A stretch of DNA of 64,000 nt from a virus, in the IMG/VR virus record IMGVR_UViG_3300018933_000004, positions 1-64,000 of that record; one strand, written 5' to 3'. The translations under genes were made by a program, and so were the position numbers. Below, piece after piece: positions 1 to 64,000 of the stretch. The notes below the pieces were generated by a model. That model had not been told where the DNA came from and made no database searches. It saw nothing but the letters and a program-made list of their open reading frames with translations. Numbering within the stretch: the first letter of the stretch is position 1; each line of letters starts with the position of its first letter.

Positions 1-53
1 GCTACATCGCCTTCCAGCCACTGGTGTCCGACCCGGTCTTCCCCACCGCCTGA
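1..53 (+). CDS. C-terminal end of an upstream phage gene (partial)
   Basis: Only the last 16 codons and a TGA stop at 51-53 lie in the window; they read ...PLVSDPVFPTA. The stop sits 9 bp before the GTG of the next gene and overlaps that gene's Shine-Dalgarno, so the two are probably one transcription unit. By position it belongs to the tail module, but the fragment is too short to name a function. Confidence 0.6.
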   Translation, partial: YIAFQPLVSDPVFPTA

Positions 54-62
54 GGAGCTGTC

Positions 63-1589
63 GTGGACCGCTGCCACCTGTATTTGCCGCTCGTCGACTC
101 CTCCGGCGCGGCCTACCCCTACGCCGAGGTGACGCTGCTCGACCTCGACACCGGCAAGCCGATCGACGAGCCTGTCTACCTGGATCCGTACGGCGGCGCG
201 CCCCAGGAGTGGCCCATCCTGGTCAACCCGGCAGTCATCGACTTGTGGACGGACAACCCGCTTCGGGTGACCGTCCAGGCACTGCTGCCGGGCGGGGCGA
301 CCTTCACCCGCTCCGGCGTCGACATCAGCCCGGCCCCGGCCGCCACCGTCCGCAGCGAGGAGCCGGTGCACATCGGGTCCGCCGACGGCCTGTCCAGCGA
401 GGCCATGCTGGCCGTGTCGCCGGACGGCACGGCAGCCTGGCAGGTCCTGGACGTACTGCGTTTCCACGAGCACGAAGGCGATGCGCCGAAGTCCACGATG
501 CTGGGTATGGCCGAGCTGACGGACATCTACCCGAGCCAGACGTGGCTGGGCCGAGACCCCAACGGCCCTCAGGGCCAAGGCTCAGCTGTGCTCGGCGCAG
601 ACGCCCGCCTCAACGGCGAGGAGGCCGTCGTCCTCAGCCGGGGCACTGCCGGTACGCGGGCCGTGGTCGCGGGCGCGGCCTCCACGTCCCCAGCGTCCGG
701 CGTCGTTCTCGGGGCCGGGGGCAACGCTCAGCAGATGGAGCAGGTCCTGCTCGGCCGCAACGCCTCCGGGGCGGCGGCGCCGGAGGGCGCAGTGGTGGTC
801 GGGTCCGGAGTGGCAGGCGCGGCCAACGATGCCGTCAAACTCGCCAACAACGCCCGGGTCACCAACGACGGTCGGGTCGTCCTGGGCAACGGCACCCTGC
901 CGGACCTGAGCTGGATCGACTGGAGCGTCGCGGTCCTGAATAAGGCCGTGACGGGCCGCTTCCTGGGCGCGCGCCGGGACGCCGTACTCGCCGGTGCCTC
1001 CAGCACGTTCGGCGCCTACGGCACTGCGGGTGTGGTCCAGCCCATGGTGAACACCGCCAGTGTCACGACGACCACACCTGGCCGTACGGCGCTGCTGTCC
1101 CTGATGTCTGCCCTCGACCAGCTCGGCCTCGTCTACCTGACCGACGGCGCGATCGACGACGAGCTTGCCGACTGGACGAAGTCGTTCGCCCACGACCCGA
1201 ACCTGGTCCTGGAGACCGGTGACGGTGACGGCTCAAAGGCGGGCGACACGAGCCGAGCCAAGCGCAACGCGGCCGGGTCCAGGTGGGTCACCTACCAGCG
1301 TGCCGCCGGGCTGAGGGACTTCCGTGCCCGGATCTTCGCCTGGCAGCAGAACGGCCCGGACCCGGCCACCCTGGCCACCGAGATCGTCGCTGAGGTCTCT
1401 CCGGACAACGCCGTGTGGACCAGCGTTCCGCTGGCCCTTCAGACGATGACCGCCACGGCGGCCTCCTGGTACCAGACGTGGGCAGCCAACGCCCGGCCGT
1501 TGCCGACAGGGATGAAGTACCTGCGGCTGACGCTGCAGGTGAATCCGTCCGTCTTCACTCCCCAGATCGGCCGCGTCATCGTTCGCTGA
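63..1589 (+). CDS. Phage minor tail / receptor-binding-type protein with YadA-head-like repeats
   Basis: 508 residues; GTG start with GAGGAG at 52-57. The N-terminal 90 residues (LPLVDSSGAAYPYAEV) resemble the beta-sandwich start of actinophage minor tail proteins. Residues about 170-290 are Gly/Ala/Val-rich and repeat a short strand pattern (GSAVLGADA, AVVLSRGTA, GVVLGAGGN, GAVVVGSGV, GRVVLGNGT) reminiscent of the YadA-head beta-roll. The last 110 residues (FRARIFAWQQ, NAVWTSVPLALQ) look like a discoidin-type carbohydrate-binding sandwich. Inference: a trimeric tail-tip or fibre protein that touches the host surface. The family assignment is by pattern only; a cell-wall hydrolase domain is not evident. 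It is the last gene of the rightward tail block. Confidence 0.6.
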   Translation: MDRCHLYLPLVDSSGAAYPYAEVTLLDLDTGKPIDEPVYLDPYGGAPQEWPILVNPAVIDLWTDNPLRVTVQALLPGGATFTRSGVDISPAPAATVRSEEPVHIGSADGLSSEAMLAVSPDGTAAWQVLDVLRFHEHEGDAPKSTMLGMAELTDIYPSQTWLGRDPNGPQGQGSAVLGADARLNGEEAVVLSRGTAGTRAVVAGAASTSPASGVVLGAGGNAQQMEQVLLGRNASGAAAPEGAVVVGSGVAGAANDAVKLANNARVTNDGRVVLGNGTLPDLSWIDWSVAVLNKAVTGRFLGARRDAVLAGASSTFGAYGTAGVVQPMVNTASVTTTTPGRTALLSLMSALDQLGLVYLTDGAIDDELADWTKSFAHDPNLVLETGDGDGSKAGDTSRAKRNAAGSRWVTYQRAAGLRDFRARIFAWQQNGPDPATLATEIVAEVSPDNAVWTSVPLALQTMTATAASWYQTWAANARPLPTGMKYLRLTLQVNPSVFTPQIGRVIVR

Positions 1590-1601
1590 AACCGGCTCGA
1601 C

Positions 1602-1624
1602 GGCTCAACGGTTTTACGGTTTTC
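1602..1624. repeat. Tandem 8-bp repeat (ACGG every 8 bp), copy A
   Basis: Directly after the tail gene stop, ACGG recurs at exact 8-bp spacing and ends in TTTT. Read on the minus strand this is AAAACCGT-AAAACCGT-TGAGCCGT. Related arrays occur at 34038-34057 (plus) and 52200-52229 (minus). Function unknown; see findings. Confidence 0.6.
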
Positions 1625-1693
1625 TCGATGGAGCGAGAGATGGATAAATCTCCTAATCTCCTCCGAGCGCCTCCGACACCTACCTTGACCTGC

Positions 1694-3244
1694 ATGGATG
1701 CCCCCGTGTTCCACAGCCCGCACGGCCTGTTCCCGTGCCAGCAAGAGGGCACCGCGTTCGCCTACATCCAGCGCTCCGGCCTGCTCGTCGCCGACACCGG
1801 CATCGGCAAATCCGTCATCGCCATGGCGCTCGCCGCGCTGCTCGCCGAGGACGGCGCCGAGGACCTGGTCCTGCTGGTGTGCAAGCACAACAAGCTCACC
1901 GAGTGGCACGAGGACTTCGGCGCCTTCACCACGCTCCGAGCATCCGTCCACCACGGCCCCGGCCGGATGAAGACCCTCCAGCGCGGCCTGCCCCAAGTCG
2001 TCATCAGCACGTACGAGACGCTCCGCGCCGACCTGGCCCGCTTCGCCGTCCCGAAGGGCAAGCGGGCCAGGGTACCCTCCCCAGGGCCGTTCCTGGAGGC
2101 CCTGCTGGCCGCCCAGGCCGATGGCCGCCGCGTCCTCGTGGTCTACGACGAGATGTCCGACAAGCTGCGCAACCGCACCAGCCAGCTCTACAAGGCACAC
2201 GGCTACGCCCTCACCCAGCTGCGCCGACTCCAGAAAGACCTGCGCGTCATCGGCCTGACCGCCACTCCGATCAGCCGCTCCTACGAGGACGGCTTCAACC
2301 TGCTCCGCCTGGCCGTCCCGGCCGCCATGCCGACGGTGAAGGCATTCGAGGACGCGGTGATCAAGAGCCGGGACGACTACGGCCGCCCGCGCTACGCCGA
2401 CGCCGGGGTCGAGTGGTTCGTGGATCTGGCCCGGCCGCACATCTGGCGCAAGCGCAAGACGGACCCGGACGTGCGCGACCTCTTCCCGCGCCGGATCGAG
2501 GAGTTCCGCACCCTGCGGATGGGCCGGGAGCAGGAGCGGTTCTACGACGAGGTGGCATCCCTGCAGGGTGGCTGCGAAGAGCCTGTTCCCGGCCTCCACG
2601 CGGCCCTACGGCAGATCGCCGCGCACCCGATGGCCCTGGCTCACTCCGCGTCCGCCGGGACGTCTCAGCTGGCCGTGGAGCTGGTTCAGGCCTACGGGCT
2701 GGAGTACCTGCGGTCGCTCCCGTCGAGGAAGACCGAGGAACTTGTCGAGTACCTGTCATCTGTTGTCCATGGACAGCGCGACAAGGCCGTGGTCTTCTCC
2801 CAGTTCGGGCCGTCCGTCCTGCCGCTGCTCGCCGAGGCCCTGCTGAAGGAGGGCATCCGCAGCTACCTCTACACCGGCGCCCTGGACGGCCCCGAGCGCG
2901 AGCGTGCCCGCACCGGCTTCCGCGCCGACCCCGAGCCCTGCGTATTCCTCACCTCCGACGCGGGCAAGGACGGCATCAACCTCCCCGAGGCCACCTACCT
3001 GGTCGAGTACGAGTCCGCACTGACCTACGAGACCCGCACCCAGCGCCTCGGCCGAATCGACCGCATCACCTCTCAGGCCGCCTCCATCACCTGCACCACG
3101 TTCGTCCTGCAGGGCACCGTGGAGGAGGGCATCGTCGAGTCCATGCTGGCGCGCAACGAGATGGCCGACCGGTTCCTCGGCGACACCGGCGCCGAGGGCC
3201 ACATGGGGGCCGTGCAGCGGCGCCGGAGCTACCTGGTGGCGTAG
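1694..3244 (+). CDS. SNF2/superfamily 2 helicase-like ATPase
   Basis: 516 residues from ATG 1694. In-frame ATGs at 1629 and 1641 are possible, but this start places the conserved core at the N terminus; no strong Shine-Dalgarno precedes any of them. Visible SF2 motifs: Walker A ADTGIGKS (33-40), motif II VVYDEMSD (about 150), motif III GLTATP (about 190), motif V DGINLPEA, and motif VI QRLGRIDR (about 450). The motif VI form and the two RecA-like lobes fit the SNF2 branch common in phages. Likely role: ATP-driven remodelling or translocation on phage DNA during replication or recombination. It has its own terminator-like hairpin and is separated from the tail gene by a repeat region, so it may be independently transcribed. 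Confidence 0.85.
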   Translation: MDAPVFHSPHGLFPCQQEGTAFAYIQRSGLLVADTGIGKSVIAMALAALLAEDGAEDLVLLVCKHNKLTEWHEDFGAFTTLRASVHHGPGRMKTLQRGLPQVVISTYETLRADLARFAVPKGKRARVPSPGPFLEALLAAQADGRRVLVVYDEMSDKLRNRTSQLYKAHGYALTQLRRLQKDLRVIGLTATPISRSYEDGFNLLRLAVPAAMPTVKAFEDAVIKSRDDYGRPRYADAGVEWFVDLARPHIWRKRKTDPDVRDLFPRRIEEFRTLRMGREQERFYDEVASLQGGCEEPVPGLHAALRQIAAHPMALAHSASAGTSQLAVELVQAYGLEYLRSLPSRKTEELVEYLSSVVHGQRDKAVVFSQFGPSVLPLLAEALLKEGIRSYLYTGALDGPERERARTGFRADPEPCVFLTSDAGKDGINLPEATYLVEYESALTYETRTQRLGRIDRITSQAASITCTTFVLQGTVEEGIVESMLARNEMADRFLGDTGAEGHMGAVQRRRSYLVA

Positions 3245-3248
3245 AGGC

Positions 3249-3285
3249 GGCAGAGCCCTGTGGATGACCTCCCAGGGGCCCTGCC
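3249..3285 (+). terminator. Inverted repeat after the SF2 helicase gene
   Basis: GGCAGAGCCCT and AGGGGCCCTGCC form an imperfect GC-rich stem 5 bp after the helicase stop; no T tract follows, as is common in Streptomyces. Probable terminator. Confidence 0.45.
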
Positions 3286-3339
3286 GCACTGGCACCTCCG
3301 GGCTGGTGGAGGGCCGCTCAGGGGGAGAGGAATACCCGC

Positions 3340-3411
3340 TTTCTCAGCAACGACACAACCCCAAGGGGGCGCAGCCTGGGGGGTCACATTGAATGTGTCA
3401 AAGCTGAGAAA
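3340..3411. repeat. 72-bp palindrome-ended element, copy 1
   Basis: Ends are 18-bp imperfect inverted repeats: TTTCTCAGCAACGACACA on the left, TGTGTCAAAGCTGAGAAA on the right. The asymmetric core contains GGGGGCGCAGCCTGGGGGG. A second copy in the opposite orientation lies inside the gene at 3756-5201 (4345-4417). It looks like a MITE- or REP-like element. It overlaps the last codons of the leftward gene at 3384-3662. Confidence 0.6.
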
Positions 3412-3662
3412 CCCCAGTTCAGAGGGTTGTTGGCAGGCTTCTTAGCGGCTACCTCCAGCGCAGAGAGGGCCTTGTGGAGGTTGGCATCGGGCTGGAATCC
3501 GACGTAGACCGCGAAGCCTTGGCCGTAGGAGGCGATCTCGGCGCACATCTCGTAGGGCTTCCGGGTGAAGCCGCGACGCTTCAGGTTCTGACGGATGCGA
3601 GGAAGGGCTGCCTTGGCTTCAGCGAGGGGCAGGCTCCGAGTGGCGGGAATCGGTCTCTGCAT
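3384..3662 (-). CDS. Small basic hypothetical protein
   Basis: 92 residues, ATG start. N-terminal half is basic (RIRQNLKRRGFTRKPYE); the rest is mixed alpha/beta without a recognised domain. A -35/-10 pair on the minus strand (TTGCCA-N18-TAGTGT) ends about 8 nt before the ATG, and there is no Shine-Dalgarno, so a leaderless transcript is likely. It follows the leftward gene 5201-3756 after 93 bp and its 3' end runs into the palindromic element at 3340-3411. Possibly a regulator or partner of that gene, but no function can be assigned. Confidence 0.5.
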   Translation of the reverse strand: MQRPIPATRSLPLAEAKAALPRIRQNLKRRGFTRKPYEMCAEIASYGQGFAVYVGFQPDANLHKALSALEVAAKKPANNPLNWGFSALTHSM

Positions 3663-3755
3663 GACGGCACACTAGACACGCCGGAAACAAGCTGGCAAGA
3701 CCACGTATGGCGTTTGACCAGCGGAAAGATCGTTACCTGAACGGGTTCCGGAATG

Positions 3756-5201
3756 TCAGGCAGCGCAGGCGAGAGCGTTGCGACGCATCAATTCGTCGTA
3801 GTCCGGCTCATCCACTACCAGCAGGAACCGGCCATCAGAGGCCACCACGAGGTCCTCGATGATCTCGCCGGTTGCCGGGTTGATGGCGCACCCGTCAGCT
3901 ACCCAGTCCGGCTGGACCTCATCCCCCCGGATCGGCACCACGTCCGGCATGCGGCGCTCGCGAAGGCGGGGGACGACCATGCCGTGCCAGACGGCCCGCT
4001 GGTCCTTGTGCGTCTGCTGGCGACGCCAGGCGGTCCCGTACGTGCCGATCTCGGCCGCCACGGTGTCCCAGCCCTCCCAGGCCCCCGCAAGGGCCTCAGC
4101 GGACGTCTCGGTGAGCTTCCACAGTCCGTCCTCGCGGGCGACCAGGTGGTGTTCGGCCAGGCGGGCCAGGTGCCGGTAGGCGGTGGCCTGGCTGACCATG
4201 GCAGTCTCGATCAGCTCGGCTACGGACTGGCGGTCACGCAGGTGCAGGGCTGCCAGCAGCTTCAAAGAGGAGGCGCCCAGGCCCCGGTGGGCAAAGGCAT
4301 CCAGGCCCATCAGCCGCTCGATGACAGCCCCGTCCAGCTCACCGTTTCTCACCGGTGACACATTCGAGGGTGCCCCCCCAGGCTGCGCCCCCTGCGGGGT
4401 GTGTCGTTGCTGAGAATCACCGTTCAGCAGGCACCAGGTGGAGCCCTTCTCGGCGGTACCGACCTCGACAAGGCGAATCCAGCGGGTGAGGCGCTTGGTG
4501 GTGGCCAAGTAGGCAGTGCGGGCGGTGCATCCGGCCATCTCGGCGGCTTCGCGGTGGGACAGGGTGTACATCCGGCCTCCGGCCTTGCGCGCGGCCCTCC
4601 AGTGAGCCATCAACACGCGCAGGGCAGTTGCGGCGGCGGTGCCGCGCCAGGAGCTGGAGGCGATCTTGTCACGGAGGGAGATCAGGTCCATGACGGCGTC
4701 TTGGCGGGAGGCGACGAGGGTGACGCTGCCCACCAGGCTTTTTGCGCGCTCCCAGACCTTGTCCAGGTAGCGGTGGGCGGACGGCATGCTCATCTCGCGG
4801 GCGCCGCGACCGGCGGCCGAGGGCCAGTCGATCATGGCCTCGGTGAACTGGTCCCTGGTCCATCCGTAGCGGACGGCTGCGGCGGCCGCAGCGGCGGTGA
4901 TGGCGTGCTTGTGCTGGGACTTGGACTTCTTGCTGGACTGCCAGTCGGAGGAGCCGTAGCGAAGCTCAGTGTCGCCCTCGATCATCAGCGCGGTCATGCG
5001 CGGAGAGAGTGCGGGGAAGCGGCGGATCCAGTGCCTGGGGTGAAGATTGTGAAGAGGCGCCTGCGACGGCTCGGAGGCTGGCCTAACTTTGGCGAGATTT
5101 TCGCCGGGGTTGGCGTGCGGCACCGAGATGGTGCCCGTAGACTGCTGAGGCACGGCGGGTGTGCCCTTTCTATGGCTGTCTGAGGTCAAGGGCCGGACCA
5201 C
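3756..5201 (-). CDS. Winged-helix DNA-binding protein, candidate replication initiator
   Basis: 481 residues; GTG start at 5201 is the longest choice and lacks a clear Shine-Dalgarno (in-frame GTGs lie slightly downstream). Two HTH-like regions are visible. One is near residues 205-230 (YTLSHREAAEMAGCTART). The other, near 315-350, is a typical winged helix (SVAELIETAMVSQATAYR). Residues 262-286 (SQQRHTPQGAQPGG) are encoded by a palindromic repeat element also found outside genes, so this stretch looks like an inserted linker between the two DNA-binding halves. It is transcribed away from the hairpin-rich 5202-6013 region. Position and architecture suggest a plasmid- or phage-type replication or partition regulator; this is inference and no Rep family was recognised. 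Confidence 0.6.
   Translation of the reverse strand: MVRPLTSDSHRKGTPAVPQQSTGTISVPHANPGENLAKVRPASEPSQAPLHNLHPRHWIRRFPALSPRMTALMIEGDTELRYGSSDWQSSKKSKSQHKHAITAAAAAAAVRYGWTRDQFTEAMIDWPSAAGRGAREMSMPSAHRYLDKVWERAKSLVGSVTLVASRQDAVMDLISLRDKIASSSWRGTAAATALRVLMAHWRAARKAGGRMYTLSHREAAEMAGCTARTAYLATTKRLTRWIRLVEVGTAEKGSTWCLLNGDSQQRHTPQGAQPGGAPSNVSPVRNGELDGAVIERLMGLDAFAHRGLGASSLKLLAALHLRDRQSVAELIETAMVSQATAYRHLARLAEHHLVAREDGLWKLTETSAEALAGAWEGWDTVAAEIGTYGTAWRRQQTHKDQRAVWHGMVVPRLRERRMPDVVPIRGDEVQPDWVADGCAINPATGEIIEDLVVASDGRFLLVVDEPDYDELMRRNALACAA
4345..4417. repeat. 73-bp palindrome-ended element, copy 2, inside a coding sequence
   Basis: Left end TTTCTCACCGGTGACACA and right end TGTGTCGTTGCTGAGAAT pair imperfectly. 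The core GGCTGCGCCCCC matches copy 1 (3340-3411) on the opposite strand. It is read through in frame by the minus-strand gene and encodes a Gln/Gly/Pro-rich linker. Confidence 0.6.
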
Positions 5202-5334
5202 CGTGAAGGCGATGGTCAGACCGACTAGGTCGCGTCGCCTGGAGGGGAACTGGCGGCTACCGGTCCCCGAACGGGGAGTTCAACTCTTGGCGGAGAGGAA
5301 CTTCCCCCGGCCCCAGGCGGGGTCGTTAAGCGAA

Positions 5335-5370
5335 GAGGGGCGTCACGGAGCTAACTCCGGGGCGCCCCTC
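5335..5370. terminator. Nested hairpin
   Basis: GAGGGGCG pairs with CGCCCCTC around an inner CGGAG-CTAA-CTCCG stem. Terminator or structured element; orientation not decided. Confidence 0.45.
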
Positions 5371-5673
5371 TGGCTTTGCATGGCAACGGTCCTGAAGCAT
5401 CAGCAGCCCCCTTGGCGGTGTCGGGCACGCCTGTGCCCTGGGGAAGATCGTGGTGGTGGGGACGGGCTGGCGGGCACCCTGTCCGAGAGCCATTGAACAT
5501 CATCCGAGGCCGGAAAGGACAGCCACGCTCCCGAAGGAGTGGCGGCGCTGGCCTGCGGCGGCGTGTCGCTTGCTCGGGTCTTGCGCACCGAGGGCGGATT
5601 TTGGGTAGGCTGGCTCATGCCAGCGACCTCCAGGACGTAGCGATCATCAGTAGGTATGAGGTTGTTGGCCCCA

Positions 5674-5812
5674 CCGACAGGAGGACCGGCCAAAGTCCCT
5701 GTCGGACGGCCGCCGAGGGATGGGGATCCCGATGAGGCGGCCGTTGGTGTATCTGGAGCCAGGTGAAGCCCACGCGACCCTCGGTGGGCGGAACCGACGA
5801 TGGTCGCGTGGG
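5674..5812. other. Pair of nested hairpins, possible structured RNA
   Basis: CCGACAGG/CCTGTCGG (5674-5681, 5698-5705) encloses a smaller GGAC/GTCC stem. CCCACGCGACC/GGTCGCGTGGG (5769-5779, 5802-5812) encloses TCGGT/ACCGA. Two nested stems within 140 bp and no reading frame suggest a structured RNA or an origin element. Confidence 0.35.
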
Positions 5813-5937
5813 CCACCCTAGTCCCTCCCCAGTGCCGGATGCACGGACCTCGCGCAGGAAACACGCGGGCGTGACTCCGTGACGGTCCACCAGAAATCCG
5901 CCGGACGAAAAACGCGACTCGCCCCGGGGGCCCTGTG

Positions 5938-5960
5938 TAGCGTCGCGGACACCGCCAGGA
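5938..5960 (+). promoter_or_regulatory. Candidate promoter -10 and leader box of the helicase operon
   Basis: TAGCGT at 5938-5943 is the same -10 form as at 10449 and 58871. It is followed at 5951-5960 by ACCGCCAGGA, a variant of the leader box seen before many genes here. The -35 is weak (GACTCG region). Confidence 0.4.
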
Positions 5961-6013
5961 CCTTGTCCTGCTCACCGCCATGAGCAGCATCACCACCCTC
6001 AAGGGGCCCTTTC

Positions 6014-8119
6014 ATGACGTCCGCCGTGCCTGCGACCTTTCTGTCCCTCCAGAAGGTATTTGCGAAGAACCTCCCGGGTTACCGCCGCCGCCCGCAGCAG
6101 GAACAGCTCGCCCAGGCCATCGAACTGATCCTGGGCCAGGAGCTCACCGAGCACGGCCCGCAGCACCTGCTGGCCGAGGCAGGCACCGGCACCGGCAAGT
6201 CCCTCGCCGCCCTCGTCGCCGCCATCCTCATCAGCCAGGCCGCCGGAGAGGACCGCAAGCGGTTCGTCGTCGCCACGGCGACTAATGCTCTCCTGACGCA
6301 ATACACAAAAAAGGATCTCCCGTGGCTGGAGGAGGTCTTGGGCCAGGTCGGCATCGACTTCACCTGGGCCCCTTTGAAGGGGATTGGGAACTTTGCGTGT
6401 TTGGCTAAGCTCGCCGACCGCCCGGCCATCGCCAACCTGCAGCAGCTCCTGGACGAACTCGCGCCCGACGAGAACGGCCAGCTCCTCCACACCGGCGACC
6501 GCGACGACATCGTCACTCCGGTCGACCAGCGCCGCGAGTGGCCCCTGGTCTCCGCCTCCAGCGACGAGTGCCCCGGCCGCTCGAAGTGCTCCTTCGCCGA
6601 CCGGTGCTTCGGACTGAAGCACAAGGAGGCTGCCATGGCTGCCGACATCACCGCGACGAACATGGCCGTCCTGCTCACCGACACCAAGATCGCCCGCGAG
6701 ACCGCCGGACAGGACGGCAAGGGCCAGCGCATCAACGCCCTGCTCGGCCCGTACGACGGACTCATCATCGACGAGGCCCACGAGCTGGAGGAGCAGGCAA
6801 CCGCCCACCTCGGCTTCGACATCAAGCAGGGCGGCCTGCTCAAGTGGGCCGACCAGGCCATGTCGTTCCTGGCCGTCCACGAGAACGTGGACGAGCAGCG
6901 TGTCGGCAAGTCCTACGAGGTGCACCAGCGCGTCCTGGACGCGATCGAGGCCCTCACCCAGCCGATCGCCGACCAGCTGGAGTACGACGACACAGGCTCC
7001 CTCGGCGCCGACTTCATCACCTACCACGCCGACCGGTTCGTCGAGCTGTACTCCAGCCTCGATGCCCTGCGCACCCGCGTGGTCGACCGCAAGATCGTCG
7101 ACAGCTCCGACCAGGAGAAGGAGACGGCGATCCGCGACCGGATCATGACCACCGGCCGCAACTTCCTCGCCAACATCAAGGCCGTCCTCCTCGCCGACCC
7201 CGGCGAGATGGTCCGCTGGGCCGAGATGTACGGCCACGAGCGCATGACCATCGGCAAGCGGTGGATGATCAAGACGGCGCCCATTGACGTCGGCCCCTAC
7301 CTGCGCGAGGAGCTCTGGAGCCGCTACCCGGCCGCCCTGATGTCCGCCACCCTCAGCGCGGGCACCGGCGAGCACCGCTTCGACTACATCGCCCGCCGCC
7401 TCGGCCTGCAGGACACCGCCGCCACCCTCGACGTCGGCAGCCCCTTCGACTACCGCCAGCAGGCTCTCTTCTTCCACCCCCAGGCCTCCGTCCCTGCCCC
7501 GGCCGGGAAGACCCGCAGCGAGTGGGAGAGCTGGGTCACGGCCGCCACCCTCGAACTCGTCCGCGCCGCCGGGGGCGGAGCCCTGCTCCTCTACACCTCC
7601 CGCAAGGCCATGAACGAGGCCTACGACGTCATCGGCAGCCAGCTGCGCGCCGACGGCATCAACTCCTTCGTCCAGGGCGGCCAGATGGCCGTCAAGGAGA
7701 TGGCCGAGCGCTTCAAGGAGGACGAGAACAGCGTCCTGTTCGGCCTGCGCAGCTTCATGACCGGCATGGACTTCCCCGGCCGAACCTGCCGCCTCGTCGT
7801 CGTCGACAAGCTGCCCTTCGCCGTTCCCAGCGACCCCATCAACAAGGCCCGCACCGACGCGATCGAGCGCGCGGGCGGCAGCGCCTTCGCCGACTTGGTC
7901 GTGCCGTCCATGACGCTGACCCTCCTGCAGGCGTACGGCCGCCTCATCCGCAGCGTGAGCGACTGGGGCGTCGTAGCGATCATGGACCCCCGTCTGGCCA
8001 GCAAGGGCTACGGCCGGGGCATCGTCAAGGCGCTGCCGCCCGCGCCCGCGACCACGTCCATGGGCGACGTCCAGGCCTTCTACCGCGAACGCAACGACGC
8101 CCTGCCTGCTGCTTCCTGA
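6014..8119 (+). CDS. DinG/XPD-family iron-sulfur DNA helicase
   Basis: 701 residues. Motif I EAGTGTGKSLA (about 56-66), DEAH box LIIDEAHELEEQ (about 250-260) and motif VI QAYGRLIRS (about 638-646) define an SF2 DEAH helicase. Cysteines at about 128 (NFACLAK) and 184-198 (DECPGRSKC, DRCF) lie between motifs I and II, exactly where DinG/XPD enzymes carry the 4Fe-4S cluster. Family members unwind DNA 5'-3' and resolve R-loops and forks. No N-terminal exonuclease domain is present. First gene of the long rightward replication block; ATG start. Confidence 0.88.
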   Translation: MTSAVPATFLSLQKVFAKNLPGYRRRPQQEQLAQAIELILGQELTEHGPQHLLAEAGTGTGKSLAALVAAILISQAAGEDRKRFVVATATNALLTQYTKKDLPWLEEVLGQVGIDFTWAPLKGIGNFACLAKLADRPAIANLQQLLDELAPDENGQLLHTGDRDDIVTPVDQRREWPLVSASSDECPGRSKCSFADRCFGLKHKEAAMAADITATNMAVLLTDTKIARETAGQDGKGQRINALLGPYDGLIIDEAHELEEQATAHLGFDIKQGGLLKWADQAMSFLAVHENVDEQRVGKSYEVHQRVLDAIEALTQPIADQLEYDDTGSLGADFITYHADRFVELYSSLDALRTRVVDRKIVDSSDQEKETAIRDRIMTTGRNFLANIKAVLLADPGEMVRWAEMYGHERMTIGKRWMIKTAPIDVGPYLREELWSRYPAALMSATLSAGTGEHRFDYIARRLGLQDTAATLDVGSPFDYRQQALFFHPQASVPAPAGKTRSEWESWVTAATLELVRAAGGGALLLYTSRKAMNEAYDVIGSQLRADGINSFVQGGQMAVKEMAERFKEDENSVLFGLRSFMTGMDFPGRTCRLVVVDKLPFAVPSDPINKARTDAIERAGGSAFADLVVPSMTLTLLQAYGRLIRSVSDWGVVAIMDPRLASKGYGRGIVKALPPAPATTSMGDVQAFYRERNDALPAAS

Positions 8120-8142
8120 GGAAATGCGGTTTCCCGCTTTTC

Positions 8143-8172
8143 TTGCCACCCACCCCCTCCAGGGGGTATGGT
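8143..8172 (+). promoter_or_regulatory. Promoter with palindromic spacer
   Basis: TTGCCA (8143-8148), 18-bp spacer, TATGGT (8167-8172). The spacer ends in the perfect palindrome ACCCCCT-CC-AGGGGGT (8152-8167). The leader box TTCCCGCCA follows at 8182-8190, just after the expected start point. Confidence 0.65.
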
Positions 8173-8223
8173 GAATTCACGTTCCCGCCAGAACGCCATA
8201 ATCGAACTTCAGGAGCACATCTC

Positions 8224-8964
8224 ATGTCTTCCGCTGCCGCCACGGAAACCAAGGACCTCGTCCCTGCCTCCGCCTTCAACTTCTCCCAGGTCGAGATCGA
8301 ACTCTCCAAGGACCCCAACCTCAGCCTCACCGAGCTGCTCGGCCATCTGGCCACCCAGCCCTCGGTCGACCCGAAGAAGCGCCCGAAGCCCTCCACCGCC
8401 GTCGAGCTCGTCACCGACGGCCTGATGCGGGCCATCGAGGTCATCCCCAACGTCTTCGGCAAGGTCAAGCCGCGCGGCCGCCGTCGGCTGACCAAGGGCG
8501 AGCTCGCTCACCTGAAGGCCGAGAAGGTCGAGATCGACGCCGCCCTGAAGGCCCTCGAAGCGCGCAAGAAGGAGATCCACAAGATGGTCTCCGTCCACTT
8601 CGACGTCGTCGCCGCCCAGCTGAAGAGGGTCGACGAGAAGACCCCGCAGAACAAGGACGGCCACTACATCCTGGCTTCCCCGGGCAACCCGGAGATCGCC
8701 CTGGTCGAGGGCAGCGAGTCCCACTTCACCCGCGAGAAGGCCAAGGACACCGTCACCTACAGCTTCGAGAAGCTGACGGATCTGTACGAGCGCGGGGAGA
8801 TCACCAAGGCCGAGTACCTCGGCTGCACCCGCCTGGTCCGCGTCATCGACCCCGAGAAGATCCAGCGCCAGTTCCTCAACAAGAGGAAGCGCCAGCGGAT
8901 CCAGGAGATCGTCGACAAGATCGCTGTCATCAAGCGCGGCAACCTGAGCATCCACTTGCGGTAG
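8224..8964 (+). CDS. Hypothetical phage early protein with basic, coiled-coil centre
   Basis: 246 residues; ATG 8224 with AGGAG at 8211-8215. The middle is strongly charged with heptad-like spacing (LKAEKVEIDAALKALEAR), and the C terminus is basic (NKRKRQRIQEIVDK). No catalytic motif recognised. It has its own promoter (8143-8172) and a strong hairpin 23 bp after its stop, so it is probably a monocistronic, highly expressed early gene. A DNA-binding or scaffold role would fit the charge, but this is inference. Confidence 0.6.
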   Translation: MSSAAATETKDLVPASAFNFSQVEIELSKDPNLSLTELLGHLATQPSVDPKKRPKPSTAVELVTDGLMRAIEVIPNVFGKVKPRGRRRLTKGELAHLKAEKVEIDAALKALEARKKEIHKMVSVHFDVVAAQLKRVDEKTPQNKDGHYILASPGNPEIALVEGSESHFTREKAKDTVTYSFEKLTDLYERGEITKAEYLGCTRLVRVIDPEKIQRQFLNKRKRQRIQEIVDKIAVIKRGNLSIHLR

Positions 8965-8987
8965 CACCCACCGAGATGAAAATGAAT

Positions 8988-9024
8988 CCACCACCTCCGC
9001 CCGAATCCCGGGCGGAGGTGGTGG
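8988..9024 (+). terminator. 16-bp perfect hairpin
   Basis: The arms 8988-9003 and 9009-9024 (CCACCACCTCCGCCCG and its complement) pair without mismatch around a 5-nt loop. It ends 18 bp before the next ATG and 7 bp before that gene's GGAAGGA, so it may terminate the upstream gene or act as an attenuator of the next. Confidence 0.75.
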
Positions 9025-9042
9025 TATGTGGAAGGAAGAAAA

Positions 9043-9537
9043 ATGTCTCCTCAGACCCTGGAGCCCATCATCGTCGAACCAGACGACCTGGAGGAAAGGA
9101 CGGCCCGGCCCGACCGAGGCCAATACCTCCTGTACGACGCTGATTTCCACGTCGAGGACGACCCGAAGTACGCCGTCGCCCCTGGCCAGAAGCCCCTCCG
9201 CGTACCCCACTTCTCCGTCGGCGAGGTAGCCTGCATTGCGTTCGCCGGTGACCTCGCCTGGCTCAAGCGCCAGCTCAAGGGCAAGCCCTACAAGCTTGCC
9301 AGCGGCCAGACCAAGAGCTGGCCTCTGCTCCTGAACGGCAAGCCCCTGGAGTTCCGCAGCATCCACCGGGGCGGCGCCGTGCCGCCCAAGCGCTACACCC
9401 TCGCCGACATCGAGCGCCTCGCCTGGGCACTCTACGAACGCGGCGACATCGACGGCCTCGAAGCCCAGCGGATCTGCCAGATCGTCCTCGCCATCGCCCG
9501 GCAGTACTGGGCCCACGCCCGCGAGAGGAAGAGCTGA
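9043..9537 (+). CDS. Hypothetical phage protein
   Basis: 164 residues. ATG 9043 is chosen over a GTG/ATG a few codons upstream because GGAAGGA (9031-9037) is correctly spaced. It has a short acidic N terminus, then a compact domain with LKRQLKGKPYK and LADIERLAWALYERGD. The stop overlaps the exonuclease start as TGATG (9535-9539), showing translational coupling with DNA metabolism. Not recognised; possibly an accessory factor of the exonuclease. Confidence 0.6.
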   Translation: MSPQTLEPIIVEPDDLEERTARPDRGQYLLYDADFHVEDDPKYAVAPGQKPLRVPHFSVGEVACIAFAGDLAWLKRQLKGKPYKLASGQTKSWPLLLNGKPLEFRSIHRGGAVPPKRYTLADIERLAWALYERGDIDGLEAQRICQIVLAIARQYWAHARERKS

Positions 9538-10415
9538 TGCAGCCCACCCTGCTCATCGACGGCAACAACCTGCTCATACGCGCCGTCGAGGCCACCCGCC
9601 GCAGCCCCATGCACAGCGACGACGGCGTCGACACCAGCGCTCTGGTGGTCTTCATCAAGACCATCTCCCGCTACATACGCGAGGAGAAGCCCTACCGCGT
9701 CATGGTCTGCTGGGACAGCGGCCCTGGCTGGCGCAACGAGATCTACCCCGCCTACAAGGCCAACCGCCCCCAGGTCACCGACGAGTACCGCAGCACCACC
9801 CGCAGACTCGTCACCGACTTCCTCACCCGATCCCGGATCCCCTGGGGGCGCCTGCCCGGCTTCGAGGCCGACGACCTCATCGCCGCCTATTGGCGAGACG
9901 CCCACGAGCCGGTCGTCATCCTCTCCAGCGACAAGGACCTGGCACAGCTTACGGGCCCGAACCCCAACGGCCACCCCTGCACCCAGATCCGCGTCTCCTC
10001 CGCCGACACGCCCACCGACCGCTGGGACGAGAGCACGGTCCGAGACCACTACGGCTGCACCCCGGACCAGCTCCCCCTCGTCATGTCGCTGATCGGAGAC
10101 TCCGCCGACAACATCCCCGGCGTGCGCGGCATCGGCAAGAAATTTGCCCTCAAGCACCTCACGGCCGCCGGATGGAACCTCGACAAAGTCGAGCACGCCA
10201 GCATCGCCACCGCCCGCGACAACGGCGAGATCGCCGTCTACCGCCAGCTCGTCGACCTCCGCGACGTCCCATACCGCATGATCACCACCGGCATCAGCCC
10301 CTTCATGCCTGTCACCCCCGGCCCGGACTCCGCCTGGCGCAGCCTGTGGACATTCCTGAGCCAGTACCAACTCCGCGACATCGAGCGCCGCCTGATGGCC
10401 GGAGAACTCTGGTAG
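9537..10415 (+). CDS. 5'-3' exonuclease / flap endonuclease (Pol I N-domain, T5 FEN family)
   Basis: 292 residues. Metal-binding and DNA-binding motifs are intact: LLIDGNN at 5-11, FEADDLIAA at about 108, SSDKDLAQL at about 130, and the helix-hairpin-helix GDSADNIPGVRGIGKKFA at about 186-203. Length matches phage FEN enzymes that remove RNA primers and flaps from the lagging strand. The fused DNA polymerase I domain of bacterial PolA is absent, consistent with a phage that uses a separate DnaE-type polymerase (18757-22494). Confidence 0.9.
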   Translation: MQPTLLIDGNNLLIRAVEATRRSPMHSDDGVDTSALVVFIKTISRYIREEKPYRVMVCWDSGPGWRNEIYPAYKANRPQVTDEYRSTTRRLVTDFLTRSRIPWGRLPGFEADDLIAAYWRDAHEPVVILSSDKDLAQLTGPNPNGHPCTQIRVSSADTPTDRWDESTVRDHYGCTPDQLPLVMSLIGDSADNIPGVRGIGKKFALKHLTAAGWNLDKVEHASIATARDNGEIAVYRQLVDLRDVPYRMITTGISPFMPVTPGPDSAWRSLWTFLSQYQLRDIERRLMAGELW

Positions 10416-10424
10416 GGCGATTTC

Positions 10425-10472
10425 TTGCCCTCGACCTGGACCGGCGGTTAGCGTCAAAACGCCTCCCCGCCA
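10425..10472 (+). promoter_or_regulatory. Candidate promoter and leader box
   Basis: TTGCCC (10425-10430), 18-bp spacer, TAGCGT (10449-10454), then TCCCCGCCA at 10464-10472. A second ACCGCCAGG (10519-10527) abuts the Shine-Dalgarno of the next gene. Confidence 0.5.
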
Positions 10473-10539
10473 GGGGGCTTTCTCCCACGGCAGACCCTCA
10501 TCTTCGCCGTGCCCAGCCACCGCCAGGTTGGAGACCTTC

Positions 10540-10959
10540 GTGCTCGACTTTTCTGACGACGCCTACGGTAAGGCCGCCAAGGCCACCATGGCCGCCCAGC
10601 AGCCCTACTCGCCGGTAACGATCTGTCCGGACGCCGCACCCCCGGCGCGTGTGACCATGGCCGCCACCGACCTTCTCGACGACCCCTCGGACTGGTCCTG
10701 GGAGCAGCTGCGCGACTACGTCATGCGCTCCATCGCTGAGCGCCACGGCCCGCAGCCGCGCCACGAGAGCGCGAAGGTCAACTCGATCTTCAAGAGCTTC
10801 GCCGCCCGTTGGGGCAGCCAGGCCGGACCCATCGCCCGCTTCGCGTTCGAGCGGCAGGACGGCTTCTGGCGCTCCGCGCCGGTCACCATCGCCCGCTTTA
10901 CCAAGGGCAACGACGGCTACTTCGCGGGCCCGATCTCGGAGCGGCTGGCCGATGTCTGA
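10540..10959 (+). CDS. Hypothetical phage protein
   Basis: 139 residues from GTG 10540, preceded by GGAGA at 10530-10534; a TTG at 10528 is a less likely start. The N-terminal half is low-information. The C-terminal half (FKSFAARWGSQAGPIARFAF) looks like a small globular domain. The stop overlaps the next ATG (ATGTCTGA). No function recognised; expected to be early because of the preceding promoter. Confidence 0.55.
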   Translation: MLDFSDDAYGKAAKATMAAQQPYSPVTICPDAAPPARVTMAATDLLDDPSDWSWEQLRDYVMRSIAERHGPQPRHESAKVNSIFKSFAARWGSQAGPIARFAFERQDGFWRSAPVTIARFTKGNDGYFAGPISERLADV

Positions 10960-11209
10960 CCAGTTCGTCGTCACTGCTACGACCTTCCGGCCCACCGACA
11001 GCGAGCCGACCTGCTGCCCCGACGCCTTCCTCTGCCTGAATGACGAGGTGCCGGAGATCGAGTGCCCCCGCCACGGCGGCTTCGACGTCTGCTGCGCCCG
11101 CCCCGACCTGCACATCAAGCAGAACCGTGACGCCTGGCACCGGCAGATGAGCCGCTGGGAGCAGAGCCTGCTCAACCAGCACATCCGCCAGCACCTCGCT
11201 ACAGCCTGA
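10952..11209 (+). CDS. Small Cys-rich protein
   Basis: 85 residues with TCCPDAFLC near the N terminus and IECPRHGGFDVCC in the middle, enough Cys/His for one or two zinc sites. The start overlaps the upstream stop by 8 nt. One of many very small metal-binding-looking proteins in this operon; function unknown. Confidence 0.55.
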   Translation: MSDQFVVTATTFRPTDSEPTCCPDAFLCLNDEVPEIECPRHGGFDVCCARPDLHIKQNRDAWHRQMSRWEQSLLNQHIRQHLATA

Positions 11210-11225
11210 CCTCACCTCCTCATCA

Positions 11226-11253
11226 CCTCCTAACTCAGGAGGTCGTTAGGAGG
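11226..11253. terminator. 9-bp inverted repeat between genes
   Basis: CCTCCTAAC and GTTAGGAGG pair perfectly around 10 nt. It may be a weak terminator. The arms resemble Shine-Dalgarno and anti-Shine-Dalgarno sequence, so it could also affect translation. Confidence 0.45.
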
Positions 11254-11301
11254 CCAGATCCAGCCCGGCCGCCACCGGGCCCTCATCAAGGACCGCCAGC
11301 C

Positions 11302-12147
11302 TTGAAACGACCGCCCCCGCCCCCGTCATGCCATCCGCTGTCCGACCCGGACTTCAAGCGGCTCAAGGCCACCCGCCCCCGGCTGTGGACCAGCCCCAAG
11401 GACACCTGCCTGACCTGCCTGAAGCAGGGCGGCCAGACCTACCGCTGGTACGCCGAGCAGGACGGCCGCCGCACCGACGAGATCGTCACCTACGAGTGCC
11501 AGTGCCAGCAGCAGTGGCTGCTGCACCTGTGGTTCCTCAACGCGGGCATCCCGCTGAACTACCAGCGCCTCGGCTGGGACGACGTCCGCGCGGTCCCGGA
11601 GCCCATCGTCAACCAGGTCATGGACTACGCCCTGCAGGCGGCCCGCCGAATCGCGGCCGGACGCAACCTGGTCCTCTGGTCCAAGAGCCCCGGCACCGGC
11701 AAGACGCTCCTGCTCGCGCTGCTGGCGAAGTTCCTCATGACCAACGGCTGGCAGGTCCACTTCTCCCAGTTCAACGAGGTCATCGACCTGTTCACCTCCT
11801 CCTGGCGGGACAAGGACGAGCGCGAGCAGTGGACCCGCCGCGTACGCAACGTGGACGTCCTCGCCATCGACGACTGGGGCAAGGAGCACAAGGGCCGGAT
11901 CGAGATGGTCGAGTCCATGGTCGACCAGATCGTCCGCTCCCGGGTCAGCGACGCGGCCCCCACGATCTTCACCACCAACCTCACCCCCCAGGAGATCCAG
12001 GAGGGGTACGGCGTCTACGCGATGAGCCTGCTCACCGAGGCCGCCGACTTCATCGAGGTCACTGGCACCGACTACCGGCCGGTCCGACGAGAACTCACCC
12101 GCCAGGAAGCCGAACTCGGCCTGGCCCGACCCATCACGGCGGTATGA
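11302..12147 (+). CDS. DnaC/IstB-type AAA+ helicase loader
   Basis: 281 residues. TTG start at 11302 with AAGGA at 11288-11292; no in-frame ATG fits. N-terminal cysteines (DTCLTCLK, YECQCQQQW) may bind zinc. AAA+ core: Walker A SPGTGKTLL (about 129-137), Walker B LAIDDWGKE (about 186-194), sensor 1 TIFTTNL. Known DnaC-like proteins load the replicative hexamer at the fork; here the DnaB-like gene follows two small genes later, supporting that role. The stop is 1 bp from the next ATG. Confidence 0.85.
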   Translation: MKRPPPPPSCHPLSDPDFKRLKATRPRLWTSPKDTCLTCLKQGGQTYRWYAEQDGRRTDEIVTYECQCQQQWLLHLWFLNAGIPLNYQRLGWDDVRAVPEPIVNQVMDYALQAARRIAAGRNLVLWSKSPGTGKTLLLALLAKFLMTNGWQVHFSQFNEVIDLFTSSWRDKDEREQWTRRVRNVDVLAIDDWGKEHKGRIEMVESMVDQIVRSRVSDAAPTIFTTNLTPQEIQEGYGVYAMSLLTEAADFIEVTGTDYRPVRRELTRQEAELGLARPITAV

Positions 12148-12148
12148 C

Positions 12149-12724
12149 ATGAGCTTTGACGGTGAACTCTTCTCCAGCATCCCCCGGCAGGTTCCCCCGA
12201 TGCAGGGAGTCTTCGCAGCCTGGCAGGCCACCGCCGACAACCGCGTCACCCGGCACTACACCGGCGCGGATGCAGCCGATCAGGTCAAGATCGGCAAGTA
12301 CAGGATCAACGGCCTCCGCAACAGGCTCGTCGGCGCCTCCGCCTCCATCGACAACATCCTCCGGGGACTCGACGAGATGGACGCCGTGCTGGCTGGCGCG
12401 CCCAGCGAGGAACTCGCGACGGCGCAGCAGGCCCTGGTCGATCTCCAGCGCCGCAACGACCACCTCGTCGAACAGTGCCGGAGCTGGAAGCAGCGCGCGG
12501 TGGCGGCCGAGAAGCAGGCCGAGGAAGCCCTGGAGCAGGCCCAGAAGCAGGTGAAGACGCCGCATGTGTTCTTCGACCGCCAGGGCACCCCCGGCGACTC
12601 GGTCCGCTACCTGGCCGCCGAGGTCATGAAGCACGCCGAGGGCAACCTGGAGCTGGCAGGGATCGCCATGGCCCTGAAGATGGTCGCCGCCGACGTCGAC
12701 AGCCTGCCCCAGGGGGGCCGGTGA
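12149..12724 (+). CDS. Coiled-coil hypothetical protein
   Basis: 191 residues, ATG 1 bp after the loader stop. Residues about 85-135 form a long amphipathic helix (QQALVDLQRRNDHLVEQ, KQAEEALEQAQKQ) typical of a coiled coil. The C terminus is a short helical domain. Its place between helicase loader and helicase suggests an accessory replisome or primosome factor, but no family was recognised. Confidence 0.6.
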   Translation: MSFDGELFSSIPRQVPPMQGVFAAWQATADNRVTRHYTGADAADQVKIGKYRINGLRNRLVGASASIDNILRGLDEMDAVLAGAPSEELATAQQALVDLQRRNDHLVEQCRSWKQRAVAAEKQAEEALEQAQKQVKTPHVFFDRQGTPGDSVRYLAAEVMKHAEGNLELAGIAMALKMVAADVDSLPQGGR

Positions 12725-13176
12725 CCGCGCCGCCATGGGGCCACAAGCCTCCAGCTGTCCACCAGCCCAGCTACTTCCACGTCATACCTCCCCCGGGGTT
12801 GTCTGCACGCTGCCTGTACTGGTTGCGCCGCGCCGACGAAGGCAACTGGCGCCCCAATCGGCACCTGTGGAAGCAGGGGTACGACGGCCGTGCGGGGTGG
12901 CTCGGCGTGTTCATCTGGGAGTTGGAGAAGGTTATTGCGCCTCTCCTGGCCAACTTGGAAGCGGCCACCAGCTCCACCTGCACGAAGGCCCTCGGCCACG
13001 ACCTCGACAACTGCTGCCAGGGGTGCCACGCAGGCTGGGAGGGCGACGGCGAGTACATGTGCGACGGCTACGACGTACAGGCCCGCGACCTGCACGTCTG
13101 CTGTCGCGCGTCTATCGCCAGCAACAGCCTGATCCATCTCGTGCCTCCGCTCGTGAGAATGCGAGCACGCCAGTGA
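12721..13176 (+). CDS. Small Cys-rich protein
   Basis: 151 residues from GTG 12721, overlapping the upstream stop as GTGA. A block of cysteines (SSTCTKALGHDLDNCCQGCH, then MCDGYD and HVCCRAS) suggests zinc binding. The upstream half contains Trp-rich sequence (LGVFIWELEKV). Codon usage is somewhat less GC-biased than its neighbours. Function unknown. Confidence 0.5.
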   Translation: MTAPPWGHKPPAVHQPSYFHVIPPPGLSARCLYWLRRADEGNWRPNRHLWKQGYDGRAGWLGVFIWELEKVIAPLLANLEAATSSTCTKALGHDLDNCCQGCHAGWEGDGEYMCDGYDVQARDLHVCCRASIASNSLIHLVPPLVRMRARQ

Positions 13177-13178
13177 CC

Positions 13179-14477
13179 ATGCACGCAGAGACCGTCCTTT
13201 ACGCCAGTCTCACGGACGTAGACGCGCTGGAGCAGCTGGCCGACACCGGCCTGGACCCGGCGTGCATTCCGACGACCGGCATGCGCGACGTCGTCGAGTG
13301 GTCGGTCTCCTACTTCTACCGCTCCGGCCGCACCAAGGCACCCTCACGAGAACTCCTTCAGGAGCAGTGGGGGCACCGACTGGAGCAGTGCAACATCGAG
13401 CTGCCGGACGAGGACCTCGAAGTCGACGAGGTCTTCGCGGCGATCGAGTACCTGCAGTCGCAGTACGTCCTCGCCGAGTCCCAACGCCTGCAGCGCGAGG
13501 CCGCCGTCGAGATGGCCAACGCTGAGCCCCACGAGCGCGTCGAGGCCGTCCACCGCGCCGCCGCCGCCTTTCACAGCCTGTCCATGTCGGTCCGAAACCG
13601 GCAAAACGAGGTCGAAGGCGTTCAGGGCCTGCGCGACTCCCTCGCCCGCTACGACCAGCGCGCCGCAGCACCCCAGGTCGTCACCGGCATGTCCCTCGGG
13701 ATGAGCGCGGTAGACGAGCACACCCTGGGCATCCACGAAGGCGAGATCTGCGCCTGGTGCGCCCCGCCCAAGGGTGCCAAATCCTGGACCTCCACCCACG
13801 TCGCCCACACCGAGTGGAAGCGCGGCCGGGAGGCCGTCCTGTACACGCTGGAGAACAGCGTGAACATGACCTACGACCGGCTCGCCTGCCAGATCTGCTG
13901 CGTCGACTACCGCGCCTACCAGCGCGGCACGGCCACCCCCGAGGACGTCGACCGCGTGCGCACCTGGCTCGCCGAGAACGAGCAGGACCTGAAGGACGGC
14001 CTGCACGTCCTCTCCCCCGACGACGGCCTGCGCACCCCGGCCGCCCTGATACGCCAGGCCCAGTCCTACGGAGCGAAGTCGATCATCATTGACCAGCTCT
14101 CCCACATTGCACACCCCACCCCGAACCCCCGGCGCCCCAAGCACGAAACGATCGCAGAGATCATGAACGAGCTGTCCCAGCTCATCACCACCGGCCGCTA
14201 CATGCCGTCGGTCTTCATGAACTGCCAGATCAACCGCGAGGGCGTCGCCGCCGCACAGAAGGCCGGACGCCTGGAGCTGCAGCACATCGCCGACTCCTCC
14301 GCGATCGAGCGCTACAGCTCCTGGGTCTTCGGCCTCATCCGCTCAGAAACCGAGGTAGCCGCCGGTATGGCCACCCTGCAGATGCTCGCGTCCCGACGCA
14401 TGGACCTGACCAACTGGCGATGCGCCTGGGAGCCCTGGTACGGCACCCAGCACGTCCTCGGCGAGGTGACCCTGTGA
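13179..14477 (+). CDS. DnaB-like replicative helicase (RecA-fold ATPase)
   Basis: 432 residues from ATG 13179; a GTG at 13173 in frame overlaps the upstream stop as GTGA and is an alternative. Helical N-terminal domain, then a RecA-like core starting at VVTGMSLGMSAVDEHTLG. The P-loop reads WCAPPKGAKSW (about 193-203): the catalytic Lys-Ser is kept, but the usual glycines are Ala. Walker B is IIIDQLSH, and later MNCQINREG and HIADSSAIER match DnaB motifs. Probable fork helicase, loaded by the product of 11302-12147; a divergent RadA/KaiC-like ATPase is an alternative. Confidence 0.75.
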   Translation: MHAETVLYASLTDVDALEQLADTGLDPACIPTTGMRDVVEWSVSYFYRSGRTKAPSRELLQEQWGHRLEQCNIELPDEDLEVDEVFAAIEYLQSQYVLAESQRLQREAAVEMANAEPHERVEAVHRAAAAFHSLSMSVRNRQNEVEGVQGLRDSLARYDQRAAAPQVVTGMSLGMSAVDEHTLGIHEGEICAWCAPPKGAKSWTSTHVAHTEWKRGREAVLYTLENSVNMTYDRLACQICCVDYRAYQRGTATPEDVDRVRTWLAENEQDLKDGLHVLSPDDGLRTPAALIRQAQSYGAKSIIIDQLSHIAHPTPNPRRPKHETIAEIMNELSQLITTGRYMPSVFMNCQINREGVAAAQKAGRLELQHIADSSAIERYSSWVFGLIRSETEVAAGMATLQMLASRRMDLTNWRCAWEPWYGTQHVLGEVTL

Positions 14478-15037
14478 CCGCCTACGCCTTTCCCTGCGCC
14501 GTCCACCCCGAGTGGTTCGACACCGGCAAGACCCGCGAGACCAAAGCCGCCCGCAAGGCCCTTCGGATCTGCGAGACCTGCCCGGCGAAGCTGGCCTGCC
14601 GCCGCGCTGGCCGAGAGGGCCGCGAGTGGGGCATCTGGGGCGGAGAGACCCAGTCGGAGCGCTGGGCCGCGCTCGGTATCACCGAGTCCGACCTGCTCCC
14701 GCCCGACTGCGGCAACGAGATGTCCTACCGCCGTCACAAGGAGCGCGGCGAGGAGTGCGAGGAGTGCCAGGAGGCACACAACGCCCGCCAGCGCGCCTAC
14801 GCCGAGGCCGCCCGCGAGAGGCAGCGGAAGCTGGACGAGGAGATCTCGGAGATCCCGGGAAGCCGGGTCAACCCGTTCCACGCGCCCCTGCGGCCGATCT
14901 GCGGCAGCGAACGCGGCTACAAGCTGCACATGAAGAAGGGTGAACTCCGGCTCGACATGCATCCAGAATGCACCTGTCGACGGGCCCATGCTGAACACCG
15001 CGCTGAGAAGCGCCAGGAAGTGAAGGTTGCCGCATGA
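14474..15037 (+). CDS. WhiB-like iron-sulfur transcription factor with duplicated Cys/His tail
   Basis: 187 residues from GTG 14474 (GTGA overlap). The first 60 residues are a WhiB domain: Cys in FPCAVHPEW, ICETCPAKLAC, then the GIWGGET turn. In known Wbl proteins four cysteines hold a 4Fe-4S cluster and the protein binds region 4 of the principal sigma factor. Phage copies (e.g. TM4 WhiB) alter host transcription. The unusual tail has two copies of a CG-x-Y-x2-H-x-GE-x-C pattern (PDCGNEMSYRRHKERGEEC and PICGSERGYKLHMKKGE), likely small zinc modules. Confidence 0.88.
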   Translation: MTAYAFPCAVHPEWFDTGKTRETKAARKALRICETCPAKLACRRAGREGREWGIWGGETQSERWAALGITESDLLPPDCGNEMSYRRHKERGEECEECQEAHNARQRAYAEAARERQRKLDEEISEIPGSRVNPFHAPLRPICGSERGYKLHMKKGELRLDMHPECTCRRAHAEHRAEKRQEVKVAA

Positions 15038-15333
15038 CCGTCACCGCGCGCGGTCCCTGGCTCATCCCCTTCACCGGCGAGCCCGCAGGCCGATGCCCGA
15101 AGTGCCTGACCACCCCGGCCACCACAGAATGGCACGACTCGGTCGTCGTCGGCATGTGCAAGGAGCGCCGCGACACCATCGCCGCCATGGCCGACGAACC
15201 CGAGACCGTGCCGGACGAGACCACCGAGCACCTGTGCCGGGCCTGCCCCGAGTGCTTCTACACCTGGTCCGAGCACGTGGCCACCAAGGAGGACCTGGCC
15301 CGGGTCAAGGCCGAGGGCAGCTATGTCGACTGA
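15034..15333 (+). CDS. Small zinc-ribbon-like protein
   Basis: 99 residues; ATGA overlap with the WhiB gene. CPKC near residue 21-24, then MCKERR, HLCRACPEC at about 68-76: a plausible pair of Cys-x2-Cys knuckles. The stop overlaps the primase start by 11 nt. Function unknown; may pair with primase or WhiB. Confidence 0.55.
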   Translation: MTVTARGPWLIPFTGEPAGRCPKCLTTPATTEWHDSVVVGMCKERRDTIAAMADEPETVPDETTEHLCRACPECFYTWSEHVATKEDLARVKAEGSYVD

Positions 15334-16438
15334 CCTGGACGAGCTGGCCGCGCTGCCGGACGACCACAAGTCCCAGCTCGCCCAGGGCGTTCTCGACTCC
15401 CTCGGCATCCAGGTCAAGCGACAGGTTCGCGACGAACTGATCATCCCGTGTCCGGTCGGCCTCTTCCACAACGACCAGGAGCGCAACCCCACCGCCGCGC
15501 TGAACGCCTCGAAGCTGCTGTTCAACTGCCTGGGCTGCGAGTCGCGCGGCACCATCCTGTGGCTCATCGCCACGGTGCGCGGCGACATCACCATCGACGA
15601 GGCCCGCGAATGGCTCCTCGGCGAAGCCGGACTCACCCGGGCCGTCGGCCTGCCAGACATGCTGGCGTTCTTCGACGCGCTCTACACCCCGAAGTCCCGG
15701 CCGCCCATGCCGGTCTACAGCCCCCGCATGCTGGAGCGCTGGCAGGACATCCCCGTCGACTACATCGTCCGGGAGCGCGGCATCTCCATGAATACCGCGC
15801 TGGCGATGCGGATTCGCCTCGACCCTGATGGCTTCATGGGCCCGCCGGAGGCCCGCGTGCGTACTGGGCCGCGAGCCGTCATCCCGCACTTCTGGAGGGG
15901 CCAGCTTGTTGGCTGGCAGTCCCGCCGCCTCCCTGGCGCCGACCCCACAGCGCCGAAGTATTTGAGCACGCCCGCCTTCCCGCGCGACGAGACGCTCTAC
16001 GGGATGCCAGCCGAGGGTGTACTAGGGGCGGAGGAACTCGTTGTCGTCGAGTCGCCCATGAGCGTGCTCCGCCATCTAGGAAGGCGCATGACCGCCACCT
16101 TCGGCGCCGTCGTCACCGACGAACAGATCGAGCACCTGGTGCGCGGCCGGAAGAAGCTGATCTGGTTCATGGACAACGACCCGGCCGGATGGCGCGCCGT
16201 TGCGGGCCGCACCTTCAACGGCCGGTTCTTCCCCGGCGCTCCCGAGCGGGCCTCCCGCTGGTGCCAGAACTGGGTCGTCCAGAACCCGTTCGCCGCCGAC
16301 CCCGCCGATATGTCCGACGAGCTGTACGACCTCCTCGTCCGCGAGCACGCGGTGCCCTGGCAAGTCTGGGAGCAGCCGAAGGTCCTCTACTGCCACCGCT
16401 GCTTCAAGCCCGACCACACCGGAGCCTGTCGTGCCTGA
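15323..16438 (+). CDS. DnaG-like primase (CHC2 zinc finger plus TOPRIM)
   Basis: 371 residues. N-terminal zinc finger: IPCPVGLFHND (Cys43, His49) and FNCLGCESRG (Cys69, Cys72), the CHC2 arrangement. TOPRIM acidic motifs: VVVESPMS at about 239-246 and WFMDNDPAGW at about 280-289. Shorter than bacterial DnaG because the C-terminal helicase-binding domain is missing. It would synthesise RNA primers at the phage fork next to the DnaB-like helicase. ATG start lies within the upstream gene. Confidence 0.88.
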   Translation: MSTDLDELAALPDDHKSQLAQGVLDSLGIQVKRQVRDELIIPCPVGLFHNDQERNPTAALNASKLLFNCLGCESRGTILWLIATVRGDITIDEAREWLLGEAGLTRAVGLPDMLAFFDALYTPKSRPPMPVYSPRMLERWQDIPVDYIVRERGISMNTALAMRIRLDPDGFMGPPEARVRTGPRAVIPHFWRGQLVGWQSRRLPGADPTAPKYLSTPAFPRDETLYGMPAEGVLGAEELVVVESPMSVLRHLGRRMTATFGAVVTDEQIEHLVRGRKKLIWFMDNDPAGWRAVAGRTFNGRFFPGAPERASRWCQNWVVQNPFAADPADMSDELYDLLVREHAVPWQVWEQPKVLYCHRCFKPDHTGACRA

Positions 16439-16595
16439 GTGCCCGCCCGGAGTCCACTCGATCTTCGACCCTTGCCCCGGCAACTGCACCGAGCCCCCCG
16501 AGGGCGCGGAGTACCACACCGTAAACGGCCAGCAGTACTTCTGCTACACCGACGACCACTACTGTCCCCCTGGCGCCTGGCCGCCCAAGGGATGA
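16431..16595 (+). CDS. 54-residue Cys-rich protein
   Basis: GTG 16431 lies 8 nt inside the primase end. Cys residues in PECPPG, DPCPGNC, YFCYTDD and HYCPPG look like a compact knottin-like or zinc-binding peptide. Function unknown. Confidence 0.5.
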   Translation: MPECPPGVHSIFDPCPGNCTEPPEGAEYHTVNGQQYFCYTDDHYCPPGAWPPKG

Positions 16596-16610
16596 CCCCA
16601 GGAGGAACGT

Positions 16611-16757
16611 ATGCTGCAGAAGTTCGGCACCGGTGACATCGTTGGCTGCTCGAAGACCGGGATCGAACGCCTGCTCGTCGAGGCCAGCGGCGAGTTCGGC
16701 GAGGCGGAGCGGGCGGAAATCCTTGCTGAGGGTGAAGAGGAGAGCGAGGGAGAGTAG
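16611..16757 (+). CDS. 48-residue acidic protein
   Basis: ATG 16611 preceded by a strong GGAGGAA (16601-16607). The sequence ends in an acidic tail (AEGEEESEGE); nothing else recognisable. The Shine-Dalgarno and tight spacing to the next ATG (3 bp) support a real gene. Confidence 0.5.
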   Translation: MLQKFGTGDIVGCSKTGIERLLVEASGEFGEAERAEILAEGEEESEGE

Positions 16758-16760
16758 GCG

Positions 16761-17510
16761 ATGACGGGACTGCAGTTGGTCGGCCGTCCCGAGCATGCCA
16801 TCGTCTCCACCAGCACCGCCCTCGTAGCCGCCCCGCCCCGTCCGACGCCGGTCGTCCACGACGTGAATGGCTACTACGCCAAGCTCGGCGTGCCGCCGAC
16901 TGCGACCAAGCGGGAGCTCCGCGAGGCGTACCAGGCTCTGGACGGCCAGGGCAGCGTCGAGCTCACCCGGATCTTCAAGATCCTGATCAATGCCAAGACG
17001 CGGGCCGCGTACGACGCCAAGCCGCCCGGCTCGACATACTTCGACGCGGCCGCCGTCGAGACACTCCTGCGCCAAGCGGCCGTCCAGGCTGCCCGGCAGA
17101 ACGCCGAATACGGCACGGAGACGACCGCCCAAGACATTCTTGAAACTCTGGCGGAGCGCACCGGAAAGCCACTTCTTCAATTCCTTGATTCGGGGCCCGG
17201 TGAAGGATTTCATGATGACGGAGAGAGGGGCCGCCATCCCTCATCCGACACCTCAGACGCATGGGCGTACTCCTACCTGCTCCTGGGCTCTACCTGCGAC
17301 GACGTCGCCAGACTGACCCTGTGGCAGCAAGGTCTCACCCGCGCGCTGGCAGACCGTCGATGCCCCCAGTTCACGGTGGGATTCCACGCGATGCCGGGAC
17401 GGCCATTTCTTGTGGCGAAGGACCTCGGAATCCCCGTGTTCTTCCTCCACGAAGACCAGCCGGTCACTGAGGAGTTGATCGCGGCAGCCGCCACTGCCGT
17501 CGTCTCCTGA
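16761..17510 (+). CDS. J-domain-like protein lacking HPD
   Basis: 249 residues. Residues 36-90 (NGYYAKLGVPPTATKRELRE, then FKILINAKTRAAYDA) follow the DnaJ helix II/III/IV pattern. The HPD loop that stimulates Hsp70 is replaced by LDGQGS, so canonical DnaK stimulation is unlikely. The rest, about residues 150-249, is a separate domain with no recognised family; its end, from about residue 220, reads VAKDLGIPVFFLHED. It lies between primase and SSB, where a chaperone-like assembly factor for the replisome would make sense. Confidence 0.6.
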   Translation: MTGLQLVGRPEHAIVSTSTALVAAPPRPTPVVHDVNGYYAKLGVPPTATKRELREAYQALDGQGSVELTRIFKILINAKTRAAYDAKPPGSTYFDAAAVETLLRQAAVQAARQNAEYGTETTAQDILETLAERTGKPLLQFLDSGPGEGFHDDGERGRHPSSDTSDAWAYSYLLLGSTCDDVARLTLWQQGLTRALADRRCPQFTVGFHAMPGRPFLVAKDLGIPVFFLHEDQPVTEELIAAAATAVVS

Positions 17511-17539
17511 CACCTCCATCAAGATCATCAGGAGCCTTC

Positions 17540-18532
17540 GTGACCGCCAACACGAGCCCCGTCATGTCCTTCCGCCGTGGTGGCTCTGCCGCCGAGCAGG
17601 CCGAGAAGGAGGCCAACGTCTCCTCTTCCGGCCGCCGTGGCCCGGACTTCTTCGGCCTGAAGGAGGACGGCGAGTCGACCGTCATCCGCCTTCTCACCGA
17701 CCACGACGACTGGATCTGGGTCGACCAGCACAGCTTTGTGCCGACCAAGCCGGGTCCCAAGGACGCTGAGAAGTGGCCGAAGTCGATGACCTCGGTCTGC
17801 CGCAAGGACAACGCCTTCGAGGGCCACTACAGCGACTGCTACATCTGCGACGCCAAGCTCAAGAACTCCTTCGGCAAGGTCGCCACCCCCCGCATCCGCG
17901 TCTGGGCCCTCGCCATCGAGCGCGAGCTGGTGCGCGGCGACGGCAGCGAGGCCCTCGGCGGCCCGGCCAAGCAGGGCGTCGTCATCGGAGTCCGCGACAA
18001 GGTCGACGAGGTCGACGAGCTCGGCGCCGACGGCAAGGCGACCGGCAACAAGCTGAGCTACCCCCGCATCATCGTGATCAACATGCCGATGAAGGGGTTC
18101 TTCTCCCACCTCAAGGCCATCCACGGCCTGTACGGCACGGTCGTCGACCGGGACTTCCAGGTCACCCGCAGCGGCACCGGCACCGACACCGAGTACAAGT
18201 TCGCCGCGATCGACCCGATCCGCGACGCCACCGGCACCAACGTCGTCGCCCCCGGCACCCCCGCCTGGGACAAGTACCTCCAGGCCGTCAACGAGCGCGA
18301 GATCAGCCTGGAAGCCATCGTCGCCGACAAGGCCACCGACGAGTACTACGCCCGATTCTTCGACCCCACCAAGACGGTCGAGAAGGACGGCACCATCGTC
18401 GCCGCCACGGCGGCCACCGCAGGAGTGGTGAACCTCCCGGCCGCCGACGCCGCCAGCGGCGCGGCGAACATTTCGGACGACCTGCGCAGCCGCATCCAGA
18501 TGCTCGGCACCCCGCAGGCTCCCGCCGCCTGA
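17540..18532 (+). CDS. Putative phage ssDNA-binding protein (gp32-like)
   Basis: 330 residues; GTG 17540 with AGGAG at about 17530. N-terminal region has aromatic/basic OB-like sequence (DDWIWVDQHSFVP), then SVCRKDNAFEGHYSDCYIC, a Cys/His cluster like the zinc ribbon of T4 gp32. The C-terminal region is Ala/Asp-rich and ends in low-complexity sequence, as in SSBs with protein-interaction tails. Directly followed by the polymerase gene. Assignment is by architecture and context. Confidence 0.6.
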   Translation: MTANTSPVMSFRRGGSAAEQAEKEANVSSSGRRGPDFFGLKEDGESTVIRLLTDHDDWIWVDQHSFVPTKPGPKDAEKWPKSMTSVCRKDNAFEGHYSDCYICDAKLKNSFGKVATPRIRVWALAIERELVRGDGSEALGGPAKQGVVIGVRDKVDEVDELGADGKATGNKLSYPRIIVINMPMKGFFSHLKAIHGLYGTVVDRDFQVTRSGTGTDTEYKFAAIDPIRDATGTNVVAPGTPAWDKYLQAVNEREISLEAIVADKATDEYYARFFDPTKTVEKDGTIVAATAATAGVVNLPAADAASGAANISDDLRSRIQMLGTPQAPAA

Positions 18533-18548
18533 CCCAGGCGCACAGACA

Positions 18549-18624
18549 CCGGCCCGCCCCGGGCGCCCGTCAGATACGGGCCCCAGCCCGCCAAGGGCTG
18601 GTTTGTTCGCCCGGGGCGGGCCGG
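18549..18624 (+). terminator. Large GC-rich stem-loop between SSB and polymerase
   Basis: Arms 18549-18565 and 18608-18624 are perfect 17-bp complements; an inner CAGCCC/GGGCTG hairpin is followed by TTTGTTC. Two smaller hairpins follow (CTCGCCT/AGGCGAG and CCTCCGCC/GGCGGAG). Probably partial termination that sets SSB above polymerase. Confidence 0.7.
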
Positions 18625-18756
18625 GCCAACCGCTCGCCTCCGCCAAGGCGAGACCCCTCCGCCCGGCCGCAAGGCGGAGAGGCGGCGGCATGGGGATTGG
18701 TGTCGGAAACCCCTGCGCGGCCGTCCCCACATCTACAGGACGCAAGGACCACCACC

Positions 18757-21700
18757 GTGCTGCGCCTTATCAGCTCCTACGCATCCAACGCCCCTTATGT
18801 GCAGATTGGCGAATTTAGTGCCCAACTCCCCGCGCTCGTCGAGCACGAGGATGACGGCACCCGCTGGCTGGTCGTCCCCGCCGCCGCCCCCGTCATCGTT
18901 GCGCCGCTGATCTGGCGCCGCGCGCTCGCCGACGGCGCTGCCGGAGTCATGGAGGCACTGGAGGACGGCGTCGCAGCTGTCCCGGTGCACATGATCGAAG
19001 AACAGGACCTCGACGGCGGCAGGCTGTGCCTCGCCTACAGCCGCAACGCACTCTTCGACTCCGAAGACGGCATCCCCACCTACCACGCGGTCCTCGACCA
19101 GCTCGAAGCCAAGCAGGACCCGCCCACGGCGGACTCCGGCTTCGTGCACCTGCACACCCACAGCGAGTACAGCCCGCTCGACGGCCTGTCCCGCATGGAC
19201 GAGATCGTCCGCGAGGTCACCGCCCACGGCCAGACCGCGATCGGCATCACCGACCACGGCACCTGTGCCGGGCACCCCGAGCTCCAGCGCGCGGCCGACA
19301 AGGCCGGGATCAAGCCGATCTTCGGCATCGAGGCCAACCTGACCGACGAGCGGAAGCTGCGCGGCCCGGACGTCGCCGACGACCTGCGCTTCCAGGGCCA
19401 CACCAGCCGCGAGGGCAAGCCCATTACCCCGGCCCAGGCCCTGCAGAACCACTACTGGCACCTGTGCCTGTTCGCTGAGAGCAACACCGGCCTGCGCAAC
19501 ATCTGGGCCGCCAGCACCGAGTCCTTCCGCGACGGCTTCTACGGCCGCCCCCGCATGGACTGGGAGACCCTCGCCCGCTTCAACGAGGGCGTCATCGCCT
19601 CCACCGGCTGCCTGCGCGGCCCCGTCGCCGTCGCCATCAAGGCCGGAGACCTGGAGCTGGCCCGCCAGCGCCTCACCCGCCTGATGGACATCTATCCCGG
19701 CCGCCTCTACGTCGAGCTGCAGCCCAACGACCTGCCCGAGCAGCGCCTGGTCAACGAGACCATGATCGCGCTGGCCCGCGAGTTCGACCTGCCGCTGCTG
19801 GCCACCGTCGACTCCCACTTCCCGACCGCCGACGACGCCCACTCCCACGACGTCTGGATCGCCTGCCAGACCAACAAGGACGTCCAGGACGAGGGCGACA
19901 TCTTCTCCGAGCACCTCGACCTGTACGTCATGGGCGAGGACCAGGTCCGCGCCGGACTCGCCTACCTCGGCCAGGACGCCGTCGAGGAAGCCGTCGCCAA
20001 CACGGCCGCCCTCACCGAGCGCTGCAACGCCCGCATCGAGGGCGAGACCGCCACCCCGTCCTTCACCGGCGACCCGGAAGAGGACCACAGGCGCCTGCAC
20101 CAGCTGTGCACCGCCAACTGGGACCGCATCCCGGCCAACCTCTCCCACGACGAGACCGCCGCCTACATGGAGCGCTACCAGCGCGAGATGGAGCTCCTCG
20201 TCGACAAGGGCTTCTGCGGCTACTACCTGATGGTCGCGGACTACGTCGGCTGGGCCAAGGATCGCAACATCCTCGTCGGCCCCGGACGCGGCTCCGGCGG
20301 CGGCTCGCTCGTCGCCTACCTCGCCCGCATCACCTCCCTCGACCCGGTCCGGCACGACCTGCTCTTCGAGCGGTTCCTGACCCGGGGCCGCGCGGGCCTG
20401 CCTGACTTCGACGTCGACTTCCCCGCCAGCAAGAAGGCCGAGATCCTCGGCTACCTCCGCGAGCGCTGGGGCGAGCGCAACGTCGTCTCCATCGGCTCCG
20501 AGCTCCGCCTGAAGAACAAGGCCGTCATCAACGAGCTCGTGCGCACGCTGGCCTCCCAGCTCCCCGAGGGCGCGGCCGCCGACCTCCGCCAGGTCTCCAC
20601 CCTCATCGACGAGGCCGAAGCAGGCACCGCCGGGCTCGGCATGTCCTGGGAGGACCTCTGGATCCAGCACGGCGAGCAGCTCCAGCCGTTCGCCGACCGC
20701 TACCCGCAGCTGTTCGCCATGGCCGAGCGCCTCGTCGGCCGACTGAAGTCCTACGGCCGCCACGCGGCCGGTGTCGTCATCTCCACCGGCGCCCCGCTCA
20801 CCGACTGGCTGCCGATGCGCACCATCGACGGAGAAGAGCAGATGGTCACCCAGTGGGCCATGGGCGACGTCGAAGCCATCGGCCTGGTCAAATTCGACAT
20901 TCTGACCCTGCGCACCCTGGACACCATCCAGCAGACCCTCGACCTCGTGCGCGAACAGCGCCGCTACGAGATCGACCTGGAAGAGTTCGAGGAGGAGTTC
21001 GAGGATCCCCTGGTCTGGGAGGAGCTGCAGGCCGCCCACACCCTCGGCGTCTTCCAGATCGAGACCCACTCCGGCACCCGCCTGTGCGAACGCATGCGCC
21101 CGACCAACGTTGCCGAGCTCGCCGACATGGTCACCATCGTCCGGCCCGGCCCCATGAACTCCGGCCTGACCGACCTCTACCTCCGCCGCCGCGCGGGTGA
21201 GCAGGCCGTCTCCTACCCCGACCTCCGCCTGGAACAGGTCCTGGCGCCCACCTACGGCGCCATGATCTACCAGGAGCAGGTCATGGCCGTCACCCGCCTG
21301 CTGGCCGGGTACGACGAGTCCGAGGCCGACGGCGTGCGCCGCATCCTCGGCAAGAAGAAGGTCTCCGCCATCGCCGACGCCGGGAAGGAGTTCCTGGAGC
21401 GCGTCGACATGGCCCGCGACGCCGCCGAACGCCTGTGGGCCCAGATGGCCGAGTTCTCCAAGTACGGCTTCAACAAGAGCCACGCCTACGCCTACGCGTT
21501 CCTCGCCTACTGGACCGCGTTCCTCAAGGTCAACTACCCCCGCGAGTTCCTCGTCGCCGCCATGTCCACCGTCGACAAGGACCGCGTCCCGGAGTTCGTC
21601 AAGGAGGCCCGCCGCCTGGACGTCCAGGTGCTCCCCCCGGACATCAACCACTCCGGCCCCGGCTTCACCGCCGACCCCGAGCGCTACGCCGTCCGCTACG

Positions 21701-22494
21701 GCCTCGGCTCCGTCAAGGGCGTCGGCGACGTCGCCGTCCGCGCCCTCGTCGAGCACCAGCCGTACGCCTCCTGGGAGGACTTCGAGACCCGCCGCAGCCC
21801 CAAGGCCAACGCGGGCGTCGTGGCCCTCCTGGCACGCGTCGGCGCCTTCGACACCCTCGTGGCGAACCGGCGCGGCCTGGAGGCCAAGCTACTCGCTGCC
21901 AAGACTGGCGAGGCCGCTCGTTGCACACACTGGAGCGACGACCCCGAGCGCCTGGAACCGCTGGCACACCTCGGCGGCCCGCCGGTGTGTGCGTTCAACT
22001 GGGCCAACGAGCCCGCCCGGGTCAACAGGCGCACCAACAAGGTCCTCAACCGCAAAGCCCCTCCGAAACGCTGCACCAAGGCCTGCCGCCAGTACACCGC
22101 GCCGCCGCCGCTGCAGATCGAGACCGTCGACCCCTACAGCCCGGTCGACGTCCGGACCATCGAGCACGAGATGCTCGGCACCTACCTCAGCTCCACGCCG
22201 TTCGACGACCTCGACCCGAACGACCGTGCCGTCTGCCGCGCCCAGGCCGAGCAGCTGGCCACCGGCCCCAACGGCACTTACTACGTCGCCGCGATCGTCA
22301 CCGGAGCCCGCCCCCACAAGACGGGCGAGATGGGCTTTCTGACCCTTGAGACCGAACTGTCCAATCTCCGTGTCGCGGTCTTCCGCGACGCCTGGGCCGT
22401 CGAGCAGCGCCGCTTCGTCAAGGGCGCCCTCTGCCTGGCCGAACTCCGCAAGAACGACCGAGGCCTCAGCCTCGTCACCTACCAGCCCCTGTGA
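18757..22494 (+). CDS. DNA polymerase III alpha subunit (DnaE-type, PHP domain)
   Basis: 1245 residues from GTG 18757 with AAGGA at 18744-18748. About 125 extra N-terminal residues precede the PHP domain (HLHTHSEYSPLDG at 131-143, ITDHGT at about 166). Catalytic aspartates: LPDFDVDF at 548-555 and the third in LVKFDILTLR at about 711-720. The finger motif is GPGRGSGGGSLVAYL. C-terminal HhH and OB regions remain (GYGLGSVKGVGD-like stretch at about 985-995). The PHP metal ligands look intact, so proofreading is possible. It would be the main replicative polymerase of this element; no separate beta clamp or epsilon subunit was seen. Confidence 0.93.
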   Translation: MLRLISSYASNAPYVQIGEFSAQLPALVEHEDDGTRWLVVPAAAPVIVAPLIWRRALADGAAGVMEALEDGVAAVPVHMIEEQDLDGGRLCLAYSRNALFDSEDGIPTYHAVLDQLEAKQDPPTADSGFVHLHTHSEYSPLDGLSRMDEIVREVTAHGQTAIGITDHGTCAGHPELQRAADKAGIKPIFGIEANLTDERKLRGPDVADDLRFQGHTSREGKPITPAQALQNHYWHLCLFAESNTGLRNIWAASTESFRDGFYGRPRMDWETLARFNEGVIASTGCLRGPVAVAIKAGDLELARQRLTRLMDIYPGRLYVELQPNDLPEQRLVNETMIALAREFDLPLLATVDSHFPTADDAHSHDVWIACQTNKDVQDEGDIFSEHLDLYVMGEDQVRAGLAYLGQDAVEEAVANTAALTERCNARIEGETATPSFTGDPEEDHRRLHQLCTANWDRIPANLSHDETAAYMERYQREMELLVDKGFCGYYLMVADYVGWAKDRNILVGPGRGSGGGSLVAYLARITSLDPVRHDLLFERFLTRGRAGLPDFDVDFPASKKAEILGYLRERWGERNVVSIGSELRLKNKAVINELVRTLASQLPEGAAADLRQVSTLIDEAEAGTAGLGMSWEDLWIQHGEQLQPFADRYPQLFAMAERLVGRLKSYGRHAAGVVISTGAPLTDWLPMRTIDGEEQMVTQWAMGDVEAIGLVKFDILTLRTLDTIQQTLDLVREQRRYEIDLEEFEEEFEDPLVWEELQAAHTLGVFQIETHSGTRLCERMRPTNVAELADMVTIVRPGPMNSGLTDLYLRRRAGEQAVSYPDLRLEQVLAPTYGAMIYQEQVMAVTRLLAGYDESEADGVRRILGKKKVSAIADAGKEFLERVDMARDAAERLWAQMAEFSKYGFNKSHAYAYAFLAYWTAFLKVNYPREFLVAAMSTVDKDRVPEFVKEARRLDVQVLPPDINHSGPGFTADPERYAVRYGLGSVKGVGDVAVRALVEHQPYASWEDFETRRSPKANAGVVALLARVGAFDTLVANRRGLEAKLLAAKTGEAARCTHWSDDPERLEPLAHLGGPPVCAFNWANEPARVNRRTNKVLNRKAPPKRCTKACRQYTAPPPLQIETVDPYSPVDVRTIEHEMLGTYLSSTPFDDLDPNDRAVCRAQAEQLATGPNGTYYVAAIVTGARPHKTGEMGFLTLETELSNLRVAVFRDAWAVEQRRFVKGALCLAELRKNDRGLSLVTYQPL

Positions 22495-22502
22495 GGCCCA
22501 CC

Positions 22503-22997
22503 ATGACCCGCGTCATCCGGAACACCACCACCGAGGCCCAGCACGACTGGCCCGAGGACGTCTTCATCCAGGGCGGCGAGCGTGGCGTGGTCCTCGGCGG
22601 GCCCAACGGCGCCTACCAGACCGCCTTCTTCGAGGCCTTCCCCCAGGACCCCCGCAGCGGCTTCATGCGCGGAGAAGGCAAGACCCTCGCCGAGGCCGAG
22701 GAGAGCGCCTGGAGGCAGTACCAGGTCTGGCTCAACTGCGATAACACCGGCCAGGGACACGGCCCCTACGAGCGCCGCCAGTACCGCAACGGCGCCGGGT
22801 TCTGCACCCGCTGCGGCATCTGGATGAGCAAGGTCTTCGAGCCCCTCCCCGACGAAGACGAGCCCGGCAGGAAGCGCAGCCTCGCAGAGCGCGTCTTCGT
22901 CGACCAGGAACCCGAGGCGATCGAAGAGGTCCTCACCACCATGGCGAACGCCGCCGACCTGCCCCACGCCCCGACCGGTGACCACAACCAGGAGTAG
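22503..22997 (+). CDS. Hypothetical phage protein with Cys-x2-Cys
   Basis: 164 residues. ATG 22503 chosen; a GTG at 22491 overlapping the polymerase stop (GTGA) is equally possible. Residues about 25-75 resemble a small alpha/beta domain (GKTLAEAEESAWRQYQ), and FCTRCGIW gives half a zinc site with HGPYERRQY upstream. Acidic C terminus. Coupled to the polymerase gene; function unknown. Confidence 0.6.
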   Translation: MTRVIRNTTTEAQHDWPEDVFIQGGERGVVLGGPNGAYQTAFFEAFPQDPRSGFMRGEGKTLAEAEESAWRQYQVWLNCDNTGQGHGPYERRQYRNGAGFCTRCGIWMSKVFEPLPDEDEPGRKRSLAERVFVDQEPEAIEEVLTTMANAADLPHAPTGDHNQE

Positions 22998-23002
22998 CCA
23001 CC

Positions 23003-23638
23003 ATGCCCTTGATCCCCTCCATCAGCCACCCGTACTGGACTCCTCTCGGAGACGCCTGCCGCAAGGCCCGTACCGGCCTGCAGATCTCCCAGTCCAGGAT
23101 CGCCGCCCTGGTCGGCCTGACAGTCCGCGAGTACGCCGCCCTGGAGTCCGGCTTCATCCCGCCGGAGATCGCTGACTCCCTCGGCCGCCTCGACCTGGCC
23201 CGCCTCGACGCGGCCTTCGGCTGGGACTCAGGCACCGCGCGCGGCTACGTCGACGAAGCCCTCGCAGCTGCCGCGCGCCCCGGCACGACCATCCTGGTGT
23301 TCCAGAGCAGCCAGGTCACCCCCGAAGGCGACCGTTCCACTTACCCGCCCGCCGCCTGGGCCCGGCTCGGCAAGGCCGTTCGCGCGACCCGCCTGGCGGA
23401 GAAGCTGTCCCGCGCCGAGCTGGCCTACGCCATGAAGTCCTCCAGCAAGACGATCATGCGCCTGGAGGAGGGCCGCATCTACGGCGACCCGCGCACCGCC
23501 CCGCCCGGCGACTACAACTCCGAGCGGTACATCCTGCGCCGCCTGGTCCTCATGGAGTTCTACTTGGGCTGGGAGAGGGACCAGGCCCTGCGAATCCTGC
23601 AGGGCGAGAATCGCGACTCTGTCAGTCCCGCCGCGTAA
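23003..23638 (+). CDS. Protein with two HTH (XRE-like) domains
   Basis: 211 residues. First HTH at about 14-55 (ISQSRIAALVGLTVREYAAL); second at about 122-160 (LSRAELAYAMKSSSKTIMRL). Tandem XRE-type domains in one chain suggest recognition of a bipartite operator. It sits between the polymerase and RecA genes, so it may tune early operon expression or act in origin binding. ATG start 5 bp after the upstream stop. Confidence 0.7.
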   Translation: MPLIPSISHPYWTPLGDACRKARTGLQISQSRIAALVGLTVREYAALESGFIPPEIADSLGRLDLARLDAAFGWDSGTARGYVDEALAAAARPGTTILVFQSSQVTPEGDRSTYPPAAWARLGKAVRATRLAEKLSRAELAYAMKSSSKTIMRLEEGRIYGDPRTAPPGDYNSERYILRRLVLMEFYLGWERDQALRILQGENRDSVSPAA

Positions 23639-23714
23639 GCTCCGATACCGAGCCGACCCGCCATTGGCCACAGCTGACCGCCATCAGCTACTCCTGCCGC
23701 CAAGGAGCCCCTGC

Positions 23715-24842
23715 ATGCCCCCCAAGTCCCGCCTTTCCAAGCTGCGTGCGGACCTGACCAAGGTCTACGGAGACCGCGTCACCCGGCGCGACACCATGAC
23801 CCGCCCCGACTTCATCTCCAGTGGATCCCTAACCCTCGACTACGCCCTCGGTGGCGGCTTCGCCCTGAAGCGCACCCACGAGATCGTCGGCCCCGAGGGC
23901 ATGGGCAAGACGACCCAGACGATCCTCGCCATGGTCGACGCCCAGCGGAAGTACCCCGACCGGGGCGTCGCCGTCATCGACATGGAGCAGTCCTTCGACT
24001 TCGACTGGGCCGCCCTGCTCGGCCTCGATCTCGACGAGGACCGCTTCATTCACGTCTACCCGGACCACTCCGAGGACGTCTCCGACCAGATCAGCATGTT
24101 GCTACGCGACGGGGACATCTCCCTCGTCGTCGTCGACTCCGTCGGCGGCATGGAGTCCAAGGCCGCCTTCGAGAAACGTGCCGAGGACTCCGCCATGGGT
24201 AAGAACTCCCAGGTCATCTCCCGCATGGTCAAGCGCGTCGCGGGTCTGTGCCGCCAGCAGAACGCCGCCGTGATCTTCGTGAACCAGTACCGGGCCGACA
24301 TCGGCAACCCGCGCGGCGGCCAGAAGTCCGCCGGACCCTCCGCCCTGAAGTACAACACCACCACCAAGATCAAGATGAGCCGCACCGGCGAACCGACAAA
24401 GAAGATCTCCATCTCGGACGCCGTCTCCAAGGCCCCCGCCGAACTCGAAGTCGGCCGCCAGATCCGCGCCAAGGTCGAGCGCAACAAGCTCGCCCCCCAG
24501 GGCCGCGTCGCCGACTACTGGTTCTTCAACAAGGCCAGCAGCAAGTACGGACCCGTCGGCATCGACCGCGCCGACGAGGCCATCACCCTCGGCATCGCCA
24601 CCGGCGCCATCAAGCGCCTGTCCACCGTGTCGTACGAGTTCCCCGACGGCACCACCGTCAAGGGCGGCCGCCCCGGCGTCGAGGCCGCCATCGCCGAGCG
24701 GCCCGAGCTGGTCGAGGTGATCCGGGAGCGGGCGCTGGCCTCCATCTCCGGCGACGTCAAGGCCGACCACACCGTCTCCTACGACGACATCCCCGACGGC
24801 GTCGACCCCAGCACCGGCGAGATCCTGGAGGACGCCGCATGA
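23715..24842 (+). CDS. RecA/UvsX-like recombinase
   Basis: 375 residues; ATG 23715 with AAGGAG at 23702-23707. Walker A GPEGMGKTT (60-68), Walker B ISLVVVDSVGG (about 135-145), loop-like FVNQYRADIGNPRGG and DNA-binding loop region SAMGKNSQVISRMVK. The N-terminal helix and start of the core (SSGSLTLDYALGGG) match RecA. The C-terminal domain is longer and acidic at its end (GVDPSTGEILEDAA). Likely catalyses strand exchange in replication and recombination of phage DNA, with the RuvC-like and RecB-like nucleases encoded just downstream. Confidence 0.9.
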   Translation: MPPKSRLSKLRADLTKVYGDRVTRRDTMTRPDFISSGSLTLDYALGGGFALKRTHEIVGPEGMGKTTQTILAMVDAQRKYPDRGVAVIDMEQSFDFDWAALLGLDLDEDRFIHVYPDHSEDVSDQISMLLRDGDISLVVVDSVGGMESKAAFEKRAEDSAMGKNSQVISRMVKRVAGLCRQQNAAVIFVNQYRADIGNPRGGQKSAGPSALKYNTTTKIKMSRTGEPTKKISISDAVSKAPAELEVGRQIRAKVERNKLAPQGRVADYWFFNKASSKYGPVGIDRADEAITLGIATGAIKRLSTVSYEFPDGTTVKGGRPGVEAAIAERPELVEVIRERALASISGDVKADHTVSYDDIPDGVDPSTGEILEDAA

Positions 24843-25252
24843 AGCCTCTCAAGCGCCTGTGGGACGCCACCGGCACCACGACCGCGTTCTTCGCCACCAT
24901 GGCGGGCTCCCTGGCCATCCAAGGCTGGTACTGGCACGACATCAGCCAGCGCTACGACCTGGACCAGCTCGCGTCCACCACCGCCTACACCCTCGGCGTA
25001 CTCAGTCTTGTGACCTGCGCCACCGTCCTGGGCGCCCTTGCCATGACCATAGGGGCCCTCCTCCGCCGCTACCGGCCCCGGCCGCTGCCGGTCGACCCGG
25101 ACCTTCCGCCCACCCAGCTGGTCTACCTCCAGGGCGACGGCGAACCTGAGCGCTGCTTCTGCCACGGCAAGCCGATCGAGGACGGCACCCTGATCTGGCA
25201 CTGGCCCCAGCCCGCCAAGCTCGTCTGTGTCAAGGAGGGCGACGCCGGGTGA
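24839..25252 (+). CDS. Two-TM membrane protein with Cys-rich tail
   Basis: 137 residues; ATGA overlap with recA-like gene. Two hydrophobic segments (TTAFFATMAGSLAIQGWYW and GVLSLVTCATVLGALAMTI) then a basic RRYRPRP stretch, so the C-terminal tail is probably cytoplasmic; it carries RCFCHGKP and LVCVKEG. Function unknown; perhaps tethers a cytoplasmic partner to the membrane. Confidence 0.6.
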   Translation: MKPLKRLWDATGTTTAFFATMAGSLAIQGWYWHDISQRYDLDQLASTTAYTLGVLSLVTCATVLGALAMTIGALLRRYRPRPLPVDPDLPPTQLVYLQGDGEPERCFCHGKPIEDGTLIWHWPQPAKLVCVKEGDAG

Positions 25253-25704
25253 GCGACAAGGGCCTGAACAAGCGCATGGGCGACGCCCACGAGGGGCGTC
25301 TGGCCGAGGTGCTCGGCATGCGCCAGACCCGGGGCAGCGGCAACCAGTGGCGCGACCAGATGGACGCGAAGCACGACCACACGACGTGCACCTTCGCCTT
25401 CGCGGTCGACGGCAAGTCCACCCTGGCCAAGTCCATCAGCATCACCCGCGCCATGTGGGAGAAAGCCGGTGAGCAGGCCAGCGGCGAACGCCCCATGCTT
25501 GCCCTGCGCTTCTACAACAACGCCTCCCTGGAGGTCCACGCCGACCTTGCCGTCTGCGACCTCCTCGACTTCGCCGAGATGCGCGAGGATGCCGAGCGCT
25601 GGCACAAGGCCAAGCCCATCCTCCTCGCGCTCGTTGAGCAGGACCCCCGCTGTATCCCCGTCCTCGTCGGCCTGGCCCGCCACCTGCTCAACGAGGCTGT
25701 GTAA
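25249..25704 (+). CDS. Putative nuclease-like (PD-(D/E)XK-type) phage protein
   Basis: 151 residues from GTG 25249 (GTGA overlap). The sequence HEGRLAEVLG, then QTRGSGNQW, then MDAKHD and FAVDGKST resembles the E / G-S / D / x-K layout of Holliday-junction resolvase or VSR-like PD-(D/E)XK enzymes. The second half is helical. Neighbours (RecA, RecB-like, RuvC-like) make a recombination nuclease plausible. The motif reading is tentative. Confidence 0.45.
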   Translation: MSDKGLNKRMGDAHEGRLAEVLGMRQTRGSGNQWRDQMDAKHDHTTCTFAFAVDGKSTLAKSISITRAMWEKAGEQASGERPMLALRFYNNASLEVHADLAVCDLLDFAEMREDAERWHKAKPILLALVEQDPRCIPVLVGLARHLLNEAV

Positions 25705-25736
25705 CCCATCAACCTCCGTCAACGAATCGAGACTCC

Positions 25737-26144
25737 ATGAACCTGCACATGAACCTCGACGACACCTGGAACTACATCCTCGGCGGCATCGACCTCGTCG
25801 GCCTCGTCGCCCTGCGCGCCGTCGGCAAGAAGAAGGCCGTCGGCTGGATCTGGGCGATGTTCACCCAAGCCGTCTGGATCGTCTACTCCATCGCCACCTT
25901 CCAGTGGGGCTTCCTCGTCCCGGCCGCCATCAAGTTCGCCATCTACACCTGGAACTACGTCTCCTGGGCCCGCAGCGACAAGGCGGAGGCGAAGCCGAAG
26001 ACGCACGAGGAACGGGCGATGGCCTGGGCGGACGAGCTGATCCCCGACGCCGACGAACTCACCCGGCTCAAGGCCGCCTCCTTCCTCGTGAAGGCGATCA
26101 AGGTCGTCGAGCTCTATCCGGAGAAAGTGGGACAGACCACGTGA
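25737..26144 (+). CDS. Three-TM membrane protein
   Basis: 135 residues. Hydrophobic spans at about 12-30, 37-55 and 57-75 (GGIDLVGLVALRAVG, GWIWAMFTQAVWIVYS, AAIKFAIYTWNYVSW), followed by a charged cytoplasmic-looking helix. The aromatic-rich spans recall small PnuC-like membrane proteins of phages, but the transport motif is not complete. The stop overlaps the next GTG. Confidence 0.55.
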   Translation: MNLHMNLDDTWNYILGGIDLVGLVALRAVGKKKAVGWIWAMFTQAVWIVYSIATFQWGFLVPAAIKFAIYTWNYVSWARSDKAEAKPKTHEERAMAWADELIPDADELTRLKAASFLVKAIKVVELYPEKVGQTT

Positions 26145-28036
26145 CCTTCACCCCCACCTTCCGCCGGGGCGCGTCCTTCAGCCGCGACCTGGTCCTGGTT
26201 CCGCTGATCGAGAACGCCGTCCAGCAGTGCGCCTTCCCCAAGGACTTCACCGTGCGCCTACAGTCGTACGCCGCCAAGCGCGAGCCCGACGGCTGGTTCC
26301 ACCCCTCCACGCACCCCACGATGGACGAGCGGAAGCTGTACTACTACCTCGCCCGCCCCGAGAAGTGGGACGAGGAGGAGTTCGACTACGGCCCCCGCAT
26401 GTCCGTTCTCGTCGGCACCGTTATGCACGAGGTCGTCCAGACCGTCATGACGAAGATGGGACTCCTCGTCCCGCCGAAGGGCACCTGCGTGTGCTGCCGC
26501 CGCCCCCACGGCAAGGGCAAGGACAAGTGTGACGAATGGGGCGTCCGCGACGACCTCCTCGGCCGACGCGGCCACATCGACGGCCTCCTCGACCTCCCCG
26601 GCTGGTCCGACCCCGGAGGCTCGATCTTCGACCTGAAGTGCCTGACCCCCGACGTCCCTGTCTCCTACGCCGACGGCACCGTCCGCCCGGCCGGAGAGGT
26701 CAAGGTCGGCGACGTCATCGTGGGCTGGGACGAGGAGAACGACAAGCTCGTGCCCTGCCCGGTCAAGGCCGTCTGGGACAACGGCATCCAGCCCGTGTGG
26801 AGCGTGAAGACCCGCGAGGGCCGCGAGATCACCACCACCGACGAGCACCCCTTCTACACCCAGCGCGGCTGGGTCTTCGCCAAGGACCTCAAGCCCGGCG
26901 ACATGGTCAAGACGGCCTTCGAGTCCGGCTGGTTCCAGGGCGAAGAAGGCGACCCCGACCGGGCCCGCTTCCTCGGCGTCCTCATCGGTGACGGCACGCT
27001 GTACGGACGCGCCCCCCGGGTCACCTCGGTCGACGAAGGCGTCCTGGCGTTCATGCGCGAGCACTCCGCCACCTTCGGCGCCCGGCTCACTCCGGAGACG
27101 CTGGACCAGATCACCTACACCATCCGGATGCCCCGCTCGGGAGGGAAGAAGAGCCCCCTCCTCGCCTTCCTCCGCGAGGAGGGCATGCTGGGCCAGACCT
27201 CCCACACCAAGCGCGTCCCGACGAGCGTCTGGAAGGGCGGCCCGGCCGCCTGGGCCGCGTTCCTCTCCGGCTACTTCGACGCCGACGGCTCCGTGTGCGA
27301 CAAGGCCAGCTACCCGCACCTGAAGTGGAGCAGCGTCAACCGCGCCCTCCTGCAGGACTGCCAGCTGCTCCTCGGCTACCTCGGCATCCGGTCGAGCGTG
27401 ACCAAGCACGTCAGCCGCTACAAGGGCGAGCCCCACATCTCCTGGACGCTCTACGTACGCGACTCGCCGTCCGTACGCCGCGCGCAAAAGGTCCTGATGC
27501 TCAAGTCGGCCAAGGCAGAGCGGCTCGCCGCGCTGAAGCCGAAGCAGGCGCCGCTGAAGGGCAAGGGCGCGCACCTCGCGGCCCAGCCGGGATGGGACCA
27601 GGTCTCCGAGGTCGGAGAGAAACTCGCACGGCCGACTGTCGGCATCGAGATCGACGGCGGCACGCATGTCACCAACGGACTCGTCACCCACAACACCTGC
27701 GCACCTCCGGTCATCCGGGGTATCGAGAGCCACGACCTGGACGCCTTCAAGCTCAAGTGGCCCAAGTACTACGGCCAGGCCCAGGACTACATGGCCCTCA
27801 CCGGCAAGACCAAGGCTCTCGTCCTCTTCATGGCCATGAGCGAGGGCTGGAAGATGATCGAGTTCACCATCCCCCGCGACGACCTGTACATCGCCCGCCT
27901 GGAGGCGAAGTACCGCACGGTCCGCCGCCACGTCGAGTGGGGCACCCCGCCGCCCGTCGCCTGCTGCAGCACCCGGGCCGCTGCCCGCAAGTGCCCCGCC
28001 ACCGCATGCCCTGTCAAGATCGGAATCGCCGCATGA
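26141..28036 (+). CDS. RecB/Cas4-like PD-(D/E)XK exonuclease interrupted by an intein
   Basis: 631 residues from GTG 26141; after splicing 279. Extein: GTVMHEVVQ (conserved His), HIDGLLDL (Asp) and IFDLK|T, the D-x(n)-(D/E)-x-K catalytic core of RecB-family nucleases. C-terminal cysteines (PVACCSTRAAARKC, TACPVK) plus KGTCVCC could hold a 4Fe-4S cluster, as in Cas4/AddB. The intein (residues 167-518) enters directly after the catalytic Lys, so the nuclease cannot fold an active site until splicing. Located between recombination genes; likely processes DNA ends for the RecA-like protein. Confidence 0.8.
   Translation: MTFTPTFRRGASFSRDLVLVPLIENAVQQCAFPKDFTVRLQSYAAKREPDGWFHPSTHPTMDERKLYYYLARPEKWDEEEFDYGPRMSVLVGTVMHEVVQTVMTKMGLLVPPKGTCVCCRRPHGKGKDKCDEWGVRDDLLGRRGHIDGLLDLPGWSDPGGSIFDLKCLTPDVPVSYADGTVRPAGEVKVGDVIVGWDEENDKLVPCPVKAVWDNGIQPVWSVKTREGREITTTDEHPFYTQRGWVFAKDLKPGDMVKTAFESGWFQGEEGDPDRARFLGVLIGDGTLYGRAPRVTSVDEGVLAFMREHSATFGARLTPETLDQITYTIRMPRSGGKKSPLLAFLREEGMLGQTSHTKRVPTSVWKGGPAAWAAFLSGYFDADGSVCDKASYPHLKWSSVNRALLQDCQLLLGYLGIRSSVTKHVSRYKGEPHISWTLYVRDSPSVRRAQKVLMLKSAKAERLAALKPKQAPLKGKGAHLAAQPGWDQVSEVGEKLARPTVGIEIDGGTHVTNGLVTHNTCAPPVIRGIESHDLDAFKLKWPKYYGQAQDYMALTGKTKALVLFMAMSEGWKMIEFTIPRDDLYIARLEAKYRTVRRHVEWGTPPPVACCSTRAAARKCPATACPVKIGIAA
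26639..27694 (+). mobile_element. Intein with LAGLIDADG homing endonuclease
   Basis: 352 codons. The first residue is Cys (CLTPDVPVSYADG, block A) and it ends in VTNGLVTHN before Thr (+1), as required for splicing. Block B is TTDEHPFYT. The two dodecapeptide motifs FLGVLIGDGT and FLSGYFDADGS mark a LAGLIDADG endonuclease, both with catalytic Asp present. It appears full and active in cis. Insertion is at the active-site codon of the host nuclease. Confidence 0.92.
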
Positions 28037-28371
28037 CCGCCGCCACGGAACTGCAGGCGCCATACGACCGCTACGGCAACCTCATCGGATACATCGGGAA
28101 CAACCCGCCCTTCGTCTGGCGGGCGAACCAGCCCTTCCTCGCCACCCTGCGCCTGGAGGAGGTCAAGCGCCGCATCTCCTCCGCCCGCGCCGTCTGGCGG
28201 GACACCGAGACCAACCTGCGCTACCCGATGCTGCTGCCCGCCATCGAAGACCTGCTCATGAACGGCACCATCACCGAGGGCTCCGCCACCGGCTGGTGGC
28301 TCGTCGAGCAGCGCGGCAAGAACTTCGGCATCCGCCGGGCCACCGAAGACGAGCTCCAGGAACTCCTGTGA
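28033..28371 (+). CDS. Hypothetical phage protein
   Basis: 112 residues; ATGA overlap with the nuclease gene. Contains RISSARAVWRDTE and ATGWWLVEQRGKNFGIRR, a probable small alpha+beta fold. No recognised motif. Followed by a 105-bp stretch with no convincing gene. Confidence 0.55.
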   Translation: MTAATELQAPYDRYGNLIGYIGNNPPFVWRANQPFLATLRLEEVKRRISSARAVWRDTETNLRYPMLLPAIEDLLMNGTITEGSATGWWLVEQRGKNFGIRRATEDELQELL

Positions 28372-28476
28372 GCATCCGCAGCCTCCTCGCGCACGTGGCA
28401 TCGACACCACCGGCCGAGACATCCACGTCGGCGACGCCTCGTCGACCCCGCCCCTTCGACCGCCATCGGAGACCCC

Positions 28477-29112
28477 GTGAACAACCAGCTCACCATCCCC
28501 GGACTCAAGCTGCCCAAGGGCTGGCAGCCGCCCACGCTCGACAGATTCGCCCACGGCCTCGTCCAGGCCTTCGATCAGACCCTGACGAACACCGGCGTCG
28601 TGCTGATCAAGTCCAACGAGCTCGGGCTGCACCTGCTGTCCGCCGCGATGATCAAGCCTCCCCAGGAGGTCCTCGACATCCCCTCCACCGAGGGCAGCTA
28701 CGCCCGCGCCGAGAGCATCCACACGGGCATCCTCCGCCACCGCACCGGGTTCGCCGCCAACGCCGACGCCATCGTCTACGAACGCAAGCCGGTCTCCGGG
28801 ATGCGCACCGACTCCATCTTCCTGGCCGGGCGCGAGGTTCACCGGGCCACCGAGGGGCGCGCCGTCATGATGGACAACCGGCACGCCAAGAAGGTCCTCG
28901 TCGGCACGGCCGGAAGCCGCGACCGCAAGGTCACCAAGGCCGACGTCAAGGAAGCCGTCGAGCGATACATCACCCCGCCCAAGGACAGCGGCAGGCTCAT
29001 GCCCTGGAACGAGCACATCCGCGACGCCTGCATGCTCGCCCTCGCCTGGCTCCTGGACGAGAAGACGCGCCAGGACCAGGCCGCCGCCATGCCTCTGGCC
29101 GCCGCCGCATGA
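28477..29112 (+). CDS. RuvC-like Holliday junction resolvase
   Basis: 211 residues; GTG start. RNase H-fold acidic residues: AFDQTLTNTGVVLI (Asp33), AIVYERKPV (Glu, about 101) and HIRDACMLALAWL (Asp, about 182), the order and spacing of RuvC. A basic segment (RDRKVTKADVKEAV) precedes the last motif, as in RuvC. Likely resolves recombination or replication branches before packaging. Confidence 0.75.
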   Translation: MNNQLTIPGLKLPKGWQPPTLDRFAHGLVQAFDQTLTNTGVVLIKSNELGLHLLSAAMIKPPQEVLDIPSTEGSYARAESIHTGILRHRTGFAANADAIVYERKPVSGMRTDSIFLAGREVHRATEGRAVMMDNRHAKKVLVGTAGSRDRKVTKADVKEAVERYITPPKDSGRLMPWNEHIRDACMLALAWLLDEKTRQDQAAAMPLAAAA

Positions 29113-29252
29113 CGGCCCGGCACGCCCACGGCATCGACTGCTGCTGGCCGTGCTTCAACGGCCGCGCCACCCACCCCGTGAACGACGCGGACGGTGAGCC
29201 GGACCCCCACTGCGACGAGAACTGCCCTGTGCCAGACGAGGAAAAGGCATGA
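29109..29252 (+). CDS. 47-residue Cys-rich protein
   Basis: ATGA overlap with the RuvC-like gene. DCCWPCFNG and HCDENCPVP give five Cys and His residues likely to bind one zinc. Stop overlaps the next ATG. Function unknown. Confidence 0.55.
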   Translation: MTARHAHGIDCCWPCFNGRATHPVNDADGEPDPHCDENCPVPDEEKA

Positions 29253-29953
29253 GCGAGCTCAACGACACGGCGATGATCGACAACACGCGCGCCTCCGAAC
29301 AGGCAGGCCGCATCATCGGGGAGATCGCCCGCGAGGCCGACGAACCGCTCTCCCCGGACATCGACCCCGACCGCACCCGGGAGACCGCTCGCACCGGCTT
29401 CTCCCGGATGCGGACCGACTGGAGGTCCGGCGAGGGCGCGGAGATCGCGGGGATCACCCAGCAGGCCCAGGGCCTCATCCACCGGGCCTTCCCCGACGCC
29501 TACCTGATCATGAACGAGCTGTGGATGCTCGTCCGCGAGCCGGTCGTCAACGAGACCACCGGCGAGGTCGTCACCGACCTCTTCGGCTGGCCCCAGTGGA
29601 AGAAGTGGCCCTCCGGCGCCTACATCGAGGACTACACCAAGCTCACCAACAGCGAGAAGGACGACTTCCTGCTGCGCATCACCACGCACTTGCTGGAGTG
29701 GGAACAGAAGTCCTCCACGCTGTGGCTGGAGGCCATGCTGGCCAAGGGCCGCTGGGAGGAGGCCATGGCCAGCGGCTTCGTCACGCCGACCGGCCGGGTC
29801 ACCGTCGAGGAGCGCACCCAGCGCGGCCGTGCCTACGCGGCCGAGGACCGCTACCACGCCATCTTCCGCGCCGCCGTCTCCCGCTCCGCCGAGGCCCTCG
29901 TGAAGAGCCTGGAACGGATCGGCCAGCGCCTGAAGGACTCTCTGACGGCCTGA
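29249..29953 (+). CDS. Hypothetical phage protein
   Basis: 234 residues; ATGA overlap. Helical, Trp-rich centre (LFGWPQWKKWPSGAY, LLEWEQKSSTLWLEAML) and a basic C-terminal helix (ALVKSLERIGQRLKD). Not recognised. It is the last gene before a non-coding gap with two inverted repeats, so it likely ends a transcription unit. Confidence 0.6.
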   Translation: MSELNDTAMIDNTRASEQAGRIIGEIAREADEPLSPDIDPDRTRETARTGFSRMRTDWRSGEGAEIAGITQQAQGLIHRAFPDAYLIMNELWMLVREPVVNETTGEVVTDLFGWPQWKKWPSGAYIEDYTKLTNSEKDDFLLRITTHLLEWEQKSSTLWLEAMLAKGRWEEAMASGFVTPTGRVTVEERTQRGRAYAAEDRYHAIFRAAVSRSAEALVKSLERIGQRLKDSLTA

Positions 29954-29968
29954 CTGCTGTCTGTGGTC

Positions 29969-30062
29969 CAACTCCGAACGACGAAAAGCTGGAGTTGCGG
30001 GCGGGGTCCTGTTTACGCTGACAAAGAATTCCGGGTGCACTGCCGCCACATGAGCACCCGGA
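29969..30062 (+). promoter_or_regulatory. Two dyads and a candidate promoter before the sigma-like gene
   Basis: CAACTCC/GGAGTTG (29969-29975, 29991-29997) can form a terminator-like stem. TGTTTACGCTGAC at 30010-30022 looks like an extended -10 region. TCCGGGTGC/GCACCCGGA (30030-30038, 30054-30062) would form a leader hairpin in the new transcript. Confidence 0.4.
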
Positions 30063-30101
30063 AGGCGCGACCGCCACGCGTCAGTAAAGGAACCCGCCTG
30101 C

Positions 30102-30497
30102 ATGAACGCGACCATCGACGTGCGCGTACTTCGGGAACTGTTCCGGCATCTCCAGGCGTGGAACACCCTCTACGAAACAGAGGGTACGGACACGATAAAG
30201 GGACCGGACGGTACCGAGTACTGCATCCACGACATCATCCGACTCTACGAGAACGCCGTGAACGGACGCGGCGCCAACGGAAAGCACCTGCTTTCCCCGC
30301 GCCAGCGTGAAGCAATCCAGCTGTTCCTCATCGAGAACCGGCCGGAGCGAGAAGTCGCCCGCCTCATGGGCGTCTCCGAGGACAACCCCGTCGCCTCCTA
30401 CGCCACTCAAGGCCTCGTCCGCCTGAACGAGCTCATCAAGGCAGGCGTCATCCCCGGCAACGGCACGGCCGACGAGCCGGAGGCGGTGGCCGCATGA
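30102..30497 (+). CDS. Sigma-region-4-like HTH regulator
   Basis: 131 residues. Residues about 63-112 (LLSPRQREAIQLFLIENRPE, then EVARLMGVS, then YATQGLVRLNELI) match the sigma-70 region 4 fold. No region 2, so it is not a complete sigma factor. Similar small phage proteins (ArpU/RinA type) switch on late genes. It sits upstream of genes leading to the terminase, which fits that idea. Confidence 0.65.
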   Translation: MNATIDVRVLRELFRHLQAWNTLYETEGTDTIKGPDGTEYCIHDIIRLYENAVNGRGANGKHLLSPRQREAIQLFLIENRPEREVARLMGVSEDNPVASYATQGLVRLNELIKAGVIPGNGTADEPEAVAA

Positions 30498-30787
30498 GCG
30501 ACCGAGTCCGCTACGGCGTCGACCACGACCTCGAAGCCGAGGCCGACGCGATCCTGCGCCAGTCCTTCCTCGACAACCCCGACCCCGAGGAAAAGGCCAA
30601 GATCCTCACCCCCTACATGCTGCAGAACCGGCTCCGCCGCGAGGTCTACGTGTCCGGCGGAACCCCCGACGGCGCCGTCCGCAAGGGCAGCTTCAACCGC
30701 AGCATCAACCGGCTGTACCCCCACCTCAACGCCTCCGAAGGCGTCGCCCGGCCCCAGCCCCGCATCCCGCTGAAGGCCGAAGAGTGA
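30494..30787 (+). CDS. Hypothetical phage protein
   Basis: 97 residues; ATGA overlaps on both sides. Helical N terminus (LEAEADAILRQSFLDN) and basic middle. Small size and tight coupling to the sigma-like gene and the next Cys-motif gene suggest one functional unit; no family recognised. Confidence 0.55.
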   Translation: MSDRVRYGVDHDLEAEADAILRQSFLDNPDPEEKAKILTPYMLQNRLRREVYVSGGTPDGAVRKGSFNRSINRLYPHLNASEGVARPQPRIPLKAEE

Positions 30788-31428
30788 GCACCAACCTGCC
30801 CGTCCCGACGGACCCGGACGAGACCGGCCCGGCCAGCATGGTGCTGGTCCGCGTCGGCAACCGCACCGTGCCCGCCAAGACCGGCGCCCGCTGCCGCGTC
30901 TGCCAGTCCCCCCACCGCGCGCAGATCGAGGCCTGGATCCTGGAGGCCTACACCCGCCCCACGATCCTGGCGTACCTGGAAGACCTGGAGCCCGGCCCCC
31001 TCGGCCACCCCACCGAGAAGGCCCTGCGGGTCCACACCGACAGGCACCTCCCGCTCGGCGCCCGCGCCGAAGCCGCCATCCTCGACCGCCGCGCCGAACT
31101 GCTCGGCGATGAGATCGAAAAATATGGCGGCCGCGTCGCCGACCACAACTCCGTCCTGGATATGGTCGTACTCAAGGGCTTCGACGGGATCCAGCGCGGC
31201 GACATCAAGGTCGACGGCCCCACCCTCATGAAGGCCATCGACCTCAAGCACAAAATCGATATGCAAGTCGAGGGCGGCATGGACGCCAACGTCTGGCGTG
31301 ACGCCCTCATGGAGTACATGAAAATCGCCGTACCCTTCATCCCGGTCGAACGACGCAAGGAATTCGCAGCCGCCCTCAGCGAAAGCCCCGTCCTCGCCGC
31401 GCTGTCAAAAGGCCAGCAGACAAACTAA
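30784..31428 (+). CDS. Cys-x2-Cys DNA-binding-like protein, possible small terminase
   Basis: 214 residues; GTG start. N-terminal ARCRVCQSPHRAQIEAWILE is a zinc knuckle leading into an HTH-like helix pair (YTRPTILAYLED). The C-terminal half is helical (DLKHKIDMQ, WRDALMEYMKIAVPF). An N-terminal DNA-binding domain with a helical oligomerisation tail is the layout of terminase small subunits. The large subunit lies 4 kb downstream, so the assignment is only possible, not shown. Confidence 0.45.
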   Translation: MSTNLPVPTDPDETGPASMVLVRVGNRTVPAKTGARCRVCQSPHRAQIEAWILEAYTRPTILAYLEDLEPGPLGHPTEKALRVHTDRHLPLGARAEAAILDRRAELLGDEIEKYGGRVADHNSVLDMVVLKGFDGIQRGDIKVDGPTLMKAIDLKHKIDMQVEGGMDANVWRDALMEYMKIAVPFIPVERRKEFAAALSESPVLAALSKGQQTN

Positions 31429-31460
31429 AAACTCCGGCCCGCCAGCCGGAGCCACCACCA

Positions 31461-31478
31461 CTCCTTCCGCCAGAGGAG
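31461..31478 (+). promoter_or_regulatory. Leader box with Shine-Dalgarno, copy identical to 33161-33178
   Basis: CTCCTTCCGCCAGAGGAG directly precedes the ATG at 31491. The same 18 bp recur at 33161-33178 before ATG 33183. Part of the wider TCCCGCCA leader family. Confidence 0.6.
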
Positions 31479-31490
31479 AACGAGCCCGTC

Positions 31491-32483
31491 ATGCACCTGC
31501 GCGAAATCCCCACCACCACCCTCGCCGACCTCGACACGTCCTGGAAGAACCGCGACCGCGAGTGGACCAGCGACGCCTGCGTCCCCTCCGTCGACTTCCC
31601 CAACGACGCCCGGGTCGAGCCCACCGTCCTCCTCGGCGACCACGAGATCACCCTGGACGAACAGGCCATCGACCTCCTGTGCGCCTTCTACCAGATCCCC
31701 ACCGCGTACTTCCGGCGGATCACCCCCGAAGAGCGGCACTACGTCATGAACATGCGCATGAACAACGCGCTGGGCGAAGTCACGATCACGTACAACGACC
31801 TCGGCGTCACCGACGTCCGCAAGCCGACCAAGCCCCGCCTGGAGCCCGAGGAGTTCGTCCGCATCGCCCACCGGCTCTACCCCGCCAGCTCCACCGTCCT
31901 GGACGCCTGGGTCACCGCCGACGAGCTCCACCTGGACGTCCTGGACCGCACGGTCGAGCACGGCATCCTCGGCGGCTTGCGCTTCCGCCAGAACCGCAAG
32001 CAGAACCTCGCCCCCACCGTGGCACCGATCCTCCTCCACCTGGAGACCACCACGGTCATCGAGGTCCCCGACCCCTCGCTGAAGATCGACGCGCGCGGCG
32101 TGTCCGTCGACAAGATCGGCGAGCGGCTGGCCGCAGAAGCGCTGCGCGCCGACGCCCGCCTGGCCAAGGACGCCGAACACCTCCTCGACCTCGGCCGCAC
32201 CTCCATCGCCGGTGACCGCATCATGCGCCTGCACCGCGTCGCCGCCGAGCACGGCCTGCCCGTCCGCCCGCTCGCCGACATCACCGTGGCGCTCTCCCGC
32301 AGCGACGAGCCGACCATGCTCGACCTCGCCCTGGCGATCGGCAACGCGGCCAACAACCCCAAGATCGCCGCCGACCCCACCAAGCGAGCCGTCCGGGCCA
32401 AACTCCAGGCCATCGCCGGGGCCATCGTCGCCGACGAAGCCGAACGCTGCCAGTCCTGCCACGCCCTCGTCGCCGCCGCCTGA
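31491..32483 (+). CDS. Hypothetical phage protein (DUF932-like layout)
   Basis: 330 residues; GAGGAG at 31474. Central beta-rich region (TVLDAWVTADELHLDVLD, GILGGLRFRQNR, VAPILLHLETTTVIE) then a helical C terminus ending in ERCQSCHAL. The pattern recalls phage/plasmid DUF932 proteins, but the match is weak. Strong Shine-Dalgarno and leader box suggest high expression. Function unknown. Confidence 0.55.
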   Translation: MHLREIPTTTLADLDTSWKNRDREWTSDACVPSVDFPNDARVEPTVLLGDHEITLDEQAIDLLCAFYQIPTAYFRRITPEERHYVMNMRMNNALGEVTITYNDLGVTDVRKPTKPRLEPEEFVRIAHRLYPASSTVLDAWVTADELHLDVLDRTVEHGILGGLRFRQNRKQNLAPTVAPILLHLETTTVIEVPDPSLKIDARGVSVDKIGERLAAEALRADARLAKDAEHLLDLGRTSIAGDRIMRLHRVAAEHGLPVRPLADITVALSRSDEPTMLDLALAIGNAANNPKIAADPTKRAVRAKLQAIAGAIVADEAERCQSCHALVAAA

Positions 32484-32501
32484 CCCGCCACAGGAGACCT
32501 C

Positions 32502-32585
32502 ATGGACGACAACACCCGCCGGGTGATCACCACCATCGCCTGGCTCGCCTTCTGCGCCTTCCTCTTCTGGGCGGACGCCCGATGA
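32502..32585 (+). CDS. 27-residue single-TM peptide
   Basis: ATG 32502 with CAGGAGA at 32491-32497. After DDNTRR the rest is one hydrophobic span (ITTIAWLAFCAFLFWADAR). The stop overlaps the next ATG as ATGA. Micro-membrane protein of unknown role. Confidence 0.5.
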   Translation: MDDNTRRVITTIAWLAFCAFLFWADAR

Positions 32586-33151
32586 CCGAGAGCCTCCGCC
32601 AGCGCCCTGGCGACCAACCGCTGCCCACTGAGGGCAAGTTGAACGTCCAGGACGCCCTCATCCGCCACATCGAGCAGCGCCGGAAACTCGGCATCGAGCG
32701 CTACGGCCGCCCGCTGCAGACCTTCAACGGCCGGAACGCCGTGCTGGACCTGGTCGAAGAACTCCTCGACGGCGCCACCTACGCCATGCAGGTCGAGATG
32801 GAGAACAAGGCCGTCCAGGCCCGCATCCACGAGGCTCTGCACCTGCACCGCGCCGACGACCTGGGCCTGTGCGCCTCCTGCAAGGTGCTGGCTCCATGCG
32901 CCACCCGCCGGATCTTCCTGAGCATCCAGCTCCCGCCTGTCACGATCACCCGCGTCGATCCGGTCGAGGAGGTGGCCTGCTCGCCGGACGCCATCGTCTA
33001 CGTGCGTGAGCACTTCCAGATCACGCCCGTCCAGGACGAGCGCTGTATCCCGCCCGCGCCGCTCGGCGAGTACATGGGCCTGCCCGTCTACGTGGACGAC
33101 GAGCTGCCGCCGCGCACTGTCCGCCTGCGCCCCAGCACATCCAAGCAGTAG
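32582..33151 (+). CDS. Phage protein with MazG-like all-alpha NTP pyrophosphatase-like N-domain
   Basis: 189 residues. The segment HIEQRRKLGIERYGRPLQ, then GRNAVLDLVEELLDGATYAM resembles the N-terminal domain of phage nucleotide pyrophosphohydrolase-like proteins; EELLD matches the EExxD metal-binding pattern. The C-terminal half carries LCASCKVLAPC and extended strands and is unfamiliar. If active it would adjust the nucleotide pool. Overlaps the TM peptide gene upstream. Confidence 0.5.
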   Translation: MTESLRQRPGDQPLPTEGKLNVQDALIRHIEQRRKLGIERYGRPLQTFNGRNAVLDLVEELLDGATYAMQVEMENKAVQARIHEALHLHRADDLGLCASCKVLAPCATRRIFLSIQLPPVTITRVDPVEEVACSPDAIVYVREHFQITPVQDERCIPPAPLGEYMGLPVYVDDELPPRTVRLRPSTSKQ

Positions 33152-33160
33152 CCACCCGCC

Positions 33161-33178
33161 CTCCTTCCGCCAGAGGAG
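33161..33178 (+). promoter_or_regulatory. Leader box with Shine-Dalgarno (identical copy)
   Basis: CTCCTTCCGCCAGAGGAG, the same 18 bp as at 31461-31478, immediately before ATG 33183. Confidence 0.6.
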
Positions 33179-33182
33179 CACC

Positions 33183-33662
33183 ATGACCGCCAGCCACCAG
33201 TCCGGCCTCATCCTGCCGCCGGGCGTGACGTCCTCCAGCCCGTTCGGGCCCGCCGCCGACCGCTTCGACCGCGAGTACGGCGGCGTCCACCAGCGCCAGG
33301 AGCTGGCCCAGGGCGACATCCTCGACAGCGAGATCCTGCAGCTGGAAGCGATCTTCGCTGACATGCAGTACCGCTACGGCGCGAAGGCCTTCAGCGTCGA
33401 TGACTTCGAGCGCGAGGCCAAGGAGCGCTGCCACTCCCAGCTCGGCCTGGCCATCGACATCCGCTGGAAGGGCGTCGCCGACGCCACCGGCCGGATCCTC
33501 GAAGGCGTCGCCAGCCCCGAGATCGAGATCGTCGGCCGCGTCGACAAGAAGACCTTCGACCACGACCGGAAGGTTCACGAGGTCACCCACGACATCGCCG
33601 ACCTCGGCACCCAGGGCGTCATCAAGTCCGAGGAGCCCGCACGCGGAGGACACCCCCACTGA
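33183..33662 (+). CDS. Hypothetical phage protein
   Basis: 159 residues from ATG 33183 with GAGGAG upstream. Compact alpha/beta middle (LAIDIRWKGVADATGRIL, PEIEIVGRVDKKTFD), acidic N terminus. No motif recognised. The stop overlaps the start of a 39-codon gene. Confidence 0.55.
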   Translation: MTASHQSGLILPPGVTSSSPFGPAADRFDREYGGVHQRQELAQGDILDSEILQLEAIFADMQYRYGAKAFSVDDFEREAKERCHSQLGLAIDIRWKGVADATGRILEGVASPEIEIVGRVDKKTFDHDRKVHEVTHDIADLGTQGVIKSEEPARGGHPH

Positions 33663-33781
33663 TGACCTTCCTGCGCGCCTTTCTGATCAAGAAGCATGGC
33701 CTGCCGCCGGAGTGGGCCGCCCAGTACTCGATCTCGCAGTTGTGGCACTGGCACGCCACCGGCGAAGAGCCGAGGCGCTGA
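33662..33781 (+). CDS. 39-residue small protein
   Basis: ATG 33662 overlaps the upstream stop; the stop overlaps the next ATG as TGATG. Sequence MTFLRAFLIKKHGLPPEW then Trp/His-rich end. Supported mainly by the overlap pattern; function unknown. Confidence 0.4.
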   Translation: MTFLRAFLIKKHGLPPEWAAQYSISQLWHWHATGEEPRR

Positions 33782-34044
33782 TGAGCCGCCTCTACGACTG
33801 GGACGACGACAGCGTCACCGTCGCCATCGTCCCGCAGACCTGCCGCGCCTGCGGAAGCCAAACCGACCGCGTCCGGATGTCTCTCGACGTCGTCGTCTCC
33901 GAGACGTCCGGCTTCGTCGGCATCCGCACGCTGGCCGAGACCCCCTGTTGCGGTGGTAAGCGCAGCGCCCCCTACCCGGCCGAGCGCCTCGCCGAGCTCC
34001 TGGATCACCTCAAGCACTGCCCCAAGCACGAGAAAAAACCGTAA
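33781..34044 (+). CDS. Small zinc-binding-like protein
   Basis: 87 residues. TCRACGSQTD and TPCCGGKRS, then HLKHCPKHEKKP, give a plausible zinc site. Its TAA stop falls inside the 8-bp CCGT repeat array at 34038-34057. Function unknown. Confidence 0.5.
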   Translation: MSRLYDWDDDSVTVAIVPQTCRACGSQTDRVRMSLDVVVSETSGFVGIRTLAETPCCGGKRSAPYPAERLAELLDHLKHCPKHEKKP

Positions 34045-34057
34045 AACCGTCGACCCG
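34038..34057. repeat. Tandem 8-bp repeat (CCGT every 8 bp), copy B
   Basis: CCGT at 34039, 34047 and 34055, each preceded mostly by AAAA or CGAC; the array runs into the Shine-Dalgarno GAGGAG of the next gene. Same unit as at 1602-1624 and 52200-52229. Confidence 0.6.
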
Positions 34058-34071
34058 TTGAGGAGAAGGTC

Positions 34072-34542
34072 ATGTACGCGCCCGACCCCATCACCCCCGG
34101 CAAGATCGCCAAGCTCAGCGGCCTCGGCCTGCTCGCCCTCGTCCTGCTCGTCGGCCTCATCATGGGCTCCATCGCAGGCTTCAAGGGCTTCAACCGCTAC
34201 CAGGCCACCGCCGACGCCAACAACCGTGCCAAGGTCGCCCAGATCAAGGCCAACAGCAACGTCAAGGTCACCGAGATCCAGATCCGCAACCAGAAGCAGC
34301 GAGTCAAGGTCGCCGAGCAGCAGGCCGAGATCCGGCTGAAGAACGCCCAGGGCGTCCGCAAGGCACAGGACGAGATCGCCAAGACCCTGACCCCGCTCTA
34401 CGTGCAGTTCGAGTACGCCGAGGCGCTCAAGGAGATCGCCAAGAGCGGCAAGAACTCCTCCGTCATCTACATCCCGTCCGGCGAGGGCGGTGTGCCACTG
34501 GTCTCCGGCCTGCCCGGCCAGCCGTCGGTCGGCAAGAAGTAA
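34072..34542 (+). CDS. Membrane-anchored coiled-coil protein with SPFH-like C terminus
   Basis: 156 residues. One TM span at about 18-36 (GLLALVLLVGLIMGSIAG), then a long charged coiled coil, then ALKEIAKSGKNSSVIYIPSG and GEGGVPLV, resembling the C-terminal strand of prohibitin/stomatin (SPFH) proteins. The SPFH beta domain itself is absent. Probably a membrane scaffold facing the cytoplasm. Preceded by the CCGT repeat array and followed by a strong bidirectional terminator. Confidence 0.6.
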   Translation: MYAPDPITPGKIAKLSGLGLLALVLLVGLIMGSIAGFKGFNRYQATADANNRAKVAQIKANSNVKVTEIQIRNQKQRVKVAEQQAEIRLKNAQGVRKAQDEIAKTLTPLYVQFEYAEALKEIAKSGKNSSVIYIPSGEGGVPLVSGLPGQPSVGKK

Positions 34543-34552
34543 TCCAGAGACC

Positions 34553-34588
34553 GAAGCCCCTCCCCGACGAGCACCGGGGAGGGGCTTC
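34553..34588. terminator. Bidirectional terminator
   Basis: GAAGCCCCTCCCCG and its exact complement form a 14-bp stem with an 8-nt loop, between convergent genes ending at 34542 and 34595. Confidence 0.9.
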
Positions 34589-34594
34589 GCTGTG

Positions 34595-35146
34595 TCAGCG
34601 GTCGGCCGCGTCCAGCAACTTCAGCAGGTCCTCGACCGAGATCTCGACCTGGCCGCCGATGAGGGAGGGGCGCACGCTGACCCCGTGGGCGGCGACGCGC
34701 TGGTGGAGCATCGACCAGAAGGCGTCGCGCTCCTCGCTGGCCCGCTGGCGCTCCTGCGCCTGCTGCTCCTCGCGGGCGTGGACCTCGTCCCACGGTCCCG
34801 GCAGCTGCTGGCCGCTGACCAGGACCAGGTAGACGCCCTTGGGCAGGGAGTCGTCGAACGCGCGCAGGGCCTCGGCGGCGGGCGTGCGTCCGTACAGCTC
34901 CGGCAGTTCCAGCTCCTGCAGCTGGCGGACCGCGTCCTCGTGCCGCGCGTGACAGGTGACGGCCAGGTATCCGGCCTTGGCGCCGTAGATGGACGGCCGC
35001 GTCGACTGGGCGGGGGAGTACACGCCCTTGTTGAGCTGCCACGGGGTGCGGTCGTCGACCAGCCGCACCGGCCGCGACCGGTCGTAGGTGCCTCGGCCGG
35101 TGCGGTGGGCGTAGATGGTGCCGCGCTGCAGGTCTTCGCGCTTCAT
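34595..35146 (-). CDS. Hypothetical protein, own promoter-operator
   Basis: 183 residues; minus strand, ATG preceded by GAGGAGAA. N-terminal KREDLQRGTIYAHRTGRG and beta-rich middle, then a charged helical section (ARYREEQ-type run, HAREEQQAQERQRASEE) and a C-terminal EISVEDLLKLLDAADR. Oriented against its neighbours with its own promoter (35203-35230) and a 14-bp palindrome at the start region, suggesting a regulated single gene. Function unknown. Confidence 0.6.
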   Translation of the reverse strand: MKREDLQRGTIYAHRTGRGTYDRSRPVRLVDDRTPWQLNKGVYSPAQSTRPSIYGAKAGYLAVTCHARHEDAVRQLQELELPELYGRTPAAEALRAFDDSLPKGVYLVLVSGQQLPGPWDEVHAREEQQAQERQRASEERDAFWSMLHQRVAAHGVSVRPSLIGGQVEISVEDLLKLLDAADR

Positions 35147-35463
35147 CGGGTTCTCCTCGAACTGGCGGGATTACAAGGAGGGTTGGCCAACCCGGTGACA
35201 CCACAGTAGAGGGACGAAGGTCCAGGTCAAAGCCTCGTCGCGGCGGCCGGGAAACGGCTGCGGGAGCCCGATCCGGCGATTCTCGCCTCCGATGGCCGCC
35301 GCAGCATGGCCGTGAAGCACTCTCGGAGCGCGAACGGGTGCCGAGAAGGGCGTACGCGGGTCAGAACCGCTACCCGCACCTTGTTCATAACAGTCAGGTA
35401 ACGGTTGTGGGGTGCTGTGCAGAGCCTCCCCGCCGCCACCAAGGGGCGAGGAGGGCGCCCCGC
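35147..35463. other. Divergent control region upstream of terminase
   Basis: No convincing gene. On the minus strand TTGACC (35230-35225), 16-bp spacer, TACTGT (35208-35203) drives the leftward gene; GGGTTGGCCAACCC at 35180-35193 is a perfect palindrome in its early leader, a likely operator; ATCCCGCCAG near 35160 is a leader box. On the plus strand CATAACAGTCAGGTAACGGT (around 35386-35405) may contain the terminase promoter. Confidence 0.55.
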
Positions 35464-37662
35464 ATGAGCAGCAAGTACGAGGACACCTCGCCGCTGGCGA
35501 GCTTCGACCCACTAGCCATCCACCAGCTGTACCTCGGGCTTGAGGTGCCCGACCCGATCACGTTCGTGGTCTCCCCGAAGTACCTGAACCGGCCGAACCT
35601 CTATCCGCGCCAGGCCACCCTCATGAAGGTGTTCTTCCTGCGCGAGGACCTCTTCACCGAGTACGACTACCGGGTCGTCGCCGAGTGGGACGAGTCCTAC
35701 CGCACCGCCAAGAGCGCCAACGAGCAGCGCGCCGCCCGCGCCGCCGAGCTCGCCGAGCAGAACGCCGAAGAGGCCCTCGCGGCCGAAGTCGACGGCATCA
35801 TGACCGACGCCCTCGACGAGCTCGCCGCGCAAGCCCTGCTGGAGGGCAACGAGGACGCTCCCAAAATGCCCCTGTCCGGCTCCCCGGACCTCCTGGGCCG
35901 CATGCGCGCCTGCAAGGCCCTCGGCTACCGCTGGTTCAAGGAAATCCTGCTGGTCATGGGCCGCCGAGCAGGCAAGGGCCACATCTCCGCCATCGCCATG
36001 AGCTACGTCCTGTGGTGCTACATGGCCAAGGGCGACCCCCAGGAGTTCTACGGCGTCGACCGCGACAAAAAACTAGCAGTGCTAATTTTTGCCGGTAAGC
36101 GCGACCAGGCCAAGCAGAACCTCTGGCGCGACCTCGTCAACGTCGTCACCGGCGCCCCGTGCTTCGCCCCCTACATCGCCAGCTCCCTCGGCGAGAAGCT
36201 CAGCGTGTACGCGCCGAACGACTACATCCGCATGGACGAGATGCGTAAGAAGGGCATCAAGACGGCCATGGACATGGCCACCTTCGAGATCCTCCCGAAG
36301 GAGTCCACCGTCATGGCCGGTCGAGGCCCGGCCTCCATGATCCTCGGCTTCGACGAGATGGCCCACGTCGTCGCCTCCGGCGCCAACCGCTCCGCAGGCG
36401 AGGTCTACGACGCCTCCGTCCCCTCCCTCGACCAGTTCGGCAAGGACGGCTTCATCGTCGAACCCAGCTCGCCGTGGGAGATGAGCGGCAAGTTCTACGA
36501 CAACTGGCTGCGCGCCACCCAGTTCGAGGTCGACGGCACCCCCACCTACCCCTCCGTCATGATGATCCAGCTCCCCAGCTGGGACATCTACCTCGACTGG
36601 CAGATCGCCCACGAACTGCCCCTCTTCCCCGAGGGCTTCACCGGCGACAACGGCGAGTACGCCGACTGCGAACCGCCCGGCTTCAAGCCACTCAAGGGCG
36701 CCATCCAGAACTACGACGAAGAGATGCGCAAGCTGGAGAAGGCGGACCCCGACACCTTCGCCGTCGAGCGCCGCGCCCAGTGGGCCACCGTCCTGGACGC
36801 CTACCTGAATCCGGACAAGGTCGAGGCCGTCTTCGGCCCCTGGTACGAGCGCCCCGCCCAGTACGGAGGCCCGCTCATCCTCCCCACCCAGCAGGGCATC
36901 CTCTCCTACGCCTACAAGGGCCACGCCGACCCCAGCTCCGTGAACTGCCGCTTCGGTGTCGCCGTCGCCCACACCGAGGTCGACACCGAAGGCCGCCCCC
37001 ACGTCGTCTTCGACAAGATCCACTACTTCGACCCGGCCGACTTCCCCGGGCACACCATCGACTACGAGCAGGTCGAGGACTGGATCTGGGACGAGATCAT
37101 CGCCCCCTACCAGCCCGAGGAATTCACCTTCGACCAATACCAGAGCGTCGGCAGCATCCAGAAACTGGTCAAGAAGGTCGCCCGCACCCGCCTGGCCAAG
37201 CCGGTCTCCATCTACGAGCGCACCGCCACCAACGCGATCAACTGGAAGTACGCCGAGACCTTCAAGGCCGCGATCAACATGGGCCTGGTCCACGCCCCCG
37301 ATCACAACGAGGGCATGCTGGAACTGAAGTTCCTCCAGAAGCCGCCGGGCATCAACCGCGTCGACCACCCCACCGTCGGCCCCGTCCAGACCAAGGACAT
37401 CGCCGACGCCATCATGATCACCACCTACGCCCTCATCGGCGACTGGATCGCGGGCTACAAGGAGATGCTCAACGCCGCCACACCGACCGGCGTACTCCAG
37501 GGCGGCCTGCACGGCACCAGCGCCCGCACCCCCGACATGGCCGCCCCCGACTACGACATGCAGGCACGCCTGGATGCCCTGCGCAGCTTCACCCGCACCC
37601 GTACAGGACGCATGGGCTGGGAACAAGGCCTCGGCCGCACAAGGACCGGATATCGCCGCTGA
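35464..37662 (+). CDS. Phage terminase large subunit
   Basis: 732 residues from ATG 35464 (upstream in-frame starts would run through the control region). ATPase: Walker A-like MGRRAGKGH (about 165-173), Walker B ILGFDEMAH (about 293-301). The C-terminal RNase H-like nuclease region holds acidic residues (CRFGVAVAHTEVD, FTFDQYQS, TKDIADAIM). An insertion of about 55 charged residues precedes the ATPase core. It packages DNA into procapsids. No portal gene follows; instead two effector-type proteins do. Start supported by GAGGAGG at about 35449. Confidence 0.88.
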   Translation: MSSKYEDTSPLASFDPLAIHQLYLGLEVPDPITFVVSPKYLNRPNLYPRQATLMKVFFLREDLFTEYDYRVVAEWDESYRTAKSANEQRAARAAELAEQNAEEALAAEVDGIMTDALDELAAQALLEGNEDAPKMPLSGSPDLLGRMRACKALGYRWFKEILLVMGRRAGKGHISAIAMSYVLWCYMAKGDPQEFYGVDRDKKLAVLIFAGKRDQAKQNLWRDLVNVVTGAPCFAPYIASSLGEKLSVYAPNDYIRMDEMRKKGIKTAMDMATFEILPKESTVMAGRGPASMILGFDEMAHVVASGANRSAGEVYDASVPSLDQFGKDGFIVEPSSPWEMSGKFYDNWLRATQFEVDGTPTYPSVMMIQLPSWDIYLDWQIAHELPLFPEGFTGDNGEYADCEPPGFKPLKGAIQNYDEEMRKLEKADPDTFAVERRAQWATVLDAYLNPDKVEAVFGPWYERPAQYGGPLILPTQQGILSYAYKGHADPSSVNCRFGVAVAHTEVDTEGRPHVVFDKIHYFDPADFPGHTIDYEQVEDWIWDEIIAPYQPEEFTFDQYQSVGSIQKLVKKVARTRLAKPVSIYERTATNAINWKYAETFKAAINMGLVHAPDHNEGMLELKFLQKPPGINRVDHPTVGPVQTKDIADAIMITTYALIGDWIAGYKEMLNAATPTGVLQGGLHGTSARTPDMAAPDYDMQARLDALRSFTRTRTGRMGWEQGLGRTRTGYRR

Positions 37663-37965
37663 CAAGGAAGGGTCGCCTTGCTTGCAAGGAAAGCCACGTG
37701 GCACGATGAGCCTGTCTCGTGCATGGGGCTGTTGGATCTTTCCCCGCGTTTGAGGGATTGCCGCAGTCCGGCGGGCGTGCCTTGCGTATTCCGGCGTCAG
37801 ACCGACCAGGTCGGCCGGGCAGGGTGTGGTGGCGTCTGGCGGGATTGACTACCACTTAAAACGTCGCGCGAGACACTGAGCCCCCCGGCCTGGTACCACC
37901 GGGGGGCTCCCTTATGCCCATGTCCTCCACCCCTTCACCGACGTGAAGGGCTGGAGGTGCAGGGG
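37663..37965. other. Intergenic region after terminase
   Basis: 303 bp. TTGACTACCACTTAAAACG around 37846 is AT-rich and may be a -35/-10 region. A strong hairpin lies at 37878-37909. No tRNA fold or convincing gene was found in the rest. Confidence 0.4.
37878..37909 (+). terminator. Terminator hairpin
   Basis: GAGCCCCCCGG pairs perfectly with CCGGGGGGCTC around a 10-nt loop. Lies 57 bp before the next start. Confidence 0.8.
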
Positions 37966-40614
37966 ATGACGGACATCAGCGCGACCAGCTTCTTCCGCCA
38001 GGCCAGTGCGGCCGACAGTGGCGGCATCGACTTCGAGCACGAGGAGATCGACACCGGCGGCAGCAAGCGCCCCACCAAGATCCACCTGCATGCCGTCGAC
38101 CCCGACTCCGGCGACCGCATGGGCACCCTCACCTATCACGTACCCCGCCGCAAGGCCGACAAGATCCTCGTCGAGCACCTCGGCACCGAGGAGACCCACC
38201 AGGGCAAGGGCGTCGCCTCCGCCCTCATGGACGAGATGCAGCGCCGCCACCCCGCCACCCCCATAGATCACGGCGACCGCACTGACGCGGGCAAGGGCTG
38301 GTGGAACAAGTACACCGACGGCAAGACCGTCCGACGCGGACGCACCATGGCCTCTCGTACCACGGCCACCGTCCCAGAGACGTACGCGCGCGGGGAAGGC
38401 GAGGACTGGCTGGACCACCAGAACCGCGTCCGGCGCGGCCTGTCTCTCGGTCACCTCACCTACATGCAGGCGCGCGACCACGGCTACAGCGGCGACGCAC
38501 GCCAGGACACACGCGACGACTGGACCGGCCAGCACACCGAGGGCAAAGGCTGGCAGCCGCTTCCGCCCAATCTCTACCACACCACCACCGACGCCGCCGG
38601 AGTCATGGCCCACGGCCTCAAGAGCGGCAACGAACTCGGCCAGAAACGTGGCCACGGCCTGGGCGGCACACCTGAGTGGCTGTCCATGACCGACCGCGAA
38701 GACCACGCCCACAGCATGCTCGACGCCCTGCACGAGTACCACGCCCACCTCAACGGCAAGACCACCTACGCCGACCTGCACCGCGCGGCCCAGAACGCCG
38801 AGGGCGCCGAGAAGCCCTTCCACGACGCGTTCGAGCAGGGCGTCACCGGCGGCCACAACGACCACGCCAAGGACTCCATCCGGCGCGGCAAACGCCTGGA
38901 GCCCGGCTTCGCCTCCTACGACGAGGCCAAGGAGAAGGGCTGGACACCCCACCCGACGCTCCACCGCAACCTCGGAGTCGGCAAGAACGACCAGGAGTTC
39001 GGCACCGGCTGGGAACGCGAACCCACCGTTGAGGAACGCCACGATGAGTACGGCGCCTTCTCCCGCGCCCGCCAGTGGTCCGGCAAGGGCAAGCCGTCGA
39101 TCTTGTTCACCTCCAACGACCGCGAGGAATTCGCCAAGAAAGACCCCTCCAACTTCGCCGTTCTCCACGTCCGCCCCCGGCCCGGTGCCCACGGCTTCCC
39201 CATGAAGACCGAGCACGAGTGGCGCACCGGCACCGGCGACGCCGTCGAGGTCCACGGCGAACCCATCCGCCGCCAGGCCGCCGCCACCAAGCTGTGCCCC
39301 TGCTGCGGCGGCACCGGCGAGCACGACACTGGCTTCGAGTGCTACCACTGCGACGGCGGCCCCGACGACGCCACCTGCGACGGACGCCTCCTCGACGGCG
39401 GCCACAGCAAGACGGCCGCCCTGCGGACGATGCAGCCCGAGGAATACCGGGCCCTCTCCTTCCCTGACCACCCCGGCCGCAGCCTCGACCAGGTCGCCCA
39501 GCGCCTTCAGAAGGCCAGCCCCGAGTACTACACCCAGCTCAAAGAGCACGCTGCACAGCACGGCATCCAGACCCCTGTGCTGCTCGACGGCAGCCAGGTG
39601 ATGGACGGCCACCACCGGCTTTCCGTCGCCCATGAGCTGGGCCTGCCCGTGCCGGTCGGCGACTACAACAACGAGACGCACTACAACCAGGCGATGGACC
39701 ACCCCCTGGCCAAGGAGTGGTACCGCAAGCGCACCGACCTCGGCGTCCGCCGGATCGCCTTCGCCACCCCTGTCCCGGACAACCGCGAGCCCTACCAGCA
39801 CGAGCACCCCTGGCTGCCCCGAGACCACTTCTTCGCCCCCGGCGAAAAGGACCTGGACCCGCGCCTGTTCGACGAGAACGATCGCATGCACCCCATCGTC
39901 CGCCAGCACATCCTCAGCCTGCTCAACGGCTTCTGGGCGCCCAAGTACGGCGACGCCTGGCAGTCCTGGGCCCGCGTCTACCTCGCCGGATCCGAGGCCA
40001 GCCACTTCTACGGCAACGGCGACCTCGACATCCTCATCGGCGTCGACTACGCCCGCGCCCGCGAACACGCCCCAGCCCTCGCCAGCCTCTCCGACGAGGA
40101 GATCAGCACCCACCTCACCGACGAGCTGCGCCACGGCCTCAACGACGACGCCCGCATGCTCCCCGGCCCGGACGGCAAAGAGACCGGCCCCTGGGAAAAT
40201 ACTTGGTATGTGAACGAATCGTCGTTCGATATCAGGGCGATCAAGCCGTACGCCGCCTACGACATCACCCGAGACGAATGGGCCGTCAAGCCGGTAGAGG
40301 TACCTGACGACTTCGGGCCCGAGAAGCTCCCCGAAAGCACTTGGGACGTGTTCGAAGCAGTGCAGAAGCTGATCGGCGCCATCCGGGAACTTCCCGACGG
40401 TGTACGTGAAAGAGAAGGGGCTGCACTGTACGATTACCTCCACACTGACCGCCACAGTGCATTCGGGCCCGAGGGATCGGGCCTCTACGACCCTGCAAAC
40501 GCCGTCTGGAAAGCTCTCGACAAGGCCCCAGGCCAGCCGCTGCAGCAGCTCATCGACTGGAAGCACGCCCACGACGGCGTGGCCGCCGCCACGGACCAGG
40601 AGAAGGCCGCATGA
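37966..40614 (+). CDS. Multi-domain effector-like protein: GNAT, ART-like, zinc, ParB-like and nucleotidyltransferase parts
   Basis: 882 residues; ATG 37966 with GGAGG at 37953-37957. Visible modules: acetyltransferase-like HQGKGVASALMDEM (about 78-91); ADP-ribosyltransferase-like NLYHTTTDAAGVMAHGL (about 202-218) with SILFTSNDREEF later; a DnaJ-type zinc stretch CPCCGGTGEHD / CYHCDGG (about 444-464); ParB/sulfiredoxin-like VMDGHHRLSVA (about 545-555); nucleotidyltransferase YGNGDLDILIGVD (about 681-693). Located just behind terminase, where phages carry MuF-type polytoxins. Likely virion-carried or early-acting host-modifying protein; each domain call rests on a short motif. The stop overlaps the next ATG. 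Confidence 0.65.
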   Translation: MTDISATSFFRQASAADSGGIDFEHEEIDTGGSKRPTKIHLHAVDPDSGDRMGTLTYHVPRRKADKILVEHLGTEETHQGKGVASALMDEMQRRHPATPIDHGDRTDAGKGWWNKYTDGKTVRRGRTMASRTTATVPETYARGEGEDWLDHQNRVRRGLSLGHLTYMQARDHGYSGDARQDTRDDWTGQHTEGKGWQPLPPNLYHTTTDAAGVMAHGLKSGNELGQKRGHGLGGTPEWLSMTDREDHAHSMLDALHEYHAHLNGKTTYADLHRAAQNAEGAEKPFHDAFEQGVTGGHNDHAKDSIRRGKRLEPGFASYDEAKEKGWTPHPTLHRNLGVGKNDQEFGTGWEREPTVEERHDEYGAFSRARQWSGKGKPSILFTSNDREEFAKKDPSNFAVLHVRPRPGAHGFPMKTEHEWRTGTGDAVEVHGEPIRRQAAATKLCPCCGGTGEHDTGFECYHCDGGPDDATCDGRLLDGGHSKTAALRTMQPEEYRALSFPDHPGRSLDQVAQRLQKASPEYYTQLKEHAAQHGIQTPVLLDGSQVMDGHHRLSVAHELGLPVPVGDYNNETHYNQAMDHPLAKEWYRKRTDLGVRRIAFATPVPDNREPYQHEHPWLPRDHFFAPGEKDLDPRLFDENDRMHPIVRQHILSLLNGFWAPKYGDAWQSWARVYLAGSEASHFYGNGDLDILIGVDYARAREHAPALASLSDEEISTHLTDELRHGLNDDARMLPGPDGKETGPWENTWYVNESSFDIRAIKPYAAYDITRDEWAVKPVEVPDDFGPEKLPESTWDVFEAVQKLIGAIRELPDGVREREGAALYDYLHTDRHSAFGPEGSGLYDPANAVWKALDKAPGQPLQQLIDWKHAHDGVAAATDQEKAA

Positions 40615-42377
40615 CCGAGTTCAACGCCGTCGCGTACTTCCGACAGACTGGAGGCATGGCGGAACAGCCTCGCTACTTCCATGGGACTCGTTATCCCTTC
40701 AAGCCCGGGGATCTGATCGAGCCGGGCCGGAAGTCGAACCAGGGGTACGGCCAGGCCAACGACCGGGTCTTCTTCACCCACCGTCCTGAGATCGCCAAGC
40801 ATTTCGCAGACTCTGCCGACGACCCCGAAGGCCACGAGGGTGCCCGCCCCCGGGTGTATGAGGTCGAGCCGACCGGCCCGCACGAGCTGGACACGGACGA
40901 ACTGCCCGAAGACGCTGAGCGCGCAGGCTCTCGCCAGAGCCGCCACCCCCTCCGGGTCGTCCAGGAGCACCACTCCACATGGGAGCCGGACGAGGATGAT
41001 CACTTCGATGCCAGCGAGTTCGAGGACGAAGGGTGCGGGGAGTGCGGCAAGGCCATGACGAAGGAGCCGTGGTGCAAGAACTGTGGTGATCAGCACCACA
41101 CGGTCTGCTGCGAGGAGGGCGATGAGCAGCACCACACGGCATCAGTTTCGATCACCGCGACCGCGTTCTTCAAGAAGACGCACGATGCCCTCGAAGGAGG
41201 CAGCAATGGACGAGCCGACCAGGAAAGCGCCCGAACCGCAGGACAAGGACGGCCACGCCGTCAGCCCGGAGCTGGAGGCGAAGCTGCAGGAGCGGGCCAG
41301 GACGCCGCAGGAGGAGCACCTGCCGTGGGAGCCGATCAAGGAGGAGCTGGGCCTGTAGGCCCGCGCCAGGTCTCCTTCCACCCGGCGGCGAAGAAGGAGC
41401 TGCTCAAGCTCGACGGCGCCAGCCGCAAGCGCGTCGCCGCCACCATCAACGCCCTGCAGCGCGGCGACGAGGGCCTGCAGACCCACGCCCTGACCCAGCC
41501 GCTCAAGGGCTGGAGCTCCACCAAAGCCTCGCGCGGCCACCGCGTCATTCACCGCGACCTCGATGACGGCACCCTGCACATCGGATACATCGGCCTCCAC
41601 GAGTACGACAAGGCCATCAACCGGCTCTCCTCGCTGACGGACTTCTTCCGCACGGCGGACCTGCGGGAGACTGCTTCCGTGGACGACGATTACCGCATGC
41701 AGCACCGGGCTCCCGGCCCGCAGCACGCTCCGCTGCACGACCCGATGACCCACGACGAGTTCGGGCCGTCCGAGACCGTCGACCTCACCCACCTCACTCC
41801 TCGCACCTCGGCCCTGCAGCTGACTGAGCCCGAGGAGCGCCTGCTGCAGCGTGAGGCGGCCGCCGTCGCCCACGACCACGGCGTCATGGTCGCCCTCGTC
41901 CCGCCGCGCGAGATAGCCGAGCAGCTGGCCATGGCCGACGGGCAGCCGGTCGACGACCTGCACATCACTCTGGCCTACCTGGGCAACGTCGCCGACTACC
42001 GCCCTGACCAGCTCGCCCGGCTCCCGAGGGTCGTCGCGGCCTGGGCATCCGGCCAGCGGCCGGTGACCGTCCGGGTCGGCGGAGTCGGCACCTTCAACAA
42101 CGCCTACAAGGACCAGCACGTCCTGTACGCCGCCATGGACATCCCCGGCGGCGCCCAGGTGCACACCAGCCTCGCCCAGCACCTGGAGAGGCACGGCTAC
42201 CGGCTCCCCAGCGAGCACGGATGGACGCCCCACATGACCCTGCGGTACGTCGACCGGCACCACCGGTTCATGCCGCAACTGGACGGACACAACTGGGAAG
42301 CGACCGAGGTGGTCACCTACCTCTGTGGAGAACGCCACCCGGCCTGCCTCGGCATCCGTCCCACCACCACGCTGTAA
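40611..42377 (+). CDS. Multi-domain effector-like protein: Arr ADP-ribosyltransferase, RelE-like and 2H phosphoesterase parts
   Basis: 588-codon open frame, ATGA overlap with the previous gene. Residues 16-120 match rifampin ADP-ribosyltransferase (Arr): RYFHGTRYPFKPGDLIEPG, YEVEPTGPHELD, SRHPLRVV. Cys motifs CGECGKAM/WCKNCGD at 143-160. Residues about 253-340 are RelE/ParE-like (VSFHPAAKKELLKLD, GHRVIHRDLDDG). The C terminus has the two HxT motifs of 2H/LigT phosphoesterases (LHITLAYLG, HMTLRYV). Residues about 199-251 are low-complexity and coincide with an out-of-frame antitoxin-like gene (41206-41358). The RelE part may instead start at GTG 41325 (GAGGAG at 41311), making two separate genes. 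Confidence 0.65.
   Translation: MTEFNAVAYFRQTGGMAEQPRYFHGTRYPFKPGDLIEPGRKSNQGYGQANDRVFFTHRPEIAKHFADSADDPEGHEGARPRVYEVEPTGPHELDTDELPEDAERAGSRQSRHPLRVVQEHHSTWEPDEDDHFDASEFEDEGCGECGKAMTKEPWCKNCGDQHHTVCCEEGDEQHHTASVSITATAFFKKTHDALEGGSNGRADQESARTAGQGRPRRQPGAGGEAAGAGQDAAGGAPAVGADQGGAGPVGPRQVSFHPAAKKELLKLDGASRKRVAATINALQRGDEGLQTHALTQPLKGWSSTKASRGHRVIHRDLDDGTLHIGYIGLHEYDKAINRLSSLTDFFRTADLRETASVDDDYRMQHRAPGPQHAPLHDPMTHDEFGPSETVDLTHLTPRTSALQLTEPEERLLQREAAAVAHDHGVMVALVPPREIAEQLAMADGQPVDDLHITLAYLGNVADYRPDQLARLPRVVAAWASGQRPVTVRVGGVGTFNNAYKDQHVLYAAMDIPGGAQVHTSLAQHLERHGYRLPSEHGWTPHMTLRYVDRHHRFMPQLDGHNWEATEVVTYLCGERHPACLGIRPTTTL
41206..41358 (+). CDS. Antitoxin-like gene nested out of frame
   Basis: 50 codons in the +1 frame of the larger open frame; AAGGAGG at 41194-41200 is well spaced. 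The product ends EEHLPWEPIKEELGL, the C-terminal style of Phd/RelB-type antitoxins (PWE-x2-K-x-ELGL). It stops 9 bp before the first RelE-like codons and overlaps a possible toxin start at GTG 41325. In this interval the large frame encodes only Gly/Ala/Gln-rich sequence, so this frame is the better candidate for the selected one. Confidence 0.6.
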   Translation: MDEPTRKAPEPQDKDGHAVSPELEAKLQERARTPQEEHLPWEPIKEELGL

Positions 42378-42415
42378 CGTCCCGCCAGACGTACGGCAGT
42401 CAGGAGAACACCGCT

Positions 42416-43177
42416 GTGACCACCGCCGCCAAGCCCATCCCGGAGCACATCAAGAACGTCCAGAGGGACGCCGATGCGATGGGCTGGGACGTGCAGACCA
42501 CTCCCACCAGCGTCAAGATCACTCCGCCGAACGCCAAGAAGAACCAGGCGATCACCATCTCGCTGAACCCCCCGCCCGCCCCGCCGCAGATGCAGGCCCA
42601 GCTGGCCAAGGGCGGCTTCCTCGCGGCGCTGCAGGCCTGGAGTCGCGAGCAGGACGGCAAGAAGCAGGAGACCGACCAGCCGACCGACGGCAAGCGGATC
42701 TGCCCTGAGTGCAAGGCCGACGGCGCGAAGGAGCCCTACACCAGCGACCGCGTCCAGAGCATGGCCGCGCACCGCCGCAAGGCCCACGGCATCCTCGGCA
42801 AGAGCGCGGAGGCCGTGCGCCGCCGCGAGCAGCTGGCCGCTGCCAAGAAGGCCGCCGCGAAGAAGGCGGCCCCGAAGAAGCCCGCGCCCAAGGCGGCCGT
42901 CCCGACCCAGCGCGCTGAGCCCGAACCCAAGGCCGAGCCCACTGCCGCCCTGCAGGTCAACGTGGACCTCCTGCCCAACCCGGTCGCCGAGGCCGTGAGC
43001 ACGCTGCTCACCGCCGTCAAGGAGGCCACCGGCGGTACCGACGCTCTCCGCAAGGAGGTCGAGGAGCTGCGCGACTTCCGCAACAAGGTCGTCGAGCTCG
43101 TCAATGACGGGACCAAGGCCCCCGTCCACGTCGTGGCCTTTATCCTCGACCTGGCCAACGCCACCGAGGAGCTGTAG
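42416..43177 (+). CDS. Zinc-finger, Lys/Ala-rich DNA-binding-like protein
   Basis: 253 residues from GTG 42416 with CAGGAG upstream and leader box TCCCGCCAG at 42380. A finger RICPECKADG ... AAHRRKAHG lies at about 97-128, followed by a histone H1-like run (AAAKKAAAKKAAPKKPAPK) and a helical C-terminal domain. Likely a nucleoid- or virion-DNA-associated protein; function inferred from composition. Confidence 0.6.
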   Translation: MTTAAKPIPEHIKNVQRDADAMGWDVQTTPTSVKITPPNAKKNQAITISLNPPPAPPQMQAQLAKGGFLAALQAWSREQDGKKQETDQPTDGKRICPECKADGAKEPYTSDRVQSMAAHRRKAHGILGKSAEAVRRREQLAAAKKAAAKKAAPKKPAPKAAVPTQRAEPEPKAEPTAALQVNVDLLPNPVAEAVSTLLTAVKEATGGTDALRKEVEELRDFRNKVVELVNDGTKAPVHVVAFILDLANATEEL

Positions 43178-43203
43178 TCCGCACCGGCCGAACGCCCCCA
43201 TCC

Positions 43204-43232
43204 TTGCAACGCATCTTTGGATGCGTTACGGT
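43204..43232 (+). promoter_or_regulatory. Palindromic-spacer promoter, member 1
   Basis: TTGCAA (43204-43209), 17 bp, TACGGT (43227-43232). AACGCATC-TTTG-GATGCGTT (43208-43227) is a perfect dyad filling the spacer; GGGGG follows the -10. Shared with 58781, 59785 and 63107. Confidence 0.8.
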
Positions 43233-43272
43233 GGGGGCGTTCCCTTGTCCAGCAACATGAAGGAGGCGCCCT

Positions 43273-43773
43273 GTGGCTCCCAAAAAGCATCCGCCGCGCA
43301 GGACTCAGGGCGTCAACCCGTACCTGGTCGACATGACCGAGATCCCTCAGACCCCGGCCATCACCGCCGTGCACGAGATCGCCAAGCTGGCCTTCCAGGT
43401 CAGCCAGCTCCACGAGTCACTCGGCGAACTCGTCATCGACGGCACCGAGCTCGGCCTGGCCGAAGGCCAGATGCAGAGCCACGTCATCCGCGCCCAGGGC
43501 AGGCCCTTCAGCTGGCGCTCCCAGCTGACCAGGATCCTGGAGAGGGATCGCGGGTACGACTCCTCCCAGCCCTGGCGCGAGCGCACCAAGGACATCAGGC
43601 CCGAGGAGATCCCCTCCTACCTCAGCCCAGAGTCCGTCGCCGCCATCCGCGAGGGCGTCCAGGCCCTGGCCCGGGTGATCGCGGACGTCGAGGAGGCCCG
43701 CAAGAGGGAGTACCCGGCCGTCCACGCCCGCGCCAAGGCAGCCATCGAGGGCGTCTCCGCCAAGGCCAGCTGA
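43273..43773 (+). CDS. Hypothetical phage protein
   Basis: 166 residues; GTG 43273 with AAGGAGG at 43260-43266. Basic N terminus (APKKHPPRRTQG), then helical segments (AVHEIAKLAFQVSQLHESL, SVAAIREGVQALARVI). Controlled by the palindromic promoter at 43204-43232. Not recognised. Confidence 0.6.
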   Translation: MAPKKHPPRRTQGVNPYLVDMTEIPQTPAITAVHEIAKLAFQVSQLHESLGELVIDGTELGLAEGQMQSHVIRAQGRPFSWRSQLTRILERDRGYDSSQPWRERTKDIRPEEIPSYLSPESVAAIREGVQALARVIADVEEARKREYPAVHARAKAAIEGVSAKAS

Positions 43774-43872
43774 CAGAACAGCGCCCCCGACAGGGTCCCT
43801 GGTCCGGACCGAGTCGGAGGCGCTGCGGCGAGGCCATCCACCCGAACATCCCGCCTAGGAGCACAAGCAGAC

Positions 43873-44862
43873 ATGGCCACCATCACCAAGAGTACCCGCA
43901 TGGGCGGCGCGCTGTCCCGCACCGACTGGGACAAGACCCTCACCGACGGCGGCATCTACCTCCTCGCCGTCGGCGGCTTCTACGTCGGCTACCAGACCCT
44001 CTACACCCAGGCCCTGCGCGTCGGCTTCCCCGAGGACCAGGCCGTCGTCGTCGCCGCCCTCGCCGACCTCGCCATCCTGCTGTACTCCCGCAAGGCCGTC
44101 CGCGAGGTCAAGGCCGGACGATCCGCCCGCATCATCCGCACCATCGTCGCCCTCTTCTCCCTGGCCACCTTCGCCCTCCAGCTCCGCGCCGCATGGGGCG
44201 ACACCCTCTCCGTCACCTTCCACGCCCTGCCCCCGGCCGTCTGGATCATCGGCCACGAGATGATGCTGCGCGGCCGCCTGCGCGACGCCAAGGCCGCCCG
44301 CCGCACCGCCGAGATCAAAGCAGGCCTGCGCCCCGCCCCCCTGCCACGCATCCGCCGCGCCTGGTGGCTCCTGGACCCGGCCCACACCTTCACCGTCTGG
44401 CGCCTGTCCAAGATGTGGGAGAAGGACCCCGCCACCGTCATCCGCCACGAGGCCGCCAAGCGCCAAGCCGAGGGTAAGGACATCCCCCTCGCCTGGCAGG
44501 GCTTCCTCCTCGACACCCCGGCCCCGGACGCGCCCGTTCGCCACGAGATCTGCGGCGCCGCCACCCTCTTCACGCCCGAGGTCCCCGAGCTGCCCGCGCC
44601 GCCGGTCAGCGCCGTCCTGTACCGACAGTCCAACGACCGCGAAGAAGTCCCGGCCAACGAGGTCGCCGTGTTCCTCCGCACCCTGCCTGTCGCCCCGCTC
44701 AAGGGCCGCCCGAAGGACAAGGCCATGGAGTACATCCGCGAGGTCGAGGCGCTCGGCGCCCAGTACGACATCAAGGTCACCGGCAAGCTCCTCGCCGAAC
44801 TGCTCCAGGTCGACGAGGGCCGCGTCTCCAAGATCCGCAAGGACATGGTCCCCACCCCCTGA
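43873..44862 (+). CDS. DUF2637-like membrane protein with C-terminal HTH
   Basis: 329 residues; leader ATCCCGCCTAGGAG at 43848-43861. Four hydrophobic spans in the first 135 residues (GIYLLAVGGFYVGYQTLY, AVVVAALADLAILLYS, IIRTIVALFSLATFALQL, PPAVWIIGHEMML) follow the DUF2637 layout seen on Streptomyces plasmids. The C-terminal tail ends in an HTH-like segment (TGKLLAELLQVDEGRVSKI). Membrane-bound DNA-binding proteins of this sort are linked to plasmid spread, so this supports a phage-plasmid nature; inference. Confidence 0.55.
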   Translation: MATITKSTRMGGALSRTDWDKTLTDGGIYLLAVGGFYVGYQTLYTQALRVGFPEDQAVVVAALADLAILLYSRKAVREVKAGRSARIIRTIVALFSLATFALQLRAAWGDTLSVTFHALPPAVWIIGHEMMLRGRLRDAKAARRTAEIKAGLRPAPLPRIRRAWWLLDPAHTFTVWRLSKMWEKDPATVIRHEAAKRQAEGKDIPLAWQGFLLDTPAPDAPVRHEICGAATLFTPEVPELPAPPVSAVLYRQSNDREEVPANEVAVFLRTLPVAPLKGRPKDKAMEYIREVEALGAQYDIKVTGKLLAELLQVDEGRVSKIRKDMVPTP

Positions 44863-44880
44863 CCCGCAGTAGCCTGAACA

Positions 44881-44926
44881 GCAGCAGGGCCCAGGAGAAC
44901 GTGACGGATCTCCTGGGCCCTGCTGC
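44881..44926. terminator. 18-bp perfect bidirectional terminator
   Basis: GCAGCAGGGCCCAGGAGA (44881-44898) pairs exactly with 44909-44926 around a 10-nt loop, between convergent genes. Confidence 0.9.
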
Positions 44927-44933
44927 CGCACTC

Positions 44934-45293
44934 TCAGAGGGTGTAGGTGTCCCCGTTCAGCTGGTACAGCTCAACAGCCACCCGGCCCAGCAGATCGTCG
45001 CTGGCGCCCCGGTTGCACATCTCTCCCAGGTCCACCCGGAACTGCCGGATCGCCGCCGTCGAGGGCGCCCACCCGCCGTCCGTGTCCTCAACCGTCCCCC
45101 TGGCACTGGCCAGCAGCGACTCGGCCGCGTCCCACTGCTCGCCGTCGTCCATCCGGCCAGCCCAGTCCGAACACGACCGCGCGCCCGGCGGCACCTCACT
45201 CTGCCCGCCGCCGTCCTCGCCGCCCGGATCTCCGCACGCGGTCACGGTGACCGCCAGCACGACGGCCGAGACGATCAAACCCACTCTGCACAT
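44934..45293 (-). CDS. Secreted lipoprotein
   Basis: 119 residues from ATG 45293, preceded by GGGAGAG; the longer start lacks a Shine-Dalgarno. Signal peptide MCRVGLIVSAVVLAVTVTAC with lipobox VTAC, then Gly-rich linker. The mature part has two further Cys (ARSCSDWAG, GEMCNRG) that may pair. Exported and lipid-anchored on the host membrane; possibly superinfection exclusion, which is inference. Confidence 0.7.
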   Translation of the reverse strand: MCRVGLIVSAVVLAVTVTACGDPGGEDGGGQSEVPPGARSCSDWAGRMDDGEQWDAAESLLASARGTVEDTDGGWAPSTAAIRQFRVDLGEMCNRGASDDLLGRVAVELYQLNGDTYTL

Positions 45294-45365
45294 CGCTCTC
45301 CCCTCCCGCCAAACCCTCCCCGGCCTGGCGGGAGACATTCAACCACCCGCCCCCACCACGAGAAG

Positions 45366-46151
45366 ATGAGCCGCATGACCGCGAAGGCGAAGAAGGCATG
45401 GGACGAGCTGAACAAACGTCAGCAGACCTACATGGAAGCCATCTACCACGCCGACCAGGCCGTCGAGGCAGCCCACCGCAAGGAGGCCGCCCGCACCTGG
45501 AGTAACACCCCCGCCCGCGTATGGCGCCGCCTGCCCTTCAACGGGCCCTACTCTCACATCGCGCCCGCGCTGCGCCACCACAAGGTCTACGACACCGGCG
45601 CCGGAGCCACCCTGGCAGCGCTCCGCGACCGAGGGCTGATCGAGAGCGAGACCTGGACCGGCCTGCTCACCGACCCGGTCTACGTCTGGATCACCCGCGA
45701 GGGGCGGGCGGCCGTACGGGCCGGGCTCGGTCTGCAGTCGGCGCGCACCAGCAAGCCCAAGTGGGCCCTGTCGGAGTGGCTCTGGAAGGAACTGGTCAAG
45801 GTGGCCGCCGCCGGACCCGAGGGCCTCCAGCGCGGAGGGCTCTATGGCGACTCCCACCTCTATCTCTCCAAGGGACATAAAGGCCGCCGGGGCAACCGCC
45901 CCTACGTAGACGGCTCGAACTACCGGTGGGTCACCTACGACGCCTACGTCAGCCTCGGCAGCTCCGAGACGTACAAGAAGTCCGAGCCGGTGTACTACTA
46001 CATCCTCACCGACGAGGGCCGCGCCCACTACGCCGAATACCTGGAGCAGTACCGCGAGCTGTACCCGGACATCGACGCCCCCGACCTACAGGATCCAGGC
46101 GGCCAGGAGGACGAGGAGCAGGACGGAGCCCCAGAAGCCGCCGACCAGTAG
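45366..46151 (+). CDS. Winged-helix-like hypothetical protein
   Basis: 261 residues from ATG 45366. Two parallel halves each carry a wing-like ending (YVWITREGRAAVRAGL and YYYILTDEGRAHYAEYL), suggesting an internal duplication of a winged-helix fold. C terminus acidic (QEDEEQDGAPEAADQ). Divergent from the lipoprotein gene across a 72-bp region with the CTCCCGCCA/TGGCGGGAG dyad (45303-45334). Possibly a regulator. Confidence 0.55.
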   Translation: MSRMTAKAKKAWDELNKRQQTYMEAIYHADQAVEAAHRKEAARTWSNTPARVWRRLPFNGPYSHIAPALRHHKVYDTGAGATLAALRDRGLIESETWTGLLTDPVYVWITREGRAAVRAGLGLQSARTSKPKWALSEWLWKELVKVAAAGPEGLQRGGLYGDSHLYLSKGHKGRRGNRPYVDGSNYRWVTYDAYVSLGSSETYKKSEPVYYYILTDEGRAHYAEYLEQYRELYPDIDAPDLQDPGGQEDEEQDGAPEAADQ

Positions 46152-46517
46152 CAGGGCAGCGCGGACGTACGGGTGGTGCGGTGTGTGGCGGGTCACGGCG
46201 TCCAGTGTGCCCTGGAATCTCCGGCTCCACCGAACGGGCCGGGAAAGGCCGAAGGCCCCCGAACGAGTCAACGGGGGCCTTCGGCTGCTTGGGCGCCTTG
46301 AGAGGTGCCTTCAGCGTTGCGATCCTCGCCCTGGGCGGATGGCTGTCTGCAACACCCCGCATCGGCGGGGACAACTGCAAGCAGTCAGCCGGGACATCCC
46401 CGCTGACGCGGGGGAATCACCTCACGGCGGCAAGGTGACCGGCCCGGTCCCAGGGCCCGTGCCGGTAAAAAGAACTCTAGCGGCTCCGGGCTGTTGGTGC
46501 GGGCGAGTTGGAGAGAT
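46152..46517. other. Intergenic region with terminator and CRISPR-repeat-like hairpins
   Basis: No gene. Terminator at 46248-46285. Then CCCCGC-ATCG-GCGGGG (46355-46370) and CCCCGC-TGAC-GCGGGG (46398-46413); the latter sits in GGGACATCCCCGCTGACGCG (46391-46410) and continues to AATCAC, very like a type I-E CRISPR repeat. Confidence 0.55.
46248..46285. terminator. Bidirectional terminator
   Basis: GCCGAAGGCCCCCG and its exact complement with a 10-nt loop; downstream of the gene ending at 46151. Confidence 0.85.
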
Positions 46518-47939
46518 TCACTCTGCGGGGTGTCGGCGTCCCCGAAGGAAGGGGTAGCGCACTTCAAGGCCGAGGATGACAGTCGGCGGCCGCTGCAGGT
46601 ACCGCCCCCACAGCGTCTCGTCCCGGTCCTGGCTGGGGCCGCGAACCGGCGCAGCTGCGGAGCTTTTCGTGGATCCCTCGTAGTTGTTGCAGGCTGCACA
46701 CAGCAGGCCACGGACGAGTCCGGTGTCGTGGTCGTGGTCTTCGTGGTGCTCGGTACGGCCGGGGAGTATGCCGCACATCGCGCACCGGTTCTGGTGGAAG
46801 GCGAGGAGCCGGTCGACGGGGTGCTGGTCAGGGTCGTACGGCGGCACGGGCCAGGACCAGCAGTCGGGTTCGTAGCTCGCCCAGCGCTGCTCCCAGTCGT
46901 CCCAGCGCTGCTGGTACGCCCGGCACTCGGGGCAGGTGTCTGCCTCTTCGGGGGTGCGGTGGGCGTGCATGGGACTGGCGCCGAGGGTCTCTTCCAGGTC
47001 GCGCTGCATGCGCAGGGCGAGAGGAAGGTCTGTGGGCTGGGGGGTGTCGGTCCAGGTGCCGTCGCCCGCGCGGTGGCGGCGCTTGACGGTCGTGAGGGCG
47101 GCGGGCAGGCCGTCGGTGAAGGGAGTCGGGGAGAGGGCGATCTGGTCGGGTGTGACGCGGTCGGGCAGCAGCCGGTTGTCGCCTGCCGCGAGGACGGCGC
47201 GCAGCGCGGCGGCGGGGGTGACGTGGGGGTCGAGGCGGGCGCCGCTGCGGGAGGTGATGAGGGGTTCGGTGGGGTCGTCGGTGGGTGAGGGGACGCGGTG
47301 GGGGAGGTAGGCGCGGATGGCCCGTTCGAGCTCGCGGCTGATGCGGTAGACCTTGACGCCCTCGCCCTTGGGGAAGGGGGCTCGGACCTGCGGGGGGCGG
47401 TTGTCGAGGAGGGGGATGCTGTCGAGGTTGAGGCCGACGATCTGCCGGGGGCGGAAGCCGTCGAGCATGGCGTAGACGAGTGTCTTGTCGCGGTGGCCGT
47501 GGCGGGCGCCGCTGGCGGCGTGCAGCCGGGCGAGGAAGGCGATGGCGATGGTCTGGCGGCGGTCGAGGGCGGGGGTACGGGGCAGGTCGGTGGTGCGCAG
47601 CCGGGCGGGGTCGAAGGGCATCTCGTCCAGGCGGCCGGTGCGGACGGCGTAGTCGTAGAAGCTGGACAGGGCGCTGAGGCGGCGCATGCGGCTGTGGGCT
47701 GAGCCCTTGAGGCGGTCGCGGGCGCGGCGGCTGTGGGTGGCGAAGTCGGCCCAGGTCTGGACGTGGGCCTCGCTGGCGTTCCAGGCGCCGATGCCCATGG
47801 CGTCCTCAATGAAGTCGAGCCAGGCGGTGACGTCCTCGCGGTAGCGGGCGGGCGTGGTGCCCTGGAAGGCGCGGTCCTGACGGCCGCGCTGGTGCTCGGT
47901 GAGCCACTCTTCCATGACGGCGTAGGGGTCGTCGGCCAA
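46518..47939 (-). CDS. Fusion of a degenerate tyrosine-recombinase-like region and endonuclease VII/HNH
   Basis: 473 residues; TTG start at 47939 with GGGGAGGAT upstream. The N-terminal 110 residues look like a phage-integrase core-binding domain (DRLKGSAHSRMRRLSALSS). LDGFRPRQIVGLNLDSI resembles the first catalytic Arg motif, but HxxR and the Tyr are not seen. The C terminus is endonuclease VII-like: NRCAMCGILPGRTEHHEDHD, HDTGLVRGLLCAACNNYEG. A zinc pair CPECRAY precedes it. Probably a structure-specific nuclease using the recombinase-like part to bind DNA. Promoter lies in the left arm of the inverted repeat upstream. Confidence 0.7.
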   Translation of the reverse strand: MADDPYAVMEEWLTEHQRGRQDRAFQGTTPARYREDVTAWLDFIEDAMGIGAWNASEAHVQTWADFATHSRRARDRLKGSAHSRMRRLSALSSFYDYAVRTGRLDEMPFDPARLRTTDLPRTPALDRRQTIAIAFLARLHAASGARHGHRDKTLVYAMLDGFRPRQIVGLNLDSIPLLDNRPPQVRAPFPKGEGVKVYRISRELERAIRAYLPHRVPSPTDDPTEPLITSRSGARLDPHVTPAAALRAVLAAGDNRLLPDRVTPDQIALSPTPFTDGLPAALTTVKRRHRAGDGTWTDTPQPTDLPLALRMQRDLEETLGASPMHAHRTPEEADTCPECRAYQQRWDDWEQRWASYEPDCWSWPVPPYDPDQHPVDRLLAFHQNRCAMCGILPGRTEHHEDHDHDTGLVRGLLCAACNNYEGSTKSSAAAPVRGPSQDRDETLWGRYLQRPPTVILGLEVRYPFLRGRRHPAE

Positions 47940-48284
47940 GGTGATCCTCCCCGGATACAGCTTCTTTAGACAATTGCCAAGCCATCACCCTAGATGCCGT
48001 CGTGGTGCCCGTGCACGGAACAGTGCGGGGCGGCGCCGCGCGCGCACTTCTCTGAGAGGGGCGTGGCTCGGCGATTGTCTAAAGAAGCTGTATCCGGGGA
48101 AAACGCGGTGACACCCGGGGTGGTTCACGAAGGATCGACGGCTGGCGGACCGCGTGGCGGAGAACCCGATCCTCCCACGGCCAGCACGGCGAACGCCAGA
48201 AACGCCGCGCCGTATCGTGTGGTCCATGCCCCGGCCTGCGTCAGTTCCTCCCCGACGGCTGACCGCTGCCGATAAGCTCCCTCC
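47940..48284. promoter_or_regulatory. Control region with 26-bp perfect inverted repeat
   Basis: Arms at 47949-47974 and 48074-48099 are exact complements, flanking 99 bp; weaker homology extends about 16 bp inward. On the minus strand TTGGCA (47980-47975), 17 bp, TATCCG forms a promoter for the recombinase-like gene; the right arm has TCGGCG in place of TTGGCA. The interior and the 48100-48284 flank hold no convincing gene. GATAAG at about 48271-48276 may be the -10 of the next gene. Confidence 0.7.
47949..48099. repeat. Long inverted repeat (26-bp arms)
   Basis: The left arm begins CCCCGGATACAG and ends AGACAAT; the right arm is its exact complement. The arms are AT-richer than the surroundings. 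Confidence 0.9.
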
Positions 48285-48698
48285 ATGAGGAGCACCGAGC
48301 CCGATCAGCCCGCCGACCCCGCCGACTTCCCTCCCGAAGTGCGGGACGCCCTGCGCAAGAGGAGTGAGCGCGGCCCCGTGGTCGATATGGCCACAGGCGA
48401 GCGCGTCGCCGAGGACGGCCGCCTGGTCTCCGACGAGCAGCTGGTCGCCTGTCTCGAATGCGCCCGCGCCATCGCCCTGGGCTGGTGGGGCGCCATCGCA
48501 CGCCACTTCGGCAATCCCGATGCCCCTGTCTGCGCCCTGTGCGGCGAAGGCGAAGCCACCCTCACCCCCACCCAGTGGTTCGCCCAGGTCACCCAGCTCA
48601 TGCAGGCTCACATCGCCGCCGGGAAGCACCACAGCTGGCGTGAGGACTCTCTCACGCGCCTCGGCATCGCCAGCCCGGGAGCAGACGGCCGTGGATGA
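48285..48698 (+). CDS. Hypothetical protein with Cys motifs
   Basis: 137 residues; ATG 48285 about 9 nt after a GATAAG -10-like hexamer, so possibly leaderless. LVACLECARAIALGWW and APVCALCGEGEATLTP give a four-Cys zinc site. Stop overlaps the next start by 8 nt. Function unknown. Confidence 0.55.
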   Translation: MRSTEPDQPADPADFPPEVRDALRKRSERGPVVDMATGERVAEDGRLVSDEQLVACLECARAIALGWWGAIARHFGNPDAPVCALCGEGEATLTPTQWFAQVTQLMQAHIAAGKHHSWREDSLTRLGIASPGADGRG

Positions 48699-49065
48699 CG
48701 TCGACCTCCTGCAGCACGCCACCCGCTTGCACAACGAGTGGCAGCACACGGCCTACCTCACCCTCGGCCGTCTGCTCAGCCGTGCTCACCGGGACGGCCT
48801 GCCCCCGCTCGAATGGACTGTCCTGCCCCACGGCGCGCTGCGCGGCGAGGTGCCCCACCGCGACTCTCGCGGTGAGGAGTACACCCCGGCGACGGGCCTG
48901 GCACTGTACGAGCGCTGGTGTGCCTACCTCGGGCCGGTCAAGCATGAGAAGGACAGGGTCTACTCCTTGCTGGGCAAGACGATCAAGACCGCGCGGGCCA
49001 GTGGCGCCCAGCCGTGGATGAAGGACACTCACATCGTCCTCCGCGTCGAGCTACGCGAGGAATGA
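48691..49065 (+). CDS. Hypothetical protein
   Basis: 124 residues from GTG 48691. Mixed alpha/beta; LQHATRLHNEWQHTAYLTL at the start and THIVLRVELREE at the end. Translationally coupled to the upstream Cys protein. Similar short proteins occur on Streptomyces elements; no motif recognised. Confidence 0.55.
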   Translation: MDDVDLLQHATRLHNEWQHTAYLTLGRLLSRAHRDGLPPLEWTVLPHGALRGEVPHRDSRGEEYTPATGLALYERWCAYLGPVKHEKDRVYSLLGKTIKTARASGAQPWMKDTHIVLRVELREE

Positions 49066-49079
49066 CACCACCGGCGCGG

Positions 49080-49113
49080 CGATAGTCTGAGCCCACTCCA
49101 TCCCGCCAAGGAG
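49080..49113 (+). promoter_or_regulatory. Candidate -10 and leader box
   Basis: GATAGTCT at 49081-49088 followed by TCCCGCCAAGGAG at 49101-49113, which includes the Shine-Dalgarno for ATG 49120. Confidence 0.55.
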
Positions 49114-49119
49114 ACGCTC

Positions 49120-49638
49120 ATGAAGCCGCTGTCCGAGGAGGAACCCGTGACAGCCAAAGCACACATCCCCACCCGCATGTGCCCGCACCCCTGGTGCCGC
49201 CCCGTCCACGGCGTCACCGCCGCCATGGTCGTCCTCGCCCTGCTCCCCTCCCTGGGGAACATCTGGCTCTGGATCGCCCTGCCCGCGCTCGGCGTCCTCG
49301 TGTACGCCCTTGTCCGGCTGCTGGTCGACCGCAACGCCGACCGTGATCAGGAGCACCGCGAGGAGATCGCCGCCCGGGACGGCATTCAGCTCGCCCGCCG
49401 GGCCATCCGCCCGGCCTGGGCCCGTGCTGCCGTCACCCTCGACATCCTGCTCCTGTTCGGCTCCGCCGCCGTCCTCGCCTTGACCCTGAGCACCGACCCC
49501 AGCCTCCCCGCAGAAGGACTCCAGGCGACCCTGAGCGACCTCCCCCTCTTGCTGCCCCCGCTGGCGCTGATCCTCGTCATCGAGTACTGCCACAAGAAGG
49601 CCACGGTCGTTGAGCAGCCCGTCGTCGGCAAGGGGTAG
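49120..49638 (+). CDS. Four-TM membrane protein
   Basis: 172 residues. Hydrophobic spans VTAAMVVLALLPSLG, IWLWIALPALGVLVYALV, VTLDILLLFGSAAVLALTL and LPLLLPPLALILVIEY, with a charged cytoplasmic loop (DRNADRDQEHREEIAARD). Cys/His near the N terminus (MCPHPWCRPVHG). Unknown function. Confidence 0.6.
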   Translation: MKPLSEEEPVTAKAHIPTRMCPHPWCRPVHGVTAAMVVLALLPSLGNIWLWIALPALGVLVYALVRLLVDRNADRDQEHREEIAARDGIQLARRAIRPAWARAAVTLDILLLFGSAAVLALTLSTDPSLPAEGLQATLSDLPLLLPPLALILVIEYCHKKATVVEQPVVGKG

Positions 49639-49647
49639 GACGTCAGC

Positions 49648-49704
49648 GGCCCCGCCGGAGCGCACCATCGGGGGGGGAGGATCGTACGCAGCATCGGCGG
49701 GGCC
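49648..49704. terminator. Long-loop GC hairpin
   Basis: GGCCCCGCCG and CGGCGGGGCC (10 bp, perfect) just after the membrane-protein stop; large loop. Confidence 0.5.
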
Positions 49705-49749
49705 TGGGGAGCGTGTACCCGGGTCTCGTTTGTTCATGCGCGCGCACGA

Positions 49750-49803
49750 CAGACCCCGCTCCTGCGCCACAGAGGAGGGGTGGGGGCGCAAGAGCGGGGT
49801 CTG
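49750..49803. terminator. 12-bp nested terminator between convergent genes
   Basis: CAGACCCCGCTC pairs with GAGCGGGGTCTG; inner TGCGCC/GGCGCA. Likely serves the leftward gene ending at 49852. Confidence 0.75.
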
Positions 49804-49851
49804 GCTCTGGGGGGTCAGCTCATGGGGACTTGGCGTTCAGCGGTGGTCGCG

Positions 49852-50049
49852 TCAGCTGGCATTGCATTGCGCGCACGGGATGGAGATGGGCTCCTTGGTT
49901 TCGGGGTTGACCATCATGATGGTGCCCAGGCCGTGCAGGCATGCGGGGCAGGGGTGGACGGGGCCGCGCCGGACGCGTTCCTGCTGCATGTGGCTCCACC
50001 TCTCAACCAGGTCCGCGTAGCGGGGGTCGATCCATGTGGTTCCGTCCAT
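49852..50049 (-). CDS. 65-residue zinc-ribbon-like protein
   Basis: ATG preceded by GGGAGGGAAC. Cys-x2-Cys pairs HPCPACLHG and IPCAQCNAS flank 20 residues, a compact zinc ribbon. Function unknown; 66 bp downstream of the next leftward gene. Confidence 0.6.
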   Translation of the reverse strand: MDGTTWIDPRYADLVERWSHMQQERVRRGPVHPCPACLHGLGTIMMVNPETKEPISIPCAQCNAS

Positions 50050-50115
50050 GTTCCCTCCCGGTGCCGGGTACCGAGTGTATGGCTTTCGGTACCCGGCGTG
50101 ATGGGTGTTGCGGAA

Positions 50116-50631
50116 TCAGGCGGTGGTGGTGGCCAGGCCGAAGACCTGCGGGGCTGTGCAGGCGCCGTCCTGGTTGCACTCGCTGTGCATGCAGTCGCCG
50201 CCCTTGATCTCGGTCTCGGCCTTCATGCCCCACAGGTACTCGTTGGGGGCGTATCCGGCGTTGCGGATGGCCTCGACGGTGTTGTCGAGGGTGGTGGCGT
50301 CGCGACGAAGCGTCTCCGGGCCCTCGGGGCGGTGGTGGAGGTAGCGGCCGAGGCCGTGGCACAGCTTGAAGTAGATCTCGGTGTGGAGGATCAGCGCGTG
50401 CCAGCCCATGTCGACGACGCGGGAGGGGCGCAGGGCTTTGCCCTTGTTCTTGCCGTTGGCGGCGGCGGCGAGGAACTTGAGGGCCTCGTCCACGATGCTC
50501 AGGGCGGTGGCCTGGTCCTCGACGCCCTCGTTGTCGCGGACGACCAGTGCGGCGACGCGGTTGGCCTCGTCCTCGGTGAGCATGTCGAGGGCGGAGGTCT
50601 TCAGGGTGGGGGCCTCGGGCGTGATGGTCAT
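50116..50631 (-). CDS. Glycine-rich-domain-containing-protein-like (GRDP/DUF1399-like)
   Basis: 171 residues. The core DEALKFLAAAANG, VVDMGWHALILHTEIYFKL, CHGLGRYLHHRPEGPE matches the actinobacterial proteins annotated as glycine-rich domain-containing (conserved WH-x-FILHT pattern). The C-terminal tail CMHSECNQDGAC is Cys-rich. Common in Streptomyces chromosomes, so possibly acquired from a host. Biochemical role not known. Confidence 0.6.
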   Translation of the reverse strand: MTITPEAPTLKTSALDMLTEDEANRVAALVVRDNEGVEDQATALSIVDEALKFLAAAANGKNKGKALRPSRVVDMGWHALILHTEIYFKLCHGLGRYLHHRPEGPETLRRDATTLDNTVEAIRNAGYAPNEYLWGMKAETEIKGGDCMHSECNQDGACTAPQVFGLATTTA

Positions 50632-50741
50632 GTGCCGGTCCTTCCGTCAGATGGGAAGCCCACGAGGCAGGTACAGGCATGAGGCATGGCGGTACCTGTT
50701 GCCCGTGTGTAGCCGGACGGCTACTGGCAGCTCTGACTGTA

Positions 50742-50754
50742 GTGACATTTTCTC
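50742..50754. repeat. 13-bp inverted repeat unit, copy 1
   Basis: GTGACATTTTCTC; exact complement at 51323-51335. AT-rich in a GC-rich setting, located in the divergent promoter region between 50631 and 50829. Confidence 0.55.
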
Positions 50755-50828
50755 CCCGTGGCTACGGGTTCGCGGGACCTGCTGTCGACGGCCGCAGGTG
50801 CCGCCCTAGGGGGCGGAGAGGAGCCCTC

Positions 50829-51077
50829 ATGCCGCCCCGTCAGAAGAAGCCCGTCCGCACCGCCGTCCGCACGCCCGTCTGGCCCGAGCGGGCCTGCCGC
50901 GACCTGGTGGCCGGGGAGTTCGCGAACCACTCCTGCGACGTCGTCGAAGGCCACCTGGGTCCGCACGCCTCGCTGTCCGTACCGGCCTCGGTCGAGCAGC
51001 GGCTGGCGTGGGAGAACCGCAACCTCGACAAGCTGGAGCCGACGTCGGCCGCTGACCCGTTCGTGAACTCCTCGTGA
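50829..51077 (+). CDS. Small Cys/His hypothetical protein
   Basis: 82 residues from ATG 50829 with GGAGAGGAG upstream. ACRDLVAG ... HSCDVVEGHLGPHAS is a Cys/His pattern repeated in other small proteins here (e.g. 61736-61987). Basic N terminus. Function unknown. Confidence 0.55.
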   Translation: MPPRQKKPVRTAVRTPVWPERACRDLVAGEFANHSCDVVEGHLGPHASLSVPASVEQRLAWENRNLDKLEPTSAADPFVNSS

Positions 51078-51277
51078 GCGCCGCAGGAGCCTTCCCGCCG
51101 CCCCCTGCGCAGGATCCGGCGTCTGGCCTTCACGACGAGGCCGTGGCGGCGCTGCAGCGCCTGCACAACTACCTCGCCACGGACCGGCCCAAGGCGCTGG
51201 CGGCAGGCGCTGCAGGCGGCCAGGACGCAGTCACCGTGGCGATCGTCCTGCTTCAGCGGCTCCCGATGGAGCGGTGA
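51074..51277 (+). CDS. 67-residue hypothetical protein
   Basis: GTGA overlap with upstream gene. Pro-rich start, then a helix pair (HDEAVAALQRLHNYLA, DAVTVAIVLLQRLPM). Unknown function. Confidence 0.5.
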   Translation: MSAAGAFPPPPAQDPASGLHDEAVAALQRLHNYLATDRPKALAAGAAGGQDAVTVAIVLLQRLPMER

Positions 51278-51472
51278 ATATGCCGTTGCCTCGTGCCAGT
51301 TCCGGCGGATTCCCGGGAAACTGAGAAAATGTCACACGCCCGGGTGCACACTGGTCTCACTCCGGCCGTACGGCTGGAGCGGCAAGGCGACCGCAGGACT
51401 CAGGTCGCGCATACGGTGCGTCAGGCTCTGCCGCCGTACGCGCTTCGCGGTCGAGCGCATGTGACAGTGCAA

Positions 51473-51505
51473 GGCCCCCGCCGCACTCCCCTGTCGGCGG
51501 GGGCC
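51473..51505 (+). terminator. Terminator hairpin
   Basis: GGCCCCCGCCG pairs with CGGCGGGGGCC, 11-bp loop. Confidence 0.8.
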
Positions 51506-51534
51506 TACTGCTGTCCGGTGGGCAGGCGATGAAA

Positions 51535-51582
51535 GAGGCCGGGCCCCGTGCGGAGGGAACCACCCCTCCCGGGCCCGGCCTC
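51535..51582. terminator. Long nested terminator hairpin
   Basis: GAGGCCGGGCCC/GGGCCCGGCCTC encloses GGAGGG/CCCTCC; convergent position before the leftward gene ending at 51681. Confidence 0.8.
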
Positions 51583-51680
51583 TACCCATTCGGTGTGCCG
51601 TGTCTCAGCAGCGCCATCAGAAAACCACAGCGCAGGTACCAGTGCCACCCCTGACCTGCGGAAATCCCTGCTGGCAGGGA

Positions 51681-52157
51681 TTAGTTGTCGAAAATCTCCC
51701 CGGACTCCTCGGCCGCCATGCGCTCCAGCTCCTCCTCGAATCGGCGCATGACCGGCCCCTTGCGGGGTTCGACCGGGACGCCGGTCTCCTCCTGGAGGCG
51801 GCGAGCCTCGGCCGCCATCTCCGCCTCCTCGCGCAGCAGGATGCGCCACAGGGCAAGGGTGCCGTTCTGGACCTTGTACTGCTTGCCCTGGTAGCGGGCC
51901 TGGAACGTCAGCAGGTGCGCGTTCAGCGGACCGGGAACGATGAGGGTCTTCTTCAGGGGGGCGGTCCGGCCTCCCATCATGCCGCCGGGCGGCAGGAGGA
52001 AGTTGATCCCGTCGTCCTCCGGCTCCGGCTCCGGCTCGGCGGCAAGGTCGGGAACAGCCTGCAGCTGGCGCTCGGCGGCACGCTTCGCCTCCAGCCGCTC
52101 CTTCTCCGCCCGGAGTTTCTCCTGGTGACGGCGCTTCCGAGCCTCGCTCGCGGGCAT
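51681..52157 (-). CDS. Charged hypothetical protein
   Basis: 158 residues; AGGAGG before ATG. Basic helical N terminus (EARKRRHQEKLRAEKERLEA), acidic Pro/Glu linker, a central domain (KKTLIVPGPLNAHLLTFQAR) and a C-terminal helix. Its promoter on the minus strand (TTGACC-N18-GATAGA) overlaps the CCGT repeats at 52200-52229. Unknown function. Confidence 0.55.
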   Translation of the reverse strand: MPASEARKRRHQEKLRAEKERLEAKRAAERQLQAVPDLAAEPEPEPEDDGINFLLPPGGMMGGRTAPLKKTLIVPGPLNAHLLTFQARYQGKQYKVQNGTLALWRILLREEAEMAAEARRLQEETGVPVEPRKGPVMRRFEEELERMAAEESGEIFDN

Positions 52158-52199
52158 CAGTCCTCCTGCTCGTAATGGACCTCCAGTCTATCCCGATCA

Positions 52200-52229
52200 A
52201 CGGTTCCACGGGTCAACGGTGAGACGGTT
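52200..52229. repeat. Tandem 8-bp repeat, copy C (four units)
   Basis: ACGG at 52203, 52211, 52219 and 52227 approximately, each 8 bp apart; on the minus strand AAAACCGT-CTCACCGT-TGACCCGT-GGAACCGT. Lies directly after the integrase stop and over the -35 of the next gene. Confidence 0.65.
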
Positions 52230-52234
52230 TTCTG

Positions 52235-53182
52235 TCAGGCCGCCATCAGGAACTTGGCCAGGTCGTACACCGGCGAGGCGTCCACGTCGTTGCGGGCCAG
52301 GTCGTAGCGGTTCGTCGTCCTGGGGTCGGCATGGCCGAGGAGCCGCTGGACGTTGCGCAGCGGCACCTTGGCGTCCAGCATCAGCGTGGCGCAGGTGTGC
52401 CGCAGGCCATGAGGGCTGATCACTTTGATGTGGGCGCCCCGGCAGGAACGGGCGACGATGACGGAGATGCGCCGGTTGGTCAGCCGGGCGCCGTCGGCGC
52501 ACAGGATCAACGCATCGTCCGGCCTGCGGTTCGGCCGCCGGGCGTGGTGGGCGTCGATCGCCCGCGCGGCCTCGGGCGGCACGACCAGCGTCTGGACCTT
52601 CGTCCGTTTGCGGGTGATCTTCAGGGTGCGGTGGCCGCGCGCGCGGCCGTAGTCCTGCACGTTGGCCTTCTCCAGCTCCGACGAGCGCAGGCCCATCCCC
52701 AGCAGCACCTCGACGACGGCGGCGTCGACCGGACCGTACTCCCAGGCCACCGCGCGGAGGGCGCGGGCCTCGGCCTTGTCCAGGCCGAGCGTCTGGGACT
52801 CGTCGGACACCTCAACGCGGTGCTTCTTGCGGTACGGCGAGCGCCGAATCTCGTACGCCTGCTCGTACTCGTCCAGCCCGTACTCGTACCAGCCGCTCAT
52901 GGCGCTGAGCGCCTGGTTCACCGAGGAGGGAGCGAGCACCTCCTGCAGGTCGGCCGACCACTGCGCGGAATGCTCCCGGCGGGCCGCCAGCGGGGAGACG
53001 CCGTTGTCGAGGGTCCAGTCGAACCAGTTCTCGATGCACCGCTTGTAGGCGGTGCGGGTGTGGGCGTTGCGGTGCTCCAGCAGCCACTGCCGCTCGATCT
53101 CCCCGCACACCCGGCGGATGTACGCCTCGTGCTCGTCGAGCAGCAGCGCACCCGCCGGGGCGACGACCAGGTCAGTGGTCAT
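52235..53182 (-). CDS. Tyrosine integrase
   Basis: 315 residues from ATG 53182 (ATGA overlap with upstream gene). N-terminal core-binding domain (HTRTAYKRCIENWFDW). Catalytic set complete: Arg in MGLRSSELEK, Lys in RKRTKVQTL, HGLRH, LGHADPRTT and Tyr in NRYDL. Likely integrates and excises the element or resolves multimers. Last structural gene of the GntR-headed operon; attP is expected nearby, perhaps in 52158-52234. Confidence 0.9.
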   Translation of the reverse strand: MTTDLVVAPAGALLLDEHEAYIRRVCGEIERQWLLEHRNAHTRTAYKRCIENWFDWTLDNGVSPLAARREHSAQWSADLQEVLAPSSVNQALSAMSGWYEYGLDEYEQAYEIRRSPYRKKHRVEVSDESQTLGLDKAEARALRAVAWEYGPVDAAVVEVLLGMGLRSSELEKANVQDYGRARGHRTLKITRKRTKVQTLVVPPEAARAIDAHHARRPNRRPDDALILCADGARLTNRRISVIVARSCRGAHIKVISPHGLRHTCATLMLDAKVPLRNVQRLLGHADPRTTNRYDLARNDVDASPVYDLAKFLMAA

Positions 53183-53577
53183 GAGGTGCGTCCGGGGCGT
53201 CGAGAGGGAGGGATGGGGATGTGGTAGTAGGTAATCGCGGTGAGGTCGACGGAGATCTCGATCCGGGGTGGCCACGGATCACCTCGCCGTGCCCCTCGTT
53301 TGGCGGTACTGACCCTCCACCTGTTGCTGTGGAGCCGTACTCCCCAACCCCTCACCGTAAGGATCTCTCGGAGTAGGTCCCGCAACTCGCGCCGCGCCCG
53401 TCTGTCGCTGCACCGGTTGGGCTGGCTCTTGGCGTACGCAGCCACTGCCGCCCGCCGGATGGCCATGTGTGCGACGTCATCCGGCACCAGGGGAGGAAAG
53501 TCCTCCACCGGCTTGCGGTAGTGCCGGAGGTTGCGCTTCTCATCCCAGCCGTACTCCGCCAGGTCCTCGGCGGTCAC
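53179..53577 (-). CDS. Hypothetical protein coupled to integrase
   Basis: 132 residues. ATGA/GTGA overlaps on both sides. N terminus acidic (TAEDLAEYGWDEKRN), then helical Ala-rich and a basic beta C-terminal half (GWGVRLHSNRWRVS). Could be an excisionase-like partner by position, but it lacks a clear HTH. Confidence 0.5.
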   Translation of the reverse strand: MTAEDLAEYGWDEKRNLRHYRKPVEDFPPLVPDDVAHMAIRRAAVAAYAKSQPNRCSDRRARRELRDLLREILTVRGWGVRLHSNRWRVSTAKRGARRGDPWPPRIEISVDLTAITYYHIPIPPSRRPGRTS

Positions 53578-53966
53578 CGCAGCGACTCCAAGGTGACGAC
53601 GGCCTCAGCCTCGAACAGGGCCTCCATCGCGGCGGCAGTCCGAGGCGCCTGCTGATGGACCTGGTGGTAGATCCAGTGCTCGGCGTGCACCTGGGGGTGG
53701 TCGTAGGTGGAGGCCACTTCCTCGTCCAGTCCGTACACCTCGATGGCGCAGGCGTGGTGGGCGAGCTGAGCCAGCTGCTCGGCCGGGAGTAGCCAGGCGA
53801 TGGCGTCCAGGCCCTGGTCGACGGCTCGGCCGCACACGTCCCGAGCAGCGGTGAACGCCTCCGGGGACCGAGCGAACTGGCCGCCGTCGTGCAGCGTCTT
53901 CACTACGGCGGCAACGTGCCGGGGCTCGATGGCGACAGTCTCGCCGAAGTCAGCGACGGTGGTCAC
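53574..53966 (-). CDS. Hypothetical helical protein
   Basis: 130 residues from GTG 53966, overlapping the upstream stop. Helical throughout (HVAAVVKTLHDGGQF, LAQLAHHACAIEVYG, WIYHQVHQQAPRTAAAM). No motif recognised. Confidence 0.5.
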   Translation of the reverse strand: MTTVADFGETVAIEPRHVAAVVKTLHDGGQFARSPEAFTAARDVCGRAVDQGLDAIAWLLPAEQLAQLAHHACAIEVYGLDEEVASTYDHPQVHAEHWIYHQVHQQAPRTAAAMEALFEAEAVVTLESLR

Positions 53967-54370
53967 AGCTTCCCGTACCTCTCTTCGATCTCGGCCTTGC
54001 AGGGCTTGCAGGTGCTGTGGCCGTACGTCCAGGCCGTCTTGTCGAACTGGTCGAGGTCGAGCCAGCGGAAGCACGAGCCGCATAGCTCCTGGCCCTTCGT
54101 GGGCGGCCCGGAGTGCAGGCGCCAGCCGGTCTTGCGCTCCTTGCCGGTTGCGGTGGTGCCGGTCTCATGCAGGTTGCGGCGCGCGATCCAGCGGAAGCCG
54201 CCCAGGCGCTGGCCGCCGGACGGGTCCCAGACCTTGACCCGGTCGCCGTCCACGCTCCACACGACGAATGGCTTGTGACGCGTCTCGCCCCAGAGGTAGT
54301 CCGTCTTGCACGGCACGTACGTCTGCTCCGGCAGCACCTCGAAGGTGGCGGCCTTCGACTCATCGGTCAT
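53963..54370 (-). CDS. Zinc-motif hypothetical protein
   Basis: 135 residues from ATG 54370 (ATGA overlap). Beta-rich N-terminal half (KPFVVWSVDGDRVKVWD) and a C-terminal CGSCFRW ... STCKPCKAEI zinc module. Part of the overlapping operon. Confidence 0.55.
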   Translation of the reverse strand: MTDESKAATFEVLPEQTYVPCKTDYLWGETRHKPFVVWSVDGDRVKVWDPSGGQRLGGFRWIARRNLHETGTTATGKERKTGWRLHSGPPTKGQELCGSCFRWLDLDQFDKTAWTYGHSTCKPCKAEIEERYGKL

Positions 54371-54654
54371 GCGTCCCACGCCTCCTGGACGATGCAGCAG
54401 TCCTCCGGCGAGAGCGCCAGCGGGATAGCAGGGGTGCCGAGGAGCGGCAGTGCGCTGAGGCCCTCCCAGCCGGGCTCGATAGCAAGAGAGCCGCGCAACG
54501 CCTTGGCGAAGATCACTCTCTTGACGTCGCCGCGATCGAGGAAGGCAGGCCGATTAGGCCAGTCCTCCAGGACCAGGAGGTCAACGCCAGCCGTGGGACC
54601 GTCGGCGTCGAGGACGGTGATCGTGCTGTACGCCCAGTCTTCGGTGGTGGTCAT
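54367..54654 (-). CDS. Hypothetical protein
   Basis: 95 residues from ATG 54654. Begins TTTEDWAYSTITVLDADG and ends LSPEDCCIVQEAWDA. Overlaps both neighbours by 4 nt. Not recognised. Confidence 0.5.
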   Translation of the reverse strand: MTTTEDWAYSTITVLDADGPTAGVDLLVLEDWPNRPAFLDRGDVKRVIFAKALRGSLAIEPGWEGLSALPLLGTPAIPLALSPEDCCIVQEAWDA

Positions 54655-54923
54655 GCCTGCTTGGTCCTCTCGTGCATAAGGGTCACCAGGTCCACCGCAT
54701 CCCTGCGGCGCTCGTGCAGCTCGTCGTCGGCCGAGCCGGTGTCGGCGGACCAGCGGGTGACCCGTCTCGGGGTGTAGTGCGGACGTTGCCGCGAACCGAC
54801 GTTCCTCTCCCCGGGCATGTCGTACTTGGTCACGGTTCCGATCACCTCGTCGTCCTCCAGGACCTCGTACGTAGCGACGGCCCACTCGGAGTCTCGCGTC
54901 GCGGTCTTCCTGAGTGTGGTCAC
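54651..54923 (-). CDS. Small beta protein, paralogue of 54920-55183
   Basis: 90 residues; GTG start. LRKTATRDSEWAVATYEVL and EVIGTVTKYDMPGER align with the adjacent gene (LRKIATSPEYGAVATYEAV, KVLGTVTKFAEPSH). A tandem duplication, diverged. Function unknown. Confidence 0.55.
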   Translation of the reverse strand: MTTLRKTATRDSEWAVATYEVLEDDEVIGTVTKYDMPGERNVGSRQRPHYTPRRVTRWSADTGSADDELHERRRDAVDLVTLMHERTKQA

Positions 54924-55183
54924 GAGGAGACCCCCGCTGCGCTCTCCAGGCTCTTTACGGCGTCCTTGCGGGTGTCGTGGCTGATGCCCTTCTCCCTGCT
55001 GTTCCCCCAGGAGACGTTCCGGAGAACGCCGTCCCTGCCTCCCGTCATCGTGTGGGATGGCTCCGCGAACTTGGTGACGGTTCCGAGGACCTTGCCGTCA
55101 CGGACAGCTTCGTAGGTGGCGACGGCGCCGTACTCGGGGCTAGTGGCGATCTTGCGCAGTCGGGTCTTGCTGTCGGCGGGCAT
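54920..55183 (-). CDS. Small beta protein, first gene of the integrase operon
   Basis: 87 residues from ATG 55183 with AGGAG; a longer frame from 55225 lacks a Shine-Dalgarno. Paralogue of the next gene. A TATGTA -10 candidate and the palindrome at 55250-55273 lie just upstream. Confidence 0.55.
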   Translation of the reverse strand: MPADSKTRLRKIATSPEYGAVATYEAVRDGKVLGTVTKFAEPSHTMTGGRDGVLRNVSWGNSREKGISHDTRKDAVKSLESAAGVSS

Positions 55184-55249
55184 CAGGGGCTCCTGCTCAT
55201 GGCGGTGGCAGTCAACGGACGACATTTTTACATACCCCTCGGGGGTTGC

Positions 55250-55273
55250 GGTCGATAATGCCAGTTATCGACC
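55250..55273. promoter_or_regulatory. 24-bp operator palindrome
   Basis: GGTCGATAA-N6-TTATCGACC, perfect 9-bp arms, upstream of the operon and directly after the GntR stop; overlaps the -35 position of the operon promoter. Confidence 0.7.
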
Positions 55274-55276
55274 GGC

Positions 55277-55597
55277 CTACAGGCTCAGGAAGCCGTGCTT
55301 GCGCAGGAGCGCCGCCACGGCGTCGGGCTCCATGCCGAGGTCGGTGGCGAGTCCTTCCGGGGACCTGGCGGGACGCCCTCGTGAGTACGTGCCGTCGCCC
55401 TGCCGCGATTCCAGCCAGCCGTCGCGCTTGAGGAGTTCCAGGGCTCGCACAACTGTCGGCCGGGACATGCCGTACTCCTGCGCCAGCCATGTCTCGCTGG
55501 GGATGCGGGTGCCCGGCGGGTACGTGCCCGCCTTGATGTCCTGCTGGAGACGCTGTGCCAGCGCCAGGTACTTCGGTGGGGTCATCTCGTAGGCCAT
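55277..55597 (-). CDS. GntR-family transcriptional regulator
   Basis: 106 residues from ATG 55597 (an ATG at 55618 is possible). N-terminal winged helix YLALAQRLQQDIKAG, IPSETWLAQEYGMSRPT, VVRALELLKRDGWL is typical GntR. The ligand domain is reduced to about 35 residues, so it may be a constitutive repressor, as KorSA-type plasmid regulators. Flanked by palindromes on both sides; probably controls itself and the integrase operon. Confidence 0.85.
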   Translation of the reverse strand: MAYEMTPPKYLALAQRLQQDIKAGTYPPGTRIPSETWLAQEYGMSRPTVVRALELLKRDGWLESRQGDGTYSRGRPARSPEGLATDLGMEPDAVAALLRKHGFLSL

Positions 55598-55622
55598 GCG
55601 CGCACCCTTGGTCATCAAGTCA

Positions 55623-55658
55623 ACTGGTCAACCAGTCTTTCGGTAACGGAGGTTACCG
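55623..55658. promoter_or_regulatory. Two palindromes upstream of gntR
   Basis: ACTGGT-CA-ACCAGT (55623-55636) and CGGTAAC-N4-GTTACCG (55641-55658). Likely autoregulatory sites. Confidence 0.6.
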
Positions 55659-55688
55659 CAACTATCGAGGTCCGGCAGGCGAACGAAA

Positions 55689-55719
55689 CGGCCCCCTCCG
55701 CTGGCTTGGGAGGGGGCCG
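55689..55719. terminator. Terminator hairpin
   Basis: CGGCCCCCTC pairs with GAGGGGGCCG, 11-nt loop. Confidence 0.7.
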
Positions 55720-55821
55720 CTGCTCGCGCCCGCCGTGGGGAATTGCTGCGCCCGGCGTACCGGCGGGTTCCCAGCGTCGGTGTCCGGCGAGCCTGCGGGC
55801 CGACGTGGAACCTTCCCCACG

Positions 55822-55896
55822 GTGGTGCCGTCGCGAGAGGGGCGTGGTCCTGTCCGCCAGGGCATGGAGTCTGTTCCCTCGCGACGGCGCCACCAC
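55822..55896. other. Long imperfect stem, possible structured RNA
   Basis: GTGGTGCCGTCGCGAG (55822-55837) pairs with CTCGCGACGGCGCCACCAC (55878-55896) with a 3-nt bulge; 40-nt loop. Confidence 0.4.
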
Positions 55897-56114
55897 AGTA
55901 CCGGCTCAAGGGCGGCGGCACAGCTTCTCCACGACGCCTTCACGCCAGGTACCGCAACCACGTTCGAGCACCCGTCGTTGACGTTGTCGGCGGCATAGTC
56001 ATGGCCGTTCCACGCCTCGAACGAAGGTTCGATAACGTGGGGCGCAGGAGGAGGGAGGTGGCCCGAGCCGTCCGAGCGCAGGATCGCTCTCACAGAACTG
56101 TGTCGACATCAAGA

Positions 56115-56160
56115 GGTTGAGAAGTTGAGGGTCGCTCAACATGCACTCAACCTGCTCAAA
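56115..56160. promoter_or_regulatory. Cluster of five TTGAG half-sites
   Basis: GGTTGAG, GTTGAG, GCTCAAC, CTCAAC and GCTCAAA within 46 bp form nested dyads (AGGTTGAG/CTCAACCT and GTTGAG/CTCAAC). Probable binding site for a dimeric regulator. Confidence 0.6.
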
Positions 56161-56321
56161 CGTTGCACCCGCCCCCTGCTTGGGATAGGTTCCGGATGCC
56201 TTGACATTCAACTATCTGCCTCGATGTGTCGTGAGATCGCCCGGCACCCGCCACCGGGCGAATAACACCATCGAGAGAAGTAGGCGATACCTCCCGCACA
56301 TTTCGAGAGAAAAGGCAGGCA

Positions 56322-56798
56322 ATGAGTGGGGAGTCCATTGCCGAAAATGGTTCAGAATCCCGCCCTGAATCATTTCGGCACGAGTATAGAAAAACCCCGA
56401 AGCGTGCATTCCTGATGGGAGCCTGCGGCCTTGTGCTGGGACTCTTCGCCGGGTATTCGATCGGGGCCGAGTCCATTCCCCCGGCCGCGCTGCCGATACC
56501 CGGCAGCGCCCGCACTCTTCAGCAGCCCACCGAGGATCTGATCCCCGGTGACGGTACCTTCCTCGTCGGCACCGAGGAGGAACCGGCCGACGTCCAGCCG
56601 GGCCTGTACCGGTCCTCGGGCAACGTCACCCCGTGCACCTGGCGCCGAGCCAAGGATGCCACCGGGGAGAGCGACTCCATCATCGCCCGTGACACCTCGC
56701 TCGGAGATGCCTACGTCCAGCTCCAGGGCGGGGAGTTCTTCGACAGCACCGACTGCACCACCTGGCGTCGTGTGCCGTCCTTCGCCGAGCACGGCTGA
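56322..56798 (+). CDS. Membrane-anchored exported protein of Streptomyces type
   Basis: 158 residues; AGGCAGG-type Shine-Dalgarno. One TM span at about 29-48 (FLMGACGLVLGLFAGYSIG), so N-in and C-out. External domain: DVQPGLYRSSGN, PCTWRRAKDATG, IIARDTSLGDAYVQL, STDCTTWRR, a family widespread in Streptomyces with one disulfide. Lower GC at the 5' end suggests transfer. Confidence 0.65.
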   Translation: MSGESIAENGSESRPESFRHEYRKTPKRAFLMGACGLVLGLFAGYSIGAESIPPAALPIPGSARTLQQPTEDLIPGDGTFLVGTEEEPADVQPGLYRSSGNVTPCTWRRAKDATGESDSIIARDTSLGDAYVQLQGGEFFDSTDCTTWRRVPSFAEHG

Positions 56799-56842
56799 GG
56801 GGTGTTGAGGAACGGCCCCGCCTGCCTGATGCTGGAACAGAC

Positions 56843-56875
56843 GACGCCCCGGGCAACTCATCTGCCCGGGGCGTC
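56843..56875. terminator. Bidirectional terminator
   Basis: GACGCCCCGGGCA pairs exactly with TGCCCGGGGCGTC; between convergent genes. Confidence 0.9.
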
Positions 56876-56903
56876 GCTGTATGCGCGGCCGTTCCGCCCT
56901 ACG

Positions 56904-57107
56904 TCAGCCGGTCACGCCGCCGACGAACGCCGACCACGCGGCCGGGGAGACGGTGACGATGGGGCTCTTGGCGACGTCCTTGCTGTCGCGGATGTCGACC
57001 GCCGTGACGGCGCCGCCCGCCAGCTCCTTGCGCGTCTCGATGCAGGCCTCGCCGGACCCGCCGCTGTAGGAGGACTTCATCCACGGAGTGGTGCGCTTCT
57101 CGGTCAT
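56904..57107 (-). CDS. DUF397 protein
   Basis: 67 residues. WMKSSYSGGSGEACIE, VDIRDSKDVAKSPIV and SPAAWSAFVGG are the DUF397 signature. These small proteins partner Scr1-type XRE regulators, and the XRE gene lies 24 bp upstream on the same strand. Confidence 0.92.
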   Translation of the reverse strand: MTEKRTTPWMKSSYSGGSGEACIETRKELAGGAVTAVDIRDSKDVAKSPIVTVSPAAWSAFVGGVTG

Positions 57108-57131
57108 GCTGTACCTCTTCCAATCTCGTTG

Positions 57132-58004
57132 TCAGCCCACAAGTTGCTTGCGGGCCTCGTGCAAGTATCGACGACTGTCGGCCGGTGACAACGCCTGGCC
57201 CTGGAGAGATTCGTATCTGACTCGATATGAACGGACTCGTTCCTCATCGTCGATGAACAAGCCATCTCCGTACCCTTCGCGGAACACCATGTCAACGTTG
57301 ACGTCGAATGTCAGGATGCTGAACGACCCCGACAGTCCTGAGTGCAGACCGGTATTCATGGGGAGCACCTGGATCTGGACCTGGGTCTCCCCCAGGTTGA
57401 GCAGGTGCTGGATCTGGTCTGCGTGAGCCCTCTTGTCGCCCGGCCGGGGCGGCGTCATCACCGCAGCCTCACCGAGGACGGCCCAGATGCGCGGAGGCAG
57501 CGGATTCTCGCGCCGCAGGAGGTCCTTTCGGGCCTCGCGCAGCTTGAGCAGGTCCGCCTGACGGCTGCTGTCGACGGGGTGCACCGTCGCATCCGTGCTG
57601 ATGACGGCCTGGGAGTACTCCTTCGTCTGGAAGAGGCCGTATATGACGTCCGGCTCGAAGACGCGCATGCCCTCGCACAGCCACTCCGCGCTGGCGTAGT
57701 CACTGAACGTCGGGCCGGGCGTGTTGTCGAACGTCGTCCAGGGGCCTTTCTGCTTGGCCAGCTTGGCCCACTTCAGCCACCTGTCGATCTCTTCCGGGTC
57801 GGTGACCCCGTACAGCTCGGCGTACCGGGGCACCAGATCGGCGCTGACGGCGGCGATCCCTGCCTCGTGCCGGTAGATGGCGGGCACGGACAGCCCCAGC
57901 GCTTCCTTGACGGCCTCGACCTTCACCCCGGCGGCCAGGCGGGCGCGCTTGAGCATGTTGCCGAGGATCAGTCGCCTGATCGTCGGCCGTGCGTTGTATG
58001 CCAC
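57132..58004 (-). CDS. Scr1-family XRE regulator (DUF5753)
   Basis: 290 residues. HTH at about 13-60 (LKRARLAAGVKVEAVKEALG). DUF5753 core: WLCEGMRVFEPDVIYGLFQT, REARKDLLRREN, QVQIQVLPMNTGLHSGLSGS. Known partners are DUF397 proteins and an anti-sigma-type ATPase, both present as neighbours. In Streptomyces such sets influence development and resistance. Confidence 0.92.
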   Translation of the reverse strand: MAYNARPTIRRLILGNMLKRARLAAGVKVEAVKEALGLSVPAIYRHEAGIAAVSADLVPRYAELYGVTDPEEIDRWLKWAKLAKQKGPWTTFDNTPGPTFSDYASAEWLCEGMRVFEPDVIYGLFQTKEYSQAVISTDATVHPVDSSRQADLLKLREARKDLLRRENPLPPRIWAVLGEAAVMTPPRPGDKRAHADQIQHLLNLGETQVQIQVLPMNTGLHSGLSGSFSILTFDVNVDMVFREGYGDGLFIDDEERVRSYRVRYESLQGQALSPADSRRYLHEARKQLVG

Positions 58005-58098
58005 TCATCCTCCCCTGTCGTGGCGCGCTGGGCACAGTCTGCACCCCGGGAGCGGGAGATGACCAACGCCCGTACTGAGGATTATCACCCGGAAGGGC

Positions 58099-58127
58099 TT
58101 GCGTAGATGAGAATTCTCCGCAACGGT
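58099..58127 (+). promoter_or_regulatory. Candidate promoter with palindromic spacer
   Basis: TTGCGT, 17 bp, AACGGT; spacer holds GAGAATTCTC (58109-58118), and GGG follows the -10, as in the TACGGTGGGG family. Confidence 0.55.
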
Positions 58128-58206
58128 GGGTAACAGCCTGCTTGCGCCAGGTACCGCAGAGGCGTGAGCCGGTCTCATCCGCCAACCCTGTCTTGGGAGT
58201 TACCTC

Positions 58207-58758
58207 ATGCACTCCCCGCCTCACCAGGGGCCGCCACCCCTGGGCAATCTGCGCCACATGCGCTACCGCGAGTTCTATCCGCTGCGGGACCAGAGCGTTC
58301 CGCAGGCCCGGCATGAGTTCCGCGCCGCCGCCTTCCGCAGCGACCTGGACGGCGGCGTCGCCGAAGCAGCCGAGATCTGCTTGTCGGAGCTGGCCAGCAA
58401 CGCCGTACAGCACGCCGACGACCCCCGGCCTCGCCGCTGGTTCCATGTCAGCTGCAACGTCCTGGGCGTGTACCGCCGGTACCTGCTGATCGGCGTGCAC
58501 GACGTCGACAGCGGGCACATCCCCCGGATGCCCCGCGTCCCGGTTGACCCCCTCGACGCCTTCGATGACGAGTCCGAGTCCGGGCGCGGGCTGTTGCTCG
58601 TCGCCGGACTGGCCACCGCCGTCCGCATCGAACACGGCCCCGGCGTCAACGGCAAGACGATCTGGTGCCGGTTCGACCTCCCCGTCGGTCCTCCCACGCT
58701 CGGCAACCGGCTTGTGCCCCTCTCCCGCCAGGCCAAGCCCTCCTCCCCCGTCGTCTGA
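58207..58758 (+). CDS. HATPase_c (SpoIIAB/RsbW-like) ATP-binding protein
   Basis: 183 residues. N-box CLSELASNAVQHA (about 58-70), G1-like HDVDSGHIP, and ESGRGLLLVAGLA (about 123-135). This is the GHKL ATPase of anti-sigma-type regulators in Streptomyces; no sensor domain. Divergent from the XRE gene, so the three genes form the usual regulatory trio. Confidence 0.88.
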   Translation: MHSPPHQGPPPLGNLRHMRYREFYPLRDQSVPQARHEFRAAAFRSDLDGGVAEAAEICLSELASNAVQHADDPRPRRWFHVSCNVLGVYRRYLLIGVHDVDSGHIPRMPRVPVDPLDAFDDESESGRGLLLVAGLATAVRIEHGPGVNGKTIWCRFDLPVGPPTLGNRLVPLSRQAKPSSPVV

Positions 58759-58780
58759 CGGAAACCCCGCACCCCCACCC

Positions 58781-58809
58781 TTGTAACGCATCTCGATATG
58801 CGTTACGGT
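58781..58809 (+). promoter_or_regulatory. Palindromic-spacer promoter, member 2
   Basis: TTGTAA, 17 bp, TACGGT then GGGGG. AACGCAT-N6-ATGCGTT (58785-58804) in the spacer. Confidence 0.8.
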
Positions 58810-58870
58810 GGGGGTGCTGTTCGTCGGAGTTGTTTACATCTCGCGCCGCCGACCGCCATTGGCAGGCGCG

Positions 58871-58906
58871 TAGCGTAAACGGCCCGTCAGTAAGGATTCC
58901 CGCCAG
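58871..58906 (+). promoter_or_regulatory. Second candidate -10 and leader box
   Basis: TAGCGT at 58871-58876 then TTCCCGCCAG at 58897-58906. Confidence 0.45.
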
Positions 58907-58931
58907 TCCTTCACCGTCAGGAGCGTCCTTT

Positions 58932-59753
58932 ATGGACCCCGTTTCCCTTGATCAGCTTTTCCATGAGCTGCGTTCCGTGGAGGCGGAAACCGCCACCGTC
59001 TCCGCCGCCGATCTGACGCCCGGTTATGTCATCGCCTCCGGCGTGATGGACCGTCACGTCATCGCCGGAAAGCCGACGTCGGATTCCGTCTCCCGCACTC
59101 TCTCTTTCCCGGCCCGCCACCTCCACGGCGGCCACACCGTCCCGTACGTCGTCGGCGAGCGCGCCCAGGTGCGCGTCTACGCCGCCCGCGTCGGCGCGTC
59201 GACCGTCCGCGAGGTACCCGAGGTCCCGGTGTGCGTCATCCCCGACGCTCCGGCCGTCGGGGACCGCGTCGTCCTCCAGCCCTACGTCGCCCACGCCCTC
59301 GGCGTCGCCGACGTCCGGGAGTTCACCGGCCAGCACTGGGAGACCCTTCGGCCCAGCGGCGCCGACCCCATGTCCGTGACCGTCATGCGCGACATGGTGC
59401 GACCGTCCTCCGTCGGCACCCTCACCGGCTGGTACGTCTACCTGCCCGCCGGTCAGCGCCCGTACCTGTACGCCGACGGCCGCCCGGTGCCCGCGCGGGG
59501 CATCGACGGGCTGACCGAGGGCGATGTCATGCTCGTCCCCGGCGGAGGCCGCCTTCAGGTCGAGGGCATCACCCGGCACGCCGACGGCTTCAGCCTGCGC
59601 CTGCGCGTACTGGTGCCGTCCCGGCACGAGATGCGCCACCTGACCTGGGCCAGCGAGGCCGGTGACCTCGTCGAACACCACGACTCGGGCCTGCGGGGCT
59701 ACCTGTACCCCACCGAGATGCGAGCCGCCGAGCTGACCGCAAAGGCCGCCTGA
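58932..59753 (+). CDS. Hypothetical phage protein
   Basis: 273 residues from ATG 58932. Beta-rich with repeated short strands (GYVIASGVMDRHVIAG, GDRVVLQPYVAHALG, GDVMLVPGGGRLQVEGI), possibly two similar halves. No catalytic motif recognised. Headed by palindromic promoter member 2 and probably strongly expressed. Confidence 0.6.
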   Translation: MDPVSLDQLFHELRSVEAETATVSAADLTPGYVIASGVMDRHVIAGKPTSDSVSRTLSFPARHLHGGHTVPYVVGERAQVRVYAARVGASTVREVPEVPVCVIPDAPAVGDRVVLQPYVAHALGVADVREFTGQHWETLRPSGADPMSVTVMRDMVRPSSVGTLTGWYVYLPAGQRPYLYADGRPVPARGIDGLTEGDVMLVPGGGRLQVEGITRHADGFSLRLRVLVPSRHEMRHLTWASEAGDLVEHHDSGLRGYLYPTEMRAAELTAKAA

Positions 59754-59784
59754 CCTGCGCCTTTAAACAGACTGACCCAACGGC

Positions 59785-59815
59785 TTGACGAACGCATCTC
59801 AAGATGCGCTAGGGT
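59785..59815 (+). promoter_or_regulatory. Palindromic-spacer promoter, member 3
   Basis: TTGACG, 19 bp, TAGGGT then GGGG. CGCATCT-CA-AGATGCG (59793-59808) in the spacer; leader box TTCCCGCCAAGGAG at 59833-59846. Confidence 0.8.
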
Positions 59816-59852
59816 GGGGCCCGTTGAAGTCATTCCCGCCAAGGAGAACGCC

Positions 59853-60671
59853 ATGACCACCACCGAAACCATCGACCCGCGCACCCTCACCGACCGACTC
59901 GGCCGCGAGATCTTCGAGTCCCTCTTCCCGCACGGCGGCCCGGAGATGGGCGCGCACCGCGCCGACCGCCAGGTGCCCGAGGAAGTCCGCCTGCCGAAGG
60001 TCGAGGGACCGCAGGGCGTCAAGGTCGACGACATCGTCCTCGTGGTCGACAACGAGTCCTGGACCAGCACCCTGGACCGCTTCAGCGCCCGCGAGGCCCT
60101 CAAGCACCACGGAACCTGGATCGGCCGGGTCCGCAAGGTCAGCCCCAAGTCGATCGTCGTCGACCACGTCCGCGAGCCGCGCCGCCACAGCTTCAGCGCC
60201 GACCTCGACGACTTCGGCTCGCCTGCCCACAAGGACAACGGCGAGCGCCTGATGTTCAGCCACGCCACTCGGGAGATCGGCCGCATCGGCACGCTGGCCG
60301 AGCTGCGCGAGAAGATCGCCGCCCACCCGAAGCTGGACGAGTGGCGCACCGCGCGCGCCGCCGCCATCGACGTCGCCCAGGCGGAGAACGCCAAGGCCAA
60401 GGCCAACCGCGAGGCCAAGGAGGCCCGCCTGACGACGGTGAAGGCGGCCATCGCCGGACTCAACGAGATCGCGGGCGAGCCCCTGGTCGAGCCGCTGACC
60501 TTCAGCGACACCGTCGTCGGGGTGACCCGATGGCTGCATGAGGGCGACTTCCGTCGGCTGCGCGTCTACCTCACCGGACTCCACGCCCTCGGTCAGCTCA
60601 CCGGCGCCCAGCACGAGCAGGCCCTGAAGCACCTGGACACGATCATCGCGTACGCCAAGGGGGAGAAGTGA
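59853..60671 (+). CDS. Hypothetical phage protein with coiled coil
   Basis: 272 residues; AAGGAG at 59841. The N-terminal half has a small beta domain (VKVDDIVLVVDNESW, GTWIGRVRKVSPKSIVVD). Residues about 160-205 form a charged helix (AENAKAKANREAKEAR). The C terminus is helical. Stop overlaps the next GTG. Confidence 0.6.
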   Translation: MTTTETIDPRTLTDRLGREIFESLFPHGGPEMGAHRADRQVPEEVRLPKVEGPQGVKVDDIVLVVDNESWTSTLDRFSAREALKHHGTWIGRVRKVSPKSIVVDHVREPRRHSFSADLDDFGSPAHKDNGERLMFSHATREIGRIGTLAELREKIAAHPKLDEWRTARAAAIDVAQAENAKAKANREAKEARLTTVKAAIAGLNEIAGEPLVEPLTFSDTVVGVTRWLHEGDFRRLRVYLTGLHALGQLTGAQHEQALKHLDTIIAYAKGEK

Positions 60672-61171
60672 GCGCCCCGCGCGCCTGCCACTCCTGCGGC
60701 CACGACTCGGCGTTCGTCCGGCGGGTGCGCTGCGGTCGCTGCGGCGACCAGGTACACCCGACGTGCCGGGACATCACCGGAACCTGCTACCAGTGCCGTT
60801 ACCGGCAGGCCCATGCGAACGGCATCGTCGGCGACATGCTGCCGCCGGGCCAGGCCGGGGAGGAACCGTTCAAGGGCAACCAGCCCACCACCGTTGCCGA
60901 GGGGCAGCCGCTGCCGAAGCTGGCCACCTACCAGAACCCGTTCGGCGCCAGCGCCAACGCCCTGCGTATCGCCACTGCCGCTCTCTACGCCGGGTGGCAC
61001 GTCGAGGGCTGGGAGAGCGGCAGCGACCGCGTCATGCTGCGGAAGAAGGGCCGGGGCTACCTCCGTCTCACCTTCACCTGCACCGGCCGCCTCATCCGCG
61101 CCGACACCCAGCGGCTGTACCTCACCCCCAACACCAACCGCGTCCTTGAGTACCTGGAGGCGCCAAAGTGA
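60668..61171 (+). CDS. Zinc-finger (treble-clef/RING-like) protein
   Basis: 167 residues from GTG 60668. N-terminal CHSCGHDS, CGRCGDQVHPTC, GTCYQCRYR give eight Cys/His ligands in a cross-brace-like order. The C-terminal domain (LRIATAALYAGWHVEGW, GYLRLTFTCTGRLI) is a separate alpha/beta fold. Function unknown. Confidence 0.6.
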   Translation: MSAPRACHSCGHDSAFVRRVRCGRCGDQVHPTCRDITGTCYQCRYRQAHANGIVGDMLPPGQAGEEPFKGNQPTTVAEGQPLPKLATYQNPFGASANALRIATAALYAGWHVEGWESGSDRVMLRKKGRGYLRLTFTCTGRLIRADTQRLYLTPNTNRVLEYLEAPK

Positions 61172-61455
61172 CCATGCCGCGTAAGAACCCGCCCGCGCCG
61201 GGCAAGTACTGCGACGCCACGAGGACCCGATATCCGGCCCCGTGCAATGACCCCGCCGTGTGGATCGTCTTCTATGCCCACAAGCGCACCGGCGAGAAGA
61301 AGCAGAAGAACGCGTGTGGTGGCCACCTGAACAAGTTGCTGGCCGACCTCGTGCCGGAGGCCGAGTACTCGCGCGAGATGTTCCGCGTTATCCCGTGGGC
61401 CACTGCCCTTGCGGAGTACGACAAACGGACGACCACCACGGCAACCACCGCATGA
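61168..61455 (+). CDS. Hypothetical protein with Cys/His
   Basis: 95 residues; GTGA overlap. KYCDATRTRYPAPCNDPAVW and ACGGHLNKLL suggest a zinc site; Thr-rich C terminus. Stop overlaps the next ATG. Confidence 0.5.
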   Translation: MTMPRKNPPAPGKYCDATRTRYPAPCNDPAVWIVFYAHKRTGEKKQKNACGGHLNKLLADLVPEAEYSREMFRVIPWATALAEYDKRTTTTATTA

Positions 61456-61739
61456 CCACTGAGCAGCAGGAGAGCAGGAACATGAGTGGATTCCCCAGCG
61501 GCAAGCCTGCCGAGCGCTTCACGGGCGCGGGCGCCTATGGGCGTCCCGGGCAGTACGGGAGGGCGCTGCCCGATGACAGCGACATCACGAGCGCGTCCGT
61601 TGCGGACCTGGTCGTGACGTTCTGCTCGGTCATGGAGAGCATGCATCGGACGAACAACACGTCGTCGCTGGCGGACCTCGGCCGGTATGCCGGTCGGCTC
61701 TGGTGGGAGATGACCGGCCGAGGCGTCGAGTTCAAGTGA
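61452..61739 (+). CDS. Hypothetical protein
   Basis: 95 residues from ATG 61452; a second ATG at 61482 is possible but has no better Shine-Dalgarno. Gly-rich middle, helical end (SLADLGRYAGRLWWEM). Less GC-biased third positions than neighbours. Unknown. Confidence 0.5.
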   Translation: MTTEQQESRNMSGFPSGKPAERFTGAGAYGRPGQYGRALPDDSDITSASVADLVVTFCSVMESMHRTNNTSSLADLGRYAGRLWWEMTGRGVEFK

Positions 61740-61987
61740 CCGGCGAGACCTGCGGCGCCGAGCACCCGGAGAAGCCCGGCACGCTGTGCACCCGCGAGCC
61801 GCACCACAACCAGGGCTTCCACGCCGAGCGCCACACCCGCACCATCTGGCCCGCCGACCCGCTGCCCGCTGTGCAGGGCAGCGGCCGGGCTGCCCTCGCC
61901 GCCATCGCGGCCCGCACCACCCGACACCACCACACCGGCCCCGCCAGCGAGGCCGTCACCACCTGGAGAGACCGCCATGGGGACTGA
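61736..61987 (+). CDS. Small Cys/His protein
   Basis: 83 residues from GTG 61736. ETCGAEHPEKPGTLCTREPH then HNQGFHAERH: the same Cys/His pattern as the protein at 50829-51077. Ends 11 nt inside the next gene. Confidence 0.5.
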   Translation: MTGETCGAEHPEKPGTLCTREPHHNQGFHAERHTRTIWPADPLPAVQGSGRAALAAIAARTTRHHHTGPASEAVTTWRDRHGD

Positions 61988-62459
61988 CACCGAGAAGATC
62001 AACGTCACCCGCGACGACATCCTGACCGCACTGGCGAGATACCCCGACAGCCTGCGGACCGTCGCCGACGTCGCCCGTGAGGTCGTCACCCGCATCTACA
62101 ACGTCGAGAAGGTCTACGACGGCAAGAGCGCCATGTGGCACGTGCACCAGGCCAACCTCAAGCGCCTGCTGGCCGACATGGTCGCCGACGGCACGCTCAT
62201 CCGGCGCACGGGCGAGGAGTGGTGGGAGCGCGGGGCGCCGACCTGGCGCGGCCGTGCGAACGGCCACTACTACGTGCTGCCGGAGCAGGCCCGGGTGTGG
62301 CAGGAGGAGGCCGACCAGAAGCGGGATGCGGCGCTCCAGGAGGCGGCCGAGGAGCACGCCCGGCGCGTGCTGGCCGAGCGGCACCCGGAGGAGTTCGCCG
62401 ACCTCGTCCGTGCCTACCGCGAGGAGCACGGCGTGGCCGTCGAGGGGGCGGGCCGGTGA
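61977..62459 (+). CDS. Winged-helix-like hypothetical protein
   Basis: 160 residues. Segment LRTVADVAREVVTRI ... HQANLKRLLADMVADGTLIRR, then GHYYVLPEQAR is a winged-helix layout. The C-terminal half is a charged helix. Possibly a DNA-binding regulator. Confidence 0.55.
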   Translation: MGTDTEKINVTRDDILTALARYPDSLRTVADVAREVVTRIYNVEKVYDGKSAMWHVHQANLKRLLADMVADGTLIRRTGEEWWERGAPTWRGRANGHYYVLPEQARVWQEEADQKRDAALQEAAEEHARRVLAERHPEEFADLVRAYREEHGVAVEGAGR

Positions 62460-63025
62460 TCAGCGACCTGCACACGTCCGAGCCTCTGCCCGAGCTGCAC
62501 CTGAACGCGCTGAACATGAACGTCGGCTCGTTGACCGGCTGGGCCCGTCAGGGCCTGGTCGACTTCGACCCGCCGTATCAGCGTCAGCCGGTGTGGGGCA
62601 TCCGTCGGCGTCAGCGGCTGATCAAGTCGCTGCTGATGGGGCTGCCCGTCGGCGCGATCACGGTCAACCGTCGTGATCACTCCGGCTTCCGGGCGCCGGG
62701 GTACGTCCCGGGAGAGTCGGCGCCGTTCGCCGTCATCGACGGCAAGCAGCGCTGGCAGACGCTGGTGATGTTCGGGAAGGACGAGTTCCCCGTGCCGCGC
62801 TCCTGGTTCGATGAGCGGGCCCTGAGCGCCGTGTACGAGGAGGACGCCGACGGCGGGCAGTGGGTGCGTTACTCCATGCTCGACCTGCGCGGACAGACGC
62901 AGATCGACATGGCCGCGCTGCCCTTCAACGAGGCCCGGGTCGACTCGATCGAGGCGGAAGAGGAGGTGTTCCGCCTGCTCAACACGGGTGGGCTGCTCCA
63001 GGGTGAGGCGGACGAGGACAGGTGA
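62456..63025 (+). CDS. DUF262 (GmrS/ParB-like NTPase/nuclease) single-domain protein
   Basis: 189 residues from GTG 62456. FDPPYQRQPVWGIRRRQRL, LLMGLPVGAITVN, FAVIDGKQRWQTL and EEVFRLLNTGG are the core DUF262 motifs (DGQQR-type centre as DGKQR). The C-terminal HNH (DUF1524) half of GmrSD is absent. May act in defence, counter-defence or DNA binding. Confidence 0.75.
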   Translation: MISDLHTSEPLPELHLNALNMNVGSLTGWARQGLVDFDPPYQRQPVWGIRRRQRLIKSLLMGLPVGAITVNRRDHSGFRAPGYVPGESAPFAVIDGKQRWQTLVMFGKDEFPVPRSWFDERALSAVYEEDADGGQWVRYSMLDLRGQTQIDMAALPFNEARVDSIEAEEEVFRLLNTGGLLQGEADEDR

Positions 63026-63106
63026 GCGGCGGCAGGGGTGTCAGTCCCCCGGCGTACGGTGGCGCTGAGCGTGAATGCTCGGCGCCGCTGGCGTTTCAAC
63101 CCCCGC

Positions 63107-63136
63107 TAGACAGCGCATCTTGAGATGCGCTACGGT
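63107..63136 (+). promoter_or_regulatory. Palindromic-spacer promoter, member 4
   Basis: TAGACA, 18 bp, TACGGT then GGGG. AGCGCATCT-TG-AGATGCGCT (63112-63131) is a perfect 9-bp dyad; leader TCCCGCCAAGGAG at 63147-63159. Confidence 0.85.
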
Positions 63137-63165
63137 GGGGCCATCATCCCGCCAAGGAGAGCCGA

Positions 63166-64000
63166 ATGACGAACATGCCGACTCTGGCCGAGACCCTCTC
63201 GGTTCGGCCCGAGCAGCTGACCGACCTCACCCCGGTCGAGATCGACCGCTACAACGCCGTGCTCTGGGCCGAGTTCAGCCGCCTGAGCGACGCCATCGAC
63301 AAGGCGAGCGACGGCCTGTACAGGGCGCTGCTGCTGTCGAAGAAGAGCGTGCGGCGCGGGCGCGGCTACTCCCAGGTCTGGCCGATCAGCCTGCCGGAGG
63401 CCGAGCGCATGGCCGCCGAGCACCTGGAGACCGGCTGCGAGCCGGATCAGACGACCAAGCTCCAGAGCGGCCTAACGCGTGACGGCGCGTACGCCGCCCA
63501 GCTCCGCAAGGCCGTCGACCGGCTCGCCGCCCTGCGCGCCGAGTGGAAGGGTCTGGAGGACGGCCCGGAGGCCGTTCTGAACGGCGAGTTCGAGCGCCGG
63601 GGCGGCTGGTCGCGCATGTACCTGTGCCTCTCCGACGGCGGGCACATCCACAAGGGCCGCCAGTGCCCGAGCATCCGGCCCAGCACCGAGCTGGCGTGGC
63701 TGCCGGAGGTCTCCGGCATGGAGTGGCGCGAGGCGTTCAAGGCGCTCCCCCCGAACCTGGCCGCCGGTAGCCCGGCGATCATGTGCACGAAGTGCTACCC
63801 GGACGCCCCGGTCGAGTGGACCGTGAAGGCGGCCGACCCGAAGGAGTGCCCCGGCTCCCGGCAGTACGCCAAGCTGATGGACCAGCGCATGACCAACCGC
63901 GTCCACCGCTGGGCCGAGTGCCACGTGTGCGGGAAGAAGGGCGTCGCGGTGACGCCGAACGGCAACCTTCGCAAGCACGACCGGCCCGAGGGCGGCGAGG
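63166..64000 (+). CDS. Hypothetical phage protein (C terminus beyond window)
   Basis: ATG 63166 with AAGGAG; open to the window edge, 278 codons visible. N-terminal helical region (VEIDRYNAVLWAEFSRL), then MYLCLSDGGHIHKGRQC, MCTKCYP, CHVCGKKGVAV: several Cys/His pairs suggesting zinc binding. Not recognised. Driven by palindromic promoter member 4. Confidence 0.65.
   Translation, partial: MTNMPTLAETLSVRPEQLTDLTPVEIDRYNAVLWAEFSRLSDAIDKASDGLYRALLLSKKSVRRGRGYSQVWPISLPEAERMAAEHLETGCEPDQTTKLQSGLTRDGAYAAQLRKAVDRLAALRAEWKGLEDGPEAVLNGEFERRGGWSRMYLCLSDGGHIHKGRQCPSIRPSTELAWLPEVSGMEWREAFKALPPNLAAGSPAIMCTKCYPDAPVEWTVKAADPKECPGSRQYAKLMDQRMTNRVHRWAECHVCGKKGVAVTPNGNLRKHDRPEGGE

What the first reader, a model, noticed from the sequence alone, without database searches (positions are those of the whole stretch)
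43204..63136. A promoter family with a palindrome filling the -35/-10 spacer and a TACGGTGGGG -10
Four sites (43204-43232, 58781-58809, 59785-59815, 63107-63136) share the core GCATC-N4-GATGC dyad or a close form, placed between a -35 (TTGCAA, TTGTAA, TTGACG, TAGACA) and TACGGT/TAGGGT followed by GGGG. Related layouts with other palindromes are at 58099-58127 (GAGAATTCTC) and 8143-8172 (ACCCCCTCCAGGGGGT). A dyad inside the spacer is the classic place for a repressor or MerR-type activator. The four units are up to 20 kb apart, so this looks like a phage regulon.
Basis: partly seen in the sequence, partly recalled or inferred. Interest (0 to 1): 0.82.

Follow-up and report, generated by a model that had tools for sequence, protein, structure and literature searches.

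The report
Shared operator-promoters of a Streptomyces phage-plasmid
A virus that probably lives in Streptomyces as a plasmid carries the same short mirror-image switch inside at least ten of its promoters, and related viruses have swapped that switch for a different one at every promoter, which is what one expects if a single virus protein keeps the whole set turned off.

Summary
The four sites are real (composite motif: 4 found, 0.02 expected). The parent record (79,454 bp) holds six more: ten in all, every one on the + strand, between genes, and nine of them 29-61 bp ahead of a start codon. The record is part of a roughly 155-kb Streptomyces phage-plasmid family (terminase 87% identical to that of circular plasmid pRLB1-9.1).

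Three lineages of that family keep the same layout, with the dyad centre exactly 9 bp before a TAnnnT -10, but each uses its own dyad: ACGCATCT/AGATGCGT, GGGCAACR/YGTTGCCC or ATGCATATC/GATATGCAT. Within a genome the change is concerted over 7-19 sites, including the syntenic site 43211. This points to operators of a lineage-specific phage regulator placed over HrdB-type promoters. A repressor fits best, because -35 spacing varies (17, 18, 19), unlike MerR-type activation.

The logic is that of P1 C1 operators, phiC31 CIRs and cluster A stoperators. The regulator was not identified. The XRE-DUF5753 protein (57132-58004) and the unknown product of 43273-43773 remain candidates. The layouts at 58099 and 8143 carry other operators.

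The parts
43204..43232 (+). Site 1: -35 TTGCAA 43204-43209, dyad ACGCATCTT/TGGATGCGT 43209-43226, -10 TACGGT 43227-43232; ahead of 43273-43773
   Evidence: syntenic, with a lineage-specific dyad, in all three lineages
58781..58809 (+). Site 2: -35 TTGTAA, dyad 58786-58803, -10 TACGGT 58804-58809; ahead of 58932-59753
59785..59815 (+). Site 3: -35 TTGACG (19-bp spacer), dyad 59792-59809, -10 TAGGGT 59810-59815; ahead of 59853-60671
63107..63136 (+). Site 4: -35 TAGACA, dyad 63113-63130, -10 TACGGT 63131-63136; ahead of the gene that starts at 63166; syntenic in all three lineages
43273..43773 (+). 166-aa protein of unknown family, first gene after site 1; candidate autoregulated cognate regulator
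   Evidence: no Pfam, NCBIfam or PHROG match; 85% identical within lineage B, 36-51% between lineages; helical model, pLDDT 72, no PDB match
57132..58004 (-). XRE HTH_31 + DUF5753 protein (Sco1979-like); second candidate regulator
   Evidence: orthologues in all three lineages
58109..58118 (.). GAGAATTCTC, probable operator of the XRE/HATPase divergent promoter, not a member of the family
   Evidence: kept in lineages A and B although the family dyad differs
8143..8172 (+). TTGCCA...ACCCCCTCCAGGGGGTATGGT promoter with its own dyad; a single syntenic site
55277..55618 (-). Small GntR-family protein, present only in this record among those compared; its upstream region holds ACTGGTCAACCAGT

Best explanation
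Each site is a host-type (HrdB-like) promoter whose spacer holds an 18-bp dyad operator with its centre 9 bp before the -10. One phage-encoded dimeric regulator, most likely the lysogeny (plasmid-state) repressor, binds all of them and blocks polymerase by occupying the spacer and the edges of -35 and -10. When it is lost or inactivated the set of promoters fires together and transcribes the early region rightwards. A strong -10 plus GGG discriminator would let these promoters work with a poor -35. Shown: the sites, their fixed geometry, their orientation, their restriction to promoter positions and their lineage-specific switching. Inferred: that they are active promoters, that one protein binds them all, and that it represses.
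For: Composite motif far above chance. Over six records, 59 core dyads have TAnnnT at exactly +9 and no other offset has more than 2. All + strand, between genes, mostly 30-50 bp from -10 to start codon with an RBS. Three lineages carry different dyads at the same place, switched at all sites of a genome, while the GCA/TGC of the half-sites stays nearly fixed, as expected for one co-evolving phage regulator. Variable -35 spacing (17: 31, 18: 9, 19: 18) favours steric repression over MerR-type realignment. The element is a phage-plasmid, with terminase here and capsid, ParA and circular form in pRLB1-9.1, and so needs a way to silence lytic genes.
Against: No regulator was identified; no transcript-start, binding or expression data were available. 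Some sites are asymmetric (site 1 in lineage B keeps mainly the right half-site). The two sites in Streptomyces genome contigs have no relative of this phage near them. A host or phage activator cannot be excluded from sequence alone.
Confidence: 0.7

Rival explanations
1. The dyads bind a phage-encoded activator in the spacer, MerR-fashion, that switches on delayed-early genes.
For: Spacer position; 18 sites have a 19-bp spacer, several with consensus TTGACA.
Against: 31 sites have 17 bp and 9 have 18; 20 sites have no fair -35; no MerR-family protein turned up among the proteins searched.
Confidence: 0.12
2. The dyads are centromere-like sites of a partition protein that also silences nearby promoters (as in N15 or RK2 KorB/KorA).
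For: The related plasmid pRLB1-9.1 has ParA and a partner gene; the sites are dispersed palindromes.
Against: A rigid +9 distance to the -10 and a single orientation are not needed for a centromere; the ParA partner is similar in two lineages with different dyads (67%); no site lies near parA.
Confidence: 0.06
3. The sites act mainly as RNA hairpins (terminators or leader elements) and the promoter likeness is incidental.
For: Read-through RNA of sites 1 and 2 folds at -37.8 and -36.9 kcal/mol; the outer arms at site 1 change in a compensating way in lineages A and B.
Against: Only a minority of sites have the mirrored outer arms; lineage C keeps the dyad and -10 without them; a transcript from the promoter itself would start after the dyad.
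Confidence: 0.07

Closest known systems
Phage P1 C1 repressor operators
   Same: Phage-plasmid with about 20 dispersed operators for one repressor (22 per P1 genome; PMC8546580)
   Different: P1 operators are asymmetric 17-mers; here they are dyads locked 9 bp before the -10; regulator unknown here
Cluster A mycobacteriophage operators/stoperators
   Same: 20-30 sites, mostly one orientation, lineage-specific consensus, heteroimmunity (PMC6550527)
   Different: Most stoperators are not associated with promoters; these are palindromic and all at promoter positions
phiC31 / phiBT1 conserved inverted repeats (CIRs)
   Same: Streptomyces temperate phage; about 15 copies of one palindrome; repressor operators by my own knowledge
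   Different: The repeat is CTACTCACGTGAGTAG; the GCATC-N4-GATGC dyad is absent from both phages
RK2 KorA/KorB/KorC regulon
   Same: Plasmid-wide set of dyad operators at promoters (own knowledge; PMC11790492 appeared but was not read)
   Different: No Kor homologue identified; this element is a phage

Membership tests
Dispersed lysogeny-repressor operator system (P1 C1 / L5 type) | Many copies of one motif in one genome at regulatory positions | tested here: met
   10 sites in this record, 19 in pRLB1-9.1, 9 in G013
Dispersed lysogeny-repressor operator system (P1 C1 / L5 type) | Motif specificity differs between related phages | tested here: met
   Three dyad types in three lineages
Dispersed lysogeny-repressor operator system (P1 C1 / L5 type) | A cognate repressor that confers immunity | not testable with these tools
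   Candidates only
phiC31 CIR | The CTACTCACGTGAGTAG repeat | tested here: not met
   The repeat of phiC31 and phiBT1 is a different palindrome and the GCATC dyad is absent from them; a homologue of their repressor c was not searched for
MerR-type activated promoter | Fixed 19-20 bp spacer centred on the dyad | tested here: not met
   17, 18 and 19 bp
Sigma-70/HrdB promoter | -10 TAnnnT with -35 at 16-19 bp | tested here: met
   -10 largely by definition of the set; -35 matching at least 4 of 6 in 58 of 78 sites
Sigma-70/HrdB promoter | Transcription starts just after the -10 | not testable with these tools
   no transcript data

The most novel reading that the evidence does not exclude
The regulator is the 166-aa product of 43273-43773, a DNA-binding protein of no known family that represses its own promoter and the other operators, and whose specificity has diverged with the dyads in three lineages, defining new immunity groups in Streptomyces phage-plasmids.
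Probability: 0.2. Interest if true: 0.65.

Novelty: new member of a known kind. Interest (0 to 1): 0.45.

Why it matters
It gives a ready-made regulon map, and a natural three-way specificity swap, for a large and little-studied group of Streptomyces phage-plasmids. It would make immunity groups predictable from sequence, offers a family of compact, probably regulated Streptomyces promoters, and gives a clear route to a repressor that may be of a new type.

Tried and rejected
GntR protein (55277-55618) as regulator: absent from the other records compared and has ACTGGTCAACCAGT upstream. MarR-like protein (window ORF 3756-5201, minus strand): recognition segment SQATAYRHL identical in lineages A and B although the dyads differ. 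Double XRE-like protein (23003-23638): recognition segments conserved. Sigma region 4 protein: 92% identical A to B. ParA partner: see rivals. XRE-DUF5753 is not excluded: its recognition helix varies by lineage (SVPAIYRHE, S(Q/R)PVVYRQE, SKPTLYRYE), but the GAGAATTCTC beside it is shared by A and B. Chromosomal XRE relatives (37% at best) were uninformative. Structure prediction and Foldseek search of the 43273 product: nothing. The A1 profile in 393 Streptomyces genomes: nothing (no positive control in that set). No near relative in INPHARED at megablast level. Rfam on 40000-64000: nothing. Literature searches found no description of this family.

Full report
Observation. The four sites are at the stated places. 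The dyad core alone is not rare at one mismatch (5 found, 2.98 expected), but dyad plus TAnGGT plus GGG gives 4 matches against 0.02 expected in the window and 8 against 0.01 in the neighbouring 19 kb (one of the 8 is the reverse reading of a site). The window is part of a 79,454-bp virus record. In it there are ten sites (43211, 58788, 59794, 63115, 65298, 68612, 70559, 73791, 75683, 77141). All are on the + strand and outside called genes. The distance from -10 to start codon is 29-61 bp, except at site 2 (122 bp). Two sites have TACCGT.

What the element is. The terminase at 35464-37662 has 18 relatives in IMG/VR, several on contigs of 154-157 kb, and is 87% identical to one on the circular plasmid pRLB1-9.1 of Streptomyces sp. 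RLB1-9. That plasmid carries ParA, a HK97-fold capsid protein, a baseplate protein and integrases. The window has helicases, terminase, a tyrosine integrase, XRE-DUF5753, DUF397, a HATPase and a GntR protein. It is therefore read as a fragment of a phage-plasmid, with Streptomyces as the probable host. Its terminase is about 30% identical to those of some large actinophages.

The same layout in relatives, with other dyads. A search for any 9-bp dyad followed directly by TAnnnT gave up to nine sites per genome, and mostly 0-1 (at most 2) with the -10 shifted. Lineage A (this record, G001, G002, G019) uses ACGCATCT/AGATGCGT with TA(C/G)GGT. Lineage B (pRLB1-9.1, G006, G015) uses GGGCAACR/YGTTGCCC with TAGAGT. 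Lineage C (G012, G013) uses ATGCATATC/GATATGCAT with TAGnnT. Position-weight scans gave 10, 7, 19, 14, 9 and 7 sites in this record, G002 (43 kb read), pRLB1-9.1, G015 (part), G013 and G012 (part), with 0-1 in shuffled sequence. Of core-matching dyads in six records, 59 have TAnnnT at +9 and no other offset has more than 2. Two pRLB1-9.1 sites that my own gene caller placed in genes (86311, 104036) lie between genes in the RefSeq annotation. Some lineage C sites were assigned to the minus strand by the near-symmetric matrix; their -10 shows them to be +. G006 and G015 are nearly identical over the stretch read, so the 78 sites are not all independent.

Concerted switching. The isolated site 1 is syntenic in all lineages and precedes orthologous genes, each time with the dyad of its own lineage, though lineage B copies are degenerate in the left half. 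Site 4 is likewise shared. Across lineages G-C-A in the left half-site and T-G-C in the right stay nearly constant, while the inner and outer bases change. The simplest reading is one ancestral operator whose phage-encoded regulator diverged.

Mechanism. The dyad fills the spacer, so a bound dimer would exclude polymerase. Among 58 sites with a fair -35 the spacing is 17 (31), 18 (9) or 19 (18); 20 sites have none. MerR-type activators need a fixed long spacer (general knowledge), so steric repression is preferred. Also from general knowledge, GGG after the -10 suits sigma region 1.2, which can offset a weak -35. P1, also a phage-plasmid, has 22 dispersed C1 operators (PMC8546580), and cluster A mycobacteriophages have 20-30 lineage-specific sites (PMC6550527).

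Which regulator? Proteins whose recognition segment is the same in lineages with different dyads are unlikely: the MarR-like protein and the double XRE-like protein. The GntR protein is not in the other records and has its own palindrome upstream. Two candidates remain. The XRE-DUF5753 protein lies in the leftward module and its recognition helix differs by lineage, but the palindrome at its own promoter, GAGAATTCTC, is shared by A and B, so it probably binds that. The 43273-43773 product follows a family site in all three lineages and is 85% identical within lineage B but 36-51% between lineages. It has no known family and its helical model matches nothing. Neither is shown to bind. Only three lineages are available, so covariation is weak evidence.

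Side layouts. 58099 is the GAGAATTCTC promoter between XRE and HATPase, again with an operator in the spacer. 8143 is a single promoter with ACCCCCTCCAGGGGGT, present at the same place in pRLB1-9.1 and with another dyad in G013. So operator-in-spacer is used here with at least three operator types.

Noticed in passing
leaders of the sites, e.g. 59835-59840, and relatives: CCCGCC occurs in the leader of 60 of 78 sites, often 6-12 nt after the -10, against about 20-30% of other intergenic leaders; present whatever the dyad. Function unknown.
   Followed up: partly
43185-43260, 58765-58830; also G002 10469, pRLB1-9.1 103341: Some sites are extended mirror dyads (CCCCACCC...GGGTGGGG) that would form a strong RNA hairpin if read through; outer arms at site 1 change in a compensating way. 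Possible overlapping terminator and promoter.
   Followed up: partly
L128/L129 (S. fulvoviolaceus contig, joined position 21583) and L130 11828 (S. echinoruber contig): Single perfect copies of the lineage A dyad plus -10 in Streptomyces genome contigs without relatives of this phage; the second is near a GntR-UTRA gene and an XRE-DUF5753 gene.
   Followed up: partly
L107/L108 (G018), 9120, 13665, 27772 and 30524 of the joined stretch: A more distant relative has a repeated AATCATTTTAAAATCATT-like palindrome some 45 bp before a TAGAGT or TACAGT, a different arrangement.
   Followed up: no
L094 19862-21032 (pRLB1-9.1 69862-71032): The related phage-plasmid carries an ATP-grasp protein and a putative ATP-grasp-modified RiPP (tgmA) between its integrases.
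   Followed up: no
46518-47798, minus strand: A protein with a C-terminal endonuclease VII domain and an N-terminal stretch resembling tyrosine recombinases.
   Followed up: no

What the first reader, a model, noticed from the sequence alone, without database searches (positions are those of the whole stretch)
47949..48099. 26-bp perfect inverted repeat carrying half a promoter in each arm: possible invertible switch
The arms (47949-47974, 48074-48099) carry the spacer and -10 (TATCCG) of a promoter. The matching -35 lies just inside the loop: TTGGCA on the left (toward the recombinase-like gene), TCGGCG on the right. Inverting the 99-bp interior would move the good -35 to face right. The adjacent gene encodes a recombinase-like/endonuclease VII fusion. 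A simpler alternative is a duplicated operator for divergent promoters.
Basis: partly seen in the sequence, partly recalled or inferred. Interest (0 to 1): 0.8.

Follow-up and report, generated by a model that had tools for sequence, protein, structure and literature searches.

The report
Paired inverted sites beside dead recombinase
Two matching DNA sites facing each other lie beside a gene for a recombinase-like protein that has lost its cutting parts; related Streptomyces plasmids keep the pair and show the piece between flipped in some lineages, so it looks more like the docking site of a phage-type regulator than a fast genetic switch.

Summary
The inverted repeat is real: 26/26 nt perfect arms, a longer 44-nt imperfect stem, the only copies in the 79-kb record. 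It belongs to a conserved module. In 70 of 78 loci analysed in Streptomyces/Kitasatospora plasmids and virus contigs, a gene for a truncated XerC/D-like tyrosine recombinase lies near two inverted arms around a 72-102 bp interior; at least ten further homologues outside those 78 lack it. Arm sequences differ between plasmids, yet both arms change together, almost without mismatch or wobble. The interior is conserved but lies in either orientation (37 versus 26 of 63 scored rows; at least 6 changes on the tree). So inversion has happened repeatedly, but orientation follows clades (shuffled labels need 15-25 changes) and near-identical plasmids agree: no sign of a fast switch. The half-promoter reading fails: that motif is not conserved, and in relatives the likely promoter lies outside the arm whichever way the interior points. 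The protein lacks the second catalytic His/Arg pair and the Tyr; its model resembles active recombinases and also dead-recombinase phage repressors (MrpR, SroF). Best reading: paired operators of such a regulator, with rare, probably near-neutral inversions. Binding and function are untested.

The parts
47949..47974 (-). left (gene-proximal) arm of the inverted pair; core CTTTAGACAATTGCC at 47964-47978
   Evidence: core found only at the two arms in 64 kb at up to 3 mismatches
48074..48099 (+). right (distal) arm, exact reverse complement of the left arm; core with one change at 48070-48084
47948..47991 (.). left side of the extended 44-nt imperfect inverted repeat (89%)
48057..48100 (.). right side of the extended 44-nt imperfect inverted repeat
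47975..48073 (.). interior (99 bp) between the perfect arms; in the majority ('F') orientation here; inverted in relatives such as L005, L050, pSAM1 (L075), L118
48023..48066 (+). conserved interior block (GTGCGGGGCGGCGCC...GCGCGCG..CTTCTCT.AG.GGG.GTGG)
   Evidence: alignments of 54 and 34 interiors after bringing all to one orientation
46518..47939 (-). gene for a 473-aa protein: truncated tyrosine-recombinase (XerC/D-like) part, about residues 1-270, plus C-terminal Endonuclease VII (HNH) domain at 375-427; TTG start, GGAGG 6-7 nt upstream

Best explanation
The arms are two inverted copies of an asymmetric operator of about 15-18 bp, bound by the protein of the neighbouring gene: a tyrosine-recombinase-fold DNA-binding protein that has lost its catalytic residues, like the phage repressors MrpR (SPbeta) and SroF (phi3T). 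Binding to both arms, probably joining them by a short loop over the conserved GC-rich interior, regulates the gene's own promoter just outside the proximal arm, and so the plasmid/prophage state. Shown: the conserved pair, co-changing arms, linkage to the gene, loss of catalytic residues, the fold resemblance, occurrence of both interior orientations. Inferred: the binding, the looping, autoregulation, the role in maintaining the plasmid/lysogenic state. The interior is now and then inverted (at least 6 times in the sampled tree) by recombination or template switching between the identical arms; as the arms are symmetric and the promoter lies outside, this is probably close to neutral.
For: Arm pair in 70 of 78 analysed loci, directly upstream of the gene (start-codon distance 9-47 nt) in 60. 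On 34 distinct elements 17 of 18 arm pairs have changes on both sides, 137 such cells against 37 in shuffles, only 10 cells with a one-sided (wobble) change and 90.8% of 598 cells paired: two identical duplex sites rather than a folded RNA. Only these two sites exist in the window, in pSLE1 and CP134214, CP109265 and G002. XerC/D profiles match only positions 10-245 of about 290-300; box II reads TADxIAHTG or TPDxIALSP in place of H..R. Foldseek/VIA: XerH, XerA, XerD, Cre at Z 13-15.6, SroF at Z 12.3 and 12.0, MrpR/YopR at Z 11.9 and 10.2. MrpR is a published precedent of a dead tyrosine recombinase acting as master repressor (PMC10516654, passages). In pSLE1 the gene lies in a leftward block next to a rightward early/replication block, a usual place for a lysogeny regulator.
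Against: No binding data. The repressor fold matches rank below active recombinases and the Z values are tied within the superfamily. MrpR has many sites; here only two are found, so it could control little beyond its own locus. In L016, L017, L019, L023, L033, L059 and L086 the pair is not directly upstream of the gene, G244 has the pair without any detectable gene, and at least ten homologues outside the 78, plus 8 of the 78, have the gene without the pair. The conservation of the interior is not explained by an operator pair alone.
Confidence: 0.55

Rival explanations
1. A working but slow or conditional inversion element: an active tyrosine recombinase (a plasmid-borne full-length integrase or a host enzyme), perhaps with the truncated protein as partner, inverts the interior at particular stages (for example induction), and orientation changes expression of the gene.
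For: Both orientations exist with unchanged flanks: L049 versus L050 interior scores 22 same / 72 flipped while the 250-bp gene-side flank scores 366 / 25; at least 6 changes on the tree. Arms resemble tyrosine-recombinase core sites in size. A full-length tyrosine recombinase lies within a few kb in the window (52235-53275) and in many relatives.
Against: Orientation is clade-coherent (6 changes against a shuffled mean of 20.3) and all near-identical pairs agree. The full-length recombinases next door are not one family (only L013, L075 and L082 are close; L081 has a serine recombinase), whereas arms differ from plasmid to plasmid, so no common enzyme is evident. The promoter is outside the arms.
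Confidence: 0.17
2. A DNA secondary-structure element: the arms form a cruciform or hairpin on single strands (replication origin, priming or stalling site); template switching inside the hairpin both inverts the loop and keeps the arms perfect.
For: Perfect arms of variable length (9-27 nt, in the window well beyond the shared core) and interior ends that are themselves partly complementary. Plastid genomes show small loop inversions of 5-50 bp between 11-24 bp inverted repeats (PMC12928735, passages). Orientation-independent function would tolerate flips.
Against: The arms share a sequence core (about CTTTA-NNN-AACAG or TTACNNAACCTCGG by clade) that tracks the clade of the linked protein, which structure alone would not require; interior length (median 88) is larger than the plastid loops; no replication evidence.
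Confidence: 0.15
3. An attachment or resolution site for a tyrosine recombinase (compare the CTXphi attP hairpin stem used by XerC), with inversion as a by-product.
For: Arm-gap-arm size and the Xer-like protein next to it; CTXphi attP is a hairpin stem of the single-stranded genome (PMC4439123, passages).
Against: Arm sequences vary far too much between plasmids for one host Xer pair; no chromosomal partner site was found in the records searched except two direct copies of one arm type on another contig of G003, which do not look like an attL/attR pair.
Confidence: 0.06
4. A structured RNA leader or attenuator.
For: The stem is long and near the start codon.
Against: Both orientations of the interior are found; arm pairs show 137 two-sided against 10 one-sided (wobble) changes; no Rfam family in 46500-49500 (best: HgcC, 17.2 bits against a gathering score of 50); the likely promoter in relatives lies downstream of the element with the start codon 6-7 nt after the -10.
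Confidence: 0.04

Closest known systems
MrpR (YopR), master repressor of Bacillus prophage SPbeta, and SroF of phi3T
   Same: Tyrosine-recombinase fold without a working catalytic set; encoded by a prophage-type element; presumed DNA-binding regulator.
   Different: Here the protein is cut off before the nucleophilic Tyr (MrpR keeps Y304 and K169 but lacks the Arg/His residues), keeps Arg I, is fused to Endonuclease VII in the window, L005 and L007, and has two inverted sites with a conserved, invertible interior rather than many scattered repeats; Z values also fit active recombinases.
Tyrosine-recombinase invertible elements (fim-, C. difficile- or FLP-type)
   Same: Short inverted arms around a small segment found in both orientations, recombinase-like gene alongside.
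   Different: No active recombinase in the conserved gene, orientation clade-coherent, promoter outside the segment. fim and C. difficile are recalled, not tested; FLP from passages of PMC5495485.
Hairpin-associated small inversions of plastid genomes
   Same: Inversion of a loop between 11-24 bp inverted repeats over evolutionary time (PMC12928735, passages).
   Different: Loop larger, arms and interior conserved and linked to a specific protein family.
pZL12/pSLE1/pSAM1 type Streptomyces plasmid-prophages
   Same: Carriers of the module: pSLE1 (L013), pSAM1 (L075) and many 85-94 kb circular plasmids; pSLE1 is described as syntenic with pZL12 (PMC4487206, passages).
   Different: The element is not mentioned in the passages that I read; ZL12 itself matched only in the Endonuclease VII part.

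Membership tests
Invertible DNA switch (site-specific) | Inverted recombination sites around the segment | tested here: met
   Perfect arms
Invertible DNA switch (site-specific) | Both orientations exist | tested here: met
   Across relatives: 37 F / 26 R of 63 scored rows
Invertible DNA switch (site-specific) | Orientation changes within a population or between near-identical genomes | tested here: inconclusive
   No difference in the near-identical sets compared (e.g. L076/L077, L104/L106, L119/L120, L094-L096, L009/L085); no reads available
Invertible DNA switch (site-specific) | Promoter inside the segment that turns with it | tested here: not met
   Scan empty; likely promoter outside the arm in 24 of 38 loci, both orientations
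Active tyrosine recombinase | Catalytic R, K, H, R, H/W, Y | tested here: not met
   Arg I kept (GLRP/GFRP); Lys variable; box II H..R replaced by D..A; no C-terminal H/W and Y
MrpR/SroF-type dead-recombinase phage repressor | Tyrosine-recombinase fold | tested here: met
   pLDDT mostly 80-95 for residues 1-270; Z 10-12.3 to SroF and MrpR/YopR, 13-15.6 to active enzymes
MrpR/SroF-type dead-recombinase phage repressor | Loss of catalytic residues | tested here: met
MrpR/SroF-type dead-recombinase phage repressor | Many copies of the operator in the phage genome | tested here: not met
   Only the two arms in the window (<=3 mismatches) and in pSLE1 (<=2 mismatches). Hence 'works like', not 'is a member'
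MrpR/SroF-type dead-recombinase phage repressor | Binds its operator and maintains lysogeny | not testable with these tools
   needs binding and genetic assays
Structured RNA (Rfam) | Match to a described family; wobble-tolerant covariation | tested here: not met
   No family above threshold; 10 one-sided against 137 two-sided changes
CTXphi-type attP / Xer-exploiting element | dif-like sites used by host XerC/D | not tested
   No dif search was made; arm diversity between plasmids speaks against it

The most novel reading that the evidence does not exclude
A family of catalytically incomplete, Xer-derived proteins on Streptomyces phage-plasmids has kept a two-core-site DNA element that is still inverted by an unidentified partner recombinase; the element works as a slow, heritable orientation memory (set per lineage, perhaps reset on induction or transfer) that tunes the plasmid/lysogeny regulator.
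Probability: 0.12. Interest if true: 0.8.

Novelty: new variant of a known kind. Interest (0 to 1): 0.55.

Why it matters
Dead tyrosine recombinases as phage regulators are known from Bacillus phages; this would extend the idea to a widespread group of actinobacterial phage-plasmids (pSAM1, pSLE1 and relatives) whose maintenance and induction are poorly understood, and gives a compact, testable protein-site pair. The recurrent inversion of a small conserved segment between co-changing arms also makes a natural record of how short inverted repeats flip and stay identical, with or without an enzyme.

Tried and rejected
Phage collection by DNA: no match. Single-protein scan of genome contigs: none; of viral contigs: only an Endonuclease VII relative (L003). 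Alignment A4 in viral contigs: none. Pattern scan of viral contigs gave two AT-rich chance matches (L040, L042: no homologue by tblastn), dropped; in 392 Streptomyces genomes it gave one (L074). Family-wide search with A5: 2 of 394 genomes. Structured RNA and 'one conserved partner recombinase' did not hold. Global-regulator idea: no further operator copies in the window or pSLE1. Extra copies of one arm type in G003 (L125) are tandem, degenerate ~120-bp intergenic repeats, not followed further. The GC-skew turn near 46-47 kb goes with a change of gene direction and was not taken as an origin. Replication-origin reading could not be tested; the pZL12 paper is not held.

Rows dropped or set by hand: the 78 loci were chosen by me from all fetched; ten arm-pair positions there were entered by hand from earlier calls (L004, L016, L017, L018, L019, L023, L024, L033, L059, L086). 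Homologues outside the 78 that I looked at and that showed no pair include L021, L045, L046, L056, L058, L061, L062, L063, L065, L066; L025 and L053 are cut by contig ends. L019 and L024 were left out of the tree (start set wrongly, 2-residue protein); L008, L009, L085, L010 and L057 were left out of the orientation count as ambiguous or distant. Many of the 78 are the same plasmid seen in two collections (e.g. L013/L105, L075/L090, L047/L103, L052/L113, L054/L112, L051/L092, L079/L097, L083/L122); without 15 such near-duplicates 48 rows still need 6 changes. Some single F/R comparisons are indecisive (L048 versus L094: 23/24; L101 versus L090: 35/38); those orientations rest on the network of all comparisons.

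Full report
What is there. The window is part of a 79,454-bp virus record whose relatives lie in Streptomyces and Kitasatospora plasmids. The two arms 47949-47974 and 48074-48099 are perfect reverse complements, embedded in a 44-nt imperfect inverted repeat, and unique in the record. The gene to the left (46518-47939, minus) encodes a Phage_int_SAM_1-type N-terminal part and a C-terminal Endonuclease VII domain.

The pair is conserved as an arrangement. In relatives found by DNA, protein and profile searches an inverted pair with other sequence but the same layout lies near the homologous gene. In the set of 78 loci that I compiled, 70 have it: 60 directly upstream (arm 9-47 nt from the start codon, median 38) and 10 entered by hand from earlier calls, most of them further away; interior 72-102 bp, median 88. 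Eight of the 78 lack it (L007, L011, L014, L020, L022, L035, L087, L116), and so do at least ten further homologues outside the 78. Control windows reach the same score (12 or more) in 0.66% of 1,817 cases, the directly scanned loci in 54 of 68. In L086 the pair lies upstream of an AAA ATPase gene instead, and genome G244 has the pair (L074) but no detectable gene. So linkage to the gene is strong but not absolute.

The arms change together. On an alignment of 34 distinct elements (A7), 18 arm pairs give 598 cells; 90.8% are paired, 137 cells differ on both sides from the commonest pair (37 in shuffles, none of 500 as high), and only 10 on one side. A folded RNA would be expected to tolerate wobble pairs; here the two duplex copies are simply kept identical. 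Arm type goes with the clade of the linked protein: for instance AACTTTACGGAACAGAC in L012 and L016-L018, ACTTTATACAAAAGCC in L004 and L023, AACCTCGG types in the pSAM1/pSLE1 clade.

The interior inverts. When all interiors are brought to one orientation they align across clades around GTGCGGGGCGG...GCGCGCG...CTTCTCC.AGTGGGTGG. Relative to the gene they lie both ways. Example: L049 and L050 share the 250-bp gene-side flank in the same sense (366 against 25) while the interior matches only flipped (72 against 22; null 99th percentile 35). Of 63 rows with protein and orientation, 37 are F and 26 R; the tree needs 6 changes, shuffled labels 15-25 (mean 20.3, 300 shuffles); with 15 near-duplicates removed, 48 rows still need 6. 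The tree is a quick one with several long branches, so 6 is a rough minimum. Inversion is therefore recurrent, but orientation is inherited by clades; near-identical plasmids do not differ. That is against a rapidly flipping switch, although a minority orientation inside a culture cannot be excluded without reads.

The promoter. In 24 of 38 loci a hexamer NANNNT ends 6 or 7 nt before the start codon (4% of control positions), often with TTGATC or TTGACC 16-18 nt upstream; this promoter-like pair lies outside the proximal arm and is present with either orientation of the interior. The window is among the 14 loci without it; its TTG start has GGAGG in front.

The protein. XerC/XerD profiles match the family only up to about position 245 of 290-300. 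Arg of box I is kept, Lys is variable, the box II His and Arg are Asp and Ala, and no His/Trp and Tyr follow. The predicted model (pLDDT mostly 80-95 over residues 1-270, poor beyond) resembles XerH, XerA, XerD, Cre and lambda Int (Z up to 15.6) and, a little lower, the repressors SroF (12.3, 12.0) and MrpR/YopR (11.9, 10.2). The assignment of catalytic positions of XerC beyond these calls is recalled. For MrpR, passages of PMC10516654 state that it has a tyrosine-recombinase fold, has lost recombinase function and binds a repeated element to maintain lysogeny. In pSLE1 the gene sits in a leftward block between late genes and a rightward block with replication and partition genes, which suits a lysogeny-type regulator; this is inference.

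Which enzyme could invert? The full-length recombinases near the gene belong to different families, one of them a serine recombinase. No common invertase is evident, and low-rate template switching at the arms, as described for plastid loops (PMC12928735, passages), would suffice. The arms being symmetric and the promoter outside, such flips may be almost neutral.

Verdict. Observation confirmed. Interpretation partly supported: inversion is real on the evolutionary scale, a promoter switch is not supported. Best reading: a paired operator of a dead-recombinase regulator, confidence about 0.55. I found no description of this element in ten searches of the open library, which does not hold most subscription papers. 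Papers seen: passages of PMC10516654, PMC12928735, PMC4439123, PMC5495485, PMC4487206, PMC11302927; outline and abstract of PMC7157519; the rest only in search listings.

Noticed in passing
window 40611-42377 (+): A 588-aa ORF combines a match to rifampin ADP-ribosyltransferase (Arr-ms) with a 2'-5' RNA ligase/LigT phosphoesterase domain.
   Followed up: no
L125 (G003 contig 50), 1938-2249: Three tandem degenerate repeats of about 120 bp, two of which carry exactly the arm sequence of that genome's plasmid-type element in direct orientation, between a hydantoinase/dihydroorotase-like and an SDR-like gene; possible second target or relic.
   Followed up: partly
L005, L007 and window: Only these near relatives fuse the truncated recombinase to Endonuclease VII, a Holliday-junction/HNH-type nuclease; L007 has lost the arm pair.
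   Followed up: partly
L116, upstream of 967: The proximal arm and the start of the interior are present but the rest is replaced by other sequence, so the pair is broken there.
   Followed up: no
window about 46-47 kb: Cumulative GC skew turns close to this locus, together with a change of gene direction.
   Followed up: no
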